In this document: one piece after another, positions 1 through 64,000 of the stretch
How the letters are laid out: the number at the start of each line of letters is the position of its first letter
Position numbering within the stretch: the stretch's first letter is position 1
NCBI RefSeq assembly: GCF_007164525.1
Contig: NZ_AP019791.1
Location: 2,405,501-2,469,500 of the forward strand
Length of the DNA: 64,000 bases
DNA from: Rubrobacter xylanophilus
GTDB taxonomy: Bacteria > Actinomycetota > Rubrobacteria > Rubrobacterales > Rubrobacteraceae
Direction: 5' to 3'
Translations under genes and position numbers: made by a program
The notes under the pieces: model-generated
Told to the model about the DNA's origin: nothing
The model's database searches: none
Seen by the model: the letters and a program-made list of their open reading frames with translations, nothing else

Positions 1-1
1 C

Positions 2-331
2 TCGGCGGGGGTGGTTGCCTCCCTGGGGGTGCTGCTGCAGTACATGGCCTTCGGCAAGGAAGAGGCCGAGCGCCTCCTCCCGCTGCCCCCGGCCGGGCTC
101 CTGTGCTTCGGGGGTCTCCTCTTCGCCCTCACCATAGCCGCCGTCCCGCTCCTGCTCGGGGACCCGCCGCTCACCCACTACCCGCCCCCCGGCGAGGAGC
201 CCATCCACCTCGGGACCCTGGAGCTCATCACCGCGGTGGCCTTCGATCTCGGCATCTTCCTGCTCGTCTTCAGCTTCTCCCTGGGGGTGATGCGCCTGAT
301 CTCGGCGACGCGGGAGGAGGGCGAGGAATGA
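2..331 (+). CDS. mrpB: Mrp antiporter subunit B, C-terminal part (5' end outside window)
   Basis: The reading frame is open from the first bases of the window, so the N-terminus is missing. The visible 110 or so residues show three hydrophobic segments and end in the family-typical segment TAVAFDLGIFLLVFSF, the last helix of MnhB/MrpB proteins. MrpB is a small membrane subunit of the multi-subunit Na+/H+ antiporter that exchanges cytoplasmic sodium for external protons. Its stop codon overlaps the mrpC start (ATGA), so the two are translationally coupled. Identity is strongly supported by the mrpC-D-E-F-G order that follows. The GTG at 11 is probably an internal valine. Confidence 0.9.
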   Translation, partial: SAGVVASLGVLLQYMAFGKEEAERLLPLPPAGLLCFGGLLFALTIAAVPLLLGDPPLTHYPPPGEEPIHLGTLELITAVAFDLGIFLLVFSFSLGVMRLISATREEGEE

Positions 332-723
332 CCTTCCTCCTCTCCCTCGCCGTCGCCATCATCTTCGGAGCCGGGGCCTACCTCGTCCTGCAGCGCAACC
401 TCGTGCGGGTCGTCACCGGCATGATCCTCATCTCCAACGCCGCGATACTCTTCGTGATCTCCGCCGGGCTCTCGCGCGGCTACCCTCCGATCTACCCGCT
501 CCCGGAGGATGAGCCGGTCAGCGACCCGCTCGTGCAGGCGATGGCCCTGACCGCCATCGTGATCAGCTTCAGCGTCACCGCGCTGCTGCTGTGCATGGTC
601 TACCGGCTCTACACCTCCCACGGCTCGGTGGATCTGGAGGATATCTCGGCGGCCGAGGTGCGGGAGGCCGAGGCGCTCGAGCGGGGGGAGAGCATCGAGA
701 AGGCCGAGGAGGGGAGGCCGTGA
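328..723 (+). CDS. mrpC: Mrp antiporter subunit C
   Basis: A 131-residue membrane protein of the MrpC/MnhC family, homologous to the NuoK subunit of complex I. Three hydrophobic helices are visible. The second carries the family pattern RVVTGMILISNAAILFV, and the last is FSVTALLLCMVYRLY. A hydrophilic, acidic C-terminal tail of about 35 residues follows. It starts at the ATG that overlaps the mrpB stop and ends in a GTGA overlap with mrpD. The start is fixed by this overlap; the longer open frame upstream is only read-through in the mrpB region. Part of the sodium/proton antiporter complex in the cytoplasmic membrane. Confidence 0.93.
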   Translation: MTFLLSLAVAIIFGAGAYLVLQRNLVRVVTGMILISNAAILFVISAGLSRGYPPIYPLPEDEPVSDPLVQAMALTAIVISFSVTALLLCMVYRLYTSHGSVDLEDISAAEVREAEALERGESIEKAEEGRP

Positions 724-2111
724 TCCTGCTCTCCCTCTCCTTCGGCATCTCCTGGGTGCTCGGGGCTGCGCTCGCCCTCGCCGACGGGCGCCGCCCGACC
801 GCCGGCTGGCTGGCCGTGGCGGGGATGGGAGCCTCCCTGGTGTGTGTTGGGCTGCTGACCGCCCGGGTGCTGACGGAGGGGCCGGTGTGGACGGTGGCGG
901 GAGGGTGGCCCCCGGGGGTCGGCATCACGCTGCGGGCCGACGCCCTCGGGGCGGTCTTCGCGCTGGTCTCCACCGGGGTCGTCTTTCTTGCGCTGGTGCA
1001 CGAGGTGCTGGCGGGGGTGCGCTCACGGACCTTCCCTGCCCTCGTGCTGCTGCTCAACGCCGGCCTCTGCGGCGTCTTCCTCACCGGGGACATCTTCAAC
1101 TTCTACGTGTTCTTCGAGATAGCCATGACCGCCGCCTACGCGCTCACAGGCTACCGGGAGCAGGACTACCAGATCCGGGCGGCCTTTATCTTCGCGGTGG
1201 TCAACCTGATCGGCTCGGTGATCTTCCTAATCGCCGTCGCCGGCATGTACCACCTGACCGGGAGCCTGGACATGGAGACGGTTGCCCGGCGGATGGCCGG
1301 CGCCGAACCGGCCTCGACGGCGGTGATCTCGGTGGCAGTCTTCGTGGCCTTCGGGCTGAAGCTGGGGCTCTTCCCGTTCCACTTCTGGCTCCCGGCGGTC
1401 TACGTGGGCAGCCACCCACCGGTGGCCGCCATCCTCTCGGGGGCGCTGGCGAACATCGGCAGCTACGGCCTCCTGCGCTTCGGCGGGGAGATCCTGCCGG
1501 GCTTCTCCGGGCTGGGGGCGCTGGTCCTGCTGGCCCTGGGCAGCGCCAGCATCCTCTACGGGGCCCTGCAGGCCGTCTCGCGCCGCCTGCCGGCCGAGGT
1601 GATGGCCTACTCGGCCATCGGGCAGGCGGGGTACATCCTCATCGCCATAGGCGTCGGGGGGACCGTCGGGTACGCCGCGGCAACCCTCTACTCCCTGACG
1701 AACGCCCTGAACAAGGGACTTCTGTTCACCGCCACCGGGCTGCGGGGACCGTGGGTGGGGGCATCCTTCGCGGTGGGCGCGTTCTCCGTCGCCGGGGTGC
1801 CGCCGGCCGCCGGCTTTCTGGGGAAGCTCGCGCTCTTCCGGGCCGCGCTCGAGGCCGGAGGCGTGTTCTGGAGCACGGTCCTTACCTCCCTGGTCTTCGC
1901 CGGGGGTGCGCTCTCCTTCGTCTACTGCTTCCAGGTCTACCAGCGGGCGTACATGGTTCCGGACGATGCGAAGCCCGACGGGGCTGCACAGCGGGCGCTG
2001 CTGGCGGTGCTCGCCGGGCTGGTGCTCCTGCTCGGGCTCTGGCCGGAGCCGCTCGCCGCGGCCAGCAGCGCGGCGGCCTCTGCCCTGCCGGCGGGAGGGG
2101 GCATCCCGTGA
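720..2111 (+). CDS. mrpD: Mrp antiporter subunit D
   Basis: A 463-residue polytopic membrane protein of the proton-translocating NuoM/NuoN/MrpD family. The functionally essential glutamate lies in FFEIAMTAAYALTG (about E133). The channel lysine lies in FGLKLGLFPFHFWLP (about K214). Both are conserved positions in MrpD. The start is the GTG that overlaps the mrpC stop; the open frame upstream of it overlaps mrpC and is not needed. The C-terminus is hydrophobic and short, as usual. It is the main ion-conducting subunit, and its stop overlaps the mrpE start. Confidence 0.95.
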   Translation: MILLSLSFGISWVLGAALALADGRRPTAGWLAVAGMGASLVCVGLLTARVLTEGPVWTVAGGWPPGVGITLRADALGAVFALVSTGVVFLALVHEVLAGVRSRTFPALVLLLNAGLCGVFLTGDIFNFYVFFEIAMTAAYALTGYREQDYQIRAAFIFAVVNLIGSVIFLIAVAGMYHLTGSLDMETVARRMAGAEPASTAVISVAVFVAFGLKLGLFPFHFWLPAVYVGSHPPVAAILSGALANIGSYGLLRFGGEILPGFSGLGALVLLALGSASILYGALQAVSRRLPAEVMAYSAIGQAGYILIAIGVGGTVGYAAATLYSLTNALNKGLLFTATGLRGPWVGASFAVGAFSVAGVPPAAGFLGKLALFRAALEAGGVFWSTVLTSLVFAGGALSFVYCFQVYQRAYMVPDDAKPDGAAQRALLAVLAGLVLLLGLWPEPLAAASSAAASALPAGGGIP

Positions 2112-2599
2112 GGCGCTTTTCGGTCTACCTCGTCGCGCTCACCCTGATCTACGCCTTCGTGCTCGCGAGCTTCCATCCCTGGGACCTCGCCCTGGGGGCC
2201 CTGCTGTCCGCGGCCCTGCTGCTGGCCTTCAGGCGCTTTGTCTTCGTCGCGCCCCCCGGGGAGTCAGGGCTGCTGCGGCGGGCGCTGTACGCGGTGCCGC
2301 TCTGCCTCGCCATCCTCCACAGCATCCTGAAGGGTACCTGGCAGGTGGCGCTCGTCACCCTGCACCTCCGCCCGCTGAGCAGCCCGGGTATCGTGGCGGT
2401 TCCGGTGGGGGAGAGGACGCCCGCGGGCGTCGCCTTCTCCGCGCTGGCGACCACCCTCGCCCCCGGAACCTTCCTCGTGGATGTCGACTGGGAGAGAGGG
2501 GTGATGCTCATCCACACCATAGACGCCTCCGATCCGGAGGCCGTACGCCGGGAGCACGAGGAGTTCTACCGGCGCTACCAGAGAGAGGTGTTCCCCTGA
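2108..2599 (+). CDS. mrpE: Mrp antiporter subunit E
   Basis: A 163-residue protein with two or three N-terminal helices and a soluble C-terminal domain. The C-terminal motif LATTLAPGTFLVDVD and the following 'LIHTID' strand are hallmarks of MnhE/MrpE. The GTG start overlaps the mrpD stop (GTGA). MrpE is needed for assembly and full activity of the antiporter. The gene ends 22 bp before mrpF, and that gap contains a clear AAAGGAGG ribosome-binding site for mrpF. Confidence 0.94.
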   Translation: MRRFSVYLVALTLIYAFVLASFHPWDLALGALLSAALLLAFRRFVFVAPPGESGLLRRALYAVPLCLAILHSILKGTWQVALVTLHLRPLSSPGIVAVPVGERTPAGVAFSALATTLAPGTFLVDVDWERGVMLIHTIDASDPEAVRREHEEFYRRYQREVFP

Positions 2600-2621
2600 G
2601 AGCAAAGGAGGTTCCCGCGGG

Positions 2622-2888
2622 ATGCACGAAGCGGTCTTCTACGCGGCGTCGGTCTGGATGGCGCTGCTCCTGCTCACCAGCGTGTACGCGGTGATCCGGA
2701 TGCCCTCCACCACCGGGCGGATACTCGCCCTGGACACCCTCACGCTGGTGATGGTGGGCATCCTGGTGCTGTTCGTGGACGCCTTCCGCACCCCCTACTT
2801 CCTCGACGCGGCGCTCATCCTCGCGCTGCTGGCCTTTGTGGGCACCGTGGCCGCCGCCCGCTACCGCTCCGAGAGGAGGCTCTTCTAG
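2622..2888 (+). CDS. mrpF: Mrp antiporter subunit F
   Basis: An 88-residue membrane protein with three helices, the usual size and topology for MrpF/MnhF. The sequence RMPSTTGRILALDTLTLVMVG carries the family-typical RILALD signature. The ATG start has AAAGGAGG about 10 nt upstream, the strongest ribosome-binding site in this operon. This is the only junction in the operon without an overlap. The stop overlaps the GTG of mrpG by one base. Role: membrane subunit of the Na+/H+ antiporter; some homologues have been linked to efflux of cholate. Confidence 0.93.
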   Translation: MHEAVFYAASVWMALLLLTSVYAVIRMPSTTGRILALDTLTLVMVGILVLFVDAFRTPYFLDAALILALLAFVGTVAAARYRSERRLF

Positions 2889-3226
2889 TGGGCGCCCTCC
2901 TTCCGTGGCTCGCCGACGCCCTGGTGATCCTCGGGGTCGCGGTCATAACCGTCGGGGTGTACGGTATGATCCGGATGCCGGACACCTACACCCGGCTGCA
3001 CGCGGCGAGCAAGGCCGTCTTTCTCGGTGTCATCTCGCTTCTGGCCGCCTCAGTGGTGACCGGGCAGCCCGCGATCATCCTCCGGGTGATCCTGATCGCC
3101 CTCTTCCTCCTGATGACCTCGCCGGTGTCGGCGCACGTGATCGGGCAGGCGGCTTACCGCAGGGGGGAGGAGATGCTGTCCCCGGACGCGGTGGACGAGT
3201 CGAACAGGTACCCACCGGGGACGTAG
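2888..3226 (+). CDS. mrpG: Mrp antiporter subunit G
   Basis: A 112-residue membrane protein that closes the mrp operon. Three helices are visible, and the family motif GVYGMIRMPDTYTRLHAASK, with the conserved R-x-x-D-x-Y-x-R-x-H-A-x-x-K pattern, occupies residues about 23-42. The C-terminus is an acidic, soluble tail. The GTG start overlaps the last base of the mrpF stop. The next gene starts 14 bp later with its own -10-like hexamer, so the operon probably ends here. No clear hairpin terminator is visible in the short gap. Confidence 0.93.
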   Translation: MGALLPWLADALVILGVAVITVGVYGMIRMPDTYTRLHAASKAVFLGVISLLAASVVTGQPAIILRVILIALFLLMTSPVSAHVIGQAAYRRGEEMLSPDAVDESNRYPPGT

Positions 3227-3240
3227 TAGGCTCTCTCTGT

Positions 3241-4107
3241 ATGCTCAACAGGTTTCCGCAGAGGGTGCTGCTGGCGACCGACGGGGCTGCGGGAGCGGCG
3301 CTGGCCCTGCACGCGGCAGCCGAGATCTGCACGAGGGCCGACTCGGAATTGCACCTCGTGCACGTCTGGCGTACCTTGGAATCCGGCCCCGACACGGAGC
3401 TGCGCAGGCAGGAGGCTTGCTGGCTTTTACGCAGGGAGATCCTGGCGGCGGAGGCAGCCTTGGGGGGAGAGGTAAAAGGATACCTCAGGGAGGGGATGCC
3501 GGCGGAGGAGATCTCCGCGCTGGCAAGAGAGTTGGAGGCCGGCTTGATCGTCATGGGCAGCCGGGATCTAGGCCCTATGGAGCGGCTGGTGATGGGCAGC
3601 GTCTCGGAGGGAGTGGTGAACCAGGCTCCCTGTCCCGTGCTGGTGGTGAGGGGCGGGGCGTGGCCACCCTCGCGGGTGGTCGTCGGCGACGACTCCTCTG
3701 AGGGCGCGCGCCGGGCCGGAGAGCTTGCCGCGCGCATCGCCGTCCTCCTTGGTGCAACGCTGCAACTGGTGAGGGCTTACCCCGTGGTCCTGGACATCTC
3801 CGAGGCCGCAAGGTTGTCGGAGAGCATTGCCGTGCCCCTGCGGGTGGCGATGAGCCGGCACGAGGCTGCGCTGCTGGGACGAGCCCGGGCTCTGGAGGGG
3901 GTTCTTGGGTATCGTCCGCGGATAAGGGTGATGGAGGGAGAAGCAGCATCCGTGATTCTCGCCACCGCCGAAGAGGGTGACGGGGGGCCGGCCCTCATCG
4001 CAGTTGGCAGGCGCGGGCTCGGGGAGCTGGACCGGCTGAGGCTCGGCAGCGTCTCCACCAAGATCTTGCGGTTGTCCAGGGGGCCGGTGCTGATCTGTCC
4101 CGCATGA
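3241..4107 (+). CDS. Tandem universal stress protein (two UspA domains)
   Basis: A 288-residue cytoplasmic protein with two UspA domains, about 1-142 and 143-288. The first has MGSRDLGPMERLVMGSVSEG followed by APCPVLVV; the second has GRRGLGELDRLRLGSVS followed by GPVLICPA. Both resemble the ATP-binding loop of Usp proteins (G-x2-G-x9-G-S/T type), so nucleotide binding is likely in both halves. The ATG has no clear Shine-Dalgarno. A TAGGCT hexamer ends 8 nt before it, which would give a nearly leaderless mRNA. Usp proteins act in stress survival; its partner is unknown. Its position beside the Mrp operon may reflect salt or pH stress (inference). Confidence 0.9.
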   Translation: MLNRFPQRVLLATDGAAGAALALHAAAEICTRADSELHLVHVWRTLESGPDTELRRQEACWLLRREILAAEAALGGEVKGYLREGMPAEEISALARELEAGLIVMGSRDLGPMERLVMGSVSEGVVNQAPCPVLVVRGGAWPPSRVVVGDDSSEGARRAGELAARIAVLLGATLQLVRAYPVVLDISEAARLSESIAVPLRVAMSRHEAALLGRARALEGVLGYRPRIRVMEGEAASVILATAEEGDGGPALIAVGRRGLGELDRLRLGSVSTKILRLSRGPVLICPA

Positions 4108-4123
4108 GACACGCGAGCCCTGC

Positions 4124-4450
4124 TCAGTCTTCTTGTCTCTCGTGGTGAACGATGCCTTTGACCTCCTCGACGGCCATCACGAACGCTATGCCGCGGGCTG
4201 GCTCGTCGAGCCGCCCGGCCCGCACCACCGCGTCGAGGATCGCATCCCGCTTCTCCGGCTCCACGAGGATCAGAACCAGCTCTCGCTCGGAGCTGACCGT
4301 GATGCCGAAGACGCGTCTGGCCTCGTGCACCCCGGTGCCGCGGGCCATTAGGATGGTCCCGCCCTCGGCCCCAGCTTCCCGGGCAGCGTCCATGACCTTC
4401 CCGGCTGCTCCTTTCGGAACTATGGCGGCGATTAGCTTGTATCCCCGCAC
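4124..4450 (-). CDS. P-II-like signalling protein
   Basis: A 108-residue protein with the ferredoxin-like pattern of the P-II superfamily: an N-terminal strand YKLIAAIVPKG, a helix GKVMDAAREAG, a glycine-rich AEGGTILMARG, and a strand LVLILVEPEKRDAILDAV. The T-loop tyrosine and the usual uridylylation motif are not apparent, so it is P-II-like and not a canonical GlnB. The start is the GTG at 4450, which has AGGAGG 8 nt upstream; a longer frame to 4474 would overlap the upstream gene. It lies 4 bp downstream of the DUF1538 membrane protein gene on the same strand, so it probably senses a small ligand and controls that protein. Confidence 0.8.
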   Translation of the reverse strand: MRGYKLIAAIVPKGAAGKVMDAAREAGAEGGTILMARGTGVHEARRVFGITVSSERELVLILVEPEKRDAILDAVVRAGRLDEPARGIAFVMAVEEVKGIVHHERQED

Positions 4451-4454
4451 CTCG

Positions 4455-5201
4455 TTAGCCTCCTGCGGGATCACCGAGGAAGATGCCCAGGGCCAGCACG
4501 CATAAGATGGTCCCTAACGCCGCGAAGGCCACCAGGCCGAAGCCGTAGATCAGCACGTCCCCCCGCCCGAGCGCCAGAGCAAGACCACTTCCGAGGGCTA
4601 TGGTCAGCGGCACCGTCACCGGCCCGGTGGTGGCCAAGGCAGCGTCGAAGGCTAGCCCGGTGTAGCGCTCCGGGGCGAAGAAGGTCAAAACCAGAGCCAG
4701 AGCAAGCGCGGGGATAAAGAACGGCGTCGTCTCTACGCCGAGGACGATCCGGGCTGCTCCCACGCCGAGGCCCAGTGCTACCCCCAGGGCCACCGCCTGT
4801 ACGAACAGGGTGCTCCTCAGAGCTCCTCCCGTCAAATCCTCGACCCGCTCAGCCAGGATTAGGAGTGAAGGCTCCGCAAGCGTGGCCCCGTATCCCAGGG
4901 CGAGCCCGAAGAGCACGACCAGAAAGAGCGAACCGCGGTGCGCCAGGGCTTCAGAGGCCGCCTCCCCGAGCGGCGTAAGGCCGACCTCCAGCCCTTTGAG
5001 GAAGATAACAAGCCCTACGACGGTCAGCACCAGCCCGATGGCTATCTCGCGCCAGTTCTCGAGCGGAGCCCGGAGGATCAGGAACTGGAAGACGAGGAGT
5101 ATCCCGATCACCGGCGCCACGCTTCGCAACCCTCCACCAAGGGTCTTCAGCACCTCCAGCATTGCGCCAAGGGCCTCCTGCAGCGTCCACCCTCCCAGCA
5201 C
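4455..5201 (-). CDS. DUF1538 family membrane protein
   Basis: A 248-residue hydrophobic protein with about seven predicted membrane helices. Two family-typical segments are present: GATLAEPSLLILAERVE near residue 110 and a glycine/threonine loop ATTGPVTVPLTIALG near residue 200. These identify DUF1538, a family of proposed but unproven transporters. GTG at 5201 is used here; an ATG at 5162 preceded by AGGAGG is an alternative start that would remove 13 residues. The P-II-like gene follows after 4 bp, a pairing that suggests ligand-gated control like AmtB-GlnK. The substrate is unknown. Confidence 0.8.
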   Translation of the reverse strand: MLGGWTLQEALGAMLEVLKTLGGGLRSVAPVIGILLVFQFLILRAPLENWREIAIGLVLTVVGLVIFLKGLEVGLTPLGEAASEALAHRGSLFLVVLFGLALGYGATLAEPSLLILAERVEDLTGGALRSTLFVQAVALGVALGLGVGAARIVLGVETTPFFIPALALALVLTFFAPERYTGLAFDAALATTGPVTVPLTIALGSGLALALGRGDVLIYGFGLVAFAALGTILCVLALGIFLGDPAGG

Positions 5202-5261
5202 ACTTCTAAGACAGCCTTATTTATAGCAGAGGAGACGGGTGTGAGCCCTGCATGAGACCGG

Positions 5262-5267
5262 TAGAAT
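5262..5267 (+). promoter_or_regulatory. -10 element (TAGAAT) of a leaderless promoter
   Basis: TAGAAT ends 6 nt before the GTG at 5274, the expected distance from a -10 hexamer to a transcription start. The mRNA would therefore begin at the start codon itself. No good -35 hexamer is visible. The same layout recurs at several other genes in the window. Confidence 0.5.
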
Positions 5268-5273
5268 CTCCCC

Positions 5274-6344
5274 GTGCCGGGGACAGAGCGACACGGGAGC
5301 ATCGTCGGCCGCGGCGCCGCGGACAACCCGAAGAACCGCTTCGAGCGCATCTCGGTGGAGCCCGATCCGCCGGAGGAACCCGGCGAACTCCCGCGCCCCG
5401 AAACCCTCTACCTCCGGGACCGCTCCCGCTCGATCATCGCCCGCAACGCGAGCCCGGACATCGGGTTCGACGCCAGCGTGAACCCCTATAGGGGATGCTC
5501 TCATGGGTGCGTCTACTGCTACGCCCGTCCCACCCACGAGTACCTGGGCCTCTCCGCCGGGCTGGACTTCGAGACGATGGTTCTGGTTAAAGAGGAAGCT
5601 CCGGAGCTGCTGCGAAAGGAGCTCTCCTCCCCGCGCTGGAGGCCGCAGGTGCTCTCCATGAGCGGCGTCACCGACCCCTACCAGCCCGTCGAGAAGAGGC
5701 TGCGCCTCACCCGCCGCTGCCTGGAGGTGCTCGCGGGGTTCCGCAACCCGGTGGCCGTGGTCACCAAGAACCACCTCGTCACCCGCGATCTGGACCTCCT
5801 CGCGGAGCTCGCCCGCCACAACGCCGCCGCGGTCGCCATAAGCCTGACCACCCTCGACGACGACCTGCGGCGGGTGATGGAGCCGCGCACCTCCCGGCCC
5901 ACCCGCCGCCTCGCCGCCATCGGGAAGCTGGCGGAGGCGGGCGTACCGGTTGGGGTGATGACGGCGCCCGTGATCCCGGGCATAAACGACCACGAGCTGC
6001 CGCGCCTGCTCTCCGCCGCAGCGGAGGCCGGGGCCACCTTCGCCGCCTGCGTGCCGGTGCGCCTTCCCGGCGCGGTCGCGGAGGTCTTCGAGGGCTGGCT
6101 CTCGCGCCACTTCCCGGACCGGAAGGAGAAGGTCCTCAACCGCATCCGCTCCATCCGCGGCGGCAACCTCAACGACCCGCGCTTCGGCTCGCGCATGCGG
6201 GGCGAGGGACTCTACGCCACCCACATCGCCCAGCTCTTCCACATAAGCTGCCGCCGGGCCGGCATCGAGCCCGGACGCTTCCCGAAGCTCTCGGCCGCCG
6301 CCTTCCGCAGGGATGGCGGGCTGCAACCCTCCCTTCTGGACTGA
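5274..6344 (+). CDS. Radical SAM protein (PA0069/SplB-like family)
   Basis: A 356-residue protein with a radical SAM cluster-binding motif in the form CxxxCxxC (C75, C79, C82; GCSHGCVYCYARPTHEY). This motif and its following 'YARPTHEY' are typical of the PA0069/Rv2578c family, relatives of spore photoproduct lyase. MSGVTDPYQPVEK and TKNHLVTRDLD match conserved later parts of that family. It is expected to bind one 4Fe-4S cluster and cleave S-adenosylmethionine; the substrate is not known. The GTG start lies 6 nt after a TAGAAT hexamer, so the message is probably leaderless. Confidence 0.88.
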   Translation: MPGTERHGSIVGRGAADNPKNRFERISVEPDPPEEPGELPRPETLYLRDRSRSIIARNASPDIGFDASVNPYRGCSHGCVYCYARPTHEYLGLSAGLDFETMVLVKEEAPELLRKELSSPRWRPQVLSMSGVTDPYQPVEKRLRLTRRCLEVLAGFRNPVAVVTKNHLVTRDLDLLAELARHNAAAVAISLTTLDDDLRRVMEPRTSRPTRRLAAIGKLAEAGVPVGVMTAPVIPGINDHELPRLLSAAAEAGATFAACVPVRLPGAVAEVFEGWLSRHFPDRKEKVLNRIRSIRGGNLNDPRFGSRMRGEGLYATHIAQLFHISCRRAGIEPGRFPKLSAAAFRRDGGLQPSLLD

Positions 6345-6438
6345 GAGGCCGGTGGCATGCGGTCTTCCATACGGGTACGATATAGGTAAACTTTGCGGGG
6401 AGGGCGCTGGAGAGGGTGTCGGGGTGCGCGACGGGGTA

Positions 6439-7881
6439 ATGAGCCGCGCCCACTTTCTCCGCATGGCCGGGGCGGGTGTGGCTTTCTCGGGGTTGTTTGC
6501 GGGCTTGGATCTCTTCTTCCGGGCCCCCGGGGCGTCTGCGGGATCTGAGAGGTCGCTGGTCCCCGGGAGGTATCCGGTGGGGCTGTGGTGGCCGCCTCCT
6601 CCCGGGAAGACCAACGCGTATCGCTACCGGGAGATCTCGGAGGCCGGCTTCAACTTCGTGATCGGCGGCAACGGCGTTACGAACGACGAGACCAACCCGG
6701 CGGCGCTCGATGCGGCCGCGGAGTGCGGCCTCTCGTTCGTGCTCACCGACGGCAGGCTGCAGCGGCTGATCCTCAACGCCGCACCCGAAGGACAAAGGGC
6801 TGGGGACGGAGTACGAAGTCCCATGCGGGTCCTGAGCGGCCCCGACCGGCCCGGCGCGCTGCACCGTTCCGCCCCGAGCCCGGGCGAAGCGGTGCGGCTC
6901 AGGCTGCTCGCGCTCCTGAAGAGGTACGGCTCCCATCCCGCCCTCGCCGGGATAAACCTCTTCGACGAGCCGCACCGGCGGCTCTTCGGCCTCCTGGGAC
7001 GCTCCGGGGAGCTCCTCCTGGAGGCCGGCCTGCTGCCCCACGTGAACGTCTGGCCCTCCTACGCCTCGCTCCGCGCCCTGGGGACCGGAAGCTACGAGAG
7101 GTACCTCGAGCTCTACCTCGACGTGGTGAAGCCTCCGGTGCTCTCTTTCGACCACTATCCTCTGCTCTCCGGCGGAGGCATCACCGGCGACTACTTCCAC
7201 AACTGGGCCGTGATCCGGAGGCTCTCGCTGCGGGCCGGGATCCCCACCTGGGTCTTCATCCAGAGCATCGGCTTCGACGGGCGCCGGGCCGGGCTCGCCC
7301 CGCGCCGCACCCCGGACGGCCCGGAGCTGCTCTGGCAGGTGAATGTCGCCCTGGCCTACGGGGCCAAGGGCATCCAGTACTTCACCTACTGGACGCCGGA
7401 GAACACCCCCGCCTCCCCCGTGCGCTTCGGAAGCGCCCTCGTCTCCCGCGATGGCCGGCGCACCCCGCTCTACGGACACGCGCGCGGCGTCAATGCCTAC
7501 CTGAAATCCATCGGCCGGGTGCTGCTGCCGCTCGTCTCGGAGTCCGTCTCTCACGCCGGGGAGCGCCGCCTCCCTCGCGGGGCGAGCGGGTTCCGGCGCG
7601 ACGGCTGGGTGCACGCGGTCTCCGGGAGCCCCGTGATCCTCGGTCGGTTCCGCCGGCCCGGACACCGGGGCGTGCGGTACCTGCTCGTCGTGAACCGCTC
7701 CTGCGCCCGGGTGGCGAAGACCGGGCTGGAGTTCCCCGCACGGGTCGCCCGGGTCCACCGGTTCGACCGGGCTCGCGGGGGCTTCGTCCGCCTGCGGCCT
7801 TTGCGCCGGCGCGGCAGGCTGAGGCTCGGAACGCGTCTCGTCCCCGGTTCCGCCGGGTTCTTTCTGCTGCGGATCCGTTAG
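6439..7881 (+). CDS. Exported glycoside-hydrolase-like protein
   Basis: A 480-residue protein with an N-terminal export signal. The signal has the shape of a Tat signal (SRAHFLRMAGAG) but lacks the second arginine. The body looks like a TIM-barrel glycosidase: INLFDEPHRR near residue 175 offers a candidate acid/base glutamate, and GIQYFTYWTPENT near residue 315 a candidate nucleophile region, as in clan A enzymes. I do not recognise the exact family. ATG at 6439 was chosen because it starts the signal peptide; GTG at 6424 is an alternative. The 3' end overlaps the convergent cimA by 4 bp. A carbohydrate-active role outside the membrane is inferred only. Confidence 0.6.
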   Translation: MSRAHFLRMAGAGVAFSGLFAGLDLFFRAPGASAGSERSLVPGRYPVGLWWPPPPGKTNAYRYREISEAGFNFVIGGNGVTNDETNPAALDAAAECGLSFVLTDGRLQRLILNAAPEGQRAGDGVRSPMRVLSGPDRPGALHRSAPSPGEAVRLRLLALLKRYGSHPALAGINLFDEPHRRLFGLLGRSGELLLEAGLLPHVNVWPSYASLRALGTGSYERYLELYLDVVKPPVLSFDHYPLLSGGGITGDYFHNWAVIRRLSLRAGIPTWVFIQSIGFDGRRAGLAPRRTPDGPELLWQVNVALAYGAKGIQYFTYWTPENTPASPVRFGSALVSRDGRRTPLYGHARGVNAYLKSIGRVLLPLVSESVSHAGERRLPRGASGFRRDGWVHAVSGSPVILGRFRRPGHRGVRYLLVVNRSCARVAKTGLEFPARVARVHRFDRARGGFVRLRPLRRRGRLRLGTRLVPGSAGFFLLRIR

Positions 7882-9437
7882 TGGTTCTTCTTCGCCCCGT
7901 TCACTCCGTACTCCAGCCCGTCCACCAGCGCCTGCCAGCTGGCTTCGATGATGTTCGTCCCGACCCCCACCGCGCCCCAGACGCGCTTGCCGTCGGTGTA
8001 GTCGATGAGCACGCGGGTCGTGGCGGCGGTCGCCCGGTGCTCGTCGAGGATGCGCACCTTGTAGTTGGAGAGGTGTATGCCTTTCAGCTCCGGGTAGTGG
8101 GGCTCTATCGCCTGCCTGAGGGCCCGGTCGAGGGCGTTGACGGGGCCGTTGCCCTCGGCGGTGGAGATTACCCGCTCTCCCCGGACGAAGAGCTTTATGG
8201 TCGCCTCCACGGTGGCCTCGCCGCCGGCGCGTTTCTCTGAGATGACGCGCAGGCTCTCCAGCTCGAAGAGTGGCTCGTCCTCGCCGGTGGTGCGCCGGAT
8301 GAGCAGGGCGAGCGAGGCGTCTGCGGCCTCGTAGTGGTAGCCTTCATGCTCGCGCTGCTTTATCGCGGAGAGCACCGCCGCGACGTCCCGGACCTCCAGT
8401 CCCAGCTCCGCCGCCTTGGCCCGCACCGAGTTCTTCCCGGAGAGCTCCCCGACCGGGGTGCGCCGCTGGTTGCCCACCAGCTCCGGTGCGACGTGCTCGT
8501 AGGTCCGCGGGTCGCGAGAGATGCCGTCCACGTGCAGCCCGCCCTTGTGGGCGAAGGCGCTGCGGCCTACGTAGGGCCGGTGGGCGTCGGGGGTTATGTT
8601 CATGATCTCCGAGACGTAGTTGGAGACCTCGGTGAGCCGCCGCAGCTGCTCCCCGTCCACCACCTCGAGGCCCATCTTGAGCTGCAGGTTGGCGATGGTG
8701 GCGACCAGGTCGCAGTTGCCGCACCGCTCCCCGACCCCGTTCATGGTCCCCTGGACGTGGGTCGCCCCGGCCTCCACCGCCGCCAGGGCGTTGGCCACCC
8801 CGCAGCCGGCGTCGTTGTGGGTGTGGATGCCTATCTCCACCCCCGGGAACTCGCGCACCGTGCGCGCCACGATCGCCTTGAGCTCCGTCGGGAGCGTCCC
8901 GCCGTTGGTGTCGCAGAGCACGAGCGTCGTCGCCCCGGCCTCGGCGGCGGCCCGCAGCACCGAGAGGGCGTGCTCCGGGTCCTCCCGGAAGCCGTCGAAG
9001 TAGTGCTCGGCGTCGAAGATGACCTCCTTGCCGGCCGCGACCAGGTAGGCGACCGTGTCCCGTACGCTCTCCAGGTTCGCCTCCGGCGTCGTCCCGAGCA
9101 CCTTCTCGACGTGCATCCGCCAGCTCTTGGCCACGATGCACGCCACCGGCGCCGAGAGCCGGGCGAGCAGCGTCACCGCCGGGTCATCCTCCGCCCGGCC
9201 GCTCGGCCGCCGGGCCCGGGTGAAGGCTACGAGCCGCGCGTTTCGTAGCTCCGAGGCGTCGAAGCCCTCGAAGAACTCCAGGTCCTTGGGGTTGGAGGCC
9301 GGGAAGCCCGCCTCGATGTAATGGAGCCCCAAAGAGTCCAGCTCGCGGGCTATGCGCGCCTTGTCCTCGGCGGTGAGGCTCACGCCCTCGCGCTGGGTGC
9401 CGTCCCTGAGCGTGGTGTCGAAGAGCTTTATGCTCAT
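7878..9437 (-). CDS. cimA: (R)-citramalate synthase
   Basis: A 519-residue enzyme of the isopropylmalate/citramalate/homocitrate synthase family. The N-terminal TIM barrel begins with [15 protein letters not shown]. The metal-binding HxH is in GIHTHNDAGCGVANALAAV. The C-terminal domain has the LeuA-type dimer fold with AFAHKGGLHVDG. It condenses pyruvate and acetyl-CoA to citramalate, giving a threonine-independent route to 2-oxobutyrate and isoleucine. The ATG overlaps the leuB stop by 4 bp, so leuA-leuB-cimA forms one transcription unit with leucine synthesis. Residues differ from true LeuA, and the length fits the CimA type found in many non-enteric bacteria. Confidence 0.88.
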   Translation of the reverse strand: MSIKLFDTTLRDGTQREGVSLTAEDKARIARELDSLGLHYIEAGFPASNPKDLEFFEGFDASELRNARLVAFTRARRPSGRAEDDPAVTLLARLSAPVACIVAKSWRMHVEKVLGTTPEANLESVRDTVAYLVAAGKEVIFDAEHYFDGFREDPEHALSVLRAAAEAGATTLVLCDTNGGTLPTELKAIVARTVREFPGVEIGIHTHNDAGCGVANALAAVEAGATHVQGTMNGVGERCGNCDLVATIANLQLKMGLEVVDGEQLRRLTEVSNYVSEIMNITPDAHRPYVGRSAFAHKGGLHVDGISRDPRTYEHVAPELVGNQRRTPVGELSGKNSVRAKAAELGLEVRDVAAVLSAIKQREHEGYHYEAADASLALLIRRTTGEDEPLFELESLRVISEKRAGGEATVEATIKLFVRGERVISTAEGNGPVNALDRALRQAIEPHYPELKGIHLSNYKVRILDEHRATAATTRVLIDYTDGKRVWGAVGVGTNIIEASWQALVDGLEYGVNGAKKNH

Positions 9438-10501
9438 GCTGCCCCCTCCTCGGCGGTCACCCGCCGGACTACGGCCTCCGCAACCTCCTCCGTATCGCTG
9501 CTCCCGCCCAGGTCGGGGGTGAGGTACCCGGCCTCCACTGCCGCCGAGACCCCCCGCTCGATCGCCTCCGCGGCCTCCGGCCGCCCGAGCCCGTAGCGGA
9601 GCATCATCGCCGCCGAGAGGATGGTCGCGTAGGGGTTGGCCACGCCCTTCCCCGCTATGTCCGGGGCGCTGCCGTGCACCGGCTCGAAGATGCCGGGGGA
9701 GCCGGGCTCCCCGAGCGAGGCGCTGGGCAGCATCCCCATCGAGCCGGGGAGCACCGCCGCCTCGTCGGAGAGGATGTCGCCGAAGAGGTTCTCCGTGAGG
9801 ATCACGTCGAAACGCCCCGGGTTGGTCACGAGGTGCATCGCCGCCGCATCCACCAGCACGTGCTCGAGCGCGACGTCGGGGTAGTCCCGGGCGACCTCCT
9901 CCACGGTCCGCCGCCACAGCCGGCTGGTGGCGAGCACGTTGGCCTTGTCCACGGAGGCGACCCTACCCCTGCGCCCCCGCGCGGCCTCGAAGGCCACGCG
10001 GGCCACCCGCTCGACCTCCCCGCGGGTGTAGACGGAGAGATCGCTCGCCCGCTCCTCGCCCTCCTCCTTCTCCCCGAAGTACGCCCCGCCGGTCAGTTCC
10101 CGCACGATGAGCAGATCCACACCCTCCACCAACCGTGCCCTGAGGGGGGAGGAGCCGGAGAGGGCCGGCACGGCCGCCACCGGGCGCAGGTTGGCGAAGG
10201 TCCCGAGCACCCGCCGCAGCGCGAGCAGCCCGGCCTCGGGCCGGACCTTCCCGCCGTCGAACTCCGGGTCCCCCACGGCCCCGAGCAGCACGGCGTCCGC
10301 CTCCCCGGCTCTCCTCAGGGTCTCCTCCGAGACGGGGGCTCCCTCCTCCCTTATGGCCGTGGCCCCTATCCTCCGCTCCTCGTAGCGTAGCTCCAGCCCG
10401 AAGCGCCCCGCGGCCGCGTCCAGCACCCTCGTGGCTGCGGCCACCACCTCGGGGCCTATGCCGTCACCGGGCAGAAGCAGTATCTCGAAGGCGTCGCTCA
10501 T
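9434..10501 (-). CDS. leuB: 3-isopropylmalate dehydrogenase
   Basis: A 355-residue beta-decarboxylating dehydrogenase. LPGDGIGPEVV at the N-terminus and VHGSAPDIAGKGVANPYATI near residue 285 are the family signatures. The substrate-binding arginines and the RELTGGAYFG motif (with the catalytic tyrosine) are present. It oxidises 3-isopropylmalate with NAD+ in the third step of leucine synthesis. The ATG has AAAAGGAGCGAGG upstream as a ribosome-binding site. It lies about 106 bp downstream of leuA, and the gap contains a strong hairpin. leuC and leuD are not in this window. Confidence 0.95.
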   Translation of the reverse strand: MSDAFEILLLPGDGIGPEVVAAATRVLDAAAGRFGLELRYEERRIGATAIREEGAPVSEETLRRAGEADAVLLGAVGDPEFDGGKVRPEAGLLALRRVLGTFANLRPVAAVPALSGSSPLRARLVEGVDLLIVRELTGGAYFGEKEEGEERASDLSVYTRGEVERVARVAFEAARGRRGRVASVDKANVLATSRLWRRTVEEVARDYPDVALEHVLVDAAAMHLVTNPGRFDVILTENLFGDILSDEAAVLPGSMGMLPSASLGEPGSPGIFEPVHGSAPDIAGKGVANPYATILSAAMMLRYGLGRPEAAEAIERGVSAAVEAGYLTPDLGGSSDTEEVAEAVVRRVTAEEGAA

Positions 10502-10547
10502 ATGATCCCTCGCTCCTTTTGCAGCAAAACTCTCGTAGACCCGAAGG

Positions 10548-10577
10548 GAGCCGCTCCGGCAACGCCGGGAGCGGCTC
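10548..10577 (-). terminator. Intercistronic hairpin between leuA and leuB
   Basis: GAGCCGCTCC pairs perfectly with GGAGCGGCTC, and the 10-nt loop has further GGC/GCC pairing. No U-tract follows on the minus strand, so it may be a partial terminator or an mRNA-stabilising element that sets leuA expression above leuB. It lies 30-60 nt downstream of the leuA stop and before the leuB ribosome-binding site. Confidence 0.5.
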
Positions 10578-10607
10578 TCTTCCTCCTTCGGTGGCGTCCC
10601 GGGCCTC

Positions 10608-12140
10608 CTAGGGGGTCGCCTGGGGCACCTTCACCGCCCCGGCTGCGTAGACGTTCACCGCCCGGACGTAGGCGCGGGCCGCCGCCTCCACCACGTCCTG
10701 GGAGAGGCCGCGCCCGGCGCACTCGGTGCCCTCGAACTCCACCGTCACCCGCACCTCACCCAGGGCGTCCTTGCCGCCCGTCACCGCGTCGATGCGGAAG
10801 TCCGTCAGGCGGCCCTTTATGCCGGTGGCTGCGTCGATGGCGCGGAAGACCGCATCCACCGGTCCCTCGCCCTCCGCCTCGGCCTCGAAGGTACCGCGGT
10901 CGGCGTGGGCGATCCTGACCGCCGCCCGGCTCTGGCGCCCGGTGGCGGCGACCACCCGGAAGGACTCCAGCACGAACTTGCCCTCGAAGGAGCCCACCTC
11001 GTCGGCGGCGATCGCCTCCAGGTCCGCCGCGGTGACCGTCTTCTTGTGGTCGGCGAGCTCCTTGAAGCGCTTGAAGGCCCGCTTAAGGGTCTCGCCCTCC
11101 AGGGTGTAGCCCAGGTCCGCCAGCGCCTCCTTGAGGGCGTGCCGGCCCGAGTGCTTGCCCAGGAAGATGTTGGTCCCCTCCAGCCCGATGTCTGCGGGCT
11201 TCATGATCTCGAAGGTGCGCCGGTCCTTGAGCACCCCGTCCTGGTGGATGCCCGACTCGTGCAGAAAGGCGTTGCGCCCGACGATGGCCTTGTTGGGCGG
11301 CACGTCATAGCCGGTCATGTTGGAGACCATCCGGCTGGTGTTGGCCAGCTGGCGGGTCTCCACCCCGACCTCCACCCCGTAGTAGTCCCTGCGGGTCACC
11401 AGCGCCATCACCACCTCCTCCAGGGAGGCGTTCCCGGCCCGCTCGCCGATGCCGTTCACCGCCACCTCCACCTGGGTGGCCCCGGCCTCGACCCCGGCGA
11501 GCGAGTTGGCCACCGCCATCCCCAGGTCGTCGTGGCAGTGCACCGAGAGTACGCGGTCTTTGAGGCCCGGCACCCTCTCCTGCAGCTCCCTCAGGAAGGC
11601 GGCGAACTCCGCCGGGGTGGTGTAGCCGACCGTGTCGGCTATGTTGATCACGTCCGCCCCCGCCTCCACCGCCGCGGCGACGACCTCGGCGAGGTAGCCG
11701 ATGTCCGTGCGGGTGGCGTCCATGGGGGAGAACTCCACGTTCTCGCACAGGCTCTTCGCCAGGCGCACCGCTTCGGCGGCGCCGCTCAGGATCTCCTCGC
11801 GGTTCGAGCGCATCTGGTGCTCGATGTGCAGGTCCGAGGTGCCCACGAAGGTGTGGATGCGGGGCCGCCGCGACCAGCGCACCGCCTCCCAGGCCCGCTC
11901 GATGTCCTCTTGGTGGATCCGGGCCAGCCCCGCGATGACCGGGCCCTCCACCTCGGAGGCGATGCGGCTCACCGCCTCGAAGTCCCCCTCGGAGGTGATG
12001 GGGAAGCCGGCCTCGATCACGTCCACCTTCAGCCGGGCGAGCTGGTGGGCTATCTCTACCTTCTCATCTACGGAGAGGGAGATCCCGGGGGACTGCTCCC
12101 CGTCGCGAAGGGTGGTGTCGAAGATCTGGATCCGGCGCAT
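10608..12140 (-). CDS. leuA: 2-isopropylmalate synthase
   Basis: A 510-residue enzyme with the family start [19 protein letters not shown], metal-binding [17 protein letters not shown] and catalytic-domain motif [11 protein letters not shown]. The C-terminal 120 residues form the regulatory dimer domain that binds leucine for feedback inhibition. It condenses acetyl-CoA with 2-oxoisovalerate, the first committed step to leucine. It is the short LeuA type, not the 600-residue type of mycobacteria. About 230 bp separate it from the upstream ilvE, and that gap contains a structured leader that may control it. Confidence 0.95.
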
Positions 12141-12199
12141 CTGCCTCTCGTCCTCCTACTCGTCTCTTGCTTCTCTTGCTCTTTCTGGGCCGGTGGTCT

Positions 12200-12259
12200 G
12201 GTGGCCCGCGGGCAGCCCGGCTCTAGAGGCCGGGGCCGGTAATTCGCCCGGGGGCCACC
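12200..12259 (-). promoter_or_regulatory. Long hairpin in the leuA leader
   Basis: GGTGGCCC at one end pairs with GGGCCACC at the other. Inside is a second stem, CCCGGC/GCCGGG around the loop CTCTAGA. The element begins just after the CTA codons of the candidate leader ORF and ends about 60 nt before the leuA start. It could be a terminator or antiterminator of an attenuator, but it has no U-run. A weak promoter candidate lies upstream: TTGCGG (12356-12361), a 17-bp spacer and GATACT (12333-12338). Confidence 0.4.
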
Positions 12260-12294
12260 CTGGCTAGTCGTAGGATGTGACGAGAGACGTTCAC
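12223..12294 (-). CDS. Candidate leuA leader peptide
   Basis: A 23-residue ORF from GTG at 12294 to TAG. Codons 8 and 10 are CTA, a leucine codon avoided in GC-rich genomes, followed at once by the 5' arm of the leader hairpin. Ribosome stalling at these codons under leucine shortage could change the folding downstream. Evidence against: only two such codons, a weak ribosome-binding site, and an in-frame ATG at 12342 that would extend the ORF. Regulatory role is inferred by analogy with the much stronger ilvB leader at 16595-16783. Confidence 0.3.
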   Translation of the reverse strand: MNVSRHILRLARVAPGRITGPGL

Positions 12295-12369
12295 GCGTTC
12301 TCTAGTAGAGGCCCTCCATGGTGTGGGGCGGCAGTATCTCATCCCGCCGCCCGCGCCGCAACCGCCCCC

Positions 12370-13326
12370 TCACCGGGCGGTCTTCTCCTTGAGCTCCACC
12401 GGTACGGTCCAGCCGGCGTACTTCTCCCACTCCCCGCGCGCGGCCCGGAAGTACAGCTCCTGCAGCCGGGAGGCCACCGGGCCCACCTCGCCCGAACCCA
12501 CGGGCCGGTCGTCGATCTCCACCACCGGCGCTATCTGGAAGCCGGTGCCGGTGAGGAACACCTCGTCGGCGGCGTAGAGCTCGGTGCGGGCCACGTCTCG
12601 CTCCTCCGTCTCGAGCCCCAGCTCCTCCAGCGCCAGCTCCATCACCGCGTCCCGCGTGATCCCCTCCAGGATGTCCGCGGTGACCGGCGGCGTGATGAGC
12701 CGGCCCTTGCGCAGCAGAAAGATGTTGGCCGCGCTCGCCTCGGAAACGAAGCCGTCGTGGGTGAGGAAGATCGCCTCGTCGTAGCCCGCCCGGTGGGCGG
12801 CGTCCACCGCCAGCGCCGTGTTGACGTACGAGCCGGTGAGCTTGGCCCGGGCCGGCATGGCGTTGTCCGACACCCTCCTCCACGAGGAGACGCAGCACCT
12901 GAGCCCCGTGAGCTCCACGTAGTTGCCCATGGGGGCGGTGAAGATGGAGACCGAGGCCGGAAGCTCCAGCTTCACCCCGATGGACTCCGCGGACTTGTAC
13001 GCCAGCGGCCGGATGTAGGTGTCCTCCCGCGGGGCGTTGCGCCGCAGGATCTCCAGCGTGATCTCACACAGTTCGTCCACGGTGTGTGGCAGCTCTATGT
13101 GCAGCACCCGGCAGCTCTTCTCGAACCGCTCGTAGTGCTCGCGCAGTTTTAGCACCTGCAGGGTCTGACGGCCGGCGTTCCAGTAGGCCCTTATGCCCTC
13201 GAAGACCCCGGTGCCGTAGTTCAGAGCGTGGGTGGCGGGGGAGAGCCTGACATCCCCCACCCGCACGAACTCGCCGTCGTGGTAGCACCACTCGGCGTCA
13301 GAGACCGTAAAGGCGCCGCGCGTCAT
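12370..13326 (-). CDS. ilvE: Branched-chain amino acid aminotransferase
   Basis: A 318-residue fold type IV pyridoxal-phosphate aminotransferase. The N-terminal [11 protein letters not shown], the Schiff-base lysine in [11 protein letters not shown] (about K162) and [15 protein letters not shown] fit IlvE. It transaminates the 2-oxo acids of valine, leucine and isoleucine with glutamate. The ATG overlaps the ilvC stop by 4 bp, so ilvB-N-C-E is a single unit. D-amino-acid aminotransferase is the main alternative in this fold, but the operon argues for IlvE. Confidence 0.94.
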
Positions 13327-14348
13327 CTGCTCTCACCTCCCGCGGGGCTTCCCGCCGTGCTCTCGGCGCCCTCGGCGGCGAGCGCCCGCAGCTCCGCTCC
13401 GACCTTCTCCACCATGTGGGACGCCTCCCGGCGGCGCATCGCCAGGAAGCTGGAGCCCCCGGCCTGGTTCTCGAGCACCCACTCCTTGGCGAACCTGCCG
13501 CTCTGGATGTCCGCGAGGATCTCGCGCATCCTCTCCCGCACGCCTTCGTCTATGACCCTGGGCCCGGCGGTGTAGTCTCCGTACTCGGCGGTGTTGGAGA
13601 CCGAGTAGCGCATGCGGGCCAGCCCGCCCTCGTAGATGAGGTCCACGATGAGCTTGAGCTCGTTGACGCACTCGTAGTAGGCGAGCTCGGGCTGGTAGCC
13701 GGCCTCCACCAGCGTCTCGAAGCCGGCCTTGAGCAGCGCCGAGAGCCCGCCGCACAGCACGGCCTGCTCCCCGAAGAGATCGGTCTCGGTCTCCTCGGCG
13801 AAGGTGGTCTCGAGCACCCCGGCCCGCGCGCACCCGATGCCCCTGGCGTAGGAGAGGACGAGGTCGCGGGCCTGCCCGGTGGCGTCGTTGCCGACGGCGA
13901 AGAGCGCCGGCATCCCCTTGCCCTCCTCGTAGAGGCTGCGGAGCACGTGCCCCGGGCCCTTGGGGGCCACCAGTCCCAGGTCCACCTCCGGCGGCACCTG
14001 CACCTGGTTGAAGTGCACGTTGAACCCGTGGGCGAAGAGCATCAGGTCGCCCTCGGAGAGGTTGGGGGCCACCTGCTCCCGGAAGACCGGCGGCTGCCGC
14101 TCGTCCGGCAGGAGCATCATCACCACCTCGGCCCAGCGCACGGCCTCCGGGATCTCGGCCACCCGCAGCCCCGCTTCCTCGGCCTTGGGCCAGCTCGCCG
14201 AGCCCCTGTACAGCCCGACTGTGACTTCGCAGCCGGAGTCCCTGAGGTTCAGCGCATGGGCGTGCCCCTGGCTGCCGAACCCCAGCACGGCGATCCTCTT
14301 CTGCGAGATCTCGTTCCCTATGTCTCCCTCGCGGTATACCCGCGCCAC
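13323..14348 (-). CDS. ilvC: Ketol-acid reductoisomerase
   Basis: A 341-residue class I (short) KARI. The NAD(P)H-binding loop is [30 protein letters not shown] and the acidic metal-binding residues of the knotted C-terminal domain ([28 protein letters not shown]) are present. It isomerises and reduces acetolactate or acetohydroxybutyrate. The start is GTG at 14348, which has GGGGGAGGTGAG just upstream; an ATG 51 nt further upstream only adds a low-complexity, arginine/glycine-rich extension that overlaps the ilvN end. This start gives the usual family length. Confidence 0.95.
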
Positions 14349-14352
14349 GCTC

Positions 14353-14808
14353 TCACCTCCCCCTTCCCGGCCGGGCGACGGGCCCGAGCCGGATCGCATC
14401 CTCTACACCCTCGCCGAGCATCCGGAGCCACTCCTCCACCGGTCCCGGCTCCCCGGAGGCCACCACGGTGCCGCCGTCCTTGTGGGCCACCACCCCGGCC
14501 CGCACCGCGGCCTCCCGCCATCCCTCGCCGGTGGCGGCGAGGGCGACCTCCAGCACCTCCCCGGCCTCCCGCACCTCCCGGACGTCCTCCAGCGAGGAGA
14601 GCAGGGCCATGTAGCGCCGGGCACTCTCCGGCTCGCACTCGAAGAGTGCCACGACCACGCTCTCCTCCGGCCCCATCCCCACCGTCAGCCCCCCGATGGG
14701 CATCCGCTTGCCCTGCAGGGTCATCAGGAAGCGGTTGAGGGCGTAGATGCCCCCGGCCATGCGGGCCTCGACGGCGACGGCGAGCGTCCCGCTGGCCGCC
14801 TCAGGCAT
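14353..14808 (-). CDS. ilvN: Acetolactate synthase small-subunit-like regulatory protein (divergent)
   Basis: A 151-residue protein placed between ilvB and ilvC and overlapping the ilvB 3' end by 8 bp, the standard position of ilvN. The N-terminal half has an ACT-like layout: a strand, a glycine pair ([17 protein letters not shown]) and a strand [10 protein letters not shown]. It lacks the usual IlvN strings for glycine-rich valine binding and for the 'R-x-G-F-N' loop. The C-terminal half is not recognisable as the standard second domain. It is most likely a diverged regulatory subunit for valine feedback; binding of valine cannot be judged. Confidence 0.7.
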
Positions 14809-16495
14809 CTTCCTCGATCATCTCGGCCACGCTCATGCCCGAGGGGATCATGGGGTAGACGTTGGCCTCCGGGTCGATGTGGAAGTCCAGCACCACGCAC
14901 CCGGGCCGCTCCTGCGCCCAGCGCACCGCCTCCTCGATGTCGTCGCCGGGCCGGACGGTCCTGCCCGCTATCCCGTAGGCCCGGGCGAGGTGCTCGTAGT
15001 CCGGCCCCGTGATCGGTGTCTCGGAGTAGCGGCGGTTGTGGAAGAACTGCTGCCACTGGCGCACCATCCCCAGATAGCCGTTGTTGAGGACGGCCACCTT
15101 GATGTCCAGCCCGAGGTCGCGGATGGTGGCGAGCTCCTGCAGGTTCATCTGGAAGCCGCCGTCGCCGGCCACCACCCACACCGGGTCCTCGGGGCAGCCG
15201 AGCTTGACGCCCATCGCCGCCGGCAGCGCGAAGCCCATGGTCCCGAGCCCGCCGGAGGTGATGTGGCTGTTTCTCTTGGTGAAACGGAAGAACTGGGCCG
15301 CCCACATCTGGTGCTGGCCCACGTCGGTGACCAGCCGGACCTCCTCACCGGCTATCGCCTTTATGGCGTCCATGATCCGGATCGGGCCGTACTCCGGCCG
15401 GGCCCGCTCGGCCCGCTCCCGCTCGGGGCGCTGGCTCTCGGCGATCTGTGCCCGCCACGCGGCGCAGTTGTCCTGCGGCCGCTCGATGTGGCGCAAGACG
15501 CCCCGCAGCGCAGCCCTGGCGTCGGCGGCTATCCCCACGGTGGGCCGTATGACCTTGCCCAGCTCCGAGGGGTCGATGTCTATGTGGACCACCCTGGCGT
15601 TGGGGGCGAAGCGCGAGGGGTCGCCCGTGATCCTGTCGTCGAAGCGCATCCCCACCGCGAAGAGCAGGTCGCAGCGGTCTATGGCCCGGTTGACGGAGGC
15701 CTGCCCGTGCATCCCCGGCCACCCGATGTACAGCGGATGATCCTCCGGGATGGCGCTGATCCCGAGCAGGGTGGTGACCACCGGGGCCCCGGTCCGCTCG
15801 GCGAGCGCGATGAGCTCCCGCTCGGCCCCGGAGAGGATCACGCCGTGCCCGGCGAGGATGATCGGACGCCGGGCCTTCTTGAGCAGCAGCGCCGCCGCCT
15901 CGAGCGCGGGGCTGGAGACCGGCGGCGGGGCCTCGCGCAGCGCCCGGTAGCCGTCGCCGCCGCACTCGGCGAACTGCACGTCCTTGGGCACGTCGACCAG
16001 CACCGGCCCGGGGCGGCCGGAGCGGGCTATGGCGAAGGCCCGCCGCATGGTCTCGTAGAGCTCCTCCGGGTCCTCGACCAGGAAGGAGTGCTTGGTGAAG
16101 GGGAGCGTCATCCCCATGACGTTGGTCTCCTGGAAGGAGTCCTTCCCCATCGCGCCCCGCCCGACCTGCCCGGTTATGGCCACCACCGGTACGGAGTCCA
16201 TCTGCGCGGTGGCGAGCCCGGTGACCAGGTTGGTCGCCCCGGGGCCGCTGGTGGCCACGCACACCCCGACCCTGCCCGTGGCCCGCGCGTAGCCGTCGGC
16301 CGCATGGGCCGCGGCCTGCTCGTGCCGCACCAGAACGTGCCTGAGCGGGTAATCCGGGAGGGCGTCGTAGAAGGGCATGATCGCCCCTCCGGGGTAGCCG
16401 AAGAGGTACTCGACCCCCTCGTCGAGCAGAGCCTCGCACATGGCCTCGCTGCCGGTCCGGGGCTTGTACTCGACCTTGTATGCTATGTTCTCCAC
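14801..16495 (-). CDS. ilvB: Acetolactate synthase large subunit
   Basis: A 564-residue thiamine-diphosphate enzyme. The catalytic glutamate is in RHEQAAAHAADGYARATG (about E59). The FAD-binding middle domain and the GDGGFQMNLQELATI...NN thiamine-diphosphate motif near residue 430 are intact. It condenses two pyruvates, or pyruvate and 2-oxobutyrate, at the start of valine/leucine and isoleucine synthesis. First gene of the ilvB-N-C-E operon; its 320-nt leader contains a promoter and a leader ORF rich in CTA codons. The ATG lies 10 nt downstream of GGAAGGATGGG. Confidence 0.96.
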   Translation of the reverse strand: MENIAYKVEYKPRTGSEAMCEALLDEGVEYLFGYPGGAIMPFYDALPDYPLRHVLVRHEQAAAHAADGYARATGRVGVCVATSGPGATNLVTGLATAQMDSVPVVAITGQVGRGAMGKDSFQETNVMGMTLPFTKHSFLVEDPEELYETMRRAFAIARSGRPGPVLVDVPKDVQFAECGGDGYRALREAPPPVSSPALEAAALLLKKARRPIILAGHGVILSGAERELIALAERTGAPVVTTLLGISAIPEDHPLYIGWPGMHGQASVNRAIDRCDLLFAVGMRFDDRITGDPSRFAPNARVVHIDIDPSELGKVIRPTVGIAADARAALRGVLRHIERPQDNCAAWRAQIAESQRPERERAERARPEYGPIRIMDAIKAIAGEEVRLVTDVGQHQMWAAQFFRFTKRNSHITSGGLGTMGFALPAAMGVKLGCPEDPVWVVAGDGGFQMNLQELATIRDLGLDIKVAVLNNGYLGMVRQWQQFFHNRRYSETPITGPDYEHLARAYGIAGRTVRPGDDIEEAVRWAQERPGCVVLDFHIDPEANVYPMIPSGMSVAEMIEEDA

Positions 16496-16568
16496 CGTTT
16501 TCCCATCCTTCCTGGTCGCGAGTTCCGTCGAGAGAGAGGGCCTGTGTGCCGGTGAGGACGGGTTTTCT

Positions 16569-16590
16569 GCGGTAGGGTTTCCCGCCCCGC
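16569..16590 (-). promoter_or_regulatory. Hairpin after the ilv leader ORF
   Basis: GCGG and CCGC form the outer stem, and GGG-AAA-CCC the inner stem, with a small internal loop. It starts 5 nt after the stop codon of the leader ORF, where an attenuator hairpin would be expected. No U-run follows, so if it terminates, it would do so by a U-poor mechanism common in GC-rich actinobacteria. Confidence 0.4.
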
Positions 16591-16594
16591 GGCT

Positions 16595-16783
16595 TTAGGC
16601 GGACCGGATGGCGTCTACCCGGCCCGCCCTGCTAATGCCTAGTAGTAGCTCCCCTAGGCGATGGGCGGCGGGGACGCCGAAGATGGATACTCGCGGGTGG
16701 ATGGGAGGGGTGAGCAGACGGGGCGAACCGGGCCTGCTGCCCGGCGTTTCTCCTGTGCGCGCCCTGTCCGAAACTTCGCTCAA
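16595..16783 (-). CDS. ilvB operon leader peptide
   Basis: A 62-codon ORF starting at TTG, with AGAGAGGG just upstream, about 35 nt after the predicted transcription start. Near its 3' end are one CTA, then three CTA in a row, then ATT, and a little later GTA, that is, leucine, isoleucine and valine codons of the type avoided in this genome (CTA at 16655-16657 and 16640-16648; ATT at 16634-16636). The ORF ends about 100 nt before ilvB, and a hairpin follows it. This is the classic arrangement for ribosome-mediated attenuation of a branched-chain amino acid operon. The longer-than-usual leader length is odd; translation could also begin later. Confidence 0.7.
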   Translation of the reverse strand: MSEVSDRARTGETPGSRPGSPRLLTPPIHPRVSIFGVPAAHRLGELLLGISRAGRVDAIRSA

Positions 16784-16824
16784 GGTCCCTCTCTGGTGCG
16801 GGTATTCTTAAAGCTGCAGGCTGA

Positions 16825-16854
16825 AGGGTATGACACCTCTTCGGGGTTTGTCAA
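16825..16854 (-). promoter_or_regulatory. Promoter of the ilv operon
   Basis: A perfect -35 hexamer TTGACA (16849-16854) and a -10 hexamer TACCCT (16825-16830) with an 18-bp spacer on the minus strand. Transcription would start near 16818, leaving an RNA leader of about 320 nt before ilvB that contains the leader ORF. Confidence 0.7.
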
Positions 16855-16877
16855 GCCGGGCGGCGGCAGGAAAGGGT

Positions 16878-16930
16878 GTGGTCGAGGCCGGTTGGTATGT
16901 GGAGGGGGGAGAGTCGCCGTTCTCGACCAC
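16878..16930. repeat. 9-bp inverted repeat upstream of the ilv promoter
   Basis: GTGGTCGAG (16878-16886) and CTCGACCAC (16922-16930) are perfect inverted copies 35 bp apart, ending 24 bp upstream of the -35 hexamer. It may be a spaced operator for an activator or repressor, or a hairpin between thrB and the ilv promoter. Function unknown. Confidence 0.4.
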
Positions 16931-16959
16931 GCGGCAAGGATAGCAGCGAACCGCCCGGC

Positions 16960-16985
16960 GCGAATCCTACCGGGGTGGGATTCGC
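16960..16985 (-). terminator. Hairpin terminator candidate after thrB
   Basis: GCGAATCC and GGATTCGC form a perfect 8-bp stem with a 10-nt loop, 21 nt downstream of the thrB stop. There is no U-tract. Its position between the end of the thr genes and the ilv promoter suggests that it separates the two units. Confidence 0.5.
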
Positions 16986-17006
16986 GGGTCCTCTGGATGG
17001 AGGATT

Positions 17007-17939
17007 CTAGAGCACGGGCTCGGGTACGGGGGCGGGGACCTCCCCGGGCGGCTCGACCCGCGCCCCGGCGAGGTCCACCTCCAGGGACCAGGCCTCCGCC
17101 CGTATCCCCCGCCGCCTGAAGACCTCCTGCATCGCTGCGGCGGCCTTCTCCGCCCGGTCCTCGGGGGTGAGGGCGATGACGGTGGGCCCCGATCCGGAGA
17201 GCGAGGCCCCGTAGGAGCCGACCTCGAGCGCCGCCTCTATGACCTCGGAGAGGCCCGGAACGAGGTGTGCCCGGTAGGGCTGGTGCAGCCGGTCCTGCAT
17301 CGCCACCCGCAGCAGGTGGTACTCGCCGGTGGCCAGTGCCCCGAGCAGCAGCCCCGAGCGCCCCACGTTGAAGACCGCATCCCGGTGGGCCACCCGCTCC
17401 GGGAGCGCCCGCCGGGCGGCCGTGGTGGAGACGGTGAAGTCCGGGACCACCACCGCGGCCCGCAGATCTCTTGGCTCCAGCCGGACGCACCGGACGCCCT
17501 CCGGCGTGAGGGTCCCGATGACCAGCCCGCCCAGCAGGGCGGGGGCGGCGTTGTCCGGGTGGCCGTCCAGCTCGCACACGAGGTTCAGCAGGTCCGGGGC
17601 GGCCATCGGGCGGCCGAGCAGGTCGTTGGCCGCCACCGCCCCGCCGACCAGCGCCGCAGCGCTCCCCCCGAGCCCCCGGGAGGGGGGGATGGAGTTCTCC
17701 TGGATGAGGTGGAAGTGGGCCTCGGGCTCCCCCACGAACTCCGCCACGAAGGTGGCGGCCCGGTAGGCCGGGTGGTCCGTCCCGCCCGGGATGAGGTGCT
17801 CGCCCGTCCCGCGCACCTCCACCCGGGGGGCGGCGGCGCGGTCCAGGCTGATGCGGGTGGAGAGCGAGAGGGCCAGCCCCACGCAGTCGAAGCCCGGTCC
17901 CAGGTTCGCCGAGGTGGCCGGGACCCGGACCGAGATCAC
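17007..17939 (-). CDS. thrB: Homoserine kinase
   Basis: A 310-residue GHMP kinase. The N-terminal VRVPATSANLGPGFDCVGLAL and the phosphate-binding PPSRGLGGSAAALVGG (about residues 85-100) are diagnostic. It phosphorylates homoserine with ATP, giving the substrate of ThrC. The GTG start overlaps the thrC stop (GTGA), so thrC-thrB are coupled. The C-terminal GASLSGSGPTVIAL is the third GHMP motif. The usual length is about 300 residues. Confidence 0.94.
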   Translation of the reverse strand: MISVRVPATSANLGPGFDCVGLALSLSTRISLDRAAAPRVEVRGTGEHLIPGGTDHPAYRAATFVAEFVGEPEAHFHLIQENSIPPSRGLGGSAAALVGGAVAANDLLGRPMAAPDLLNLVCELDGHPDNAAPALLGGLVIGTLTPEGVRCVRLEPRDLRAAVVVPDFTVSTTAARRALPERVAHRDAVFNVGRSGLLLGALATGEYHLLRVAMQDRLHQPYRAHLVPGLSEVIEAALEVGSYGASLSGSGPTVIALTPEDRAEKAAAAMQEVFRRRGIRAEAWSLEVDLAGARVEPPGEVPAPVPEPVL

Positions 17940-19003
17940 GCGCCCAGCCTCCGGGAGACGGCCTCGAAGGTGGCGGGGACGGGCTCCGGCAGCCGGACCC
18001 GGCTCAGCACGGCGTCCGGGTCCTTGAGGCCGTGGCCGGTGAGCACGCACACCACCGTCCCCCCGGGGGCGCGGCCCTCCCGCGCCAGCTTCAGGAGCCC
18101 CGCCACCCCCGCCGCCGAGGCGGGCTCGCAGAAGACGCCCTCCTCCCGGGCCAGGAGCTCCTGGGCATCCAGGATCTCCGCGTCGGTCACGCTCTCCAGG
18201 AGGCCGCCGGACTCGCCCACCGCCCGCAGGGCGCCCTCTCTGCTCGCCGGGGAGCCGATGCGGATGGCGCTCGCCACCGTCTCCGGGCTCTCGATGTCGT
18301 GACCCGACACCAGCGGGGCCGCTCCGGCGGCCTGGAAGCCGAGCATCCGGGGCCTCCCGGCGGCGCGCCCGGCCCGCTGCCACTCGGTGAACCCCTTCCA
18401 GTAGGCGGTGATGTTGCCGGCGTTGCCCACCGGGAGCGCCAGGGAGTCCGGCGGCCGGCCCAGCGCCTCGCAGACCTCGAAGGCCGCCGTCTTCTGGCCC
18501 TCGATCCGGTCCGGGTTCACCGAGTTCACCAGCGCCACGTGCTCCAGCTCCTCCGCCGCCCGGCGCGAGAGCCTCAGGGCGGCGTCGAAGTTCCCCTCGA
18601 TCTGGACGATCTCCGCCCCGTGCGCCAGCACCTGCACCGCCTTGCCCAGCGCGATCTTGCCGGCCGGCACCACGACGAAGCACGCCATCCCGGCCCGGGC
18701 GGCGTACGCCGCCGCCGAGGCCGCCGTGTTGCCCGTCGAGGCGCAGACGCAGGCTTCCCTCCCGGTGGCCTTCGCCCGGCTCATGGCCACCGCCATCCCC
18801 CGGTCCTTGAACGAGGCGGTGGGATTGAGGCCCTCGAACTTCAGGTAGACCCGGGCCCCCACCCTCTCGGAGATCCTCCCGGCCTCCACGAGCGGGGTGT
18901 CCCCCTCTCCGAGGTCGGCTATGACCCGCTCCGGAATCTCCGGGAGCCAGCTGCGCCACCGCCGGATCACCCCCTGCCCTCTCTGCAGCGTCTGGACGCT
19001 CAA
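17936..19003 (-). CDS. thrC: Threonine synthase
   Basis: A 355-residue fold type II pyridoxal-phosphate enzyme. The Schiff-base lysine lies in NPTASFKDRGM (about K66), and the phosphate-binding loop is GNAGN near residue 190. The N-terminal LGEGDTPLVEA is typical of the short, bacterial type ThrC. It converts phosphohomoserine to threonine. The start is TTG, about 10 nt after AGGAG; it is the most upstream start that keeps the family N-terminus. Divergent from rfbB across a 250-bp gap in which I see no convincing promoter. Confidence 0.93.
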   Translation of the reverse strand: MSVQTLQRGQGVIRRWRSWLPEIPERVIADLGEGDTPLVEAGRISERVGARVYLKFEGLNPTASFKDRGMAVAMSRAKATGREACVCASTGNTAASAAAYAARAGMACFVVVPAGKIALGKAVQVLAHGAEIVQIEGNFDAALRLSRRAAEELEHVALVNSVNPDRIEGQKTAAFEVCEALGRPPDSLALPVGNAGNITAYWKGFTEWQRAGRAAGRPRMLGFQAAGAAPLVSGHDIESPETVASAIRIGSPASREGALRAVGESGGLLESVTDAEILDAQELLAREEGVFCEPASAAGVAGLLKLAREGRAPGGTVVCVLTGHGLKDPDAVLSRVRLPEPVPATFEAVSRRLGA

Positions 19004-19254
19004 CGTCTGTAAGCTCCTCGCTTTCTTCCCGCGGATGACAAAACGGTCAGCGGCCGGGACACCGGTGCGCCCCGGCGCGGGTAGTTCGCGCGGCGCGGCG
19101 GAGGGTCTTCCGGATCACGGGGGCCATGGCGGAAGAAAAGTACCATGCCGGGGGGAACCCTTTCAAGGTTCGCTCCGCCTGGAAGGCCCGGCGGGGTTCT
19201 AGTAGATTGGTGGGCTGCAGAGAGCCCGCGGCTCCCTACTGCGGAGGAGGGCTT

Positions 19255-20325
19255 TTGAGCGACGGAAAGCAGAGCATACTGGTCACCGGCGGGGCCGGGT
19301 TCATAGGCGGCAACTTCGTGCTCCTGGCGGTGGGGGAGTACCGGGTCGTGAACCTGGACGCCCTCACCTACGCGGGCAACCTGGAGACCCTCGCGGCGGT
19401 GGAGGGGCACCCGGATCACCGCTTCGTGCGCGGCAGGATCGGCGACCGGGAGCTCGTGGGGCGGCTGCTCGCCGAGCACCGCTCGCGGGCGGTGGTTAAC
19501 TTCGCCGCCGAGACCCACGTGGACCGCTCCATAGACGGCCCTCGCGCCTTCGTCCAGACCAACGTCGTCGAGACGCTGGAGCTGCTGGAGGCTGTGCTCG
19601 GCTACTGGGGCTCGCTGGAGGGAGAGGAGCGGGAGAACTTCCGGCTGGTGCACGTCTCCACCGACGAGGTGTACGGGGCGCTCGGGCCCGAGGGGCGCTT
19701 CACCGAGGAGAGCCCCTACCGGCCCAACTCGCCCTACGCTGCCTCCAAGGCCGCCTCCGACCACCTCGTCCGGGCGTACAACCGCACCTACGGCCTGCCG
19801 GCCATCATCACCAACTGCTCCAACAACTACGGTCCCTACCAGTACCCGGAGAAGCTGGTGCCCCTCACGATCACCCGGGCGCTCGAAGGGCGGCCGATCC
19901 CGGTCTACGGCGACGGGCGGCAGGTGCGCGACTGGCTCTACGTGGAGGACCACTGCCGGGCGCTCATGCGGGTGCTGGAGGGTGGCGTGCCCGGGGAGGT
20001 GTACAACATCGGCGGGGGCAGCGAGCGGACCAACCTCCAGACCGTGAAGACCATCTGCGGGCTGATCGACCGGCTGGTCCCCGACTCGCCGCACGCCCCG
20101 CACGAGTCGCTCATCACCTTCGTCGAGGACCGGCCTGGCCACGACCGGCGCTACGCCATAGACGCGGGCAAGATGGAGCGCGAGCTGGGCTGGCGGCCGC
20201 GGGAGACCTTCGAGAGCGGGATGGAGAAGACCGTCCGCTGGTACCTGGAGAACCGAAAGTGGTGCGAGCGGGTCATGGCGGGCAAGTACGGCGGGGAGCG
20301 GCTCGGCCTCGGAGGGCGGGGATGA
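19255..20325 (+). CDS. rfbB: dTDP-glucose 4,6-dehydratase
   Basis: A 356-residue extended SDR enzyme. The NAD-binding loop is [11 protein letters not shown] near residue 10; STDEVYG and [12 protein letters not shown] hold the catalytic threonine, acid pair and Tyr-Lys. It makes dTDP-4-keto-6-deoxyglucose in the rhamnose path. The start is TTG at 19255, 4 nt after GGAGGAGGG. An ATG at 19126 would add 43 residues with no family match, so it was rejected. First gene of rfbB-rfbA-rfbC, and the first of the glycan locus. Confidence 0.94.
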
Positions 20326-21203
20326 AGGGCATCGTGCTCGCCGGCGGCTCCGGGACGAGGCTCTACCCGCTCACCATCGCGGTCAGCAAGCAACTGCTGC
20401 CCGTCTACGACAAGCCCATGATCTACTACCCCCTCTCCACCCTGATGATGGCCGGGATAAGGGAGATCCTCATCATCTCCACCCCGCAGGACCTGCCGCG
20501 CTTCGAGCAGCTGCTGGGCGACGGCTCGCAGTGGGGCATGAGCTTCAGCTACGCCGTCCAGCCCCGTCCCGAGGGGCTCGCGCAGGCGTTCATCATCGGT
20601 CGGGAGTTCGTCGGGAGGGAGAACGTCTCGCTCATCCTGGGAGACAACATCTTCTACGGGCAGGGCTTCGAGGATCTCCTGGAGCGGGCCGCGGCCCGCC
20701 GCGAGGGGGCGACCATCTTCGGCTACTACGTCCGCGACCCTGAGCGCTACGGGGTGGTGGAGTTCGACCGGGACGGGAGCGTGCTCTCCATCGAGGAGAA
20801 GCCCGAGCGGCCCCGCTCGCACTACGCGGTGACCGGCCTGTACTTCTACGACAACCGGGTTCTGGACATCGCGGCGGGGCTCGAGCCCTCCTGGCGGGGG
20901 GAGCTGGAGATCACCGACGTCAACGTGGCCTACCTGCGCCTCGGCGAGCTGCAGGTGGAGCTGATGGGCCGGGGGATGGCGTGGCTCGACGCCGGGACCC
21001 ACGAGTCGCTGCAGCAGGCGGGCAACTTCATAGAGACGCTGGAGGTGCGGCAGGGACTCAAGATCGGGTGCCCGGAGGAGATTGCCTACCGCCGAGGCTA
21101 CATCGACGCGGACCAGCTGGAGCGGCTGGCGGCCGCGATGCAGAAGAACGGCTACGGGCAGTACCTGCTGGAGCTGCTGCGGAGCGAGGAGTTCGTGGTG
21201 TGA
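20322..21203 (+). CDS. rfbA: Glucose-1-phosphate thymidylyltransferase
   Basis: A 293-residue nucleotidyltransferase with [17 protein letters not shown] at the N-terminus and [16 protein letters not shown] following it. It forms dTDP-glucose from dTTP and glucose-1-phosphate. The ATG overlaps the rfbB stop (ATGA) and its own stop overlaps rfbC, so all three are coupled. The length matches the short RmlA class, including the C-terminal helix after [16 protein letters not shown]. Confidence 0.95.
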
Positions 21204-21751
21204 GGGTGCTGGAGACGGAGCTGCCCGGGGTGCTGCTCGTCGAGCCCGACGTCTTCGGCGACGAACGGGGCTTCTTCATGGAGAGCTGGAGCGGGCGCCG
21301 CTACCGGGAGGCGGGTCTCCCGGAGCGCTTCGTGCAGGACAACCTTTCTTTCTCGCGGCGGGGGGTGCTGCGGGGGCTGCACTTCCAGCACCCGAGGGGC
21401 CAGGGGAAGCTGGTCTCGGTGCTGCGGGGGGAGGTGTTCGACGTCGCGGTGGACGTGCGGCGGGGCTCGCCGACCTTCGGGCGGTGGGTCGGGGTCTCGC
21501 TCTCCGAGGAGAACAAGCGCCAGCTGTACATCCCCCCCGGCTTCGCCCACGGCTTCGTGGTGCTGAGCGAGGCGGCGCTCTTCTTCTACAAGTGCACCGA
21601 GTACTACGCTCCGGAGTGCGAGCGGACGGTGCTCTGGAACGATCCGGAGATCGGGATATGCTGGCCGGTGGAGGAGCCGGTGCTCTCGGAGAAGGACCGG
21701 GAGGCCCCGACGCTGCGAAATATGCCGCCCGGGCATCTCCCCGCCCGCTAG
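21200..21751 (+). CDS. rfbC: dTDP-4-dehydrorhamnose 3,5-epimerase
   Basis: A 183-residue cupin-fold epimerase. The motif [18 protein letters not shown] has the catalytic histidine, and [15 protein letters not shown] the second active-site region. It converts dTDP-4-keto-6-deoxyglucose to dTDP-4-keto-rhamnose. The GTG overlaps the rfbA stop. The 3' end overlaps the convergent glycosyltransferase gene by 4 bp. The final reductase of the pathway, rfbD, is not here but at 41533. Confidence 0.95.
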
Positions 21752-22596
21752 CCTGCCCTCCGGCCCCACCCCGCGACCAGCTTGGCCAGCGCCCGCGCCG
21801 CGAGCCCTGCCAGGACGAGGAGGTCGCAGAGGCCGAAGGGGCCATGGGGGCCGTGCTTGCGGTGGTAGAGAAAGGCGCTTTTGTGCAGCAGCCACACCGC
21901 GCGGGGGCGGTCGTGGCTGGAGCCGCCGGCGCCGTGGACGGCCTCAAGGGCGGGCTCGTAGCGGACGCGCCAGCCTCTCTGTCGGGCCCGGCGGCAGAGG
22001 TCGGCGTCCTCGAAGTACATGAAGAAGCGCTCGTCCAGCGGCCCGACTTCCTCCAGGGTGCGGCGGCGGACGAGCATGCAGGCCCCGGAGACCCAGTCCA
22101 CCTTGGCGGGGCGGGAGGGGTCGGCGGTGGCGGGGAACTCCTCCCTGACCAGCCGGCTCTCGGGGAGGAGGCGGGTCAGGAGGGAGGTGCGGCCCACGAG
22201 GCCCGAGGCGAGGCTTATCTCCCGCCGGGCGGAGAGCTGCAGCTCTCCGTCCTCGCCGGTTATGCGGGGTCCGGCTATTCCGAGGCGGGGGTCGGCGGCG
22301 AAGAGGCGCGCGGCGCGCTCGAAGAAGCCCGGGAGCACCCGGGCGTCCGGGTTGATCAGGAGGACCACCTCCCCGCGGGAGGCGGCGATGCCTCTGTTGC
22401 AGGCCCGGGCGAAGCCCTCGTTGCGGGCGTTCCGGAGGAGGCGCACCCCTGGCGGGAGCCCCGGAGGGCTCTCTCCTCCGCCGTTGTCCACCACGATCAC
22501 CTCCACTTCTTCGCCGCCCGCCTCCCGCAGCGAGCGGATGCACCGCAGGGTGAGCGGCCACGAGGCATAGTTCACGATGACGGCCGAGAACCGCAC
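21748..22596 (-). CDS. Family 2 glycosyltransferase (rhamnosyltransferase-like)
   Basis: A 282-residue GT-A enzyme. The N-terminal nucleotide-binding strand is SAVIVNYASWPLTLRCIRSL; an NPDARVLPGFF motif stands in the DxD position near residue 80. GACMLVRRRTLEEVGPLDERFFMYFEDADLC is the acceptor-side signature seen in rhamnosyl-type GT2 proteins. It probably adds one sugar to a lipid-linked oligosaccharide on the cytoplasmic side. A second GT2 gene lies 9 bp upstream and the exporter genes follow upstream of that, all on the minus strand. The ATG is at 22596. Confidence 0.85.
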   Translation of the reverse strand: MRFSAVIVNYASWPLTLRCIRSLREAGGEEVEVIVVDNGGGESPPGLPPGVRLLRNARNEGFARACNRGIAASRGEVVLLINPDARVLPGFFERAARLFAADPRLGIAGPRITGEDGELQLSARREISLASGLVGRTSLLTRLLPESRLVREEFPATADPSRPAKVDWVSGACMLVRRRTLEEVGPLDERFFMYFEDADLCRRARQRGWRVRYEPALEAVHGAGGSSHDRPRAVWLLHKSAFLYHRKHGPHGPFGLCDLLVLAGLAARALAKLVAGWGRRAG

Positions 22597-22605
22597 GCCG
22601 CCCCC

Positions 22606-23607
22606 TCAGCCGCCGGTCGCCCGGTCCCGGATCCTGCGTGCGAGGCTCACGGCCGCGTCCAGCGAGGAGGCGCGCAGCAGGCGGCGCACCTCGGCCTCCG
22701 GGAGCCTGCGGGAGCGCTGTATCCCGCGCCGCCTGGCGAGCGCCGCCGGGAGCATCCGCGCGGCTTCGGCCAGCCCCTCCAGGTGCGGGCGCAGGGTTCC
22801 GGTCGCGGCCGCCGTGAGCAGCCGCGCCGCCTGCCCCGCGACGAAGAACGGCAGCAGGTGCGGGGCGACGGAGAGCGGGAGGTTCTTCGCCAGCAGGAGC
22901 AGGCTGTTGCGCGTTCCGAGCCGGGTTGCGGTCGCGCTGCGCTTGCCGCCGGTCGAGGCCGAGCCCACGTGGTAGACGACGGCCTCCGGTACGTACAGGC
23001 AGCGGTAGCCGGCGAGCTGCGCCCGGAAGGAGAGGTCTGCGTCCTCGCAGTAGGAGCCGAAGTCCTCGTCGAAGAGCCCGATCTCGTCCAGCATCCGGCG
23101 ACGGTAGAGGGCTGCGGCCCCACAGGCCCCGAAGACGTAGGCCGGCCGGTCGAACTGTCCCCGGTCCCGCTCGCCGTGGCCGAGCCGGTAGGGGAGCCCG
23201 CTCAGCCGGATGGCGTCCCCCGCACCGTCCAGATAGCGCCGGTCGCGGAAGTTCACCAGTTTGCTGGCGAGCATACCGGCCTCCGGGTGGGCGTCGGCGG
23301 CGCGCGCCAGGGCTTCGAGCCAGCCCGGATCCTGCTCGGTGTCGTTGTTCAGGAGGGCGACGAGCTCCGAGCTGGAGGCCCGGATCCCGGCGTTCGCCGC
23401 GGCGGCGAAGCCCCGGTTCTCTCCCAGCTCCAGCAGGCGCACCTCCGGAAAGGAGGCGCGCACCAGCTCCGCCGATCCGTCCTCCGATCCGCCGTCGACG
23501 ACGACGGTCTCGAAGCTTCGGAAGGTCTGGCGGCGCAGGGATGAGAGGCAGCCCTCGAGCAGGCGCGCCCCGTTCCAGTTCGGAATCACGACGGCGATGC
23601 GCGCCAC
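22606..23607 (-). CDS. Family 2 glycosyltransferase
   Basis: A 333-residue GT-A glycosyltransferase. It starts with IAVVIPNWNGARLLEGCLSSL, followed by VDGGSEDGSAELV and an LLNNDTEQDPGWLEAL stretch in the DxD position. GACGAAALYRRRMLDEIGLFDEDFGSYCEDADLSFR is typical of rhamnosyl- and related transferases. A C-terminal region of about 80 residues contains a hydrophobic helix that may attach it to the membrane. It starts 6 bp after the wzt gene ends. It belongs to the same minus-strand unit as wzm-wzt, and its product probably builds the exported chain. Confidence 0.86.
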   Translation of the reverse strand: MARIAVVIPNWNGARLLEGCLSSLRRQTFRSFETVVVDGGSEDGSAELVRASFPEVRLLELGENRGFAAAANAGIRASSSELVALLNNDTEQDPGWLEALARAADAHPEAGMLASKLVNFRDRRYLDGAGDAIRLSGLPYRLGHGERDRGQFDRPAYVFGACGAAALYRRRMLDEIGLFDEDFGSYCEDADLSFRAQLAGYRCLYVPEAVVYHVGSASTGGKRSATATRLGTRNSLLLLAKNLPLSVAPHLLPFFVAGQAARLLTAAATGTLRPHLEGLAEAARMLPAALARRRGIQRSRRLPEAEVRRLLRASSLDAAVSLARRIRDRATGG

Positions 23608-23613
23608 GGGGTT

Positions 23614-24912
23614 CTACCCCTCCTCCGGCTCGTGGAGCCGCACCTCGGCGGGAATGTGGAAGAGGCCGGGGATCGGGCCCCGATCGTCCGGTTTTTCCAC
23701 CTTGAACGCCGCGGCGACGTCCACCCAGTCCAGGTGGATGTTGCTGTTGGAGCCGTCCAGTATGCCCGCGCTGACGCTGTAGGTGCCGTGCCGCAGGGGC
23801 ATCCTCTCGAAAGCGAAGTCCACGACGAGCCGCTCGCCGGACCTCCGGCGGCCCAGCCGGCGCCTCTCCAGGTTGGTGTTGGTGGAGAAGATGTCCAGGC
23901 CCATGTGGTTGCGCAGGGCGATGGCGAGCACGCTGGACTCCACGTCCTTGAGGTACTCTAGGTGGAGCCGGACCGTCACCGGGGACTCCGGGCTCACCGA
24001 CTCGACCGGGGCGCCGCGTCCGTCCAGGATCTCCACCCCGGCCAGGCGGGCCTCCCCGGTGCCGTGGCGGAAGCTTCCCGGCCGCCGGTCCAGGCTCGCG
24101 TCCTCCCTGAAGGCCGGCTTCTCGCCGCCGTTCTCGTCGTCGGCGACGTAGTCCGCCTTCCGGCCCCTGTCGCGGCGGGCTTCGATCTCCGAGAGCAGCG
24201 CCTGGTAGCGGTCCAGCGTCTCGGCCGTCTCGCCGTGGAAGAGCAGGCGTCCTTCGTGGAGCAGGATCGCCCGGTTGCAGAAGCTCTTGACCTGGCCCAG
24301 GCCGTGGGAGACGAAGAGGATCGTCGTCCCCCGGTCGCGCATCTCCTTCATCTTCTGCAGGCACATGTGCCGGAAGACCGCGTCCCCCACCGAGAGCGTC
24401 TCGTCCACGATCAGGATGTCCGGCTCCACGTTCACCGCCACCGCGAACCCCAGCCGGGCGCGCATCCCGCTGGAGTAGGTCTTCAGCGGCTGGTCCATGA
24501 ACTCCCCGATGTCCGCGAAGGCCTCTATCTCGTCGAAGCGTTCCAGGAGTTTCCTTCGGTCTATGCCCAGGATAAGGCCGTTCAGCATCACGTTCTCCCG
24601 GCCGGTGAACTCCGGGTTCATCCCGGCCCCCATCTGCAGCATCACCAGCCGGCCCTCGGTGCGCACCGTGCCGGTGGTCGGCTGCAGGACGCCGGAGATG
24701 ATCTGCAACAGGGTGCTCTTGCCGGCCCCGTTGCGCCCGAGTATGCCCAGCGAAGTGCCGGGATGTACGTCCAGGTCTATGTCCCTCAGGGCCCAGAAGT
24801 CCCGGCTGCGGCGCAGCAGGCCGAGGGTGGCCGCCTCCAGCAGGCGGTGCCGCTGGCGCGGGTAGATCCTGTACCGCTTCGAGACGCCCCTCAGCGAGAC
24901 GGCGGGTCTCAC
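23614..24912 (-). CDS. wzt: Polysaccharide ABC exporter, ATPase (Wzt-like with C-terminal domain)
   Basis: A 432-residue protein. The ATPase domain (1-245) has Walker A GRNGAGKST (60-68), signature YSSGM and Walker B ILIVDETLSVGD. The C-terminal part (about 290-432) is a beta-rich Wzt_C-type domain, which in known O-antigen exporters recognises the modified end of the glycan chain. The GTG start overlaps the wzm stop (GTGA). Exports finished polysaccharide across the membrane. The presence of Wzt_C suggests that chain ends carry a specific cap, possibly a sulfate or pyruvate (inference). Confidence 0.9.
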   Translation of the reverse strand: MRPAVSLRGVSKRYRIYPRQRHRLLEAATLGLLRRSRDFWALRDIDLDVHPGTSLGILGRNGAGKSTLLQIISGVLQPTTGTVRTEGRLVMLQMGAGMNPEFTGRENVMLNGLILGIDRRKLLERFDEIEAFADIGEFMDQPLKTYSSGMRARLGFAVAVNVEPDILIVDETLSVGDAVFRHMCLQKMKEMRDRGTTILFVSHGLGQVKSFCNRAILLHEGRLLFHGETAETLDRYQALLSEIEARRDRGRKADYVADDENGGEKPAFREDASLDRRPGSFRHGTGEARLAGVEILDGRGAPVESVSPESPVTVRLHLEYLKDVESSVLAIALRNHMGLDIFSTNTNLERRRLGRRRSGERLVVDFAFERMPLRHGTYSVSAGILDGSNSNIHLDWVDVAAAFKVEKPDDRGPIPGLFHIPAEVRLHEPEEG

Positions 24913-25724
24913 AGCAGGTCGGCGAAGCCCCTCTTGGCCTTCACGAAGACGGCGAGCCCTGCGGCCGCGAGCGCCGCCGAGAAGCCGGTGAACACGAGCA
25001 GGGCCCCCATGTCCGGCAGGTGTCCGTCGAGCAGGAGGTTCCGGTAGGCCTCCACCAGGAAGGCCACCGGGTTGTAGTCCACGATGAACTCGAAGTTCGA
25101 CCCTTCGGCCAGCTCCGGCGGCCAGATGATCGGGGTCACGAAGAATGTGGCCCGGACTATGGCGTGCAGGGTCTCCTGGATATCCGGCAGGTAGGTCCCC
25201 GCCACGGCCCCCAGATAGCCCAGCCCCAGGTTGAAGAGCAGCTGGGGCGCCATGATCAGGGGAACGAGCAGCGTGGTCCACTGCAGCTCGTGCTCCAGCA
25301 ACAGCACCAGCACAAGCAGGGCGGCGAACCCGAAGAGCTGGCTTATGACGGAGGCGGCGGCCCGGCTCAGGGGCAGCACCTCCAGCGGGAAGACCACCCG
25401 GCGCACCAGCGTCGAGTTCTGGCGGATGCTAGAGACCGCCTTGTTTATGGTCTCCGAGTAGGCCTGGAAAGGGATCAGGCCGCAGTACAGGTAGAGCCCG
25501 AAGTTGGTGACGCTGTCGGTCTGGCGGAAGCGCAGGCCCACGATCTCCGAGAAGATCAGGGTGTAGAGGATGATCATGAGCAGCGGGCCGAGGAAGATCC
25601 AGAACACCCCCAGGAAAGAACCCTGGTAGCTCTGGGAGAGCTGGCGCTGGATCAGGTACCACACCAGCCAGCGGCGCTCGATGACGGTGCCCACGGGCTC
25701 GGCTAGCGTCTTGAAGAACCTCAC
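24909..25724 (-). CDS. wzm: Polysaccharide ABC exporter, membrane subunit (Wzm-like)
   Basis: A 271-residue ABC-2 type permease with six predicted helices; QSYQGSFLGVFWIFLGPLLMIILYTLIFSEIVGL is absent of charges after the first part and is typical of the Wzm/TagG/RfbA family. It forms the channel together with Wzt. The GTG at 25724 comes 6 nt after a TATAAA hexamer, so the transcript is probably leaderless. It is the first gene of the wzm-wzt-GT2-GT2 unit and diverges from ugd over a 219-bp gap. Confidence 0.9.
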   Translation of the reverse strand: MRFFKTLAEPVGTVIERRWLVWYLIQRQLSQSYQGSFLGVFWIFLGPLLMIILYTLIFSEIVGLRFRQTDSVTNFGLYLYCGLIPFQAYSETINKAVSSIRQNSTLVRRVVFPLEVLPLSRAAASVISQLFGFAALLVLVLLLEHELQWTTLLVPLIMAPQLLFNLGLGYLGAVAGTYLPDIQETLHAIVRATFFVTPIIWPPELAEGSNFEFIVDYNPVAFLVEAYRNLLLDGHLPDMGALLVFTGFSAALAAAGLAVFVKAKRGFADLL

Positions 25725-25730
25725 GTTCGC

Positions 25731-25736
25731 TTTATA
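25731..25736 (-). promoter_or_regulatory. -10 element (TATAAA) of the wzm promoter
   Basis: TATAAA lies 6 nt before the GTG of wzm on the minus strand, at the distance expected for a leaderless mRNA. No good -35 hexamer was found. Confidence 0.5.
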
Positions 25737-25943
25737 TCTTGCTCGCTTTGCTTCCTCTCGCGGCCGGGGCTAGTTTACAGCACCCGCAAAAGGGCGGCCA
25801 CGAACGGTGTGCATCCTTTGGCTGGCCGTTGGTATTCGTACGTCGACAGCCCCAATGGAGGAAGCGTCCCATGGAAACGTGCCTTACACTTGACCGTATA
25901 AGCGGGTACTGCGCGGGTCGCAAACGAAGGGTTTGGAGTTCCC

Positions 25944-27323
25944 ATGAGAGAGTTCGAGATAGCCGTGGTGGGCAGTGGTTACGTGGGGTTGGTGACCGGG
26001 GCCTGCCTAGCCTACATCGGGCACCGGGTGACCTGCGTGGACAAGGACGAGCGGCGGGTGGCGGAGCTGCGGGAGGGGAGGATGCCCATCTACGAGCCCG
26101 GCCTCGAAGAGATGGTCGGCCGCGGGGTTTCCGCGGGTCAGCTCCGGTTCACCACCGACCTTCCCGGGTGCGTGAGGGAGGCCGAGGTGGTGTTCGTGGC
26201 CGTGGACACTCCGCCCGGTGAGGACGGATCGGCCGACCTCTCCAACGTCGCCGCCGTGGCCCGCTCCATCGGCCGGGCGCTCTCGGAGGCCGGAGGGAGA
26301 AAACGGCCGCTCATCGTGGTCAACAAGAGCACGGTGCCGGTGGGCAGCGGGGACTACGTCTCCATGCTCATCCGGGAGGGGGCCGAGGAGGCCGGGAACG
26401 GCTCGGTGGACTTCCGCGTCGTCTCCAACCCCGAGTTTTTGCGGGAGGGGAGCGCGGTCTACGATTCGCTGTTTCCGGACAGGATCGTGCTCGGGGCCGA
26501 ATCGCGGGACGCCCTGGACACCATGCGCGAGCTCTACGAGCCCATCATAGAGCAGAGCTTCCCGGCCGAGATGGACCCGCGGCCCAAGGCGGCGGTCCCG
26601 TTCGTCACCACCGACCTGGCGAGCGCGGAGATGATCAAGTACGCCGCGAACGCCTTTCTGGCGACCAAGATCAGCTTCATCAACGAGATCGCCAACATCT
26701 GCGAGCTGGTCGGGGCGGACGTCTCCAGCGTGGCCTACGGGATCGGTCTGGACGGCAGGATCGGGCCCCGCTTTCTCAGCGCCGGGATCGGCTGGGGCGG
26801 CTCCTGCTTCCCGAAGGACGTCGCGGCCCTGCGCTCCATAGCCCGCGAGTACGACTACGAGCCGGCGCTGCTGGACGCCGCGGTCTGCGTCAACGAGCGT
26901 CAGAGGAAGCAGGTGATCTCCAAGCTGCAGCGCGACCTGCACACCCTGAAGGGCAAGAGGATCGCCCTTCTGGGCCTGACCTTCAAGCCGAACACCGACG
27001 ACCTGCGGGAGGCCCCCAGCCTGGAGATCGCACACACCCTCTCCTCCCTCGGCGCCCGGGTGGTGGGCTACGACCCGGTGGCCGCCAAGGAGGCGGCCCG
27101 GCGCCAGCCGGGGCTCAAGGCCGCCTTCGACCCGTACGAGGCGCTGCGCGGGGCCCACGCCGCCGTGGTCGTCACCGAGTGGGAGGAGATCCGCTCTCTG
27201 GACGCGGCCCGGGCGGCCTCCCTCATGGAGGAACCCAGGCTGCTGGTGGACGGGCGCAACGCGCTCGACCCCGAGCGCTGCCGGAAGGGCGGGCTGCTCT
27301 ACAGGGGCTTCGGGCGTGCCTGA
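25944..27323 (+). CDS. ugd: UDP-glucose 6-dehydrogenase
   Basis: A 459-residue NAD-dependent enzyme with [17 protein letters not shown] at the N-terminus and the catalytic cysteine in [11 protein letters not shown] (about C288). [21 protein letters not shown] is the conserved C-terminal domain motif. It oxidises UDP-glucose to UDP-glucuronate. The ATG follows TTGGAG with few spacer bases, so the ribosome-binding site is weak. The end overlaps the next gene by 8 bp, a decarboxylase that uses UDP-glucuronate. Confidence 0.94.
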
Positions 27324-28284
27324 GAGGAGAAAACGGGCGCTCGTCACCGGCGGGGCGGGGTTCATCGGGAGCCACCTGTGCGACCGCCTCATCGCCGAGG
27401 GGTACGCCGTGATCTGCATGGACAACCTCAGAACGGGCTCCCTGCGCAACATCGCCCACCTGCACGACGAGCCGCGCTTCGAGTACGTCGACCATGACGT
27501 GACCTCCTACATCCGGGTGCCGGGGCGGCTGGACGAGGTCTACCACTTCGCCTCCCCGGCCAGCCCCAAGGACTTCGAGCGGATCCCCATCCCCATCCTC
27601 AAGGTCGGCGCCCTGGGCACCCACAACGCCCTCGGCCTCTCGCTGGCCAAGGGCGCCCGCTTCATGTTAGCCTCCACCTCCGAGGTCTACGGCGACCCCC
27701 TCGTCCACCCCCAGCACGAGGACTACTGGGGCAACGTGAATCCCATCGGCGTTCGGGGCGTCTACGACGAGGCCAAGCGCTACGCCGAGGCCATAACCAT
27801 GGCCTACCACCGCCACCACGGGCTGGACACCCGCATCGTGCGCATCTTCAACACCCACGGCCCCCGGATGCGCCCCGACGACGGGCGGATGATCCCCAAC
27901 TTCATCTCCCAGGCCCTGGCCGGGGAGCCCCTGACCGTCTACGGCGACGGCTCTCAGACGCGCAGCATCCAGTACATCGACGACCTCGTCGAGGGTATCT
28001 TTCGCCTGATGCAGAGCTCCGAGCGCCGCCCGGTGAACATCGGCAACCCGGACGAGTACCCGGTCAGGGAGGTCGCCCGGATCATACTCCGGCTCTCCGG
28101 CAGCCGGAGCGGGATCTCCTACCGTCCCCTGCCCGAGGACGACCCGAAGCAGCGCTGCCCGGACATCTCCCGCGCCCGCGAGGTGCTGGGCTGGGAGCCC
28201 CGGGTGCCCCTCGAGGAGGGGCTGCACAGGACGCTAGAATGGTTCTCCGGGCACGTACACCGAGCAGGGGAGAAGACCGGATGA
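27316..28284 (+). CDS. UDP-glucuronate decarboxylase (UDP-xylose synthase)
   Basis: A 322-residue extended SDR with [17 protein letters not shown] and the UXS-type region [20 protein letters not shown]. Next come [11 protein letters not shown] (catalytic Tyr-Lys) and [14 protein letters not shown]. These match UDP-glucuronate decarboxylases, which make UDP-xylose. The gene overlaps ugd by 8 bp, giving an ordered UDP-glucose to UDP-glucuronate to UDP-xylose route. The GTG start is inside the ugd 3' end. A UDP-glucuronate 4-epimerase or an Arna-like role is less likely. Confidence 0.86.
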
Positions 28285-29201
28285 GGGTACTGGTGACCGG
28301 CGGCGCAGGTTTCATCGGCTCCCACGTGGCCGAGCAGCTCCTCTCCCGCGGCCACGAGGTGGCCGTGCTGGACAACCTCTCCACCGGCAAGCGCGAGAAC
28401 GTCCCCCCCGGCGCCCGCTTCTACGAGGCGGACGTCCGCGACGGCTGCGCCGGGGTCTTCGAGGACTTCCGCCCCGAGGCCATCGCCCACCAGGCGGCCC
28501 AGATGGACGTGCGCCGCTCGGTAGCCGAGCCGGACTTCGACGCGGAGGTGAACGTGATCGGGACGGTCCGGCTGCTGGAAGCCTGCGTCCGGGGCGGGGT
28601 GCGCAGGTTCGTCTTCGCCTCCACCGGCGGAGCGATCTACGGCGAGCAGGAGGAGTTCCCCGCCACCGAACGGCACCCGGAATACCCCATCTCTCCCTAC
28701 GGGGTCTCCAAGCTCGCCGGGGAGCGCTACCTGCACTACTACAACGCCCAGTACGGGCTGCCCTACGCCGCCCTGCGCTACTCAAACGTCTACGGCCCCC
28801 GGCAGGATCCCCACGGCGAGGCGGGGGTCGTGGCGATCTTCTGCGGCAAGCTCGCCGCCGGCGAGCGGGCCACCATAAACGGCACCGGGGAGCAGACCCG
28901 CGACTACGTCTACGTCGGCGACGTGGCCCGGGCGAACGTGCTGGCTCTGGAGAACGAGATCCCGCCCGGCGCCTACAACATCGGCACCGGGATCGAGACC
29001 AGCGTGAACGAGCTCTACGAGCGGCTGCGGCGGCTCGCGGGCCGGCAGGATCTCGACCCCGAGCACGGACCCGCCAAACCCGGGGAGCAGCAGCGCAGCT
29101 GCGTGGACCCCTCGCTCGCCGGGCGGGTGATGGGCTGGCGCCCGGAGGTGGATCTGGACGCCGGCCTCAAGGAGACCCTGCGCTTCTTCGGGGCCCTGTA
29201 G
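28281..29201 (+). CDS. NAD-dependent sugar epimerase (UDP-glucose 4-epimerase type)
   Basis: A 306-residue extended SDR. It starts with [20 protein letters not shown]; catalytic [10 protein letters not shown] and [11 protein letters not shown] are present, followed by [23 protein letters not shown]. This profile is that of GalE-like enzymes of the GDP/UDP-sugar group found widely in actinobacteria. The ATG overlaps the UXS stop (ATGA). The substrate is probably UDP-glucose or UDP-xylose (to UDP-arabinose), but cannot be decided from sequence alone. Last gene of the ugd-UXS-epimerase unit; the convergent amidase gene ends 6 bp away. Confidence 0.82.
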
Positions 29202-29207
29202 GGGGCC

Positions 29208-30695
29208 TCAGCCCACCCGCTTCACCCGGACCGCATCGGCGATGACCCAGTCCTTGCCGGCCACGTTGCGGTGCACCCGGACGTACACCCGGTCGCCGGC
29301 CGCCAGAGTGTAGGTGCCGAGCTTCACCCACCGGCCGCCGTTCTTCTCCTGGTTCACGACCCGCCTCTGCCAGCCGCTCACCGTCCTTATGGTGTAACGG
29401 GTGTGCCGGTTGTAGCCGGCGTTGGCCGGCCACCAGGCGAAGACGGCGTACTTGCCGCGCTTGGGAATCTTGATCTTGTACTTGGCCGTGTCGTTGACGC
29501 TGCGCGGCTTGGCCGCCCGGTAGTTCTTGCCGTACTTCTGGTTGTTCCAACTGCTGAGCTTCCATGCCTTGGAGGCTCTGAACCGCGGGGAAGAGTTGTC
29601 CACCACCTGTTTGTAGGTGTTTGTACCGGCGTAGTTACGCACCAGCCGCATGTACTTGCTCCAGTTCCAGTGCGGTCCAGGGTCGGTGTGGGTCGCTCCC
29701 GGCACCTCGTTGTGCCCGATTATGTGCTTGCGGTCGATCGGGATTTTGTACTTCTTGCACAAATAGGCCGCGAGCCGCGCCGAGGAGCGGTACATTGCGT
29801 CGGTGAACCAGCTTTTCTCGGACACATACCCCTCGTGCTCGATGCCGATGCTTCGGGTGTTGTACTCCCAGTTGCCGGCGTGCCAGGCGATGTCCTCCTC
29901 GCGCACGCTCTGACCTATCTTCCCATCCGAGGAGCGGACGGTGTAGTGGGCGGAGACCTGCGCCCTCCCGTCCTTGAACCAGTTTATGGCGCTGGACCAG
30001 GAGCCCTGGGTGACGTGGATGACGATCCGGTTTATGTCATAGGAGCGCTCCCTGTTGGAGTCGGTGTAGTTGTTGGAGTGGGCCCCATACCAGGTCGCCC
30101 GATTGTAGTCGGCGGTGGCCATGGTCGTGTAGACCTCCCGGGTCTCGGCCTCGGGGTGCGCCCCGAGCCGCACCCGCTCGCCGCCGGAGGTCTCGGCCTC
30201 CGCTCCCTTCCTCAGCGTCTCGTAGACCTGGTTGGCGTAGAGCACTCCGTCCCCGTACGCCGAGACCGCCTCGTACCAGCCGTTTATGTCGCGGGGCTTC
30301 CTCTCGCCCTGGATGTCCGCGAGCACCGCGGCCGCCCCGCGGATGTTCGCCGCCCGCTCCTTCTTGAGCCTCTCCACGGAGATCCCGGTGAGCTCTGCCG
30401 CCCGTCCCAGCGTGTCCTTCGAGGGGTTGCGGGTGAGCGCCATGATCCCGTACTGCCCCCGGCCCTCGGTCGCGCCCTTCTCGTAGTCGCTCGCCTCCGG
30501 CGGGGGCATCTCCCAGCGGGTGTTCACGTACCCCATCGCCTTCAGCAGGTCCGCCGGTACCCCGTACTCGGCCGCCGCCACCCGAAACTCCGCCTCCAGG
30601 CTTCCCCCCTCCCGGGCCGCAGCCCCGCCGGAGCCCGCGAGCCCGAACGCCAGTGCCGTTGCCAGGGCCACGAAGGCCACCGTCGCCGCGCGCAA
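29208..30695 (-). CDS. Secreted N-acetylmuramoyl-L-alanine amidase, copy 1
   Basis: A 495-residue exported protein. Order of parts: signal peptide (1-27, ending GGAAA), a lysozyme-like region about 35-140 (LLKAMGYVNTRWE), an amidase_2 domain about 170-320, and a golvesin-C-like beta domain at 350-495. Zinc ligands are visible: IHVTQG, HTDPG with its aspartate, and the catalytic GIEHEG. It cleaves the bond between muramic acid and the peptide stem. The start is TTG at 30695, 6 nt after GGAGG, in the same position as the ATG of the paralogue at 33409. A GTG at 30713 is an alternative. Divergent from a sulfotransferase gene. Confidence 0.87.
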   Translation of the reverse strand: MRAATVAFVALATALAFGLAGSGGAAAREGGSLEAEFRVAAAEYGVPADLLKAMGYVNTRWEMPPPEASDYEKGATEGRGQYGIMALTRNPSKDTLGRAAELTGISVERLKKERAANIRGAAAVLADIQGERKPRDINGWYEAVSAYGDGVLYANQVYETLRKGAEAETSGGERVRLGAHPEAETREVYTTMATADYNRATWYGAHSNNYTDSNRERSYDINRIVIHVTQGSWSSAINWFKDGRAQVSAHYTVRSSDGKIGQSVREEDIAWHAGNWEYNTRSIGIEHEGYVSEKSWFTDAMYRSSARLAAYLCKKYKIPIDRKHIIGHNEVPGATHTDPGPHWNWSKYMRLVRNYAGTNTYKQVVDNSSPRFRASKAWKLSSWNNQKYGKNYRAAKPRSVNDTAKYKIKIPKRGKYAVFAWWPANAGYNRHTRYTIRTVSGWQRRVVNQEKNGGRWVKLGTYTLAAGDRVYVRVHRNVAGKDWVIADAVRVKRVG

Positions 30696-30738
30696 GATCC
30701 CCCTCCGATACACTTCCGTCGTTTTCCTGCCACAGGGA

Positions 30739-30768
30739 ATTATCGGGTAAAGCGGTTGAGAACTTAAG
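30739..30768 (-). promoter_or_regulatory. Promoter block of amidase copy 1
   Basis: GATAAT at 30739-30744 is the -10, and TTAAGT lies 17 bp upstream. A 29-bp frame (30740-30768), CTTAAGTT, 13 bp, CCCGATAA, is repeated upstream of the paralogous amidase at 33451-33479 with identical ends and spacing. This indicates a shared, functional promoter. Confidence 0.65.
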
Positions 30769-30792
30769 AGGTCCGGCGGGAGTTTTTGGATT

Positions 30793-30821
30793 TTGGGAAC
30801 GCGCTTAAGAAATGTTAATAT
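30793..30821 (+). promoter_or_regulatory. Promoter of sulfotransferase 1
   Basis: TTGGGA (30793-30798), 17-bp spacer and TAATAT (30816-30821). The predicted transcription start coincides with the ATG at 30829, so the transcript would be leaderless. Confidence 0.6.
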
Positions 30822-30828
30822 CATGATC

Positions 30829-31776
30829 ATGGCTGGGTTCTTGAGGTCGGTGGTTCGCAGGGTAAGGCGCGAGGAGGAGATAGAGGCTCTCCAGCGGCGG
30901 GTCGTACGGCTGGAGCGCAGGCTGCGGGAGCTCGAGTCTCGGGAGCACATAAATCCGGGGAACATGGTCTGGATCTTCGGGGCGGGGAGGACCGGGAGTA
31001 CCTGGCTTGTTCGGATGATGGGAGATCTCCAAGGGCACGAGGTGTGGTTTGAACCTTGGGTTGGGGAGCTCTTCAATCCCGATCGCTTACAGATGGACCG
31101 CAGGAGAGGGAAGAGCTTTGTTCTGGCGCCGCAGTACAAAAAGACGTGGCTGAGGTCTATAAGAAACCTGATCTTGGATGCGGTGAATGCTCGTTTTCCC
31201 GAGGCGACCGTGAATGGGTACTTAATTGCCAAAGAACCGGGGGGCTCTGTGGGAGCTCCGCTTCTGATGGAGGCTTTGCCAGAGAGTCGCATGATACTCT
31301 TGGTCAGGGATCCTAGGGACGTCGTAGCCTCGTGGTTGGACGCACATAGGAGAGGAAGCTGGGCGCAGCAGAAGAAACTGGAGGGCGAGCGGTGCGCGGG
31401 GCTCTCCGAGGAGAAGCAGGACACCTTCGTGAGGAACACGGCGATGCGGTATCTGAAGAACGTGGGAAACGCCAAGCGCGCCTACGAGGCCCACAGAGGT
31501 AGAAAGGCGCTGGTCAAGTACGAGGAACTCAGAGCGGATACCGTGGGAACCCTGAAGCGCGCCTACGCGGAGCTGGGCATCCCGGTAGACGAGGAGGAAC
31601 TGGTCCGGGTGGTCGAACGGCATGCCTGGGAGAAGATCCCTAAAGAGCAGAAGGGCCGGGGCAAGTTCTACCGCAAAGCCAAGCCCGGGGGGTGGCGCGA
31701 GGATCTGACGCCGGAGCAGATCGAGATAGTCGAGGAGATCACCGCCCCATTGTTAAGGGAGCTCTACCCGGCCTGA
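30829..31776 (+). CDS. Sulfotransferase, subfamily A, copy 1
   Basis: A 315-residue P-loop sulfotransferase. A basic N-terminus (FLRSVVRRVRR) and a short coiled coil (about 12-40) precede the PAPS 5'-phosphosulfate loop GAGRTGSTWL near residue 50. The 3'-phosphate site is LVRDPRDVVASWLD near residue 165. The C-terminal KAKPGGWREDLTPEQIE is nearly identical to the two paralogues downstream. It transfers sulfate from PAPS to a carbohydrate or other acceptor. ATG at 30829 is used because the promoter predicts a leaderless mRNA; in-frame ATG at 30823 is an alternative. Forms a divergent pair with amidase copy 1. Confidence 0.85.
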   Translation: MAGFLRSVVRRVRREEEIEALQRRVVRLERRLRELESREHINPGNMVWIFGAGRTGSTWLVRMMGDLQGHEVWFEPWVGELFNPDRLQMDRRRGKSFVLAPQYKKTWLRSIRNLILDAVNARFPEATVNGYLIAKEPGGSVGAPLLMEALPESRMILLVRDPRDVVASWLDAHRRGSWAQQKKLEGERCAGLSEEKQDTFVRNTAMRYLKNVGNAKRAYEAHRGRKALVKYEELRADTVGTLKRAYAELGIPVDEEELVRVVERHAWEKIPKEQKGRGKFYRKAKPGGWREDLTPEQIEIVEEITAPLLRELYPA

Positions 31777-31815
31777 GTGGCCCGATCCGGTAAGCGTCGC
31801 ACCCCCAACCACGGT

Positions 31816-31836
31816 GGCCGAGCTATCATATCGGCC
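31816..31836 (+). terminator. Terminator candidate after sulfotransferase 1
   Basis: GGCCGA and TCGGCC form a 6-bp stem with a 9-nt loop, followed on the plus strand by the T-rich stretch CTCATTTCTTC. It lies in the 61-bp gap between two convergent genes and may serve both. Confidence 0.5.
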
Positions 31837-31837
31837 C

Positions 31838-33409
31838 TCATTTCTTCAGGATCCGCACGGCGTCGGCGATTATGTAGCCGCTTGACTTGCTCTTGCTTGA
31901 GATGCGCACCCACCATCCGTCCCCAGCGGGCATTTCGAAGCGTCCCAGCGTGTTCCAGCGGTCGCCCCGCTCTCGCTGGCTGACGGTGCGGCTCACCCAC
32001 CCGTTTGCGGTCCTTATCCTGAAGGTGACCCTGCCGCTGTAGCCGGAGTCGGCCGGCCAGCGCGCCTGGACTACGTAGACGTCCCGGGACGGGATCCGGA
32101 CCTTGAACATGGCCGGATCCTCGACGTTGAGCGGTTTGGTGTAGCGATAGTCTTCCCTGAAACGCTGCGAGTTCCAGGAGCTCACGCTCCACTTGCCCGA
32201 GGCCTTGAACCGCCTGGTGTGCCCGTTGTCTATCACCTGCCGGTACTCCGGCTTGGACCTCTGCGTCTCCGCGTTGGCGTAGCTCTTCACGAGGTCCATG
32301 TACCTGCTCCAGTTCCAGTGCTTCCCCGGGTCGGTGTGGCAGCCGGAGCCACCCCCCGTCCCCGAGCAGCCGGGTACCTCGTTGTGCCCGATGATGTGGT
32401 CGCGGTCGATGGGGATCTTGTATTTCTTGCACAGGTACGCCGTCAGTTTCGCCGAGGAGTGGTACATCGCGTCCGTGAACCACGACGGGTCGCTGATGTA
32501 TCCTTCGTGCTCGATGCCCACGCTGGTCTGATTGTACTCCCAGTTTCCGGCGTGCCAGGCGATGTCCTCCTCCCGCACCGACTGTCCGATGAAGCCGTCG
32601 GAGGAGCGAACGTTGTAGTGACAGGAGACTCCGGCCCTGGGGTCCTTGAACCAGTTTATGGCGCTCGAGAACGAGCCCTGCATGACGTGGACGATGACCT
32701 TGTTTATAGGGTTCGAGCCGGGGCGGCTGGCGTTGGTGTAGTTGCCGGAGTATGCCCCGTACCAGGTGGAGTTCGGGTAGTCGCCCGCCGCCTGGAAGGT
32801 GTACTGATCGCGCGGCTCGGCCTCGGGTTGCGGCTCTATCGTCACCCTCCCCGAGGACGTCTCCGCAGAGGCCCCGTCCCTGAGAACCTCGTAGACCTCG
32901 TTCGCGTACAGGGCGCCGCCGCCGAACTTCGCGACGGCGTCGTACCAGCCGTTTACGTCCTTGGGTTTTTCGGATCCCTGCAGGGCGGAGAGCACCGCCG
33001 CGGCGCCCTCCACGTTCGCCGCGCGGTCGGTCTTCAGCTCCTCCTCAGGGATTCCGGTCAGCTCGGAGGCGCGCGAGAGCGTATCGTTTTTGGGGTCGGC
33101 GCTGAGCCCCAGAACTCCGTAGCCGCTCGTTCCGTGTATGTCTCCCGGATTGAAGTCCCCGAACCGTGGCGGCGGCATCTCCCAGCGCGAGCTGACGTAG
33201 CCCATAGCCAGGAGCAGCTTCGTCGGCACCCCGTGCTCCTTAGAGGCCGCCCCGACCTCCGAAGAGACTGCGGGACTGGCCTGCGCGAGCGCGTTGGACG
33301 TCGAGAGCACCCCGAGCAGCGCGGCCCCCGCGACGCCCGCGCCGCTCATCTTGATAAAGTCGCGACGGCTCAACATCGAGGGTGGTGTCGCCCAACCGTT
33401 GGTTTGCAT
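31838..33409 (-). CDS. Secreted N-acetylmuramoyl-L-alanine amidase, copy 2 (Tat signal)
   Basis: A 523-residue paralogue of the amidase at 29208, with the same order: signal, lysozyme-like region, amidase_2 domain, golvesin-C-like domain. The signal is of the twin-arginine type (SRRDFIKMSGAG), unlike copy 1, so export is folded and by Tat. Zinc-site motifs VIVHVMQG, GIEHEG and HTDPGKHW are intact. An 11-residue insert in the active-site loop, GCSGTGGGSGC, brings two cysteines that could form a disulfide. ATG at 33409 is used: GGAGGGGGGAG stands directly before it. Divergent from sulfotransferase 2 at 33589. Confidence 0.88.
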   Translation of the reverse strand: MQTNGWATPPSMLSRRDFIKMSGAGVAGAALLGVLSTSNALAQASPAVSSEVGAASKEHGVPTKLLLAMGYVSSRWEMPPPRFGDFNPGDIHGTSGYGVLGLSADPKNDTLSRASELTGIPEEELKTDRAANVEGAAAVLSALQGSEKPKDVNGWYDAVAKFGGGALYANEVYEVLRDGASAETSSGRVTIEPQPEAEPRDQYTFQAAGDYPNSTWYGAYSGNYTNASRPGSNPINKVIVHVMQGSFSSAINWFKDPRAGVSCHYNVRSSDGFIGQSVREEDIAWHAGNWEYNQTSVGIEHEGYISDPSWFTDAMYHSSAKLTAYLCKKYKIPIDRDHIIGHNEVPGCSGTGGGSGCHTDPGKHWNWSRYMDLVKSYANAETQRSKPEYRQVIDNGHTRRFKASGKWSVSSWNSQRFREDYRYTKPLNVEDPAMFKVRIPSRDVYVVQARWPADSGYSGRVTFRIRTANGWVSRTVSQRERGDRWNTLGRFEMPAGDGWWVRISSKSKSSGYIIADAVRILKK

Positions 33410-33449
33410 CTCCCCCCTCCGGGAAACGAGGACTTGTGCCTGCCGACTC

Positions 33450-33479
33450 GTTATCGGGCATGCGGTCGGAAAACTTAAG
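33450..33479 (-). promoter_or_regulatory. Promoter block of amidase copy 2
   Basis: GATAAC (33450-33455) is the -10, with TTAAGT 17 bp upstream. The flanking CTTAAGTT and CCCGATAA are identical to those upstream of amidase copy 1, at the same spacing. The distance to the start codon is also similar (40 nt here and 43 nt in copy 1). Confidence 0.65.
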
Positions 33480-33588
33480 CCTTTCGGAGAACTTTTCGAG
33501 AAGATTCGTCGCGTCGGATGTCTAGAATCCCGGTCGCCCTCTGCTAAAATGCCGTCGTCGCGTTATCCGGTCGGAAGGATCTTAGGAG

Positions 33589-34575
33589 TTGGCTCTGCTC
33601 TCTCGGGTGCGGCGCGTCGTGAGACGGAACGCGGCGTTGAGAGGCGCCTACTACCGCTCGGTGAGCCTCCTGCACGGCGCGCGCCTGAAGGCCGCGCGGG
33701 GCAAGCGGGCAAACAAATGCCTGGATTCCTCAAAGATCATCTGGATCTTCTGCACCGCGCGCAGCGGCAGCACGTGGGTCAGGGCGATGCTCGCCGACCT
33801 GTTGCCGTGCGAGGTGTGGGAGGAGCCCAAGATCGGCCAGCTCTTCGGCGAGTTCTACGAGAGGGCGCAGAAGGGACAGCTCGGCTCGAAGAACTTCGTG
33901 CTCGGGGACCCCACGCGCGCGGTCTGGACGGAAGCCGTAAGAAGGTTCGCTCTGGAGACGGCCTTCGCCTCGAACCCCTCCATCACCCCCGAACGGTACC
34001 TCTTGGTCAAGGAGCCCGACGGTGCCGTGGGGGCACCGATCCTCATGGAGGCGCTGCCGGAGAGCCGCATGATCCTGCTGGTCCGCGACCCCAGGGACGT
34101 CGTCGCCTCCGCCCTCGACGCCACTGGCGAGGGCGCCTGGATGTACGAGAGGATGGACGCGGATCTAAGGCGCAGAAGATCTCGCCACGAGGCGCGCGGC
34201 CTCGCCGCCTACGTGAGGGCGCGCGCGAACGTCTACAGGCGCCAGATCGGCAACGCCAAACGCGCCTACGAGGCTCACGACGGGCCGAAGACGCTCGTGC
34301 GCTACGAGGACCTCCGCGCTGGCACCACGAGCGTCATGAGACGCGTCCTCACGGAGCTCGGGCTGCCCTTCGGTGAGGCTGCGCTCGCCCGGGTGGTTGA
34401 GCGGCACTCCTGGGAGAACGTGCCCGACTCTGAGAAGGGCTCGGGCAAATTCTACCGCAAGGCCAAGCCCGGAGGGTGGCGTGAGGATCTGACGCCGGAG
34501 CAGATCGAGATAGTTGAGGAGATCACCGCGCCACTCCTGAAGGAGTTCTACCCCCCGCCGGGCGGAGAGACCTGA
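33589..34575 (+). CDS. Sulfotransferase, subfamily A, copy 2
   Basis: A 328-residue P-loop sulfotransferase. The N-terminus ALLSRVRRVVRR resembles that of copy 1. The PAPS loop is CTARSGSTWV near residue 57, and LVRDPRDVVAS stands near residue 164. The C-terminal region shares a 32-nt exact stretch with copy 1 (34483-34514 against 31699-31730). The TTG start has GGAAGGA about 10 nt upstream; a TAAAAT hexamer at 33545-33550 may be the -10. It is divergent from amidase copy 2, repeating the copy 1 arrangement. Acceptor unknown. Confidence 0.85.
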   Translation: MALLSRVRRVVRRNAALRGAYYRSVSLLHGARLKAARGKRANKCLDSSKIIWIFCTARSGSTWVRAMLADLLPCEVWEEPKIGQLFGEFYERAQKGQLGSKNFVLGDPTRAVWTEAVRRFALETAFASNPSITPERYLLVKEPDGAVGAPILMEALPESRMILLVRDPRDVVASALDATGEGAWMYERMDADLRRRRSRHEARGLAAYVRARANVYRRQIGNAKRAYEAHDGPKTLVRYEDLRAGTTSVMRRVLTELGLPFGEAALARVVERHSWENVPDSEKGSGKFYRKAKPGGWREDLTPEQIEIVEEITAPLLKEFYPPPGGET

Positions 34576-34580
34576 GGTCT

Positions 34581-34602
34581 GCTGCGGGCGAGCGCCCGCA
34601 GC
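34581..34602 (+). terminator. Strong hairpin between sulfotransferases 2 and 3
   Basis: GCTGCGGGC, loop GAGC, GCCCGCAGC: a perfect 9-bp stem, 6 nt after the stop codon. It has no U-run and ends at the base before the -35 hexamer of the next gene. Confidence 0.6.
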
Positions 34603-34632
34603 TTGAAGCAAGATCCGGCCCGGATATATGAT
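34603..34632 (+). promoter_or_regulatory. Promoter of sulfotransferase 3
   Basis: TTGAAG (34603-34608), an 18-bp spacer and TATGAT (34627-34632). The ATG at 34639 stands 6 nt after the -10, so the mRNA is predicted to be leaderless. The TTG at 34603 is therefore the -35 element and not a start codon. Confidence 0.65.
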
Positions 34633-34638
34633 TACGGC

Positions 34639-35610
34639 ATGCGAAACCCGCTCGGCGCCCTCCTCCGCAGGCTGAGACACGAAGAAGAATTGAAGCTGAC
34701 CAGGGAGCGCGTCGCTCGCCAGCAGCGGGAGATCGAGAGCCTCCGGCGCCGCATGGAGGAGCTCGAAGAGCGGGCCGTCGGAGGCGACGGTTTGCCGGCC
34801 AGGCCGGAGAACTTCGTCTGGATCTTCGGCACCGGCAGGAGCGGGAGCACCTGGCTGGGGCGCATGCTGCGCGACCTCCGGGGCAACACGCTCTGGAACG
34901 AGCCGCTGGTGGGCTACATGCTCGGCCAGCTCTACCACGTCCGCGGCGAGTACCTCCACGACAACCCGAACTTCCTCCTCGGGGGGCCGAAGGAGACGTG
35001 GCTGCCCTCCGTGCGCCGCTTCATCCTCGACGCGGCGGCGGCGAAGTTCCCCCGGCACGCGGCGGTCCCTTCGAGGCGGGTGGTGGTCAAGGAGCCCCAC
35101 GGCTCGATGGGGGCCTCCATAATCTCGGAGGCGCTGCCGGAGAGCCGCATGATCCTACTGGTCCGCGACCCCAGGGACGTGGTCGCCTCGAGGCTCGACG
35201 CCCACAGGTCTGGCAGCTGGGCGAGGAAGGGCGTGAGGCCGGACGGGAGGGAAGACGAGTACGTGGAGCGAGATGCCCGGGTCTACGTGAGAGACATGGG
35301 GCACGCCGAGGCCGCCTACGAGATGCACCCGGGGCCGAAGACGACCGTGAGGTACGAGGACCTGAGGGCGGATCCGCTCGGCGGGATGCGCGCTCTGCTC
35401 TCCGCCCTGAGCATCCCCTTCCGCGAGGAAGATCTCGCCGCGGTCGTGGAGAGGCACGCCTGGGAGAACATCCCCGAGGAGGAGAAGGGGCCGGGCAAGA
35501 TTCGACGCAAGGCAAAGCCGGGAGGATGGCGGGAGGATCTCACCCCCGAGCAGGCGAAGGCGGTCGAGCGGGTGGCGGCCTCGTACATCGAGCGGTTCTA
35601 CCCGGATTGA
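34639..35610 (+). CDS. Sulfotransferase, subfamily A, copy 3
   Basis: A 323-residue P-loop sulfotransferase. After a basic N-terminus comes a coiled coil (about 12-46), then the PAPS loop GTGRSGSTWLGRML near residue 63 and LVRDPRDVVASRLD near residue 180. A 53-nt stretch around this motif (35128-35180) differs from copy 2 (34048-34100) at one base only. The C-terminus is KAKPGGWREDLTPEQAKAVE. The ATG was chosen from the leaderless promoter. This copy has no amidase partner, so it may come from a third, reduced duplication. Confidence 0.85.
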   Translation: MRNPLGALLRRLRHEEELKLTRERVARQQREIESLRRRMEELEERAVGGDGLPARPENFVWIFGTGRSGSTWLGRMLRDLRGNTLWNEPLVGYMLGQLYHVRGEYLHDNPNFLLGGPKETWLPSVRRFILDAAAAKFPRHAAVPSRRVVVKEPHGSMGASIISEALPESRMILLVRDPRDVVASRLDAHRSGSWARKGVRPDGREDEYVERDARVYVRDMGHAEAAYEMHPGPKTTVRYEDLRADPLGGMRALLSALSIPFREEDLAAVVERHAWENIPEEEKGPGKIRRKAKPGGWREDLTPEQAKAVERVAASYIERFYPD

Positions 35611-35732
35611 CGCGACAGGAGCGAGCGAGGATCGCGCCACCTGCCCATCTTGATATTCTCGCGGCGCGAATGTAATGTCGGGGCTCTCGAAGCTCTCGTT
35701 CGGATGGAGAATGGTAGGGTGCCCCGCGGATC

Positions 35733-37088
35733 ATGAACCCTGAAGCGAGACCACCGCAGGCAGGCCCGGACATCGGGAGAGACGGCAGCTCGGACCCGCC
35801 CCGAACGGCGCTGCTCGTACTGGGTATGCACCGCTCGGGGACCAGCGCGCTCGCCCGGATGCTCTCGCTCCTGGGGGCGGAGCTTCCCAAGCATGTTCTT
35901 GGTGCCAGACGGGGCAACGAGGCCGGCCACTGGGAGCCGGAGCGCCTGGTCATGCTCCACGACGAGATGCTGACGGAGGCGGGCAGCCGTTGGGACGACT
36001 GGCGCGGCTTCGATCCGGCCTCTCTCGGCAAGGAGCGGCTCGCCTACTACAGGGAGGAGATCTCCCGCCTGATCGGGGAGGAGTACGGGGAGGCCCGGCT
36101 CTTCGTGCTCAAGGACCCGCGCATCTGCCGCTTCGTCCCCCTCTACGAGGAGCTCCTCGCCGGGATGGGGATCGCGCCGCGCTTCGTCCTGACGTACCGC
36201 AACCCGATCTCCGTCCTCGACTCGCTCGCCGCGCGCGACGGCATGGCCTCCGCGCACGCGGCGGTCCTCTGGCTGCGTCACGTGCTCGACGCCGAGGCTG
36301 CGACCCGTGGCAGGCCCCGCGTCTTTCTCTCCTACGAGGAGTGCCTCGGCGACTGGCGCGCCGCTGCCGGGAAGACCGCAGCCGCGCTCGGGATCGAGTG
36401 GCCGCGAGATCCGGACGAGGCCGCGCCGAAGATCGACGCTCAGCTCTCTCCCGGCCTGCAGCACCACGCCGCCACGCCCGCCGACCTCGAGGCGGACCGG
36501 CGCGTCGGCCGTACGGTGCGCGAGGCGTACGCCGCACTGGTGGCGCTCTCCGCCGACGAGGGCGACGCCGCCGCGCTGGAGGCGCTCTCGCGAGTGAGGG
36601 CGGAGCTCGAGGCCGGAGATCCCGCGGCGCTCGGGTTGGGCGCGGACGACTGGCGCGCCATCGCATCGAGGGTGTTCACGGAGATGGCGACGCGCCAGTA
36701 CCGCGAGCGGCGCGACCGGGAGCACCTGCAGAGGCTGGTGGCGAAGCACCGGCGCGAGGCAGAGAACCTCGAGCGCCGGCTCGAGAGGCTGCTCGAGGAG
36801 CACAAGCGCGAGTCGGAGAAGTCCTCCCAGAACACAAGGCGGCTGCAAAAGCTAGGGCGGCTACAAAAGCGCAACAGGGAACTCGAGGCCGAGGTCTCCG
36901 CTCTTCGCCGCAGCACCTCCTGGCGGCTGACCAGGCCGCTGCGCGCCGCCGTGCGGCTCCTCACCGACCCGCGCGGGACCATAGCCTTCCTGCGCGCCGG
37001 GCGGGCCGGAAGGCCCGCCTCCGCACCCGCCGTTCCCAAGCCCGCGCCGAAGGCCGAGACCCCGCCCCCCGACGAAGAGAGGTTCTGA
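35733..37088 (+). CDS. Sulfotransferase-like protein with C-terminal coiled coil
   Basis: A 451-residue protein. Residues about 25-270 form a sulfotransferase-like domain: LVLGMHRSGTSALARML (P-loop), NEAGHWEPERLVMLHDEML, LKDPRICRFVPLYEELL and LTYRNPISVLDSLAARDG. Residues about 320-400 are a highly charged coiled coil, and RSTSWRLTRPLRAAVRLL follows, a motif often found at the ends of glycan-modifying enzymes. It is related to the gene at 43647. It probably transfers sulfate to a sugar, and the coiled coil may set up a complex with other enzymes. The ATG has no clear ribosome-binding site. Confidence 0.75.
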   Translation: MNPEARPPQAGPDIGRDGSSDPPRTALLVLGMHRSGTSALARMLSLLGAELPKHVLGARRGNEAGHWEPERLVMLHDEMLTEAGSRWDDWRGFDPASLGKERLAYYREEISRLIGEEYGEARLFVLKDPRICRFVPLYEELLAGMGIAPRFVLTYRNPISVLDSLAARDGMASAHAAVLWLRHVLDAEAATRGRPRVFLSYEECLGDWRAAAGKTAAALGIEWPRDPDEAAPKIDAQLSPGLQHHAATPADLEADRRVGRTVREAYAALVALSADEGDAAALEALSRVRAELEAGDPAALGLGADDWRAIASRVFTEMATRQYRERRDREHLQRLVAKHRREAENLERRLERLLEEHKRESEKSSQNTRRLQKLGRLQKRNRELEAEVSALRRSTSWRLTRPLRAAVRLLTDPRGTIAFLRAGRAGRPASAPAVPKPAPKAETPPPDEERF

Positions 37089-37282
37089 TCTTCGGGATCA
37101 TGGTGCTAAGATGCGCGGGGCTCGAGGCGAGAGCCGCCCGTCAGCGGAGAGCAACGGAGGAAGATAATCGTAGGCTGCAGAAGGGTGATCGTCCGTGAGT
37201 GATCCGCTCGCGCGCAGAGGTCGGTCGGACCACCGGTGAGCGGGCTGCCTGGGATGAGAGCCGCCACGGGGGGACCGGACGC

Positions 37283-38251
37283 GTGAGGGTCTCGGTCGTC
37301 ATCCTCACCCTCAACGCCGGTCCCGGGTTCCTGAACCTGCTGGAGAGGGTCCGCGCCCAGGAGGGGGACTTCGACGTGGAGCTCGTCGTCGTGGACTCCG
37401 GCTCCACGGACGGCACCGCGGAGCTGGCCGAGCGCTACGGGGCCTGCGTCCACCGCATCTCGAAGCGGGAGTTCAACCACGGCGCGACGCGCAACCTCGG
37501 GATCTCGCTCTCCTCCGGCGAGTACGTGGCCCTGCTGGTGCAGGACGCCCTACCGCTCGGCGAGGGGTGGCTGGCGGCGATGGTGGAGGACCTCGAGCGC
37601 GACGAACGGGTGGCGGGCGTCTACGGGCGCCAGCTCTCCCGCCCGGAGGCCGGCACCCTCACGCGGGTCCTCGTTAACAGCCTGGCCTCGGCGAGCCCCG
37701 AGCGCCGCGAGCAGTTCGCGGGCGGCCCGGAGGAGTACCGGAGGCTGCCCCCGCAGAAGCGGCGGCGCCTCGCCGCCTTCGACAACGTCAGCTCCTGCAT
37801 CCGGCGCTCGGTCTGGGAGGAGTTCCCCTTCGACAGGACGGACTTCGGGGAGGACATCCGGTGGGGCAAGAGGGTCGTCGAGGCCGGATACAAGCTGGTG
37901 TACGAGCCGCGCTCGGCCGTCTACCACTCGCACGAGCGGGGGGCGCTGTACGACCTGCGCCGCTACTACGTCAACCAGCGGGTGCTCTCGGAGCTCTTCG
38001 GGCTCGAGCCGGTCTCCGGCCTGCCGCGTCTGCCGCTCGCCGCCGCGCGCTCGGCGGCCCACGTCTACCGCCTCCTGCTCCGGGATGAGGTCGCCCGGAA
38101 GGAGGGGAGCCTCCGGCTCGTCCTGCTCGCGGCCCGCTTCGCCGCCCTCTCGCAGACCGGGAACCTCCTCGGAGCGCGGGGCGAGGCGCTCGCCCGCCTC
38201 AGCCCGCGCGCCCACGCGAGGCTGCACCGGTTCCTCAGCAAGGGGATATAG
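37283..38251 (+). CDS. Family 2 glycosyltransferase (rhamnosyltransferase-like)
   Basis: A 322-residue GT-A enzyme. It begins at VSVVILTLNAGPGFLNLLERV, continues with VDSGSTDGTAELAERYG, and has EFNHGATRNLGISLSSGEYV and LVQDALPLGEGWL. FPFDRTDFGEDIRWGKRV is the acceptor-side region. It resembles bacterial rhamnosyltransferases. The start is GTG at 37283 with GGGGGA about 10 nt upstream. A GTG at 37199 would add 28 residues, but codons there have a clearly lower third-position GC, so it was not chosen. A C-terminal helical region of 80 residues follows the catalytic domain. Confidence 0.82.
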   Translation: MRVSVVILTLNAGPGFLNLLERVRAQEGDFDVELVVVDSGSTDGTAELAERYGACVHRISKREFNHGATRNLGISLSSGEYVALLVQDALPLGEGWLAAMVEDLERDERVAGVYGRQLSRPEAGTLTRVLVNSLASASPERREQFAGGPEEYRRLPPQKRRRLAAFDNVSSCIRRSVWEEFPFDRTDFGEDIRWGKRVVEAGYKLVYEPRSAVYHSHERGALYDLRRYYVNQRVLSELFGLEPVSGLPRLPLAAARSAAHVYRLLLRDEVARKEGSLRLVLLAARFAALSQTGNLLGARGEALARLSPRAHARLHRFLSKGI

Positions 38252-38300
38252 GACAGGCCGGGCTCCCGTAGAACGGGTCACGTATGGTAGTATGTAGGGC

Positions 38301-38522
38301 ATGAAGAAGACCACGGTTTATCTGCCGGATGATCTCAAGAGAGCGCTGGAACGGGCTTCGGAGATCTCCGGGCGCAGTGAGGCGGAGCTGATCCGGGAGG
38401 CGGTGCGGAACCTGACGAGCGGGTTCGAGCCTCCACGGCCGAGGCTGCCGTTGTTCTCCAGCGGGGATCCCACGCTGGCCGAGAGGGTGGATCGGGAGCT
38501 GGCCGGCTTCGGCGAGCGGTGA
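38301..38522 (+). CDS. Ribbon-helix-helix antitoxin (VapB-like)
   Basis: A 73-residue protein. The ribbon strand is KTTVYLPDDLKRAL, followed by helices with GRSEAELIREAVRNL: a CopG/RHH fold that binds DNA. The C-terminal tail is the likely toxin-binding segment. It overlaps the PIN-domain gene by one base, the standard antitoxin-first arrangement. TAGTAT at 38288-38293 ends 7 nt before the ATG, so the transcript is probably leaderless; the repeated GTATG around it may be the RHH operator. Confidence 0.85.
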   Translation: MKKTTVYLPDDLKRALERASEISGRSEAELIREAVRNLTSGFEPPRPRLPLFSSGDPTLAERVDRELAGFGER

Positions 38523-38938
38523 TGATCCTGGACACCAGCGGGCTGCTGGCGGCCATCGACTCGGACCAGCGCTCGCACGCCGCCGCGAGAAGGGCGATCG
38601 AGGCGGACGGGGGGCCGTTCATCCTCTCGCCGTTCGTGCTCGCGGAGCTGGACTACCTTCTCGCCACCCGGGTGGGAAGAGGGGCGCAACTCGCGTTGCT
38701 CGACGAGGTCGGGCGCGGAGCCTACCGCCTCGAGCGGTTCACGGCCACGGACGTGGCGCGGGCCACGGAGGTGCTGAGGAGGTACGAAGACCTCGACCTC
38801 GGTCTCACGGACGCGTCGAACGTGGTGCTCTCCCGCCGCCACGGCGTCTCCGACATCCTCACCCTCGACGAGCGGCACTTCCGGGTGCTCTCCGCCGCGG
38901 AGAACCGGCCGTTCCGGCTGCTGCCCGCCGATCTGTAG
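38522..38938 (+). CDS. PIN-domain toxin (VapC-like ribonuclease)
   Basis: A 138-residue PIN domain. The metal-binding acids are visible: MILDTSGLLAAID, ELDYLL, LTDASNVVLS and DERHFR. VapC toxins are endoribonucleases that cut tRNA or rRNA when the antitoxin is degraded. The ATG overlaps the antitoxin stop; a GTG 3 nt upstream is also possible. The pair lies within the glycan locus with no other link to it. It may stabilise the locus against loss (inference). Confidence 0.86.
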   Translation: MILDTSGLLAAIDSDQRSHAAARRAIEADGGPFILSPFVLAELDYLLATRVGRGAQLALLDEVGRGAYRLERFTATDVARATEVLRRYEDLDLGLTDASNVVLSRRHGVSDILTLDERHFRVLSAAENRPFRLLPADL

Positions 38939-39037
38939 GAGGTGTCCGGAACGCCGCGGGTCGGTTATGAGCCTCCTCTTGCGGGGGCCAGCGTCGCAAC
39001 TCCCGGCCGATGTCTCAGCAAAGGCGTATGGATCCCG

Positions 39038-39043
39038 TATAAT
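39038..39043 (+). promoter_or_regulatory. -10 element (TATAAT) of sulfotransferase 5
   Basis: A perfect TATAAT, 8 nt upstream of the GTG at 39052. The transcript would start at or very close to the start codon. The -35 region is weak (TCAGCA with a 17-bp spacer). Confidence 0.6.
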
Positions 39044-39051
39044 CCGCCATC

Positions 39052-40173
39052 GTGAACGTCGAGCGCGTCATAGAGCGCCTGAGGGACTACCGGGCGCAGA
39101 ACGAGCGCTTCGACCGGCTGGTCACCGCCGTGATGTCCAACGAGCTGACCGGGAAGGCCGTGCGCGCGGCGGTCATCAAGGCGGACGCCATCTCCCGGTC
39201 GAGGCGCAGGGCGAGCCCGGGAGAGTACGAGACCGTCTTCTTCATAGCCGGGGAGATGCGCTCCGGGACCTCCTGGCTCAGGCGGACGCTGAGCGCGCAC
39301 CCCGAGATAGCCTGCGGGCACGAGGGGAGCTTCTTCGGGCGGGGCTACGAGCGCGAGGAGATCCCCGTCTACACCGCCCCCGTCTCCAGCCTCACCCGCG
39401 CCCTCGCCGGCTCGGAGGAGCTGAGGGTATGGCACGGGCTCCCGTGGAACCGCTGGAGCGACGACTACGAGGCCGACCTGCGCAACCTCGTCCGTCTCTC
39501 GGTGGACTACTTCCTCTCCAAGGAGGTCGCCCGCACCGGCAAGAGGATCGTCGGGGACAAGAGCCCGCAGCACACCGAGAACCTCGACGAGATCCACGAG
39601 TACTACCCCGACGCGCGGGTGATCCACATCGTGCGCGACGGGCGGGACGTGGCGGTCTCCGCGATGCACCACTGGTGGCGGGAGGCGAAGGACCGGCCCG
39701 GCGGGATCTTCGAGCTCACCCGGGAGGAGCTCGAGATCCGGGATGCCTACCTCGCGGATCGGGAAGGGTTTCTGAAGAGCGGGCGCTCTATCTTCACCGA
39801 GGAGCGGCTGCGACAGCTGGCCCGCCGCTGGAGCCACCGGGTCGGCAAGGCACGCCGCGACGGCACCGCCCTCTTCGGCGACAGGTACCTGGAGATCCGC
39901 TACGAGGACTTGTTGCAAGACACCCCTGCCACCCTGTTCAAGGTTCTGGAGTTCCTCGGGGCCCGGCGTGGAGATCCCATCGTCGAGCGTTGCATCAGGG
40001 CCAGCAGCTTCGAACGCGTCTCCAGCCGCCGGCAGGGCGAGGAGGACGCTACCTCCTTCTTCAGAAAGGGCGTTGCGGGCGACTGGAAGAACGTCTTCAC
40101 CGAGCGGGACCGGCGGGTGTACGGGGAGATCGCCGGCCGGCGGCTGGCGGAGATGGGCTACGAGGTGCCGTGA
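39052..40173 (+). CDS. Sulfotransferase, subfamily B, copy 1
   Basis: A 373-residue P-loop sulfotransferase. The PAPS loop is IAGEMRSGTSWLRRTL near residue 68. GDKSPQHTENLDEI and IVRDGRDVAVSAMHHWWREA (about 195-214) hold the 3'-phosphate site. The C-terminal RKGVAGDWKNVFTERDRR is shared with the gene at 42387, so the two are paralogues distinct from subfamily A. It is predicted to sulfate a sugar or other polymer group. The GTG start is fixed by the TATAAT 8 nt upstream. The stop overlaps the next gene, a glycosyltransferase. Confidence 0.86.
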   Translation: MNVERVIERLRDYRAQNERFDRLVTAVMSNELTGKAVRAAVIKADAISRSRRRASPGEYETVFFIAGEMRSGTSWLRRTLSAHPEIACGHEGSFFGRGYEREEIPVYTAPVSSLTRALAGSEELRVWHGLPWNRWSDDYEADLRNLVRLSVDYFLSKEVARTGKRIVGDKSPQHTENLDEIHEYYPDARVIHIVRDGRDVAVSAMHHWWREAKDRPGGIFELTREELEIRDAYLADREGFLKSGRSIFTEERLRQLARRWSHRVGKARRDGTALFGDRYLEIRYEDLLQDTPATLFKVLEFLGARRGDPIVERCIRASSFERVSSRRQGEEDATSFFRKGVAGDWKNVFTERDRRVYGEIAGRRLAEMGYEVP

Positions 40174-41531
40174 GGGTCCTGTTCGCCGCGCACCAGTTCT
40201 TCCCCGAGCACTACGCGGGGGTGGAGATCGTCACGCTTGGTCTGGCCAAGCAGCTGCGCGCCCGCGGACACGAGACGTTCGTGCTGGCCCCGAAGAGAAG
40301 CATACCCGGCAACAACATAGAGCCCGGTCAGATAGAGGACTACGAGTTCGAAGGAATCCCCGTTCGCAGGGTGGGGCGTCCGAAGGAGGGGCTGAACCGT
40401 CCCTATCGCCTGGACTACGAGAACGAGGTCATGGCCGGGCGCGCGCGGGAGTACATGCGGGAGGTGAAGCCGGACGTGGTGCACGCCGAGCACTTCCAGG
40501 GGCTGTCCGCCGCGGTGATCCCGGCGTTCAAAGAGTTCGGCGTCCCGCTGGTGTACACCGCGACGGACTTCTGGACCATGTGCCCGGTCGTGGACTTCCG
40601 CCGGCACGACGGTGCGATGTGCCGGGGACCGGAGCTCCACCACTGCATCCGCTGCATAGCGAGCCGGCACCAGGGCAGCCGCCTGAAGGCCGTGATGGAC
40701 CGGACCCCCGATGCAGCCGTCCGACTGGCTGCAAAGCTCTCCTCCACGCCGCTTGGGACGCGCCTGCACCCGCTGCGGCAGGTGCGGGCGCTCCGGGAGC
40801 GCCCCGCATACATACGGGAGAGGATGAAGATGGTGGACAGGATCATCGTGTACACCCGGCTCATGCGGGAGCTGCTGCTCGCCAACGGCATCGGCGAGGA
40901 TAAAAAAATAGTCGTCTCGCCCTACGGCATAGACACCTCCCGCATCGCGGGGCTGCCACGTAACACCTCCGAACCACCGCCCCTGCGCGTGGGGTTCATC
41001 GGCACGCTGGCCCCGCACAAGGGCTGCGACATCCTCATCCGGGCCTTCAGGATGCTGCCCCCGGAGATGGAGGCCGAGCTCAAGATCTACGGCAACCTGG
41101 AGCGCTTCAAGCCCTTCGTGCGGCACCTGCGGCGGCTCGCCGCGGGCGACCCGAGGATAGCCTTCCCTGGGCCCTTCCAGCGGGAGGAGGTCGGAGAGGT
41201 GCTCTCCGGGCTCGACGTGCTGGTGGTTCCCTCCCGCTGGTACGAGAACCAGCCGGGTGTGATCCTGGAGGCCTTCGCCGCCGGGATGCCCGTGGTCGCC
41301 ACCGACCTCGGCGGCATGAGCGAGTTCGTCCGCCACGAGGAGAACGGGCTTCTCTTCGGGCTCGACGACCCCGTGGACCTCGCCCGCCAGCTGCGCCGGC
41401 TCTACGAAGAGCCAGGGCTTCTGCGACGCCTGCGGGAGGGCATAGGCCCGGTGAAGACCGTGGAGGAGGACGCCGCGGAGCTGGAGGCCCTCTACGAATC
41501 GCTCCTCTCCGGGAGGGAGCGGGTGGTCTGA
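40170..41531 (+). CDS. Family 4-type glycosyltransferase (GT-B)
   Basis: A 453-residue GT-B glycosyltransferase. The N-terminus is VLFAAHQFFPEHYAGVEIVTLGLA. The C-terminal domain has FIGTLAPHKGCDILIRAF, VPSRWYENQPGVILEAFAAGMPVVATDLGG, with the conserved donor-binding E-x7-E. A cysteine-rich insertion is visible near residue 145 (MCPVVDFRR, MCRGPELHHCIRC), as in transferases of this subclass. The GTG start overlaps the preceding sulfotransferase (GTGA), and rfbD follows after one base. A role in adding rhamnose or another sugar to the polymer backbone fits the operon. Confidence 0.87.
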   Translation: MRVLFAAHQFFPEHYAGVEIVTLGLAKQLRARGHETFVLAPKRSIPGNNIEPGQIEDYEFEGIPVRRVGRPKEGLNRPYRLDYENEVMAGRAREYMREVKPDVVHAEHFQGLSAAVIPAFKEFGVPLVYTATDFWTMCPVVDFRRHDGAMCRGPELHHCIRCIASRHQGSRLKAVMDRTPDAAVRLAAKLSSTPLGTRLHPLRQVRALRERPAYIRERMKMVDRIIVYTRLMRELLLANGIGEDKKIVVSPYGIDTSRIAGLPRNTSEPPPLRVGFIGTLAPHKGCDILIRAFRMLPPEMEAELKIYGNLERFKPFVRHLRRLAAGDPRIAFPGPFQREEVGEVLSGLDVLVVPSRWYENQPGVILEAFAAGMPVVATDLGGMSEFVRHEENGLLFGLDDPVDLARQLRRLYEEPGLLRRLREGIGPVKTVEEDAAELEALYESLLSGRERVV

Positions 41532-41532
41532 G

Positions 41533-42390
41533 ATGAGCGGTGCGGCACGGCGGGTGCTCGTGACCGGAGCCGGAGGGCAGCTCGGCAGGGAGCTCGCCGT
41601 AAGGCTCCCCGAGTACGGGTACGAGGTGGTGGCGCTCGGCCACGGTGAGCTGGACATCGCGGACGCCGGCGCGGTCGGGGAGGCGCTCCGGCGGCACGCG
41701 CCGGAGGTGGTGGTCAACGCCGCGGCCTACACGAACGTGGACGGCTGTGAGTCCGAGAGCGTCCTCGCCTACCGCATCAACGCCCTCGGGCCGCGCAACC
41801 TGGCCCAGAGCTGCGAGCGGATGGGGTGCGAGCTGTTGCACGTGAGCACCAACTACGTCTTCGACGGAAGCTCAGAGCGGCCCTATGCGCCCTGGGACCG
41901 GCCCAACCCTTTGAGCGTCTACGGGGCCACCAAGCTCGCTGGGGAGGAGTACGTGAGGCATCTCTGCACCCGGTGGTACCTGGTGCGGACCGCGGGGGTC
42001 TACGGCGAGGGCCGCAACTTCGTGCGCACCATGCTGCGGGCCGCGCGGGAGAGGAAGACCCTCAAGGTAAAGGACGACGAGTACATCTCGCCGACCTACG
42101 CCCGGGATCTCGCCCGGGGCATCGCGCGGATAATCCAGGGTGGACTCTACGGCATCTACCACGTCACCAACGCGGGCTCCTGCTCCTGGCACGAGTTCGC
42201 CCGCGAGATCTTCCGGATAGCCGGGATGGACGTGGAGGTTGTCCCGGTGCCGAGCTCCGGTTATCCTCTCCCGGCGGCGCGGCCGGCCAACGGGGTGCTC
42301 TCCTCGCCCGATGGACCCGCGCTGCGGCACTGGAGGGAGGCGTTGGCCGAGTACCTGAGAGAGGAGCTGGGTCGGGAGCGACACGCATGA
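41533..42390 (+). CDS. rfbD: dTDP-4-dehydrorhamnose reductase
   Basis: A 285-residue SDR. It starts VLVTGAGGQLGRELAVRL, has VVNAAAYTNVDGCES, STNYVFDGSSERPY and the catalytic YGATKLAGEEYV. It reduces dTDP-4-keto-rhamnose to dTDP-L-rhamnose with NAD(P)H. This completes the pathway whose first three genes lie 20 kb upstream at 19255-21751. The ATG starts one base after the glycosyltransferase gene, and its stop overlaps the next sulfotransferase. The last 30 residues (about 250-285) vary, as usual. Confidence 0.93.
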   Translation: MSGAARRVLVTGAGGQLGRELAVRLPEYGYEVVALGHGELDIADAGAVGEALRRHAPEVVVNAAAYTNVDGCESESVLAYRINALGPRNLAQSCERMGCELLHVSTNYVFDGSSERPYAPWDRPNPLSVYGATKLAGEEYVRHLCTRWYLVRTAGVYGEGRNFVRTMLRAARERKTLKVKDDEYISPTYARDLARGIARIIQGGLYGIYHVTNAGSCSWHEFAREIFRIAGMDVEVVPVPSSGYPLPAARPANGVLSSPDGPALRHWREALAEYLREELGRERHA

Positions 42391-43562
42391 AGTTGAGCTA
42401 TATCAAGGAGAAGCTTCCCGTCGGGAAGGCGACGGAGAGGGCGCGTTACCTGCTCGGCAGGGACGGTCTCCTGACCTCGCGGCTTTTCGAGGGGCGACGT
42501 CTGCGGCGGCAGCTGGCCTTGAAAAACCGCGAGATCGCCGCGCTAAAAGAGGAGCTGGCCCGGCGATCTCGCGGCCCCGCCGCCACCCGGATGCCGCCCG
42601 TCAGCCCCGACGTGTTCTTCGTCGTGGGACATCAGAAGTCCGGCACCACCTGGCTCATGAAGATGCTCGACGCCCACCCCGAGATCCTGTGCCGGGGCGA
42701 GGGACGGCCCTTCGGGCGCAACTTCCGCCAGAAGCACAAGGCCGGCAGAGGAGGTTATCCCCCGGTCTCCCTCTACAACGCCATCGCCGACTCCCGGGGC
42801 TTGAGGCTCTGGATCCAGCGTTCGGTGTGGACCAAGCGCGACCGGCTCGATGAGCACCTCAACAACCTGACCCGCCTCGCCATCGAGTACTTCCTGACCC
42901 AGGAGCTGGTGGAGAGCGGCAAGCGCATGGTGGGGGACAAGACTGTGTTGCTCACCCCGGACATCGTGGAGGAGATAGCGGCGGTGTACCCGGAGGCGAA
43001 GGTGATCCACATAATCCGGGACGGGCGTGACGTCGCCGTCTCCACCATGCACCACATCTGGAACCAGGCCGAGGACCGCGGGGGACACAGCAGGATCACC
43101 CCGGCCCAGCGGGAGAAGCGCGAGGCGTACTGGAAGGATCCCGAGGGCCTCATAAAACACGGCGGAGGCATCTTCCCCGACGGCTGGCTCCGCAACTACG
43201 CCGCCCAGTGGAAACGAAGGGTTGGCAAAACGGTGGAGGACGGCCCCACACTGCTGGGCCAGAACTACGCCGAGGTCCGGTACGAGGACCTGCTGGCCCG
43301 CCCCCACGAGGAGCTTGCTCGCCTGCTGCGGTTTCTCGGCGCCGACGCGGGGGAAGAGCGGGTGCGCGGGTGCGTGGAGGCCGCCTCCTTCGAGAAGCTC
43401 TCCAGGGGACGCCGGCGCGGCGAGGAGGCCCCCGACTTCTTTCGCAAGGGAATAGCCGGCGACTGGAAAAACGTCTTCACCGAGCACAACCGGCGGGAGT
43501 TCAAGGAGGCCGCGGGCGACCTCCTGATCCAGCTTGGCTACGAGCGCGACGAAAGCTGGTAA
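42387..43562 (+). CDS. Sulfotransferase, subfamily B, copy 2
   Basis: A 391-residue P-loop sulfotransferase with an N-terminal basic and helical segment of about 60 residues. The PAPS loop is VVGHQKSGTTWLMKML near residue 75; IIRDGRDVAVSTMHHIWNQA stands near residue 210. The C-terminal RKGIAGDWKNVFTEHNRR matches the gene at 39052. The ATG overlaps the rfbD stop, so the enzyme is translated together with rhamnose synthesis. Sulfation of rhamnose or a neighbouring sugar is a reasonable inference. Confidence 0.87.
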   Translation: MKLSYIKEKLPVGKATERARYLLGRDGLLTSRLFEGRRLRRQLALKNREIAALKEELARRSRGPAATRMPPVSPDVFFVVGHQKSGTTWLMKMLDAHPEILCRGEGRPFGRNFRQKHKAGRGGYPPVSLYNAIADSRGLRLWIQRSVWTKRDRLDEHLNNLTRLAIEYFLTQELVESGKRMVGDKTVLLTPDIVEEIAAVYPEAKVIHIIRDGRDVAVSTMHHIWNQAEDRGGHSRITPAQREKREAYWKDPEGLIKHGGGIFPDGWLRNYAAQWKRRVGKTVEDGPTLLGQNYAEVRYEDLLARPHEELARLLRFLGADAGEERVRGCVEAASFEKLSRGRRRGEEAPDFFRKGIAGDWKNVFTEHNRREFKEAAGDLLIQLGYERDESW

Positions 43563-43625
43563 GCCGCAGACGATCTGCGAAAATTTCCGGTCTGGAAGAG
43601 GCTGTGGAGAGTCGGCTCGGGAAGA

Positions 43626-43647
43626 GAGATAGAACTGAGATAGAACT
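43626..43647 (+). repeat. Tandem 11-bp direct repeat before sulfotransferase 7
   Basis: GAGATAGAACT is repeated exactly and adjacently (43626-43636, 43637-43647). The second copy ends in the T of the TTG start codon. Purpose unknown. Confidence 0.55.
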
Positions 43648-44450
43648 TGAGCAGACAGCTGATAGTCGCCGGGTTTCACCGTAGTGGTACCTCGTTGGTA
43701 TGCCAGCTCTTGCACCGTGCCGGGCTCTTTCTGGGGTACGACCTGCTCGGGGCCACCTTCTCCAATCCCAACGGTCACTTCGAGGATGCCGAAGTCGTAG
43801 AACTCCACAGGCGGATACTGGCGGACAACGGCCGCACCTGGAGGGTCGGGAAACACTTTACGCCGGTGATCGCCGATTCCCACTGGGATACCATGCGTCA
43901 CTTGGTGGAGCGGCGAGATGCCGAACACGAGCTGTGGGGGTTCAAGGACCCAAGGGTTTGCCTCTTTCTGCCACTATGGAAGCATCTGCTGCCACACGCC
44001 CGGGTGCTGATCGTGTACCGACACTTCGCCGAGGCCACCCGATCTTTGGTTCGCCGCCAGGCTCGGGAGATCTTCCTGGGTCGGGGTTCCCGGGAGGAGC
44101 TCGGCCATTTCTGGAGGGAGCCGGATCTCGCCCTGAGAATGTGGCTTACGCACAACGAAGCCCTGCTTTCCTTCGCCCTGGCCCACCCGGAAGACACCCT
44201 GGCGGTGTCGCTGGATATGATCCGAGACGGGTTTCCGCTGGTGCGGGTGCTGAACGCCCGGTGGGGACTCGGCCTGAAAGAGATCCCTACGGAACGGGTT
44301 TTCGATTCCCGGCTCACCTCTGGCCAGAGGGGCAAACAGCCGGTGTCCGACCGGCGTCTCATCGGCCGGGTCGAGACCGTGTGGAAGGAGCTTGAGCGTC
44401 TCGGCGAGCGAACGCAGCGCTGCGTTGAGGAGGAGATCGGCCTTGCCTGA
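43647..44450 (+). CDS. Sulfotransferase-like protein 7
   Basis: A 267-residue P-loop protein: IVAGFHRSGTSLVCQLLH, NPNGHFEDAEVVELHRRIL, GFKDPRVCLFLPLW and IVYRHFAEATRSLVRRQA. These correspond piece by piece to the sulfotransferase-like domain of the gene at 35733 and to a family that modifies glycans. The TTG start lies in the second copy of an 11-bp tandem repeat and lacks a good ribosome-binding site, so the exact start is uncertain. The 3' end overlaps the next gene by 8 bp. Confidence 0.75.
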   Translation: MSRQLIVAGFHRSGTSLVCQLLHRAGLFLGYDLLGATFSNPNGHFEDAEVVELHRRILADNGRTWRVGKHFTPVIADSHWDTMRHLVERRDAEHELWGFKDPRVCLFLPLWKHLLPHARVLIVYRHFAEATRSLVRRQAREIFLGRGSREELGHFWREPDLALRMWLTHNEALLSFALAHPEDTLAVSLDMIRDGFPLVRVLNARWGLGLKEIPTERVFDSRLTSGQRGKQPVSDRRLIGRVETVWKELERLGERTQRCVEEEIGLA

Positions 44451-44844
44451 GGATGACTTCTACACCCCGACCGACGCCGACGCCCTGCGGATGGAGAACG
44501 AGCTGCTCGCCTTCGAGGTGGAGTTTCTCAGGGCCAGGTACGCAGACCGGGAACGCGCCATAGCCGAGGCCCGCCGGGAGGCCGAGGAGAGCGTCGAACG
44601 GAAGGTCCGCCGCCGGGTACGGCAGGCGACGGCCGATCTCCGGAGGCAGCTGGAGGAGACCCGGAAGCGGCTGGAGGAGGCCAGGGAGGTCGCGACCATG
44701 GATCCCGGCCGCAAGGCCCGCCTGGAGAGGGCGGAGAAGGACCTAGTCCTCCTGCTGAACATGATCTCCAGCAGCCCGGCCGGACCTCTGCTGCGTCTGA
44801 AGCCCTCCTTCCGGGAGCTGGAACGTCGCTACTTGAGAACCTGA
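44443..44844 (+). CDS. Coiled-coil protein of the glycan locus
   Basis: A 133-residue, highly charged protein. Residues about 20-90 form a continuous coiled coil rich in Glu, Arg and Ala. No enzymatic motif is visible. The TTG start has AGGAG about 8 nt upstream and overlaps the previous gene by 8 bp. The C-terminal region of the sulfotransferase at 35733 is similar in composition, so this could be a detached scaffold part for the sulfotransferase at 43647 (inference). Function otherwise unknown. Confidence 0.65.
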   Translation: MPEDDFYTPTDADALRMENELLAFEVEFLRARYADRERAIAEARREAEESVERKVRRRVRQATADLRRQLEETRKRLEEAREVATMDPGRKARLERAEKDLVLLLNMISSSPAGPLLRLKPSFRELERRYLRT

Positions 44845-44851
44845 GGAACGA

Positions 44852-45856
44852 ATGTCCGGCGGCGCTCCTACGGTCTCCACGCTGATCTACGTCGGTAGCC
44901 TGGCGGTTAGCAACCTTCGCCTTCCACCCGGCAGCAATATTGTACCGGGGCGGGACGAGTTGCTGCGCATCATACATAGACGACGGCCGCCCCGGACGCT
45001 GGTAATCCTCGATCCGGGTTCCTTCCCGTTCGAGGAGCTCCCGGCTGAGTGGTGGGATGTGCCGCTGGGAGTCTCCCTGATTTCCAGGGAAGAGACAGAG
45101 AAACTTATCCGGCGTTCTGGAGAGGCCGTTCTTGGGCGACTCGGGTTCTTCGATAGGGTCGCCGTTAGGGATCCGGGGATCTGGCGCGCACTGAGCGCCA
45201 GCTACGTTTGGGACGAGGGGCAGCTCGTGGAATGTGGGGAGACGGACCCGGAGACGCTCGCCGCCCGCCTGTGCGCGGCCGTTGAGGGAGTTGTGGAGAA
45301 GTGGGGGTGGAATGCAAAGGCTGTCCACCGCACACGGGACGCAGCGCTCGAGCGGTTCCTGGATGCCCGGAAGCAGTGTCTGGACGGAGGTGTACTTCAG
45401 ATCTGTGCCGAAGACGGAAGATGGGCCCAGACCTTTCTGCAAAGGGGCCAGCCCTTTACTTTTGCAACAGAGGATAACGCAACGCCGGGAACCTTCCGGC
45501 GGAACTATCCTGCTTCATCCTCGAGCCTCTTAGAGACAAATTCCGGCAGCTCTCTCATGCCGGAAACATTCGGCCTCGTGTTTGGTGAGAGCCTGCTGCA
45601 AAAAGGTTCACTCCAAAGCGTGGCTCGCTTGGTTAGCCGTATGTGGAACCTTGCCCGGTCCGGATGTTGCTTAGCTTTCTTGGACGACTTTGTGTTCGAA
45701 CATGGGGAAGGGGTATCTATCAAGCGGTTCGTTGAGCTCGTGAACGAGGCAACGGAGCGACGGGTAGTGTTGGATCATATCGAGTCTCTGCGCTATCCCG
45801 GAGATGAGATTTATCGGGGGGCGCTTCTAGTCTTCAAGAAGCTGGGGCTGGGATAA
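44852..45856 (+). CDS. Protein of unknown function, methyltransferase-like second half
   Basis: A 334-residue protein I do not recognise. The middle part, GVLQICAEDGRWAQTFL, resembles the first strand and loop of a class I methyltransferase, with FGLVFGESLLQKGSLQSVARLV later. The usual GxGxG is replaced by ICAEDG, so cofactor binding is uncertain. The first 150 residues show no recognisable domain. ATG has GAGGA 4 nt upstream. Codon use shifts to lower GC in the second half, and the region downstream stays lower, suggesting foreign origin. Confidence 0.6.
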   Translation: MSGGAPTVSTLIYVGSLAVSNLRLPPGSNIVPGRDELLRIIHRRRPPRTLVILDPGSFPFEELPAEWWDVPLGVSLISREETEKLIRRSGEAVLGRLGFFDRVAVRDPGIWRALSASYVWDEGQLVECGETDPETLAARLCAAVEGVVEKWGWNAKAVHRTRDAALERFLDARKQCLDGGVLQICAEDGRWAQTFLQRGQPFTFATEDNATPGTFRRNYPASSSSLLETNSGSSLMPETFGLVFGESLLQKGSLQSVARLVSRMWNLARSGCCLAFLDDFVFEHGEGVSIKRFVELVNEATERRVVLDHIESLRYPGDEIYRGALLVFKKLGLG

Positions 45857-45952
45857 ATGAAAGATCGAGCGAGCCGATTGTTTTTCCAAGCGGGATCTTT
45901 GGTGCTGCATTGTCCAAGGCCGGCCAGCATCCGGTAGAGCTGTTGGCGTTTT

Positions 45953-46555
45953 CTACGCGCCGATCGCCTGCTCGTATATTCTGTACTCGGGCTCAAGAAA
46001 CGCTCGCAGCTCGCGCTTGCACCTCTCGGAGAGTTGGAGATCTCGCTTGGGAGATACGTTACTGAGCCCTACCTTTACCTCTCTGCCAATCTTTTCGCAC
46101 AGGTACTCGACCAGCAGGTCCAGGCGTTCGTAGCGGAATACTTTGTCCATCTCACGTTGGCCGGGGCATGAACGCACGAACTGTGAGGGCCGCCCCACAC
46201 GCGCGAATGGCTCCTTGCCCTCCATGTACGCTACTGCGAACTCTTCGAAGGAGACGTGACCCGCGTAGTTCCGGTGGCCTTTGAGCTCCTCGCGGGTTCT
46301 GTAGCGATACCAGCTGAACAGCCAGTCGATCGGTTCGCGGAACACGCATACCACCTCGTAGGAGTCGCGTGGGAACCCCTTGGACTCGAGAAAGGGCTGC
46401 AAAAAGCGCTGGAAATCTGCGTAGCGGGTGTGTTTGAGAGCTGGATTGCTCTTGAACATGCCGTTTGTGAACGGCATAAAGGCTCTTTCGATTGACGTGG
46501 AAGCGGTCTTGGGCATGGCCAGGAAGACGAAGCCTCTTACAGGTGCGATGAGCAT
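45953..46555 (-). CDS. Sulfotransferase-like protein 8
   Basis: A 200-residue small P-loop protein. PAPS-loop-like FLAMPKTASTSIERAF is at residue 12, and VCVFREPIDWLFSWYRYRT (3'-phosphate site) near residue 70. This is the shape of sulfotransferase_2 type enzymes. The gene is convergent to the preceding one and 5 bp downstream of a glycosyltransferase on the same strand. Its base composition is lower in GC than the neighbours upstream. Confidence 0.78.
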   Translation of the reverse strand: MLIAPVRGFVFLAMPKTASTSIERAFMPFTNGMFKSNPALKHTRYADFQRFLQPFLESKGFPRDSYEVVCVFREPIDWLFSWYRYRTREELKGHRNYAGHVSFEEFAVAYMEGKEPFARVGRPSQFVRSCPGQREMDKVFRYERLDLLVEYLCEKIGREVKVGLSNVSPKRDLQLSERCKRELRAFLEPEYRIYEQAIGA

Positions 46556-46560
46556 GACTT

Positions 46561-47535
46561 TTAGCTTTCCGAAGTGGTCGAGCGCATAGTCCTTTTCGTT
46601 GACATGTTTCGCAAGGTTTCTGTGAAAAGCTTTCTCAGATACTTCACTACGTGGATATCTTTGGGACTCTCGATGCGGACCACGCCCTCAGGCATCTCCG
46701 CTCCGCTGTGCAGAGAGTAGAACAGCTCCCACTCGCGACGTTTGCGCGCGTTTATCGTCTCCTTGAACTCAGTATGCGACCAGTGGGCGAATTCGTCCGC
46801 CTCCAGCCACTTGAGCTCGAAGCACGTGTGGTTTGGCAGCCTTATGACCGGATCACCTGGATTCGGCAACCTCAATTCCCAGTCGAAGGCTTTGGAGATC
46901 GTATAGGCCGGCGAGTTTCGCCAGCCCCAAGGCTCGGTTACTCCTGGAGAGGTATCTAAGTACGCGACTTGCTCGCTTTCTACATATACGGGTGATCTGG
47001 GGCTTGTGACCACTCCTTCTATGCCTTCCAACTGCCAGGCGAGGTCGCGAAGGATCTGCTCGCCCTCAGGACTGAGCACCATGTCCCCATCCCACTTGAG
47101 CGCATAGCGCGTCCTCACGTGCGAGAAAGACCAGTTGTAGAAGTAGGCGAGGCTATGCACCGAGTCGGGGTAGGTGGCCAGGTGCTCTGGCCCACACCGC
47201 GATACCTCAAACGGGTAGGATAAGACCTCGAGCTTCTCCTCCAGCCCCTCCTCTCCAGCGATCTTCCTGGCAAGCTGTGGGGTTCCGTCGGTGGAGTTGT
47301 TGTCCACCAGGAGGACGTGCTCTACGGAGCGGAGGATGGGTGGGAGGACGAAGGGGAGGGACTTGGCTTCGTTTTTGACGCGAAGGACGGCGGTAAAACC
47401 GGAGGTGGAGGACTGTGTGATCCAGTGCCAGCGGATATTGTACTCTTCTATCCCCTCCCGGTTGGTCCACGGGCGGTCGCCGGCCACCAAGGGTGCCGCC
47501 GCGTTATCGTTTCCCGTACAGTCTTCTGGTGTCAT
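46561..47535 (-). CDS. Family 2 glycosyltransferase
   Basis: A 324-residue GT-A glycosyltransferase. FTAVLRVKNEAKSLPFVLP and LLVDNNSTDGTPQLA are the nucleotide-binding parts, and ALKWDGDMVLSPEG the DxD-like metal site. The start is ATG at 47535, with AGGAG just before it; a longer frame to 47724 is only upstream read-through. GC content is clearly lower than in the neighbouring genes. The sulfotransferase-like gene follows 5 bp downstream, so both may act on one residue. Confidence 0.8.
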   Translation of the reverse strand: MTPEDCTGNDNAAAPLVAGDRPWTNREGIEEYNIRWHWITQSSTSGFTAVLRVKNEAKSLPFVLPPILRSVEHVLLVDNNSTDGTPQLARKIAGEEGLEEKLEVLSYPFEVSRCGPEHLATYPDSVHSLAYFYNWSFSHVRTRYALKWDGDMVLSPEGEQILRDLAWQLEGIEGVVTSPRSPVYVESEQVAYLDTSPGVTEPWGWRNSPAYTISKAFDWELRLPNPGDPVIRLPNHTCFELKWLEADEFAHWSHTEFKETINARKRREWELFYSLHSGAEMPEGVVRIESPKDIHVVKYLRKLFTETLRNMSTKRTMRSTTSES

Positions 47536-47659
47536 GCTCTCCTGTTGGTTGAATCTTGCGCGGCGCCCGGCGCCGCGCTCTACCGCCGAACTCCTCAGCT
47601 TGTTCTTAATACTGCTTTGTCCGCGTCGCGGGTATGTTAACAGAGACGCCCTGTTCGTT

Positions 47660-48520
47660 TCATTCGCTGGCGGCCCACTCGGCGGTGATGTGTTGGGTGC
47701 GGGGGTTGGAGAAATCCAGGGCACCGTCAGGGCCGCAGGTCTTGAGCTCCCGCTCGGAGGGCAGGATTATCTTCCGTTCGTCCAGGCGCGCCCGCCAGCC
47801 GTGCCAGCCGCGCTCCAGCTCCTCTTTGCGGAAGCCGCGATTGCCGTACTTGCTCAGGAGGTGCGGGACGCTCAGGAAGAGGTAGTGCTTCATCCGGAAT
47901 TTCTCCGGGTAGAGCTTCATCCCCGGGAAGTCCAGGCGGTGTCCGCCACGGGAACCGAGTCCTATCGGTCCCTCCTGACGCCGCCAGGCCCGCATCAGTC
48001 GCGGTCTGGGGACCGGCTGGAAAGAATAATACCAGCGCATGGTTTTCTGGTAGTTCGGGTGGTCGTGATCCGGTGACTCGCGGGTGGGGACGAAGACGAA
48101 CTCCCTGAAATCCACCGCGTTGTATCCGGCCTCCTGAGCCTCCGCGAGAGCTTCCGACAGCGTCTGTTTCGGCCGGGGCGGCAACAGAATCTCATCAGCG
48201 TCCACGTGGATGAACCATTCGGCGTCGAGGGATCGGGAGAGCTCTTCCTTGCGCTCCAGGATCTCCTGCCACTGGTATACGCCGCCTTCTCTGGGGAAAG
48301 ACCCCATCCCGATCAAGCCGCGTCCCAGGTACTCGTGGGCGATCCGGGGCGTATCGTCGGTGGAGCCGTTGTCTATCAGGTAGACCTTTACACCTTGCCC
48401 GATGAGGTGCTCCAGGCAGTTGCGGATGAAACGCTCCTCGTTGTAGGTGGCCAGCAGCGCAACCACCCGAGCGTGCTTATGTCTCATCCGCCGGAGCAGA
48501 TGTCTCAGGCGTTGCTTCAT
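47660..48520 (-). CDS. Family 2 glycosyltransferase
   Basis: A 286-residue GT-A glycosyltransferase. Its N-terminus is very basic (KQRLRHLLRRMRHKHAR). VVALLATYNEERFIRNCLEHLI, VYLIDNGSTDDTPRIA and WFIHVDADEILLPP are the donor and DxD sites. It resembles family 2 enzymes with a 'VDADE' motif. The ATG overlaps the stop of the upstream pyruvyl transferase gene (ATGA); the longer frame upstream is not used. The glycosyltransferase at 46561 follows after a 124-bp gap with no clear terminator. Confidence 0.82.
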   Translation of the reverse strand: MKQRLRHLLRRMRHKHARVVALLATYNEERFIRNCLEHLIGQGVKVYLIDNGSTDDTPRIAHEYLGRGLIGMGSFPREGGVYQWQEILERKEELSRSLDAEWFIHVDADEILLPPRPKQTLSEALAEAQEAGYNAVDFREFVFVPTRESPDHDHPNYQKTMRWYYSFQPVPRPRLMRAWRRQEGPIGLGSRGGHRLDFPGMKLYPEKFRMKHYLFLSVPHLLSKYGNRGFRKEELERGWHGWRARLDERKIILPSERELKTCGPDGALDFSNPRTQHITAEWAASE

Positions 48521-49377
48521 CCTTCGAGCGATCTCACAGGAAGGTGTCGCAGGGCGTATCTCGCTATCTCCGGAACTTTGTGGTAGCTGCTGGCCCGGTA
48601 CAGAACCCTTTTGCCCAGCATGGCCCCGGCGATCATGACGTGAGCCCTGTCGGTCTCTATCTCCTCGTGTCTGGCGATCGTCCACAACCACTCGTCCAGG
48701 GAGTCGCACCACCGGGAGATGTCTCTGTTTTTGGGCGGCATCTCTCCGGAGACCGACTCTGCGTCGGTCCGATATGCAAGCAGCCTGCCGCGGCCCGGCC
48801 GCCGGTACGGGCGGAAGTCGAAGTAGAAGGCACAGTCGTGGGCTATCTCGGCGCGCACTCCGAGCTCTTTGAGCTGACGGTAAGACTCCATCTCACGGGC
48901 GAAGAAAAGGGCTTTCGTGTGCTCCAGCGTTTTTCGCACCACAGGCACGGACATGTCCACCGACGAGGGTAGTACTATAATCCGCTCGTAGCGCCTCTCC
49001 ACGATCTTCAGCAACTGCGGCATCACCCTGTGGAAGGGACCGCACCAGCCGCCGCTTCCCGAGATGAGGGCCGTGTGGCCGTGGGATCTCTCGAGCAGGC
49101 GCCTTCTCTTGAAGGGGATCTCTTTGTACTGGATGCTCCTCAGGAGCTGGCGGATCCCGGCGTGTATCAGATGGTCTCCTATGTTGCCCGGAGAGCGGAT
49201 GAATGTCACATCCTTTGCTTCGGAGATGTAGCTGAGCAGCTTTCTGCGGCTCTGCTCTATCTCCTGTTGCATCCGGAGAAGCCCGTCATCCTCTGACGCC
49301 GGATCTTTTCTCCCCCGTCCGCTTTCGGATTCGGCAGCGGCAAACAGCGACTTCTTGAGCCTCTTGAGCATTCGCAA
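48517..49377 (-). CDS. Polysaccharide pyruvyl transferase family protein
   Basis: A 286-residue protein. IRSPGNIGDHLIHAGIRQLL near residue 62 is the conserved N-terminal motif of polysaccharide pyruvyl transferases. SGSGGWCGPFH and IIVLPSSVDMSVPVV follow, and DRAHVMIAGAMLGKRVL occupies the C-terminal donor-side region. Members add a pyruvate ketal from phosphoenolpyruvate to a sugar of a surface polymer. It is the first gene of the pyruvyl transferase-GT2-GT2-sulfotransferase run on the minus strand. The ATG at 49377 is followed by another ATG at 49371. Confidence 0.8.
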   Translation of the reverse strand: MRMLKRLKKSLFAAAESESGRGRKDPASEDDGLLRMQQEIEQSRRKLLSYISEAKDVTFIRSPGNIGDHLIHAGIRQLLRSIQYKEIPFKRRRLLERSHGHTALISGSGGWCGPFHRVMPQLLKIVERRYERIIVLPSSVDMSVPVVRKTLEHTKALFFAREMESYRQLKELGVRAEIAHDCAFYFDFRPYRRPGRGRLLAYRTDAESVSGEMPPKNRDISRWCDSLDEWLWTIARHEEIETDRAHVMIAGAMLGKRVLYRASSYHKVPEIARYALRHLPVRSLEG

Positions 49378-49528
49378 GGTCTCGGGCCTTCTCCCGTCTT
49401 CAATTGTTGCCTTTCGAGCTGGTAATGATACACGGGGGATTCTTGGCAGTGCCTCTGAGCTAGCATGCTGAATGTGGCTCTGCTAGTTTTCTTGTTGTCT
49501 GTTGCAGAGGCTGCCAAAGGAGGTTTCC

Positions 49529-49966
49529 GTGCTGCGTGAGAGGAACACGGTCCTCACGCTGTTCGCCTTGATCCTCGCCGCTCTCTGCCTTGTCGCAGGG
49601 TGTTCGGGAGGCGGAGACGAGAACCGGCAGCAGTCTGCGGGGAGCGACCAGCAGGGCAACGCTGCCCGGGAGGAACAGCGTGGCGGCACAGGAAACCGCC
49701 CGGCGCTCAAGATAGCCCTCGGCACCATACGGTCGGTGAACGCCGAGAAGGAGCGGTTCACCCTGAAGCCCAGCGCCGAGGCGCAGGGTGAGGAGCCCAT
49801 CCCCTTCAAGCTTGCGCCGGAGGCCAGCATAACGCTCGACGGCCGGCAGGCGGAGCTCTCCCAGATGAAGCCGGGCCAGCAGGCGCAGGTGGAGTACATA
49901 GTCAAGGAGGAGTGGAAAATCCCCAATCGGGCGCGGGTGGTGGAGCTGTTCAGCGCCGGGGGATGA
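49529..49966 (+). CDS. Lipoprotein of unknown function
   Basis: A 145-residue protein with a signal peptide and a lipobox LVAGC (cysteine 25), so it is exported and lipid-anchored. The stretch after the cysteine is polar and low in complexity (about 26-55). A small beta-rich domain follows (ALGTIRSVNAEKERFTLKP ... ASITLDGRQAEL). This may be a DUF5666-like beta-barrel. GTG has AAAGGAGG 5 nt upstream. The next gene lies 16 bp downstream. Confidence 0.75.
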   Translation: MLRERNTVLTLFALILAALCLVAGCSGGGDENRQQSAGSDQQGNAAREEQRGGTGNRPALKIALGTIRSVNAEKERFTLKPSAEAQGEEPIPFKLAPEASITLDGRQAELSQMKPGQQAQVEYIVKEEWKIPNRARVVELFSAGG

Positions 49967-49982
49967 TCCGGGGGCGTCCGGA

Positions 49983-50858
49983 GTGAGGGTGCTGCTCACG
50001 GGTGCGACGAGCCTCCCGGGGCTGGCCCTGCTGCGGTTGCTCCTGGAGGCGGGGCATGGGGTGCGCTGCCTGGTGCGCCCGGGGAGTCCCAACGCCGCGC
50101 GGCTGGAGGGGAGCGCTGAGGTCGTCGGGGGGGATGCGGGAAGGGTCGGAGACCTGCTGCGGGCGCTGGAGGGGGTGGAGGCCGTGGCGCACGTGGCCGG
50201 GATAGAGCTTGCCCCGCAGGTGGTGGAGGCCATGCGCCGCGCCGGGGTGGGGCGGCTGCTCGCGGTGAGCAGCACGAGCGCCCACTCGAGATACGCCCAC
50301 CGTTCCCATCCCAAGCGGGAGGGCGAGAGGGTGGTCTGTGAGAGCGGGCTCTCGTGGACGATCGTGCGGCCCACCATGATCTACGGCTCCGAGCTGGACA
50401 GAAACGTCCACCGCCTGCTGCGCTTCCTGGACCGCTCGCCGGTCTTCCCGGTCTTCGGTCCCGGCACGAACCTCTGGCAGCCGGTCTACTACGAGGACTG
50501 CGCCCGCGGTGCCTTCGAGGCCCTCGTGCGCCCGGAGGCCGTCGGACGGGACTACGATCTTCCGGGGGCGCGACCTTTGACCTACCTGGAGCTGGTACGG
50601 ACGGCCGCTGCCGCGCTGGGGAAACGGGTGCGCGTCGTGCGCGTTCCCCTGGAGCCTGTCCGGCGCGCGCTCGCGCTGGCAGAGAGGCTTGGAATCCCGC
50701 TTCCCGTTGCCTCAGAACAGGTGCTGCGGCTGAGGGAGGACAAGGCCTACCCCTACGAAAAGGCAAAGAGAGAGCTGGGCTATATGCCCCGGCCCTTCGA
50801 GGAGGGCGTGGCTCTGGAGGTGGCGCGGTTGCGGGAGCTCGGGATGGTGGGGGCGTGA
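49983..50858 (+). CDS. NAD-dependent epimerase/dehydratase family protein
   Basis: A 291-residue SDR-like protein. VLLTGATSLPGLALLRLLLEAG is the nucleotide-binding start; SSTSAHSRYAH and IVRPTMIYG follow. A canonical YxxxK is not obvious, so it belongs to the atypical SDR group related to complex I NDUFA9-like and other sugar-modifying proteins. GTG start. Its stop overlaps the next gene, an initiating glycosyltransferase, so a role in the same lipid-linked step is likely. Confidence 0.75.
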   Translation: MRVLLTGATSLPGLALLRLLLEAGHGVRCLVRPGSPNAARLEGSAEVVGGDAGRVGDLLRALEGVEAVAHVAGIELAPQVVEAMRRAGVGRLLAVSSTSAHSRYAHRSHPKREGERVVCESGLSWTIVRPTMIYGSELDRNVHRLLRFLDRSPVFPVFGPGTNLWQPVYYEDCARGAFEALVRPEAVGRDYDLPGARPLTYLELVRTAAAALGKRVRVVRVPLEPVRRALALAERLGIPLPVASEQVLRLREDKAYPYEKAKRELGYMPRPFEEGVALEVARLRELGMVGA

Positions 50859-51826
50859 TCGAGGCCCTGGTCGGCGGGGGGGTGGCCTTTCTGGTGGCGG
50901 GCGCCATGGCGCCGCTGCTGGTGCGCTTCGCCGCCGGGCGCAACCTGCTCGACGTGCCGAACGCCCGCAGCTCGCACGAGGTGCCCACCCCAAGGCTCGG
51001 CGGGGTCGGGGTCGTTTTCGGGGCCTGGGCCGGGGCTCTGCTGCTGGACCTGCGGGGCGTGTGGCCGCTGCTCGCCGCCGCGACCCTCGTCGCCCTCGTC
51101 GGGCTCGCCGACGATCTCTCCGGGCTGCACTTCGGGGCCAAGGCGGCGGTGCAGGCGGTGGTGGCCTCTGGGCTGCTCCTGCTGTACCCGCCGGCGGTCC
51201 TCTCCGAGATGGGGGGTGTTCTGTGGCCCGCGGTCTTCGTCGCGGGGGTGCTCTGGCTGTGCGCCGTGTGCAACGCGTACAACTTCATGGACGGGATAGA
51301 CGGCATGACGGGCGGCGTCGCCGTGACCAACGCGCTCTTTCTCCTGGCTCTGGCGGGTGATGCGGGGGCGTTCCTGCCGGCTCTGGCAGGGGCGGCGCTC
51401 GGGTTTCTGGTGTGGAACATCGGCCCGGCCTCCATCTTCATGGGGGATGCGGGCAGCTACTTCCTCGGCTTCTCGCTCGCGGCGACGGCGCTCTACACGC
51501 CGGACGGGGGAGAGGTGCGGGCCTTTCTGGCCTGTGCCCTCGTCTTCGCGCCCTACCTCTTCGACACCAGCTACACCATAGTCCGGCGGCTGCGGCGGGG
51601 GGTGGGGAAGGGGATCTTCTCCGCCCACCGGGAGCATATCTACCAGAGGATCACGCCGTCCACCGGGATGCACCGCCGCACCAGCAACCTCTACTACGGG
51701 GCGGCGGTGGTCTCGGGGATAGCGGCCCTCGCCGCCGCGCGCGGGTGGGTGGTGCCCGGGCTGGGGCTCGCGCTCGGCTGCTGCCTGCTGCTCGCCGCCC
51801 TGCCGCGCCTCGTCCGCAGCCGGTAG
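50855..51826 (+). CDS. Initiating phospho-sugar transferase (WecA/MraY family)
   Basis: A 323-residue polytopic membrane enzyme with about ten helices. Conserved acids appear in GLADDLSGLHFG, NAYNFMDGIDGMTGG and FMGDAGSYFLG, and the HREHIYQR loop in the fifth cytoplasmic region. It transfers a phospho-sugar, typically GlcNAc-1-P or a relative, to undecaprenyl phosphate and starts a polymer unit. The GTG overlaps the SDR stop. The following CapD-like enzyme probably supplies its sugar nucleotide. Confidence 0.88.
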   Translation: MIEALVGGGVAFLVAGAMAPLLVRFAAGRNLLDVPNARSSHEVPTPRLGGVGVVFGAWAGALLLDLRGVWPLLAAATLVALVGLADDLSGLHFGAKAAVQAVVASGLLLLYPPAVLSEMGGVLWPAVFVAGVLWLCAVCNAYNFMDGIDGMTGGVAVTNALFLLALAGDAGAFLPALAGAALGFLVWNIGPASIFMGDAGSYFLGFSLAATALYTPDGGEVRAFLACALVFAPYLFDTSYTIVRRLRRGVGKGIFSAHREHIYQRITPSTGMHRRTSNLYYGAAVVSGIAALAAARGWVVPGLGLALGCCLLLAALPRLVRSR

Positions 51827-51851
51827 GTTGGATGGGAGGGGACATCCCGTC

Positions 51852-51857
51852 TAGAAT
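51852..51857 (+). promoter_or_regulatory. -10 element (TAGAAT) of the capD promoter
   Basis: TAGAAT, with TTGGAT 18 bp upstream, ends 6 nt before the GTG at 51864. The mRNA is therefore predicted to be leaderless. Confidence 0.5.
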
Positions 51858-51863
51858 GTTGCG

Positions 51864-53819
51864 GTGCGCGCCATGAGACGCATACGCATCCCCGGAGCCC
51901 TCAGGGAGCGGGCCGTTCGTCCGTTACTCTGGGTGCAGCGTAGCTTCCGGCAGTCGCCGCCCGCCTTCCGGCGCGGGGCGGCGATGCTGGTGGATGCGGC
52001 CATCGTGGTGGAGTCCTTCGCGGTGGCGCTGCTGTTTAGGTTCGAGGGGGACGTGCAGTGGGAGTTCTGGGTCTCCTTCTGGCCGTTCGCCCTCGCGGGG
52101 GCGGCGCTCTTCGTGCTGCTCCTGCACATAAACGGCGTCTACAGGAGCATCCTGCGCTACACCGGCATCTACCAGGGGGTGCGCATCGCGAGCGCCACCT
52201 CCATCGCCACCGGGCTCCTGTTCATCGCCGATGTCACCTTCGACGAGTTGCTCGGCTACTACCCGGCGCCGCGTTCGGTGGTGCTGGTCGGGGCGCTGCT
52301 CGCGTACGTGCAGCTCGTGGCGGTCAGGCTCTACCCGCGGGTTTTCTACGAGCTCTCGCTGCGGGAGGTTGGACGCCGCAAGCGGACCGCCATCGTGGGC
52401 ACCGGGGAGCAGGGGGTGGCGCTGGCGGGCCACATCTGGCGCACGGCGGCGATGAACACCCAGGTCGTCGGGTTCGTCAGCGACAGCCCGGAGGAGGTCG
52501 GCAACCACATCGAGGGCGTCCCGGTGGTCGGGACCATAGAGGAGATAGAGGAGATCGTCGCCGGCCACGGCCTGGACCAGGTGATCATCGCCACCCCCCA
52601 GGCCAGCCGGGAGCAGGTGGACCGCATCTGGCGCACCTGCGTCCGCTCCCGGGTCGAGGTGAAGGTGATGCCGGACCTGGGGGAGCTCCTGGCCGAGGGG
52701 ACGATCCGCCTGAGGGAGCTGCAGATAGAGGACCTCCTCGGGCGCGAGCCGGTGGACATAGACCTGGAGGCCCTCTCGGGCTACATAAACGGCAAGCGGG
52801 TGCTCGTCACGGGGGCGGGCGGCTCCATCGGGAGCGAGCTCTCCCGCCAGATCTCGCGTCTCGGTCCCGCGCAGCTGGTGCTCCTCGATCGCGACGAGAG
52901 CGGGCTCTACTACCTGGGCGGGGAGCTGCGCCGGGAGGAGTTCCGCGGGGCCGAGCTCGTCGTCGGGGACGTGACCAACCCTGAGCGGGTCGGCTTCGTC
53001 TTCGAGCGCTTCCGGCCGCAGCTGGTCTTCCACGCCGCCGCCTACAAGCACGTCCCCATGATGGAGCTGCAGGCGACCGAGGCGATCATCAACAACGTCT
53101 ACGGCACCCTGAACGTTGCCCGAGCGGCCGGGGCCTACGGAGCGGAGAAGTTCGTGAACGTCTCCACCGACAAGGCCGTGAACCCCGCCAACGTGATGGG
53201 GGCCACCAAGAGGCTCTCGGAGATGATCGTGCGGGAGATGTCCGGGGTGTACCCGGAGACGGTCTACGCCTCGGTGCGCTTCGGGAACGTGCTCGGCAGC
53301 CGCGGCTCGGTGGTGCCGACCTTCCGCCAGCAGATAGAGGCTGGGGGACCGGTGACGGTGACGCATCCGGAGATGATCCGGTACTTCATGACCATCCCGG
53401 AGGCGGTCTCCCTGATCCTGCAGGCCGGGGCGATGGCCGACGGCTACGCGACCTACGTGCTGGAGATGGGCCGTCCCGTGCGCATCCTGGACCTGGCGCG
53501 CAACATGATCGAGATCATGGGCGCCCCGGACGTCCAGATAAAGTTCGTCGGCCTGCGTCCGGGCGAGAAGCTGCGGGAGGAGCTCTCGGAGGAGGGGGAG
53601 CACCGGCTGCCCACGGAACACCCGATGGTCTACCGGCTGGTCTCGGAGAACGAGACCCCGCCTGACGGCGCTGACCTGCAGGAGCTGGTGGACGCGATGG
53701 TCTACGAAGCGAGAAACCAGGAGACCGGGAGGGCGATCCGGCTCCTGCAGCGGGCGGTGCCGAACTACTCGGCCGCGGACCTCCCGGGGAGCGTGACCCC
53801 CCGGGAGGGGGAGGCTTAG
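51864..53819 (+). CDS. Membrane-bound nucleotide sugar 4,6-dehydratase (CapD/WbpM/PglF type)
   Basis: A 651-residue protein with four to five N-terminal helices (about 40-160), a first Rossmann-like domain (TAIVGTGEQGVALAG) and a second, catalytic SDR domain from about residue 310 (VLVTGAGGSIGSELSRQI). HAAAYKHVPMME and STDKAVNPANVMGATKRLSEM are typical of this type, in which methionine replaces the usual tyrosine. It dehydrates UDP-GlcNAc or a similar sugar, first step to a 6-deoxy amino sugar. The GTG is fixed by the TAGAAT 6 nt upstream. The end overlaps the convergent GGDEF gene by 4 bp. Confidence 0.9.
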   Translation: MRAMRRIRIPGALRERAVRPLLWVQRSFRQSPPAFRRGAAMLVDAAIVVESFAVALLFRFEGDVQWEFWVSFWPFALAGAALFVLLLHINGVYRSILRYTGIYQGVRIASATSIATGLLFIADVTFDELLGYYPAPRSVVLVGALLAYVQLVAVRLYPRVFYELSLREVGRRKRTAIVGTGEQGVALAGHIWRTAAMNTQVVGFVSDSPEEVGNHIEGVPVVGTIEEIEEIVAGHGLDQVIIATPQASREQVDRIWRTCVRSRVEVKVMPDLGELLAEGTIRLRELQIEDLLGREPVDIDLEALSGYINGKRVLVTGAGGSIGSELSRQISRLGPAQLVLLDRDESGLYYLGGELRREEFRGAELVVGDVTNPERVGFVFERFRPQLVFHAAAYKHVPMMELQATEAIINNVYGTLNVARAAGAYGAEKFVNVSTDKAVNPANVMGATKRLSEMIVREMSGVYPETVYASVRFGNVLGSRGSVVPTFRQQIEAGGPVTVTHPEMIRYFMTIPEAVSLILQAGAMADGYATYVLEMGRPVRILDLARNMIEIMGAPDVQIKFVGLRPGEKLREELSEEGEHRLPTEHPMVYRLVSENETPPDGADLQELVDAMVYEARNQETGRAIRLLQRAVPNYSAADLPGSVTPREGEA

Positions 53820-54718
53820 GCGGAGGACGTACGGCGGGCTTTCCGCGCGATGAGGGCGGCGTCGGCCCTCCTGAGCAGGTCTCCGGGCCCCTCCCGGTCG
53901 CGGAGCCCGGCCACCCCGGCCCTGATCTCCAGGGTTATCCTGCCGGCCTGCGGGACCGTGAGGGGCCGCTCCCGCACCTTCCGGCAGAGCCGATCCACGA
54001 TCTGCGCGGCCTCTTCCACTGCGGTGCCCGGAAGACCGACGAGGAACTCGTCCCCGCCCCACCGCGCGACCCAATCGCCCCTGCGGAGGTTGCGGGAGAT
54101 CACATCGGCCAGGTGCACGAGTGCCTCGTCCCCCGTGGCGTGCCCGTAAGCGTCGTTTGTCTTCTTGAAGTCCTTGAGGTCCAGGAGCGCGAGCGAGAAC
54201 GGGCTCCTGTCGCGCCGGGCGCGCCATACGCTCTCCTCCAGGAGCATCTCTCCCGAGCGCCGGTTGTGCAGGCCGGTCAGGTGATCCCTGCGGGAGAGCT
54301 GCTCGAGGGAGCGCAGAGCCCGGTCCAGCCTCCCGATGACGAGCGCGGTCTCGGCCATCAGGCGCCCGGCCTCGTCGGTGTGGTGGGCGGGCAGCCGCGG
54401 GACGCGCCGCTCGTCGAGGTAGCCCCTGAGCCCCCGGGAGGTCTTCCTGAGGGGTTCCAGCAGGTCGTGCAGCGCGTAGAGGGTGCCGGCGGTGCCGGCC
54501 AGCGTCGCGGCGAGCGCGACGGCCGTGATCCTCACCCTCTCCGCCCTGCTCAGCGCCGAGCGGGCGGCGTGCAGGGTGATGGCGAGCAGCGGTATGTGGG
54601 TGCCTGTGAAGGCGACGAGCATTATCTTGCCCTCGTAGCTCTTCGGCCGCCCAAGCCTGGAGAGCAGCCCGTACAGACCAAGGCCTCTTGCGTCGTCCAT
54701 CGCGAATTCGTCCCCCAT
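53816..54718 (-). CDS. Diguanylate cyclase with N-terminal membrane region
   Basis: A 300-residue protein. Two hydrophobic helices (about 32-50 and 64-84) are followed by a HAMP-like linker and a GGDEF domain from about 140. The active-site motif is intact (WGGDEFLVG), with DLKDFKKTNDAYGHATGDEAL before it. An RxxD inhibition site is not evident at the expected position. It should make cyclic di-GMP from GTP. The ATG at 54718 was chosen because the upstream frame is low-complexity; a TACAAT hexamer at 54758-54763 may be its -10. Cyclic di-GMP could control the glycan locus next door. Confidence 0.85.
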   Translation of the reverse strand: MGDEFAMDDARGLGLYGLLSRLGRPKSYEGKIMLVAFTGTHIPLLAITLHAARSALSRAERVRITAVALAATLAGTAGTLYALHDLLEPLRKTSRGLRGYLDERRVPRLPAHHTDEAGRLMAETALVIGRLDRALRSLEQLSRRDHLTGLHNRRSGEMLLEESVWRARRDRSPFSLALLDLKDFKKTNDAYGHATGDEALVHLADVISRNLRRGDWVARWGGDEFLVGLPGTAVEEAAQIVDRLCRKVRERPLTVPQAGRITLEIRAGVAGLRDREGPGDLLRRADAALIARKARRTSSA

Positions 54719-54786
54719 GAACGGTGTCGCCGGGCTTCCCGGACGGGATTCGGGGGTATTGTACCCCTCTCCGCTCCGCGGTGGGG

Positions 54787-54996
54787 CTACCCTTCGCGCC
54801 GGCCCTTGAGCCCGAGGTAGGTCAGGTAGACGCCGATGGCGAGCGAGATGATGATGATCGGCAGGTGCAATAAAGCCAGGTACGGGTCGCTCTGCAGGTC
54901 GTTGGCGTACCACGTGTAGCCGCGCGTGACCCAGAAGAAGAGCATCACGACGCCCATCCCCAGCAGCAGGTTGCACTGGCGCCTCGAGAGCTTCAT
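54787..54996 (-). CDS. Small membrane protein, SCO4848-like
   Basis: A 69-residue protein with two membrane helices (about 8-24 and 43-64). The start MKLSRR, followed by LLLG, and the spacing to the second helix resemble the actinobacterial SCO4848 family of unknown function. Function is unknown. It is followed on the same strand by the GGDEF gene after a 68-bp gap. Confidence 0.6.
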   Translation of the reverse strand: MKLSRRQCNLLLGMGVVMLFFWVTRGYTWYANDLQSDPYLALLHLPIIIISLAIGVYLTYLGLKGRREG

Positions 54997-55033
54997 GACA
55001 CCGATAGTTTAGCAGAGCCAGAGACGGAGCCCG

Positions 55034-56047
55034 CTAGCTCCCCCGACCTAATCCGAAGGCTTCAGCGAGCAGCTCGTAGGAGCGCAGCCTGGCCTCGTGG
55101 TCGTAGACCATGGTGGTGACCATGACCTCGTCGGCCGCCGTCTTCCGGGCCATCTCCACGAGCCGCTCCCTGACGGTCTCCGGGTCGCCGACGACCTGCA
55201 TGGAGCGGTAGCTCTCGAGCAGGCGCCGCTCCGCGGGGCTGTAGGGGTAGGAGAGCGCCTCCTCGGGGCTCGGCAGCGGGCCGGGCCTGCCGGTGCGCAT
55301 CCTCACCCAGGCGAGGCCCATGGAGGAGGCGAGCTCCCCGGCCCTCTCCTCAGTCTCGGCGCAGACGACGGAGGCGGCGAGGATGGCGTGGGGCTCGGGA
55401 AAGCTCTTCGAGGGCCGGAAGTGCTCGCGGTAGGCGAGCATCGGCGGGGCGGGGTCCACGGGGCTGAAGTGGGAGGCGAAGGCGTAGCCGAGGCCCATCT
55501 CCCCGGCGGCCTTCGCGGAGTAGCCGCTGGAGCCGAGCAGCCAGATGGGGGGCAGCTCCACGTCGTCGGGGACGGCCTTCACGGAGGCGAAGGGGTGTCC
55601 CTCCGGGAAGCCCTCGCCGGCGAAGGCCAGCAGCTCGCCGAAGAGCTCCGGGAAGTCGTCGGCCTCCGCCCCCCGGCCCCTGCGCAGGGCGGCGGCGGTG
55701 ACGGGGTCGGTGCCCGGGGCGCGGCCGATCCCGAGGTCGATGCGCCCGGGGTGCAGCGCCTCGAGCAGCCGGAAGGTCTCGACGACCTTCAGCGGGGCGT
55801 GATTGGGGAGCATGATGCCGCCGGCCCCGACCCGGATGCGGTCCGTCGCGTTCGCCACGTGCCCGATCATGACCTCCGGCGCGGGGCTCGCGACGCTCGG
55901 GAGGTTGTGGTGCTCGGCGAGCCAGTAGCGGGCGTAGCCGAGCCGGTCGGCGAGCCGGGCGAGCTCCAGGGTGTTGCGCAGGGCGCGGGAGGAGCCCGAC
56001 CCGGCGCTGACCGGCGAGAGATCCAGTACCGAGAGCGCTGGGGTCAT
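55034..56047 (-). CDS. Luciferase-like flavin-dependent monooxygenase
   Basis: A 337-residue (beta/alpha)8 barrel of the LLM class, of the type with a two-stretch start (VLDLSPVSAGSGSSRALRNT) and YWLAEHHNLPSVASPAPEV. GAGGIMLPNHAPLKVVETF and GRIDLGIGRAPGTDP are typical of the MsnO/YhbW group. It uses FMNH2 and oxygen on an unknown substrate. ATG at 56047 has GGAGG 9 nt upstream. A longer frame to 56077 is less likely. A second LLM gene lies 26 bp upstream on the same strand. Confidence 0.88.
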   Translation of the reverse strand: MTPALSVLDLSPVSAGSGSSRALRNTLELARLADRLGYARYWLAEHHNLPSVASPAPEVMIGHVANATDRIRVGAGGIMLPNHAPLKVVETFRLLEALHPGRIDLGIGRAPGTDPVTAAALRRGRGAEADDFPELFGELLAFAGEGFPEGHPFASVKAVPDDVELPPIWLLGSSGYSAKAAGEMGLGYAFASHFSPVDPAPPMLAYREHFRPSKSFPEPHAILAASVVCAETEERAGELASSMGLAWVRMRTGRPGPLPSPEEALSYPYSPAERRLLESYRSMQVVGDPETVRERLVEMARKTAADEVMVTTMVYDHEARLRSYELLAEAFGLGRGS

Positions 56048-56073
56048 CCTTCTCGACCTCCTCTGCCTCACGC

Positions 56074-56955
56074 TCACCGGGCGCGCCCGGCGGCGACCAG
56101 CTCACGCGTGGCGGGGGCGACCTCGGCGGCGAAGAGTTCGAGGGAGGCCACGTCGTCCGTCATCAGGATGAAGCCGCTCACACCATACTCCAGCGAGAGC
56201 TCCGCGAGCTCCCCGGCCCACCGCCGCGGCCGCCCGACTGACAGGGAGTGCTCCGGGATGTTCAGCAGGCGGCGCACGGCGGAGGGGTCGCGCCCGGCGG
56301 AGGCCGCCCCCTCGTCGATGCGCCGGTTCATCTCCGCGAGAGCGGCGGGGCCTCCGGGGAGGTACGGCAGGGAGGGCAGCCACCCGTCGGCCACCCGTCC
56401 CGTGAGGCGCAGCATCCTCGGTTTGTATGCCCCGACCCATATCCCGACGCCGTGGGCGGGGGCGGGGCCGCGCTTCGCGCCCTCGAGGCGGTAGTGCTCG
56501 CCGTCGAAGTGCACTCCACCGCGCTTCTCCGTGGCCCAGAGCTCGCGGATGATCTCTATGGCCTCCCCGAGTGCCTCGACCGCCTGCCCCGGCGACCGGC
56601 GGGGGCCGCCCATCGCCGCGATGGCGTCCCAGAACCCCCCGGCCCCGATGCCGAGCTCGAACCTCCCGCCGGAGAGCAGGTCCAGGCTCGCCGCCGCGCG
56701 GGCCAGCACCGCCGGGTGACGGAGCGGCAGGTTGATGACGTTCCCGCTCAGGCGCACCCTCCGGGTGCGCGCGGCGACGTAGGAGAGCAGGGTCCAGGTG
56801 TCCAGAAAAGCCGGCTGGTAGGGGTGGTCCTGGAAGGTCACCAGGTCCAGCCCCGCCCGCTCGGCGGCCACCGCCAGCTCGACGGCGTGCGTGGGAGGCC
56901 GGGCGGCGGGGGTTATGAAGGCTCCGAAGAGCAACTCGTGGCCGTAGTCCGTCAT
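56074..56955 (-). CDS. Luciferase-like flavin-dependent monooxygenase
   Basis: A 293-residue LLM-class barrel of the F420/FMN type: GLDLVTFQDHPYQPAFLDTWTLL, RLSGNVINLPLRHPAVLARA, ASLDLLSGGRFELGIGAGGFWDA and KRGPAPAHGVGIWVGAY. It shares these segments with the N-terminal half of the gene at 56952, so the two are paralogues. F420 may be the cofactor, as in many actinobacterial members, but FMN cannot be excluded. The ATG overlaps the stop of the upstream fusion gene (ATGA), with GGAG just before it. Confidence 0.87.
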   Translation of the reverse strand: MTDYGHELLFGAFITPAARPPTHAVELAVAAERAGLDLVTFQDHPYQPAFLDTWTLLSYVAARTRRVRLSGNVINLPLRHPAVLARAAASLDLLSGGRFELGIGAGGFWDAIAAMGGPRRSPGQAVEALGEAIEIIRELWATEKRGGVHFDGEHYRLEGAKRGPAPAHGVGIWVGAYKPRMLRLTGRVADGWLPSLPYLPGGPAALAEMNRRIDEGAASAGRDPSAVRRLLNIPEHSLSVGRPRRWAGELAELSLEYGVSGFILMTDDVASLELFAAEVAPATRELVAAGRAR

Positions 56956-59195
56956 GCCCGTCTCCTCTCTGCCGGAGGGATGTTGAAGTTGTCGTTGAAG
57001 AGGTTCCCGGGGTCGTAGCGCGCCTTGAGCTCGCGCAGGCGCGCCAGCGTCGCGGGCGGGAACGCCTCCCGCAGGCGCTCCGGGCGCCGGTCGGTCTCGA
57101 AGCTGAGGTAGAGCCCGTCGAAGTCCGCGCGCATCGCCTCCCACGCCGCGTCGAGGCGTTCCCCGCTCGCCCCGAACGCGGTGACGTGGAAGTTGGCCGA
57201 GCGGTTGGCGTAGGCGGTAGCCTCCGGCGCGACGTCGGCGACCGCGCCGCCCACCGACCGGATCTGGAAGAAGTACGCCGCCCCGCTGCGCAGCAGCGCC
57301 TCGGCCGCCGCGGCGAAGCGCGGCGTGATGTGCCGGATGAGGCCGGAGCGCGCGACCGGCTCGCCCCGCGCCTCGTGGTAGCTCCCCTGAGCGTTCGCCA
57401 TGATGCTCGGGTACGGCGTGATGGCGACGCTCTGGTCGTACACGGGCGCCGCCCCGGCGACGGGCTCGAGCAGCTCGACGATGACCTCGGGCCGGTCGGA
57501 GTCGACGACCGCAAGCACTTGCGCCACCGCCGGCCGTCCGGGCCGCTGCGCCCCCAGGACGATGAAGCTGGTGAGCTCCCGCGGCGCTGTCTCGACGGCC
57601 GCGCCCCACCGCCGGAGGAGCCCCGCCGTGTCGCTAGCGTCCATCAAGAACTGCCCCCAACCGACCTCCCCGACCTCGTACGCCTCGAACTCGAACGAGG
57701 TGACGACGCCGAAGTTCGCCCCGGCTCCCCGCACGGCCCAGAAGAGGTCCGGGTTCTCCTCGCCGCTCGCGCGCACCACGGAGCCGTCGGCGAGCACCAC
57801 CTCGACGGCGCGCAGGTGGTCTATCGTGAGGCCGCGCCCGCGCGCGAGCCAGCCGATGCCGCCGGCGGTCGCGAGCCCCCCGACCCCCACGCCGCCGTAG
57901 TCTCCCGAGCTGAGGCCCCACCCGTACGGAGCGAGCGCCGCGGCGACATCCATCCAGCGCGCCCCTGGCCCGATGCGCACCCGGCGGGCGGCCTCGTCCA
58001 GCACCTCGATGCCGTTCATCCTCGAGAGGTCTATGACGATGCCGCCCCTGTTGGTGGATCGCCCGCTGATGCCGTGCCCGCCGCTGCGGATGCCGAGCGG
58101 CACGCCGGGGTGGGAGCGGGCGAAGGCGAGGGCCTCGGCGACCTGCTCCGGGCTCCCGGCCCGCAGGAGGAGCCCCGGCGCCCCGCCGCGCAGGTAGGTG
58201 GACCTTAGGCGCGCGTATGCGGGGTCCCCGGGCTCCACCGCGTTCTCCCTGAGAGGGGCGGGGATGCCGTCGTAGTCGATCCCCGCGTGGCGCCGGACCC
58301 GCACCCAGAGGGGGCGTACGCCTCCCCCGAGGGGCGCTCCGGCGAGCTCGCGCCCGGCGGCCTCGCGCAGCTCCGGGGCGACCTCGAGGGCGAAGCGCTC
58401 CACCGCCTCCTCGCCCTCCGGGACGAGGATGAGGGTCCCGACGCCGTCCTCCGTCACGAGCGGGAGGAGGTCCTCGACCCACTTTTCGGCCGGACCTTCG
58501 AGAAAGCCGCCGCGGGAGGAGGAGAACCGCCCCGGGACGTTGAGGAGCCGCCGGACCTCGCGCGGGTCCCGCCCCGCCTCCCGCGCGGCCCCGTCGAGGA
58601 GCCCGTTCGCGGCCCGTATCTCTGTAGCCTTGATCTCCCCGAGCGTCGCCAGCCAGCCGTCGGCCTTGCGCCCCGCGAGCCGCAGATGCTCCGGCTCGTG
58701 GGCCTCCACATAGATCGGCACGTAGCGCTCCGGCGCGGGGCCGCGCCTGGCGCCCCGGATGCGGTGGTGCTCGCCCTCGAACCTCAGTGGCCCCCTCTCC
58801 CCGGCGTCGAGGAGGCCCCGGATCACGTCCACCGCCTCCCCGAGCGCGGCGGCCTCCTCGGGCGCGTCCCCGAACGGGTCCCTGGGCGAGAGCCCGAGCT
58901 CGAGCCTCCCGCCGGAGAGCAGGTCGAGGCTCGCCGCCGCGCGCGCCAGCACCGCCGGCGACCCCGGCGACACGCGCAGCGCGTTCGCGCCGATGCGCAC
59001 CCGATGCGTCCGGCCCGCCACCCAGGACATGAGGGTCCAGGCGTCCAACGAGGCCGGCCCACCGGGCGGATCCCCGAACGTCACCAGGTCGTAGCCCAGT
59101 TCCTCGGCGCGCCGCGCGAGCGCGACCGCCGCCTCCGGCGAGCCGCCCGCCGGAGCGATGAGCACCCCGAACTCGAGGAAGTGGCCGTAGCTCAA
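56952..59195 (-). CDS. Fusion of luciferase-like monooxygenase and berberine-bridge-type FAD oxidase
   Basis: A 747-residue, two-enzyme protein. Residues about 5-290 are an LLM barrel related to the gene at 56074. Residues about 310-747 are an FAD-binding oxidase: IRSGGHGISGRSTNRGG near residue 380 holds the histidine that binds FAD covalently, and YDPGNLFNDNFNIPP is the BBE end. In the second FAD loop, GLTID replaces the usual GLTCD, so bicovalent attachment by cysteine is missing. The start is TTG at 59195, with AGAGGAG 10 nt upstream. The frame runs back to 59258, but that TTG is part of the -35 TTGACA. Probably repressed once by the adjacent MarR protein. Confidence 0.85.
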   Translation of the reverse strand: MSYGHFLEFGVLIAPAGGSPEAAVALARRAEELGYDLVTFGDPPGGPASLDAWTLMSWVAGRTHRVRIGANALRVSPGSPAVLARAAASLDLLSGGRLELGLSPRDPFGDAPEEAAALGEAVDVIRGLLDAGERGPLRFEGEHHRIRGARRGPAPERYVPIYVEAHEPEHLRLAGRKADGWLATLGEIKATEIRAANGLLDGAAREAGRDPREVRRLLNVPGRFSSSRGGFLEGPAEKWVEDLLPLVTEDGVGTLILVPEGEEAVERFALEVAPELREAAGRELAGAPLGGGVRPLWVRVRRHAGIDYDGIPAPLRENAVEPGDPAYARLRSTYLRGGAPGLLLRAGSPEQVAEALAFARSHPGVPLGIRSGGHGISGRSTNRGGIVIDLSRMNGIEVLDEAARRVRIGPGARWMDVAAALAPYGWGLSSGDYGGVGVGGLATAGGIGWLARGRGLTIDHLRAVEVVLADGSVVRASGEENPDLFWAVRGAGANFGVVTSFEFEAYEVGEVGWGQFLMDASDTAGLLRRWGAAVETAPRELTSFIVLGAQRPGRPAVAQVLAVVDSDRPEVIVELLEPVAGAAPVYDQSVAITPYPSIMANAQGSYHEARGEPVARSGLIRHITPRFAAAAEALLRSGAAYFFQIRSVGGAVADVAPEATAYANRSANFHVTAFGASGERLDAAWEAMRADFDGLYLSFETDRRPERLREAFPPATLARLRELKARYDPGNLFNDNFNIPPAERRRA

Positions 59196-59231
59196 GTCTT
59201 CCAGGCTCCTCTCACGTTGATCCGCCGGACG

Positions 59232-59265
59232 ATTGTACCGCGCTGGTTGATGTGTCAACTATAAT
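59232..59265. promoter_or_regulatory. Divergent promoters and MarR-type operator
   Basis: On the minus strand, TTGACA (59253-59258) and TACAAT (59232-59237), 15-bp spacer. On the plus strand, TATAAT (59260-59265), 9 nt before the MarR ATG. A palindrome, GTTGA-4-TCAAC (59246-59259), covers the minus -35 and touches the plus -10. This is the layout expected for an autoregulating MarR repressor. Confidence 0.6.
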
Positions 59266-59274
59266 GGGGGCAAG

Positions 59275-59726
59275 ATGAGAGGTGAGCTCACGGAGCGGCA
59301 GGCCACGGTCTGGGACAGCTACCGGCGCAGCGCTCCCGCCTGGGGGCGCGGCTGAGCCGGGAGCCACACCGGGCGACGGGGCTCTCGGAGGCGGACTTCG
59401 AGGTGTTGGCGGCGCTGGCCGGCTCGCCGGAGGGGACGGTGCGGGCGCTCGAGCTGCGCTGCGGGCTGGAGTAGGAGAAGAGCCGGCTCTCCCGCCAGCT
59501 ACGGCGCATGGAGCGCCGCGGGCTCGTCGTCAGGGAGGAGTGCGCCGAGGATTGGCGGCGCCACGAGGGAGCGGTGCGCCGCTGCGTTTTCGGGGCGTTG
59601 AGTCACGGGCAGGCCGGGGTGCTCGTCGAGATCTCCTGCGCCGTGCTCGCCGGTCTGCGTTGTCCCTGGCCGCGCCGGATGGCTGACGCTATACTGCGCG
59701 TGCGACAACCGGGCGAGGGGTTGTAA
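59275..59726 (+). pseudogene. MarR-family regulator, decayed
   Basis: The ATG frame reads 26 residues and stops at TGA 59353-59355. MarR similarity continues in another frame from about 59340 (RLSREPHRATGLSEADFEVLA), so a frameshift lies near 59330-59340. That frame then meets TAG at 59472-59474, where a tryptophan is usual (GLE-stop-EKSRLSRQLRRMERRGLV). After EECAED the wing and following helix appear deleted, since the sequence goes straight to a C-terminal dimer helix (GALSHGQAGVLVEIS). Three separate lesions show it is inactive. It was the divergent regulator of the flavoenzyme genes at 55034-59195. Confidence 0.85.
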
Positions 59727-59767
59727 AGCGCAGGCGTCTACGGGTAGCTTTACGGAGGGTGAGCGTC

Positions 59768-60886
59768 TTGGTCGAGTTGAAGCGGCGTGATCTCGAGGAA
59801 GTAAAGGCGTTGAGCCGCGAGGAGGCCGTCGAGATCATGCGCCAGGCCGGTATCGTGGGGGCCGGGGGAGGGGGTTTCCCGACCTACTTCAAGTACAAGA
59901 ACCCGCAGCCGCGCCTCATCGTCAACGCCACCGAGTCGGAACCCGGCTACTGGGCGGACAAGCTCTTGCACAGGGTCTACTTCGAGGAGTTCCTCCGGCT
60001 GTACGAGGCGCTGAAAGCCATCTTCGGCTTCGAGCAGATCATCATGGGCGTCCACTTCAAGGACGAGGAGTGGTTTGCCCCGTACAGGGAAAGCGCCGAC
60101 GGGCTCTACGAGGTCGTTCTGGTGCCGGACAAGTACGCGATGGGCGAGGAGAAGACGCTCATCAAGAACATCTTCAGGGACGACCGGGAGAAGTGGGTGC
60201 CGCGCCGGGTGGAGCTACCCGACGGCTCCCGGCGGCCCGGCATCCCGCCGGATGCCGGGCACATCGTGAACAACTCGGAGACCCTCTTCAACATCTACCG
60301 GGCGCTCTTTCTGGGCAGGCCGGTCACAACCAAGTACCTGCAGGTCTTCGGCCCGGACCTGCCGCTCAAGGTCTACGAGGTCCCGATCGGGGCCTCCGCC
60401 ACGGAGGTGCTCGGGATCGCCGGGGTCGACGTGGAGGCGAACGCCGGCAGGCTCTCGGTGATCGACGGCGGCCCCTACCTGAACGAGATGGGCATCGAGG
60501 CTCTGGGCGAGGGCGACTGCTACGTCCGGCGCACCACCAACGGGCTGCTGGTGATCCCGAAGGGGGTGGCCAGCAAGGAGTACGCGGGCATAAAGACCAG
60601 AGCGCCGGAGGAGGGGATCGTCTCGCTCGTCGGCCGGGTCTCGGGGGTGAGCGTCCCGCTCGGCGGGCGCTTCCTCAGGCCCGCCCGGCCGCTGGTCTCC
60701 GAGGGCGAGGAGGTCGACTACGAGCAGAAGATAGGCGAGCCCGTCGACGAGGGCTTCTCCATCGGGGTCTGGGCGAGCATGGCCGGGACCGTCTCCTCGG
60801 TGGAGGACGGGGTGGTCTCGATCTCCGGCGGCGCAGTGCCGCAGGAGGAGGCCCGGGCCCAGACGGAGGCCGAGGCCACCAGATAG
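59768..60886 (+). CDS. RnfC/PduS/Nqo1-like SLBB-domain protein
   Basis: A 372-residue protein resembling the FMN-binding N-terminal part of RnfC, PduS and complex I Nqo1: GIVGAGGGGFPTYFKY near residue 28 and VNATESEPGYWADK instead of the usual INAECEP. The middle has NNSETLFNIYRALF and an SLBB-like region with IGASATEVLGIAGVDV. A C-terminal biotinyl/lipoyl-like part (VWASMAGTVSSVEDGVVSI) ends it. No cysteine pairs for Fe-S clusters are present. A role in electron transfer is possible. TTG at 59768 is chosen with GGAGG 9 nt before it; GTG at 59759 would abut the ribosome-binding site. Confidence 0.75.
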   Translation: MVELKRRDLEEVKALSREEAVEIMRQAGIVGAGGGGFPTYFKYKNPQPRLIVNATESEPGYWADKLLHRVYFEEFLRLYEALKAIFGFEQIIMGVHFKDEEWFAPYRESADGLYEVVLVPDKYAMGEEKTLIKNIFRDDREKWVPRRVELPDGSRRPGIPPDAGHIVNNSETLFNIYRALFLGRPVTTKYLQVFGPDLPLKVYEVPIGASATEVLGIAGVDVEANAGRLSVIDGGPYLNEMGIEALGEGDCYVRRTTNGLLVIPKGVASKEYAGIKTRAPEEGIVSLVGRVSGVSVPLGGRFLRPARPLVSEGEEVDYEQKIGEPVDEGFSIGVWASMAGTVSSVEDGVVSISGGAVPQEEARAQTEAEATR

Positions 60887-60893
60887 TCCGTCG

Positions 60894-61751
60894 TTATCTG
60901 CTCTCCTCCTCCCGCTTCGGGAGGAGGTTCTGGGCCTGGCGACCGATGCGGGCCCGCAGGTCCTCGAAGGTCATCCCCCGCAGCGAGGGCAGCTCGAAGT
61001 CCCTGAGCATCCGGGTGAGCACGTTGCCGCCGCCGAGCTCTATCCACTCGACCACCCGCATCCGGGCCAGCGTCTCCACCACCTGCACCCAGCGGACCGG
61101 GGCCTCCATCTGCCGCTTGAGCGCCTCCTTCACCGCCTCGGCGCTCTCCAGCACCGAGCCGTCCACCGCGCTGACCAGCGGCACCTCGGGTCTGCGGAAA
61201 TCCACCGAGTCCAGAAGCTCACGCATCTTCTCCCCGGCGGCGGCCACGTAGGGCGAGTGGGCCGCGAAGGGGACGTTCAGCGGGATCTTCCTGCCCCGCA
61301 CCCGGGCCACCGCCTCGCCCAACGCCTCCCTCAGGCCGGAGATCACCGCCTGCCGGGGCGAGTTGTAGTTTGCCACCACCGAGCCCTCGGCCCCCGCGAG
61401 CGCCCGCTCGACCTCTTCGGGGCTGGCCTTGACGACGGCGACCATGCCCCCCGGGGTCTTCTTAGCCACCTCGGAGAGGAAGCGGTCCCTGTTGGCCACC
61501 AGCCAGAGGCCGGTCTCCAGGTCGAAGCACCCGGCGGCGTAGGCCGCGCCGTACTCACCCAGGGAGTGCCCGGCGACCACGTCCGGCCGGATCTCGAGCC
61601 GCCGGCTCTCGTCGGCGTCGCGCGCCGCGCGGGCGAAGAACTTCACCTGGTCCGGGATGCGCTCCCCTACGACGCGCCGGATGACGGGGAGCATCTCCTC
61701 CGGGGGATCCTCCGCTTTGCCGCCCTGTCCCGGGAATACGAAAGCTCTCAT
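60894..61751 (-). CDS. fabD: Acyl-carrier-protein S-malonyltransferase-like protein (short)
   Basis: A 285-residue acyltransferase. FVFPGQGG at the start, catalytic GHSLGEY with Ser63, VANYNSPRQAVISG and AAHSPYVAA with the catalytic histidine match FabD. The distance between FPGQG and GHSLGEY is about 29 residues shorter than in E. coli FabD; the region with the conserved QPA glutamine is reduced. It may transfer malonyl or another acyl group. The ATG is used; a longer frame to 61826 is not supported. Other fatty acid genes are not beside it. Confidence 0.78.
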   Translation of the reverse strand: MRAFVFPGQGGKAEDPPEEMLPVIRRVVGERIPDQVKFFARAARDADESRRLEIRPDVVAGHSLGEYGAAYAAGCFDLETGLWLVANRDRFLSEVAKKTPGGMVAVVKASPEEVERALAGAEGSVVANYNSPRQAVISGLREALGEAVARVRGRKIPLNVPFAAHSPYVAAAGEKMRELLDSVDFRRPEVPLVSAVDGSVLESAEAVKEALKRQMEAPVRWVQVVETLARMRVVEWIELGGGNVLTRMLRDFELPSLRGMTFEDLRARIGRQAQNLLPKREEESR

Positions 61752-61849
61752 CTTCTGACACACCTTCGATGCTCTAAAACCGCACGACCATTCCCCTTCT
61801 CCCGAAGAGGTGAGCGTTTTTACCACACGCGGGCGGGCTTTGGCAATGC

Positions 61850-62737
61850 CTACCGAAGAGGAGCCAGAACCCGCAGCGCCCGCGGCAGCACCCGGGCCCT
61901 GAAGCTGCGGGTGGGGGGGAGGATCTCACCGTCCACGTGCGCCGGAACGACCCGGCCGAGCTCCACCTCCACCTCCCGGGCCCGGTGCATGTGTACCTTC
62001 GGATGTCGCAGGAGGGTGCCCCGGAGCGCCGAGGGGATGAGCCTTATCACCTCGGCGCGGCTCACCCGGTCAGACCACACCACGTCGAACGCACCGTCGT
62101 CCAGGCGGGCCTCCGGCGCGAGGCGGAACCTGGCCCCGTAGGTGGTGCCGAGCGCCACCGCCACCAGGATGGTCTCGGACTCCACCACCGTCCCGTCGTC
62201 GAAGGCGAGCCGCGCCGGGTGGCACGTGAAGCCCCACAGCAGCTTCGCCACGGACCACATGTACCGCCCGGTGCCCCCCAGGTAGGCCGGTGCCTTGACC
62301 ACCCCTGCGGCCACCTCGGCGTCGAAGCCGATGCCGAGCCCGTTGTCGAAGAGCTCTCCGTTGACCTCCCCGACGTCCACCTCGCGCACCTCGCCCGCGA
62401 GCACCACCTCCATCGCCCGGCGCAGGTTCCCGCCGATACCGAGGGCCTTTACGTAGTCGTTGCCGCTCCCGGCCGGCAGCACCCCCATCGGACGCCCGGT
62501 GCCGGCGCAGGCCCGCGCCACCTCGTGCACCGTACCGTCCCCCCCGACGGCCACCGCCGGAGCGCCCGGCGGGAGCTCACCCACGATCTGCCCCGCGTGA
62601 CCCGGCCGCCGGGTCACGTGCCAGACGGCCCGCGCGCCCCGCTCCTCCAGGAAACGCGAGATCTCCGGCCTCAGCGCCGCCGCCCGGCCCCGCCCCGCCG
62701 TCGGGTTGAGGATGAGATGTATCTCGGAAGGCTCCAC
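61850..62737 (-). CDS. Diacylglycerol kinase family lipid kinase
   Basis: A 295-residue lipid kinase of the DagK/YegS fold. HLILNPTAGRGRAA at the N-terminus and AVGGDGTVHEVA (65-76) bind nucleotide; GVLPAGSGNDYVKALGI follows, and DNGLGIGFDAEVAAGV is a C-terminal-domain motif. It phosphorylates diacylglycerol or a related lipid. GTG start. TAAGTT at 62750-62755 may serve as a -10, giving a very short leader. Confidence 0.88.
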   Translation of the reverse strand: MEPSEIHLILNPTAGRGRAAALRPEISRFLEERGARAVWHVTRRPGHAGQIVGELPPGAPAVAVGGDGTVHEVARACAGTGRPMGVLPAGSGNDYVKALGIGGNLRRAMEVVLAGEVREVDVGEVNGELFDNGLGIGFDAEVAAGVVKAPAYLGGTGRYMWSVAKLLWGFTCHPARLAFDDGTVVESETILVAVALGTTYGARFRLAPEARLDDGAFDVVWSDRVSRAEVIRLIPSALRGTLLRHPKVHMHRAREVEVELGRVVPAHVDGEILPPTRSFRARVLPRALRVLAPLR

Positions 62738-62913
62738 GGTCGCGGGAAAACTTAGCAGAATCCGGGGCCTGATGCCGGGCTGCGTAAACCTCCGCTCGAA
62801 GTGTACCCCCGCCGTGGCTTTTGCGTTGGCGTTGCGTTAAAGTGGGGATTGTACACATCTTCCGCCGGACGGAGGGGCGACCAGTGGCGTGAGAGGATAC
62901 AATACGCGTTTAC

Positions 62914-63447
62914 ATGGCGGAGGGTTGTCTGCATCTGGAGGGGCTCAGGGTTGGCGGTGCAAACGGTTACGTGTGTCCGGTATGTGGTGTGCGCTTCGAG
63001 GATCTGGAGGAGGTCCGGCGCTGGGTTCGCGAGGCCGAGCGGGCGCGGGACGAGGCTTACTCTCTTGTCGAGGGTGATGGGTTCGGGGAGATCGCGCTCC
63101 GCGAGAGCCAGCGGGAAGTCTACCGGCGGCGGAGAGTGATGTACGAGCTGGAGAACGCGGCGCGGGTGCCGTTCGTACGGCCGGAGATGGTCCTGGTGAT
63201 GTACGACGGGGACCGCGGGGTCTACGAGTGCCGGGTTTTCTACAAGGAGCCGCGGCCCGCGAACGCGATGGAGAGCTTCGCCATAGGCGCCTCGCAGGAG
63301 GAGATCCTGGAGTTCCGCTCCGACCCGAACCCCATAGTGCGCCTGCTGGCCGAGAAGGTCGAGGAGTTCCATCAGGTGCGCGGGAAGCTGGCCGGCGACG
63401 GGGCGCCGGCCCCGGAGCGGCGGGTGTTCTACTCCAGCGAGCTCTAG
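62914..63447 (+). CDS. Conserved-looking protein with one CxxC motif
   Basis: A 177-residue soluble protein. CPVCGVRF near residue 21 forms a possible half zinc site, followed by a helix-rich charged region (about 30-80), and MVLVMYDGDRGVYECRVFY later. I do not recognise a family. The ATG has no clear ribosome-binding site; TACAAT (62898-62903) ends 10 nt upstream, so the transcript is almost leaderless. Divergent from the DagK-like gene. Confidence 0.65.
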   Translation: MAEGCLHLEGLRVGGANGYVCPVCGVRFEDLEEVRRWVREAERARDEAYSLVEGDGFGEIALRESQREVYRRRRVMYELENAARVPFVRPEMVLVMYDGDRGVYECRVFYKEPRPANAMESFAIGASQEEILEFRSDPNPIVRLLAEKVEEFHQVRGKLAGDGAPAPERRVFYSSEL

Positions 63448-63528
63448 CAGCTCCGTGCTGGCGAGGGGCGTCCCGGGGGGCTAGAATGTGGCCTGTAACG
63501 GACGCTGGCTGAAAGGACGGGGCCTATA

Positions 63529-63621
63529 TTGAGCGGGAGTAACTTCATAGCGATGGTCGTTATGATCCTGATACTCCTCTTCATCCTGATGAACATCGGG
63601 CCCCTGCTCTCAGCGTTCTGA
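63529..63621 (+). CDS. 30-residue single-span membrane peptide
   Basis: TTG start, then Ser-Gly-Ser-Asn-Phe, a hydrophobic helix of about 20 residues rich in Ile, Leu, Met and Val, and a short tail ending LLSAF. AAAGGA lies about 11 nt upstream, and TAGAAT at 63482-63487 could be the -10. The 3' end overlaps the convergent gene by 12 bp. It is below the size usually annotated. Its form resembles small membrane proteins that bind to larger membrane complexes; the role is unknown. Confidence 0.5.
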   Translation: MSGSNFIAMVVMILILLFILMNIGPLLSAF

Positions 63622-63999
63622 GAAGGGGTGCTCCAGGAGGCTCTCGTAGTACACGCCCGAGGGACCCTGGGCGCTCCTCATCAGGTGTAGCGCTCCGGCG
63701 GTGAAGCCTGGGATCTCGCGGTCCGGCTCCACGGTCTCCAGTCGCGTCGGACGCCCGCGGGCGCGGCCGAGGGTGAGATGAGCCCGGAAGGGGCGGCGTT
63801 CGCGCTCGAAGCCCAGAGGGGAGAGCGCCTCCTCCACCGCCGCGGCCAGCTCCTCCAGGCGTTCGGAGCCCTCCCCGATTCCGGCCCAGAGGACGCGCGC
63901 CCTCTCCGGGGAGGGGAAGGCACCGAAGCCCTCGGGCTCGATGCGGAAGGGGTGCTCCAGGCGGGCGACCTCCGAGAGAGCGGCGGACATCCGGGGGAT
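63610..63999 (-). CDS. thpR: RNA 2',3'-cyclic phosphodiesterase (partial)
   Basis: The C-terminal 130 or so residues of a 2H-phosphoesterase. The second catalytic motif, AHLTLGRARG, is present; the first HxTL would lie upstream beyond the window. RVLWAGIGEGSERLEEL and HLMRSAQGPSGVYYES are typical of ThpR/LigT enzymes. The reading frame remains open to the window edge, so the N-terminal 50-60 residues are missing. These enzymes open 2',3'-cyclic phosphates at RNA ends. Confidence 0.85.
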   Translation of the reverse strand: MPRMSAALSEVARLEHPFRIEPEGFGAFPSPERARVLWAGIGEGSERLEELAAAVEEALSPLGFERERRPFRAHLTLGRARGRPTRLETVEPDREIPGFTAGALHLMRSAQGPSGVYYESLLEHPFSER

Positions 64000-64000
64000 A

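Follow-up and report, generated by a model that had tools for sequence, protein, structure and literature searches.

The window analysed here, a 64,000-nt stretch of Rubrobacter xylanophilus DNA, carries on its minus strand a biosynthetic operon that begins with ilvB, preceded by a promoter and a leader ORF (Table 1). The 151-aa ORF at 14353-14808 (-) matched no NCBIfam or Pfam family; standing at the ilvN position, it may be an acetolactate synthase small subunit that has diverged strongly. The leader ORF lies between the promoter and the first gene of the operon, as in attenuators, and the ilvB start is found 99 nt downstream of the leader stop codon. AGGGA precedes the TTG start of the leader at 16783, and its 62 codons include four CTA, two GTA and one ATT. 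The original prediction for this DNA had described the promoter (TTGACA-18-TACCCT), the start with a ribosome-binding site, the 62-codon leader and the same codon counts, and all of these are present on the minus strand, as is the hairpin that it placed directly after the leader stop (hairpin T). Hairpin H1 had been missed, which is the most stable and most conserved one and sits inside the last codons of the ORF.

Table 1. Features of the ilvB leader region and the downstream operon, in window coordinates
Feature	Position	Strand	Basis
-35 hexamer TTGACA	16849..16854	-	sequence; TTGACA-like, same place in most relatives
-10 hexamer TACCCT	16825..16830	-	sequence; 18-nt spacer from -35
Leader ORF, TTG start 16783, 62 codons, TAA 16597-16595	16595..16783	-	sequence, ORF conservation
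Candidate anti-Shine-Dalgarno TCCCATCC inside core codons	16699..16706	-	pairing tests (suggestive)
Core codons P-P-I-H-P-R-V, ending in invariant rare CGA GTA	16688..16708	-	CGA, GTA 26/26
Segment 1 (CCGCCGCCC), upstream arm of HA enclosing control codons	16663..16671	-	pairing versus shuffles
Control-codon run CTA GGG GAG CTA CTA CTA GGC ATT	16634..16657	-	sequence; conserved positions CTA 25/26, ATT 25/26
Segment 2 (GGGCGGGCCGG), 5′ arm of H1 and 3′ arm of HA	16619..16629	-	H1 pair conservation
Segment 3 (CCGGTCCGCCT), 3′ arm of H1; its GCCU also base of T	16597..16607	-	conservation, folds
Hairpin T after stop codon, GCCGCGGGGCGGG...CCCGTCCTCACCGGC	16548..16593	-	sequence, folds
AGGC, 3′ side of T base, pairs with GCCU 16600-16597	16540..16543	-	fold with ribosome in H1
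Pyrimidine tract CCTCTCTCTC, where relatives carry U-rich tract	16530..16539	-	comparison of loci
ilvB Shine-Dalgarno region GGATGGGA, complement of candidate anti-Shine-Dalgarno	16501..16508	-	pairing tests (suggestive)
ilvB, acetolactate synthase large subunit, GTG start, first controlled gene	14801..16495	-	TIGR00118, E 5.9e-205
151-aa ORF, ilvN position between ilvB and ilvC	14353..14808	-	no family match
ilvC	13323..14399	-	PRK05479
ilvE	12370..13326	-	TIGR01122
leuA	10608..12140	-	TIGR00973

Upstream of the ilvB promoter, at 16880-16935 (-), a further hairpin, GTGGTCGAG...CTCGACCAC, encloses a C-rich loop (CUCUCCCCCCUCC). At least eight relatives (L003-L006, L008, L014, L017, L018) carry similar C-rich-loop hairpins ahead of ilvB, with stems that are changed yet complementary (GTGGCCGGG/CCCGGCCA); their alignment was too poor for model building. 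The window hairpin matched nothing in Rfam, and a clear second copy was not found elsewhere in the genome; it may be a terminator or a small RNA that has escaped annotation.

A search for IlvB in 39 Rubrobacteraceae genomes yielded 30 ilvB loci with upstream DNA. The leader was kept at all 30 loci, with the whole ORF in 28 of them, while two loci end at contig edges yet retain the 3′ part of the leader. The frame is intact in 27 of the 28 and stays open over 54 to 62 codons despite the differences in length. In the remaining leader (L020, genome G028) one C fewer in a C-run near CTCCCCCATTCACC causes a frameshift and a stop at GAGTAA, perhaps explained by decay or by an error in sequencing. 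A profile built from the family alignment (A1), which matches the window leader at E 2.7e-20, found the leader in 31 of the 39 family genomes and in 21 of the 22 good ones; the sole good genome without it also has no close ilvB match. Across 396 genomes of the phylum every clear profile match falls in Rubrobacteraceae, and one genome of the same phylum outside the family (G210) gave a borderline match (E 4e-4). Twenty named leader loci belong to Rubrobacteraceae, Rubrobacter, R. taiwanensis or Actinobacteria MAGs and nearly all duplicate family loci, and a spread beyond the family was rejected on these grounds. Judged by these sequence searches, the leader is restricted to Rubrobacteraceae in the genomes searched. 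A search for a second copy in the same genome returned weak partial matches only (E 0.004 and 0.007).

The aligned leaders have the consensus MSEVSxxxQxxxSGLxLxxxRLLTPPIHPRVxTxAVPxALRLIxRAGRxGxLRSA. Protein-level selection is concentrated in the core LxPPIHPRV, where pN/pS is 0.10 compared with at least 0.85 in the other parts of the leader. The PPIHP codons of the core differ among leaders at their wobble bases, while CGA GTA is invariant (26/26). Indels come in multiples of three, and the TTG start is conserved together with its context. The original prediction depended on translation of the leader ORF, which is what the maintained frame, the low pN/pS of the core and the conserved start context point to.

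Rare codons are a second shared property of these leaders, measured here against the ilv-leu genes of the window and the 30 ilvB genes as reference. In ilvB, ilvC, ilvE and leuA of the window, CTA accounts for 1 of 140 Leu codons, ATT for 0 of 83 Ile codons and GTA for 6 of 156 Val codons, bearing out the avoidance of CTA and ATT that had been proposed for the genes of this window. Across the family (27 leaders; ilvB of 30 loci), CTA makes up 39% of Leu codons in the leaders versus 2.4% in ilvB, with corresponding shares of 34% versus 2.6% for ATT among Ile codons, 38% versus 4.0% for GTA among Val codons and 29% versus 2.2% for CGA among Arg codons. In the aligned leaders GTA and CGA are each kept in 26 of 26, and one later CTA and the ATT each in 25 of 26, so that the rare codons singled out by the original prediction do persist in related genomes. 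The control codons for the amino acids of the pathway are therefore both conserved and enriched, as in attenuators. Their placement within the aligned leaders, GTA early and CTA and ATT near the end, is well established at the sequence level, and we infer from the codons that a single leader would sense Leu, Ile and Val together. Of the 45 tRNA genes found, one encodes tRNA-Leu(UAG), the tRNA that reads CTA. tRNA-Arg(UCG) is absent from these 45, and CGA must therefore be read by a tRNA with an ACG anticodon; CGA is therefore probably a slow codon in the leader.

Three competing hairpins are predicted around the control codons and the leader stop. H1 (16629-16597) is an 11-bp hairpin in the last leader codons that ends on the first base of the stop codon. 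It is paired in 99.4% of pair cells across 28 sequences, with a double change in one pair only; because it hardly varies, its support comes from conservation rather than covariation. HA joins the 5′ arm of H1 to a C-rich segment that precedes the control codons. Over 29 loci HA has 4.12 expected pairs versus 1.2 ± 0.32 after shuffling of the C-rich segment, it is weaker in the window genome (2.3 expected pairs), and its column covariation is weak. The base of T has 4.3 expected pairs versus 3.02 ± 0.53 in shuffled sequences, with 0 of 30 shuffle sets as high. Since this base is formed by the GCCU at the end of H1 and the AGG(C) after T, H1 and the complete T are mutually exclusive. AGG follows the T hairpin in 27 of 30 loci, and the 12 nt after it contain on average 4.37 U across loci versus a background of 2.16. 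A U-rich tract stands behind T in about half of the relatives and is weak or missing in the rest; the window genome has no U-run there and carries a CU tract (CCUCUCUCUC). The lack of a U-run terminator, which the original prediction had called unusual, is thus true of this genome, but it is peculiar to this genome and some of its relatives.

A further helix, P0, joins the Shine-Dalgarno (SD) region of the leader itself to the LLT codons. P0 has the best covariation (12 double-change cells versus 4.3 ± 1.6; 0 of 500 shuffles), and it was not evident in the window genome or its sister (L002, L003). The most diverged member of the family (L030), which represents the same locus as R. taiwanensis L054, has lost H1 and keeps the CTA and GTA codons, a P0-like pairing and a 9-bp complement between the leader and the SD of ilvB.

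The effect of a translating ribosome on these hairpins was modelled by masking 12 nt from the A-site codon onward, and values are means over 29 loci. Without a ribosome, H1 stood at 0.37, HA at 4.1 pairs and the T base at 2.6 pairs. With a ribosome stalled at the first or last CTA, H1 rose to 0.89 or 0.77, the T base fell to 0.2 or 0.8 and HA was reduced to 0-0.5 pairs. A ribosome inside H1 gave 0 for H1 and 4.3 pairs for the T base. In the window alone the CTA stall gave 0.99 for H1 and 0 for the T base, and a ribosome in H1 gave 4.1 for the T base. The hairpins are therefore mutually exclusive and switched by ribosome position in silico, although not universally in the family; these models supply the alternative structures (HA, H1 and extended T) that the original prediction presupposed. 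In the models, a ribosome on the stop codon is nearly the only condition that keeps the upper part of T from forming, so the switch rests on the short base stem. A terminator/antiterminator pair in which the whole of T acts as a unit was rejected, since T does not switch, only its base. With the ribosome stalled at ATT, half of H1 is covered, which in the model would favour termination.

Taken together, the alignments establish that the leader ORF is under coding selection and contains rare control codons, and that three predicted RNA hairpins compete. Throughout the family, ilvB is preceded by this ORF with its start context, control codons and hairpins; such recurrence places the leader well beyond chance, and the family-wide leader-peptide control region at ilvB is real. 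Regulation by branched-chain amino acids, in the broad sense, is very likely. The conserved codons, the kept frame and the competing hairpins likewise support the attenuator layout that had been predicted upstream of the ilv operon, and a ribosome-mediated transcription attenuator of ilvB-(ilvN-like)-ilvC-ilvE-leuA, reading the supply of charged Leu-, Ile- and Val-tRNA, is the explanation that we favour with moderate confidence. With ample amino acids, the ribosome would enter or pass H1 and leave the GCCU of segment 3 free, T would form with its full base beside the pyrimidine or U tract, and transcription would stop. During shortage, a ribosome stalled on CTA (or on the earlier GTA) would block HA and let H1 form, and H1 would withdraw the GCCU from T, so that transcription would continue into ilvB. 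In the absence of translation, HA is predicted to form in about half of the species and T would again be complete. The modelled switching follows the logic of a trp/ilv-type attenuator (1:2, 2:3, 3:4), here with segment 3 ending at the stop codon.

Several observations count against attenuation: the U-run that is missing here and weak or missing in about half of the relatives, the near-constant upper part of T, the partial masking of H1 by an ATT stall, the weak covariation of HA and the scant covariation of H1, the loss of H1 in L030, and codon substitutions in the ilvB leader of Streptomyces coelicolor that were without effect (PMC1262725). The missing U-run in the window and the long, C-rich leader would suit an arrangement in which leader translation governs Rho-dependent termination instead of an intrinsic terminator, but we consider this improbable in view of the conserved T hairpin and the twofold enrichment of U behind it across the family. 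The structured and conserved 5′ region might also belong to a ligand-binding RNA (T-box, ppGpp riboswitch) or to an independent small protein gene, readings that we regard as very improbable: a covariance-model search of the leader against Rfam (T-box, riboswitches and others) matched no family at gathering score and gave none credible at a relaxed threshold, the leader has no Pfam match, the control codons and the frame are kept, and protein-level selection is confined to nine residues. A gene antisense to the leader was likewise rejected, as stops occur in all three antisense frames at 28 of 28 loci.

A different output is suggested by the PPIH codons UCCCAUCC (16706-16699), which form an exact 8-bp complement to the SD region of ilvB, GGAUGGGA (16508-16501). 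Pairing of the two would keep ilvB off until a GTA-stalled ribosome frees it, a translational attenuation that might act in place of the terminator, which we think rather unlikely, or may act together with it. The complement is perfect over 8 bp in the window and spans 7-10 bp in most relatives, the pairing belongs to the MFE fold of 13 of 30 loci, window included, and variants of the Ile codon tend to accompany matching variants of the SD (AUC with GGAUGGG, AUU with GAAUGGG). Cognate partners bind better than permuted ones (4/5000, in permutations that do not remove shared ancestry); with one locus per genus, p ranged from 0 to 0.078 in 20 draws and was mostly below 0.05, and double-change cells numbered 12 versus 7.1 ± 3.1 in shuffles, while the shuffle result for paired cells was 11 of 500. 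Against this, the pairing is absent in the close loci L004-L006 and poor in L013, L017, L018 and L024, the cognate preference is not significant for the wider ilvB initiation region (339/5000), and modelled SD accessibility goes up only from a mean of 0.24 to one of 0.34 for the GTA stall. The leader-SD pairing is thus suggestive as a second output. Pairings of the core with the ilvB start codon, seen by eye in L004-L006 (UCCACGGUG/CACCGUGGA) and over 8 bp in L013, L022 and L024, were discarded, the wider-region test being not significant. About ten loci, including the window (about 16508-16530), carry ACUCG(C/U) before the ilvB ribosome-binding site (RBS); by eye and in folds it could pair with the invariant CGAGU of the core and extend the leader-SD helix.

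The core could alternatively act as a peptide, with the conserved PPIHPRV strengthening or triggering the stall by nascent-chain arrest. It would lie about 10-18 residues from the peptidyl-transferase centre of a ribosome on the CTA/ATT run, selection at the protein level is found on the core only, and ordinary control-codon leaders have no need of such a conserved peptide. However, the core shares nucleotides with the candidate anti-SD and has the 3′ arm of P0 just upstream, either of which may explain the conservation, and CGA GTA is conserved at the codon level; we therefore give arrest little credence. A composite of these ideas, a dual-layer sensor in which the PPIHPRV codons serve as stall-promoting peptide, as Val control codon after a slow CGA and as mask of the ilvB RBS while the CTA/ATT run works a separate terminator, is doubtful. 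The conserved core nonetheless raises the question of what role the long leader peptide has beyond reading tRNA supply, just as those lineages in which CU tracts replace U-runs raise the question of how termination works there.

In attenuators of the E. coli trp/ilvGMEDA type, 1:2, 2:3 and 3:4 hairpins compete and the control codons lie beside segment 2. The favoured attenuation mechanism shares both of these features, whereas the Rubrobacter leader is longer, has its stop codon at the end of segment 3 and would switch its terminator through a short base stem. As the original prediction stated, actinobacterial ilvB leaders are already known, in Corynebacterium (PMC10272879) and as candidates reported in Corynebacterium, Mycobacterium and Streptomyces (PMC1262725). 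The ilvB-II motif, or ilvBNC uORF attenuator, of Corynebacterium likewise has a uORF with Leu, Ile and Val codons before ilvB, occurs once per genome and forms two hairpins with competing terminator and antiterminator pairings (PMC10272879). Its uORF usually has 15-17 codons (PMC10272879), in contrast to the 54-62 codons and the conserved core besides the sensing run in Rubrobacteraceae, and the predicted unusual length is evident from this comparison; the U-run is part of the motif there and is found in about half of the relatives here. Membership in ilvB-II (a 15-17-codon uORF spanning P1, then P2 with a U-run) was accordingly rejected, given the length of the leader and the lack of a U-run in the window genome. 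The candidates of the three genera share a short ORF whose branched-chain amino acid codons overlap hairpins upstream of ilvB (PMC1262725); the Rubrobacter ORF is much longer and specifically keeps the rare CTA, GTA, ATT and CGA. The LEU element of actinobacterial leuA resembles the putative second output in that leader codons are proposed to pair with the SD of the controlled gene (PMC1262725), but it has a leucine codon run and a pseudoknot, whereas the Rubrobacter candidate consists of PPIH codons at ilvB and no pseudoknot was seen.

The 2005 survey that described these elements included Rubrobacter xylanophilus, but the ilvB leaders that it reported were all from the three other genera (PMC1262725). 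A description of a Rubrobacter ilvB leader was not found in open-licence literature, and an earlier one outside open-licence papers is possible. With the present leader, a deep-branching actinobacterial class for which that literature reports none would join those whose branched-chain amino acid synthesis is under leader-peptide control. While the principle is known from the systems above, what appears to be new is the family in which this leader occurs, together with its length, its conserved peptide core, P0 and the CGA-GTA pair.

Follow-up and report, generated by a model that had tools for sequence, protein, structure and literature searches.

Eight genes of the sulfotransferase families lie in the genome of Rubrobacter xylanophilus among genes for making and exporting a polysaccharide. 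I consider it likely, judging from the genes, that the locus serves PAPS-dependent sulfation, in the cytosol, of a rhamnose-containing surface polysaccharide or wall glycan that is exported by Wzm/Wzt; the sulfate, the acceptors and the attachment to the wall are predictions. Since the core of the locus is conserved over most of the family, the Rubrobacteraceae probably coat themselves in sulfated polysaccharide. Positions refer to the window, the whole stretch of 64,000 nucleotides that was analysed.

Eight sulfotransferase genes of four subtypes

A preliminary description of this DNA had noted eight P-loop sulfotransferase genes of at least four subtypes. All eight open reading frames are present, with starts no more than about 40 bases from those given there. 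In a profile search all eight exceed the curated cut-offs of Pfam sulfotransferase families, and pairwise identity confirms four subtypes. Subtype A consists of ST1 (30829..31776), ST2 (33589..34575) and ST3 (34603..35610), at 47-52% identity, subtype B of ST5 (39052..40173) and ST6 (42387..43562), at 45%, and subtype C of the sulfotransferase-like ST4 (35733..37088), which ends in a coiled-coil-like tail, and ST7 (43647..44450), at 32%, all on the forward strand. ST8 (45953..46555, reverse strand) stands alone as subtype D. The members of subtypes A and B score 60-112 bits against Sulfotransfer_3 (cut-off 27) and 57-93 bits against Sulfotransfer_1 (cut-off 22), ST1 reaching 59.6 and 63.9 bits, respectively, and ST5 a Pfam score of 111.7 bits. 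ST4 and ST7 barely exceed the Sulfotransfer_3 cut-off (30.3 and 27.9 bits), and ST8 is marginal against Sulfotransfer_2 (27.0 bits, cut-off 22).

Chance is ruled out as the cause of the clustering: 13 kb hold seven of the 13 PF13469 genes of the genome, against a Poisson expectation of 0.05 (P ~3e-10). Over three Pfam families the 3.02 Mb genome contains 15 sulfotransferase genes, eight of them in the locus. Other sulfotransferase clusters elsewhere in the genome carry a flippase, and one carries Wzy_C. A recent triplication within R. xylanophilus is excluded as the origin of ST1-3: they are old paralogues, and each belongs to a lineage of its own that is also represented in other genera (that of ST2 is common to G022, G024 and G038, that of ST3 to G014, L042 and G010).

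The motifs of the PAPS site (the 5'-phosphosulfate loop, the 3'-phosphate Arg/Ser motif and RKxxxGxW) are intact in ST1-3, ST5 and ST6; ST1, for example, has GRTGSTW, RDPRDVVAS and RKAKPGGWRE, and the RKGVAGDWKN of ST5 is a motif common to SULTs. In the alignment of ST4 and ST7 the P-loop and RxxxxxxxS are recognisable and RKxxxGxW is absent. The top PDB fold matches of the AF2 model of ST5 are TPST and SULT-PAP structures (E 4.6e-9 for TPST). The best matches for the model of ST7 are also TPST/SULT, at E 2.8e-5 and with modest TM scores, so the models give ST5 a sulfotransferase fold and ST7 the same fold more weakly. Sequence searches of the PDB yielded no matches for ST2 and ST8, and those for ST7 were ribosomal and due to chance.

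Perhaps only ST1-3, ST5 and ST6 are active on the glycan, a reading I hold tentatively and one compatible with the preferred explanation. ST4, ST7 and ST8 would then have diverged to some other role, as scaffold, regulator or enzyme with another acceptor, and the block containing ST8 and a polysaccharide pyruvyl transferase family protein (48517..49377, reverse strand; PS_pyruv_trans, 74 bits) would belong to a different, recently acquired glycan. The marginal profile scores of the three and the modest fold scores of ST7 point this way, as does the GC content, 0.57-0.61 at 45-49 kb where the window as a whole has 0.69. Because it lies in this low-GC patch, the part with ST8 and the pyruvyl transferase may be a separate, newer addition; ST8 has counterparts in G014 (75%) and G027 (67%). 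However, purifying selection acts on ST5-8, whose dN/dS values (0.15-0.17) lie inside the range of the sugar genes, ST7 has close orthologues in several genera of the family, and the P-loop RSGTS, KDPR and the R...SL residues are invariant in a small alignment of ST4 and ST7.

Polysaccharide genes, export and the sulfate donor

The neighbours named in the preliminary description (glycosyltransferases, rmlD, amidases, Wzm/Wzt, ugd, UXS, a WecA-like enzyme and the pyruvyl transferase) were borne out by profile or structure matches. On the forward strand lie genes for dTDP-glucose 4,6-dehydratase (rmlB, 19270..20325, start codon not fixed; GDP_Man_Dehyd/Epimerase, syntenic in G014 of the same genus), glucose-1-phosphate thymidylyltransferase (rmlA, 20322..21203; NTP_transferase, 97% identity to G014), the 3,5-epimerase (rmlC, 21212..21751; dTDP_sugar_isom) and dTDP-4-dehydrorhamnose reductase (rmlD, 41533..42390; RmlD_sub_bind, 316 bits). 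The same strand carries genes for UDP-glucose 6-dehydrogenase (ugd, 25944..27323; a Pfam match, TuaD/AglM-like and under those equivalog cut-offs), UDP-glucuronate decarboxylase (UXS, 27316..28284) and a UDP-glucose 4-epimerase-like protein (28281..29201; 308 bits to solved UDP-glucose 4-epimerases). UXS, not confirmed by name in NCBIfam, takes its identity from a search of solved structures (370 bits to human UXS1, 143 bits to the next class). Further along are a WecA-like phospho-sugar transferase suited to chain initiation (50855..51826; PF00953, 106 bits, TIGR02380 under its cut-off) and a FlaA1-type UDP-sugar dehydratase (51864..53819; Polysacc_synt_2, 356 bits).

The glycosyltransferases include four of the GT2 type: GT2a (21748..22596, reverse strand), which adjoins Wzt in other genera, GT2b (22606..23607, reverse strand), GT2c (37199..38251, forward strand), a core gene syntenic beside ST5 in other genera, all three matching Glycos_transf_2, and GT2d (46561..47724, reverse strand), a weak Pfam GT2 match kept in G014 and G027. 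To these are added GT4 (40170..41531, forward strand), a core gene matched by Pfam and present as an orthologue in 23 of 39 genomes of the family, and a GT92/GT2 enzyme (47660..48550, reverse strand; Glyco_tranf_2_4 and Glyco_transf_92). The couplings proposed earlier between ST5 and GT4 and between rmlD and ST6 are real four-base overlaps (GTGA at 40170 and ATGA at 42387).

Export would fall to the Wzm permease (24909..25724; ABC2_membrane) and the Wzt ATPase (23614..24909; ABC_tran), both on the reverse strand. The latter bears a Wzt_C carbohydrate-recognition domain, and its closest solved structures are TarH and other ATPases of polysaccharide ABC transporters. Hydropathy revealed no Wzx/Wzy-like polytopic protein and no other exporter or polymerase among the scored locus genes, and assembly by Wzx/Wzy was rejected in favour of the ABC exporter. 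Together with the lack of predicted membrane segments in any of the eight sulfotransferases, this fits cytosolic sulfation ahead of ABC export. Two forward-strand genes may be candidates for a chain-terminating modification recognised by Wzt_C: that of a coiled-coil-like protein (44392..44844; 93% identity to G014), kept in several genera between ST7 and its other neighbour, and that neighbour, encoding a methyltransferase-like protein (44852..45856) whose own sequence has no Pfam match and whose syntenic orthologue in G011 (L129) matches Methyltransf_11 at 42.6 bits.

The same enzymes and exporter might instead deliver sulfate to an S-layer or other protein-linked glycan, or to a glycolipid head group, so that only the final acceptor would differ. 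Wzm/Wzt and rhamnose genes are indeed used for S-layer glycans in other Gram-positive bacteria. I regard this acceptor as unlikely, though worth keeping in mind: no ligase was recognised among the scanned locus genes, which leaves room for it, but the closeness of Wzt to TarH and the presence of two secreted amidases with Amidase_2 and Golvesin_C domains point, weakly, to the wall. Both amidases are encoded on the reverse strand, the first (29208..30770, start codon not fixed; 90% in G014) adjoining the locus in other genera and the second (31838..33409) having a TAT signal.

The genome-wide check for PAPS synthesis called for at the outset found sat and two cysC genes, outside the locus and, by the shorter way round an assumed circular chromosome, about 0.8-0.9 Mb from it. 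CysH has four cysteines and aligns with the APS reductase of P. aeruginosa; NCBIfam names it PAPS reductase, and it scores 212.6 against the APS_reductase model, under the cut-off of 235.3. With a CysH of this APS-reductase type, assimilation is unlikely to be the main use of PAPS and can probably do without it, and PAPS would probably be spent mainly on sulfation. APS kinase is found in all 22 near-complete genomes of the family.

Conservation in the family and proposed function

Every one of the same 22 near-complete Rubrobacteraceae genomes contains PF13469 sulfotransferases, the median number of matches being 12, compared with 0 in the remaining sample of the phylum, and 20 of the genomes have Wzt orthologues. 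Fifteen genomes of eight genera have Wzt and the ST/GT4 module together within some 25 kb of a single contig, so that, as the comparison of relatives proposed earlier could show, linkage to Wzm/Wzt and to the glycosyltransferase and rml genes is kept in other genera, which further supports a surface-glycan system. Two blocks are syntenic across genera: the core ST(1-3)-GT2c-ST5-GT4-rmlD-ST6 and Ami-Wzm-Wzt-GT2b-GT2a. The ST/GT module does not always travel with the exporter, given that the Wzt orthologue of G010 is about 0.7 Mb away and that the two parts lie on different contigs in G025-27. Close GT4 orthologues are absent from 4 of the 22 near-complete genomes, and the number of sulfotransferases differs from species to species.

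It is improbable that the enzymes act on proteins or on small molecules (lipids, secondary metabolites) and lie among sugar genes by accident. This might be supposed because the fold of ST5 most resembles those of tyrosylprotein sulfotransferases and SULTs, whose substrates are peptides and small molecules, and because a screen for phenol sulfotransferases included RradSPS_0172 of Rubrobacter radiotolerans among its candidates (PMC6731281), but gene order and the overlaps with glycosyltransferases and rmlD are kept in many genera and a fold likeness at 14-20% identity says nothing on the acceptor.

The preferred explanation, a sulfated glycan exported by Wzm/Wzt, would work as follows. Rml, Ugd, UXS and the epimerase, by homology, would supply dTDP-rhamnose and UDP-sugars, the WecA-like enzyme would probably start a chain on a lipid carrier, and the GT2 and GT4 enzymes would build it in the cytosol. 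With PAPS presumably delivered by Sat and the two CysC proteins, up to eight soluble sulfotransferases, assigned to that class by profile, motifs and fold, would sulfate the growing chain from the cytosolic side at different positions or sugars. Wzt_C would recognise the finished chain, Wzm/Wzt, linked to the module as described, would export it, and the chain would probably be fixed to the wall while the secreted amidases remodel its surroundings. The preliminary description had gone further, to a single polymer both sulfated and pyruvylated and containing rhamnose and uronate/xylose. The genes are still best explained by a sulfated surface-glycan system; the pyruvylated, uronate/xylose polymer stays a prediction. 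More speculative still, and rather doubtful, is a multiply sulfated Gram-positive wall polymer that defines the family, on which the four subtypes and the old paralogues would each write a distinct site, in a pattern variable among species and of a complexity comparable to that of animal glycosaminoglycans.

Relation to described systems

Literature searches for a sulfated glycan in Rubrobacter found nothing, in agreement with the earlier statement that no such system had been described in this group; the kind is known elsewhere, in cyanobacteria and in a small number of marine bacteria, and predicted in one actinomycete. The nearest characterised systems are synechan and the ABC-exported capsules of Vibrio sp. 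KMM 8419 (PMC11641403) and Cobetia marina KMM 1449 (PMC11766843). The two capsules are sulfated polysaccharides that were isolated and their structures solved. According to the available text of these two reports, they share with the Rubrobacter locus ABC-transporter export, rml genes and sulfotransferases within the polymer locus, the Cobetia region having a pyruvyltransferase as well, but they come from marine Gram-negative bacteria, and their clusters include the PAPS genes and one to three sulfotransferases. The Rubrobacter locus is actinobacterial and family-wide, with Wzt_C in its Wzm/Wzt exporter, PAPS genes elsewhere and eight sulfotransferases.

Synechan, made by the xss cluster of Synechocystis 6803 (PMC8205485), is a rhamnose-containing sulfated EPS from a glycosyltransferase cluster with the same Pfam sulfotransferase families. 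It differs in its Wzx/Wzy assembly, two sulfotransferases and cyanobacterial regulators, and the Rubrobacter locus, with its ABC exporter, is not an xss system. The wps-1 cluster of Actinoplanes missouriensis (PMC13390465) is an actinomycete EPS cluster with predicted sulfation, but it has Wzx/Wzy and two sulfotransferases, both required for normal sporangium formation. A putative GAG-like cluster in Pontiella sulfatireligans (PMC7356697), whose sulfated exopolymer has been measured, likewise sets a PF13469 sulfotransferase among GT2 and GT4 genes, but only one, and in an anaerobic member of the Kiritimatiellae. What is new in Rubrobacter, as far as the available text of these reports extends, is that the locus lies in a Gram-positive lineage, is conserved across the family and has eight enzymes, against one to three in the described clusters.

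Such a locus would supply a large set of candidate bacterial carbohydrate sulfotransferases. The Rubrobacter family is known for tolerance to heat, desiccation and radiation, and a family-wide locus with eight sulfotransferases would mean that the trait also occurs in Gram-positive extremophiles. It would also suggest a connection, open to testing, between a dense anionic coat and the retention of water or the binding of metals.

The eight sulfotransferase genes and their setting

The window (64 kb, GC 68.6%) comes from a complete genome of 3.02 Mb. The preliminary description recognized eight sulfotransferase ORFs within it, and all eight do score above the curated Pfam cut-offs for sulfotransferases. 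They lie at window positions 30829 (ST1), 33589 (ST2), 34603 (ST3), 35733 (ST4), 39052 (ST5), 42387 (ST6), 43647 (ST7) and 45953 (ST8, on the minus strand). The scores of three are weak (ST4, 30.3 bits; ST7, 27.9; ST8, 27.0). Pairwise BLAST separates four subtypes: A (ST1, ST2 and ST3; 47-52% identity), B (ST5 and ST6; 45%), C (ST4 and ST7; 32%) and D (ST8). The genome contains 13 PF13469 genes, seven of them inside 13 kb of the window, where a Poisson model expects 0.05 neighbours (chance about 3e-10). Taking PF13469, PF00685 and the PF03567 match together, there are at least 15 sulfotransferase genes, a lower bound, as the first two profiles covered the whole genome and PF03567 did not. Those outside the locus lie at 1.15-1.17 Mb (beside Wzy_C and flippase genes), 1.82-1.83 Mb, 2.99 Mb and 3.02 Mb.

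Around the sulfotransferase genes are rmlB, rmlA, rmlC, two GT2 glycosyltransferases, the exporter genes wzm and wzt (the latter with a Wzt_C domain), ugd, UXS and an epimerase. Between and after them come GT2c, GT4, rmlD, genes for coiled-coil-like and methyltransferase-like proteins, two further glycosyltransferases, a pyruvyl-transferase family protein, a WecA-like enzyme and a FlaA1-type dehydratase. The minus strand codes for two secreted proteins with Amidase_2 and Golvesin_C domains. ST5 and GT4 share a four-base overlap, GTGA.

Two stretches stand apart. At 38301-38938, between GT2c and ST5, a small ORF of ribbon-helix-helix-like type is paired with one for a PIN-domain protein (PF01850); this toxin-antitoxin-like pair looks like a lineage insertion, since GT2c and ST5 directly adjoin in G014, a genome of the same genus. 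At 45000-49000 (ST8, GT2d, GT92 and the pyruvyl transferase) GC falls to 0.57-0.61, as compared to 0.69 for the window, which suggests that this block was acquired separately.

Conservation in the Rubrobacteraceae

Among the genome contigs searched, the nearest relatives are Rubrobacter and Rubrobacteraceae MAGs, with ST5 identities of 72-87%. All but two of the 39 Rubrobacteraceae genomes contain PF13469, the 22 near-complete ones without exception. Within the phylum sample, six or more PF13469 matches occur in 22 of 23 family genomes vs. 22 of 223 others (Fisher P 3e-18), and the median is at least 12 in the family and 0 elsewhere; these counts are of stretches rather than genes, and are lower bounds, with up to 11 candidates scored per genome.

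Synteny with G014 extends over the entire stretch from rmlB through FlaA1; absent there are ST1 and ST2, amidase 2 and the toxin-antitoxin-like pair, and extra copies resembling ST6, GT2d and ST4 are present. In other genera both the core ST(A)-GT2c-ST5-GT4-rmlD-ST6 and the group Ami-Wzm-Wzt-GT2b-GT2a (Ami, secreted amidase) are found again. The ends of the ST5 and GT4 matches touch or overlap by one base in G014, G036 and two further loci (L042 and L046). A Wzt orthologue lies within about 25 kb of an ST5/6-type or GT4 orthologue on one contig in 15 genomes of eight genera (G000, the window's own genome, G001, G005-G008, G012, G014, G017, G021-G024, G036 and G038). There are exceptions. In G010 a five-gene module (ST3-GT2c-ST5-GT4-ST6) sits by purine genes, some 0.7 Mb away from Wzt; in G025-G027 the parts of the locus are split over separate contigs. 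All three genomes of genus g11 have a single in-frame TAG in their GT4 orthologue (G025:C22:33962-35302, G026:C27:29317-30657 and G027:C3:22746-24086); with the separated parts, this raises the possibility of pathway decay in that genus.

In a quick tree with many weak forks, ST5 forms a single orthologue clade, and ST1, ST2 and ST3 fall into three lineages, each with members from other genera, and are therefore old paralogues.

Sulfotransferase motifs and the supply of PAPS

Three motifs are retained in ST1-3, ST5 and ST6: the 5'-phosphosulfate loop, of RSGSTW/RSGTSW type; RDxRDVxxS, the 3'-phosphate motif; and RKxxxGxW, which in ST5 reads RKGVAGDWKNVFT, the same as in human SULTs. Loop, RD/S motif and RYED strand are invariant or almost so in an alignment of 32 sequences. 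The AlphaFold2 model of ST5 (pLDDT 78.5) has as its top PDB matches tyrosylprotein sulfotransferases and SULTs with bound PAP (E 4.6e-9). That of ST7 (pLDDT 71.0, built on six sequences) also best matches sulfotransferases, with modest TM scores of 0.4-0.5. Membrane segments were predicted in none of the sulfotransferases. The dN/dS values of ST5-8, from the single genome pair with G014 (Nei-Gojobori), are 0.15-0.17, inside the range that the sugar genes span.

An operon for sulfate assimilation, at about 237-244 kb, comprises cysH, a sulfite-reductase-like gene, sat, cysC and a permease-like gene. A second cysC (APS kinase) lies away from it at 1.51 Mb (8562-9140 of the extracted locus L114), where its neighbours are thiosulfate-sulfurtransferase-like, carbonic-anhydrase-like and permease-like genes. 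All 22 near-complete family genomes encode APS kinase. CysH shows the pattern of four cysteines (CC...CxxC...C region), and its alignment with the APS reductase of P. aeruginosa runs along its length, so that assimilation probably proceeds via APS, leaving PAPS for sulfation; it scores below the cut-off of the NCBIfam APS_reductase model. There are four-cysteine CysH proteins that use both APS and PAPS.

A putative exported glycan and comparable clusters

The further claim of the preliminary description, that the locus specifies a sulfated surface glycan, appears largely right as judged from the genes, the putative product being of an ABC-exported type already known elsewhere. The locus enzymes would supply dTDP-rhamnose, UDP-GlcA, UDP-xylose and possibly UDP-galactose. 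A chain probably begun by the WecA-like enzyme would be extended by the GT2 and GT4 enzymes, sulfated from PAPS in the cytosol by the soluble sulfotransferases, recognized when finished by Wzt_C, and exported through Wzm/Wzt. Sulfation before export fits an ABC pathway, because there the entire chain is made inside the cell. One may speculate that the conserved coiled-coil-like and methyltransferase-like genes encode a pair that caps the chain, as happens in certain other Wzt_C systems. The two features that bear on attachment, the amidases and the likeness of Wzt to TarH, hint at linkage to the wall. That the product is pyruvylated and contains uronate and xylose is a guess from gene content.

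The sulfated capsules of Vibrio KMM 8419 and Cobetia marina have been isolated; both organisms have rml genes, sulfotransferases and ABC export. Synechan depends on Wzx/Wzy and two sulfotransferases; the wps-1 cluster of Actinoplanes has two, its sulfation only predicted; and Pontiella, with a measured sulfated exopolymer, has one in its cluster. A literature search, with subscription journals mostly outside it, found nothing on a sulfated glycan of Rubrobacter or the Rubrobacteraceae. Sulfotransferase density is not by itself unique, since other lineages of actinobacteria have dense tandem arrays too: one genome (G181) has seven matches within 11.6 kb, and there are several genes each in L063:7016-13930 and L064:6343-16451. 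What is new is the setting in an actinobacterial family and the unusually large and diverse sulfotransferase set. The L063 and L064 arrays are interleaved with repeated proteins that start M-RIGIVSKWFNRGQ or similarly and are glycosyltransferase-like by appearance.

The window's own genome seems to hold sulfotransferase clusters of both ABC and Wzx/Wzy type. At about 1158.3-1165.8 kb (L116:332-7815) a sulfotransferase belongs to a glycan cluster that also includes a flippase and a protein with Wzy_C. At about 1823.7-1828.4 kb (L117:7684-12362) a sulfotransferase has a Polysacc_synt flippase and a protein of the sulfatase family (PF00884) close by, possibly a make-and-trim set for another sulfated glycan.
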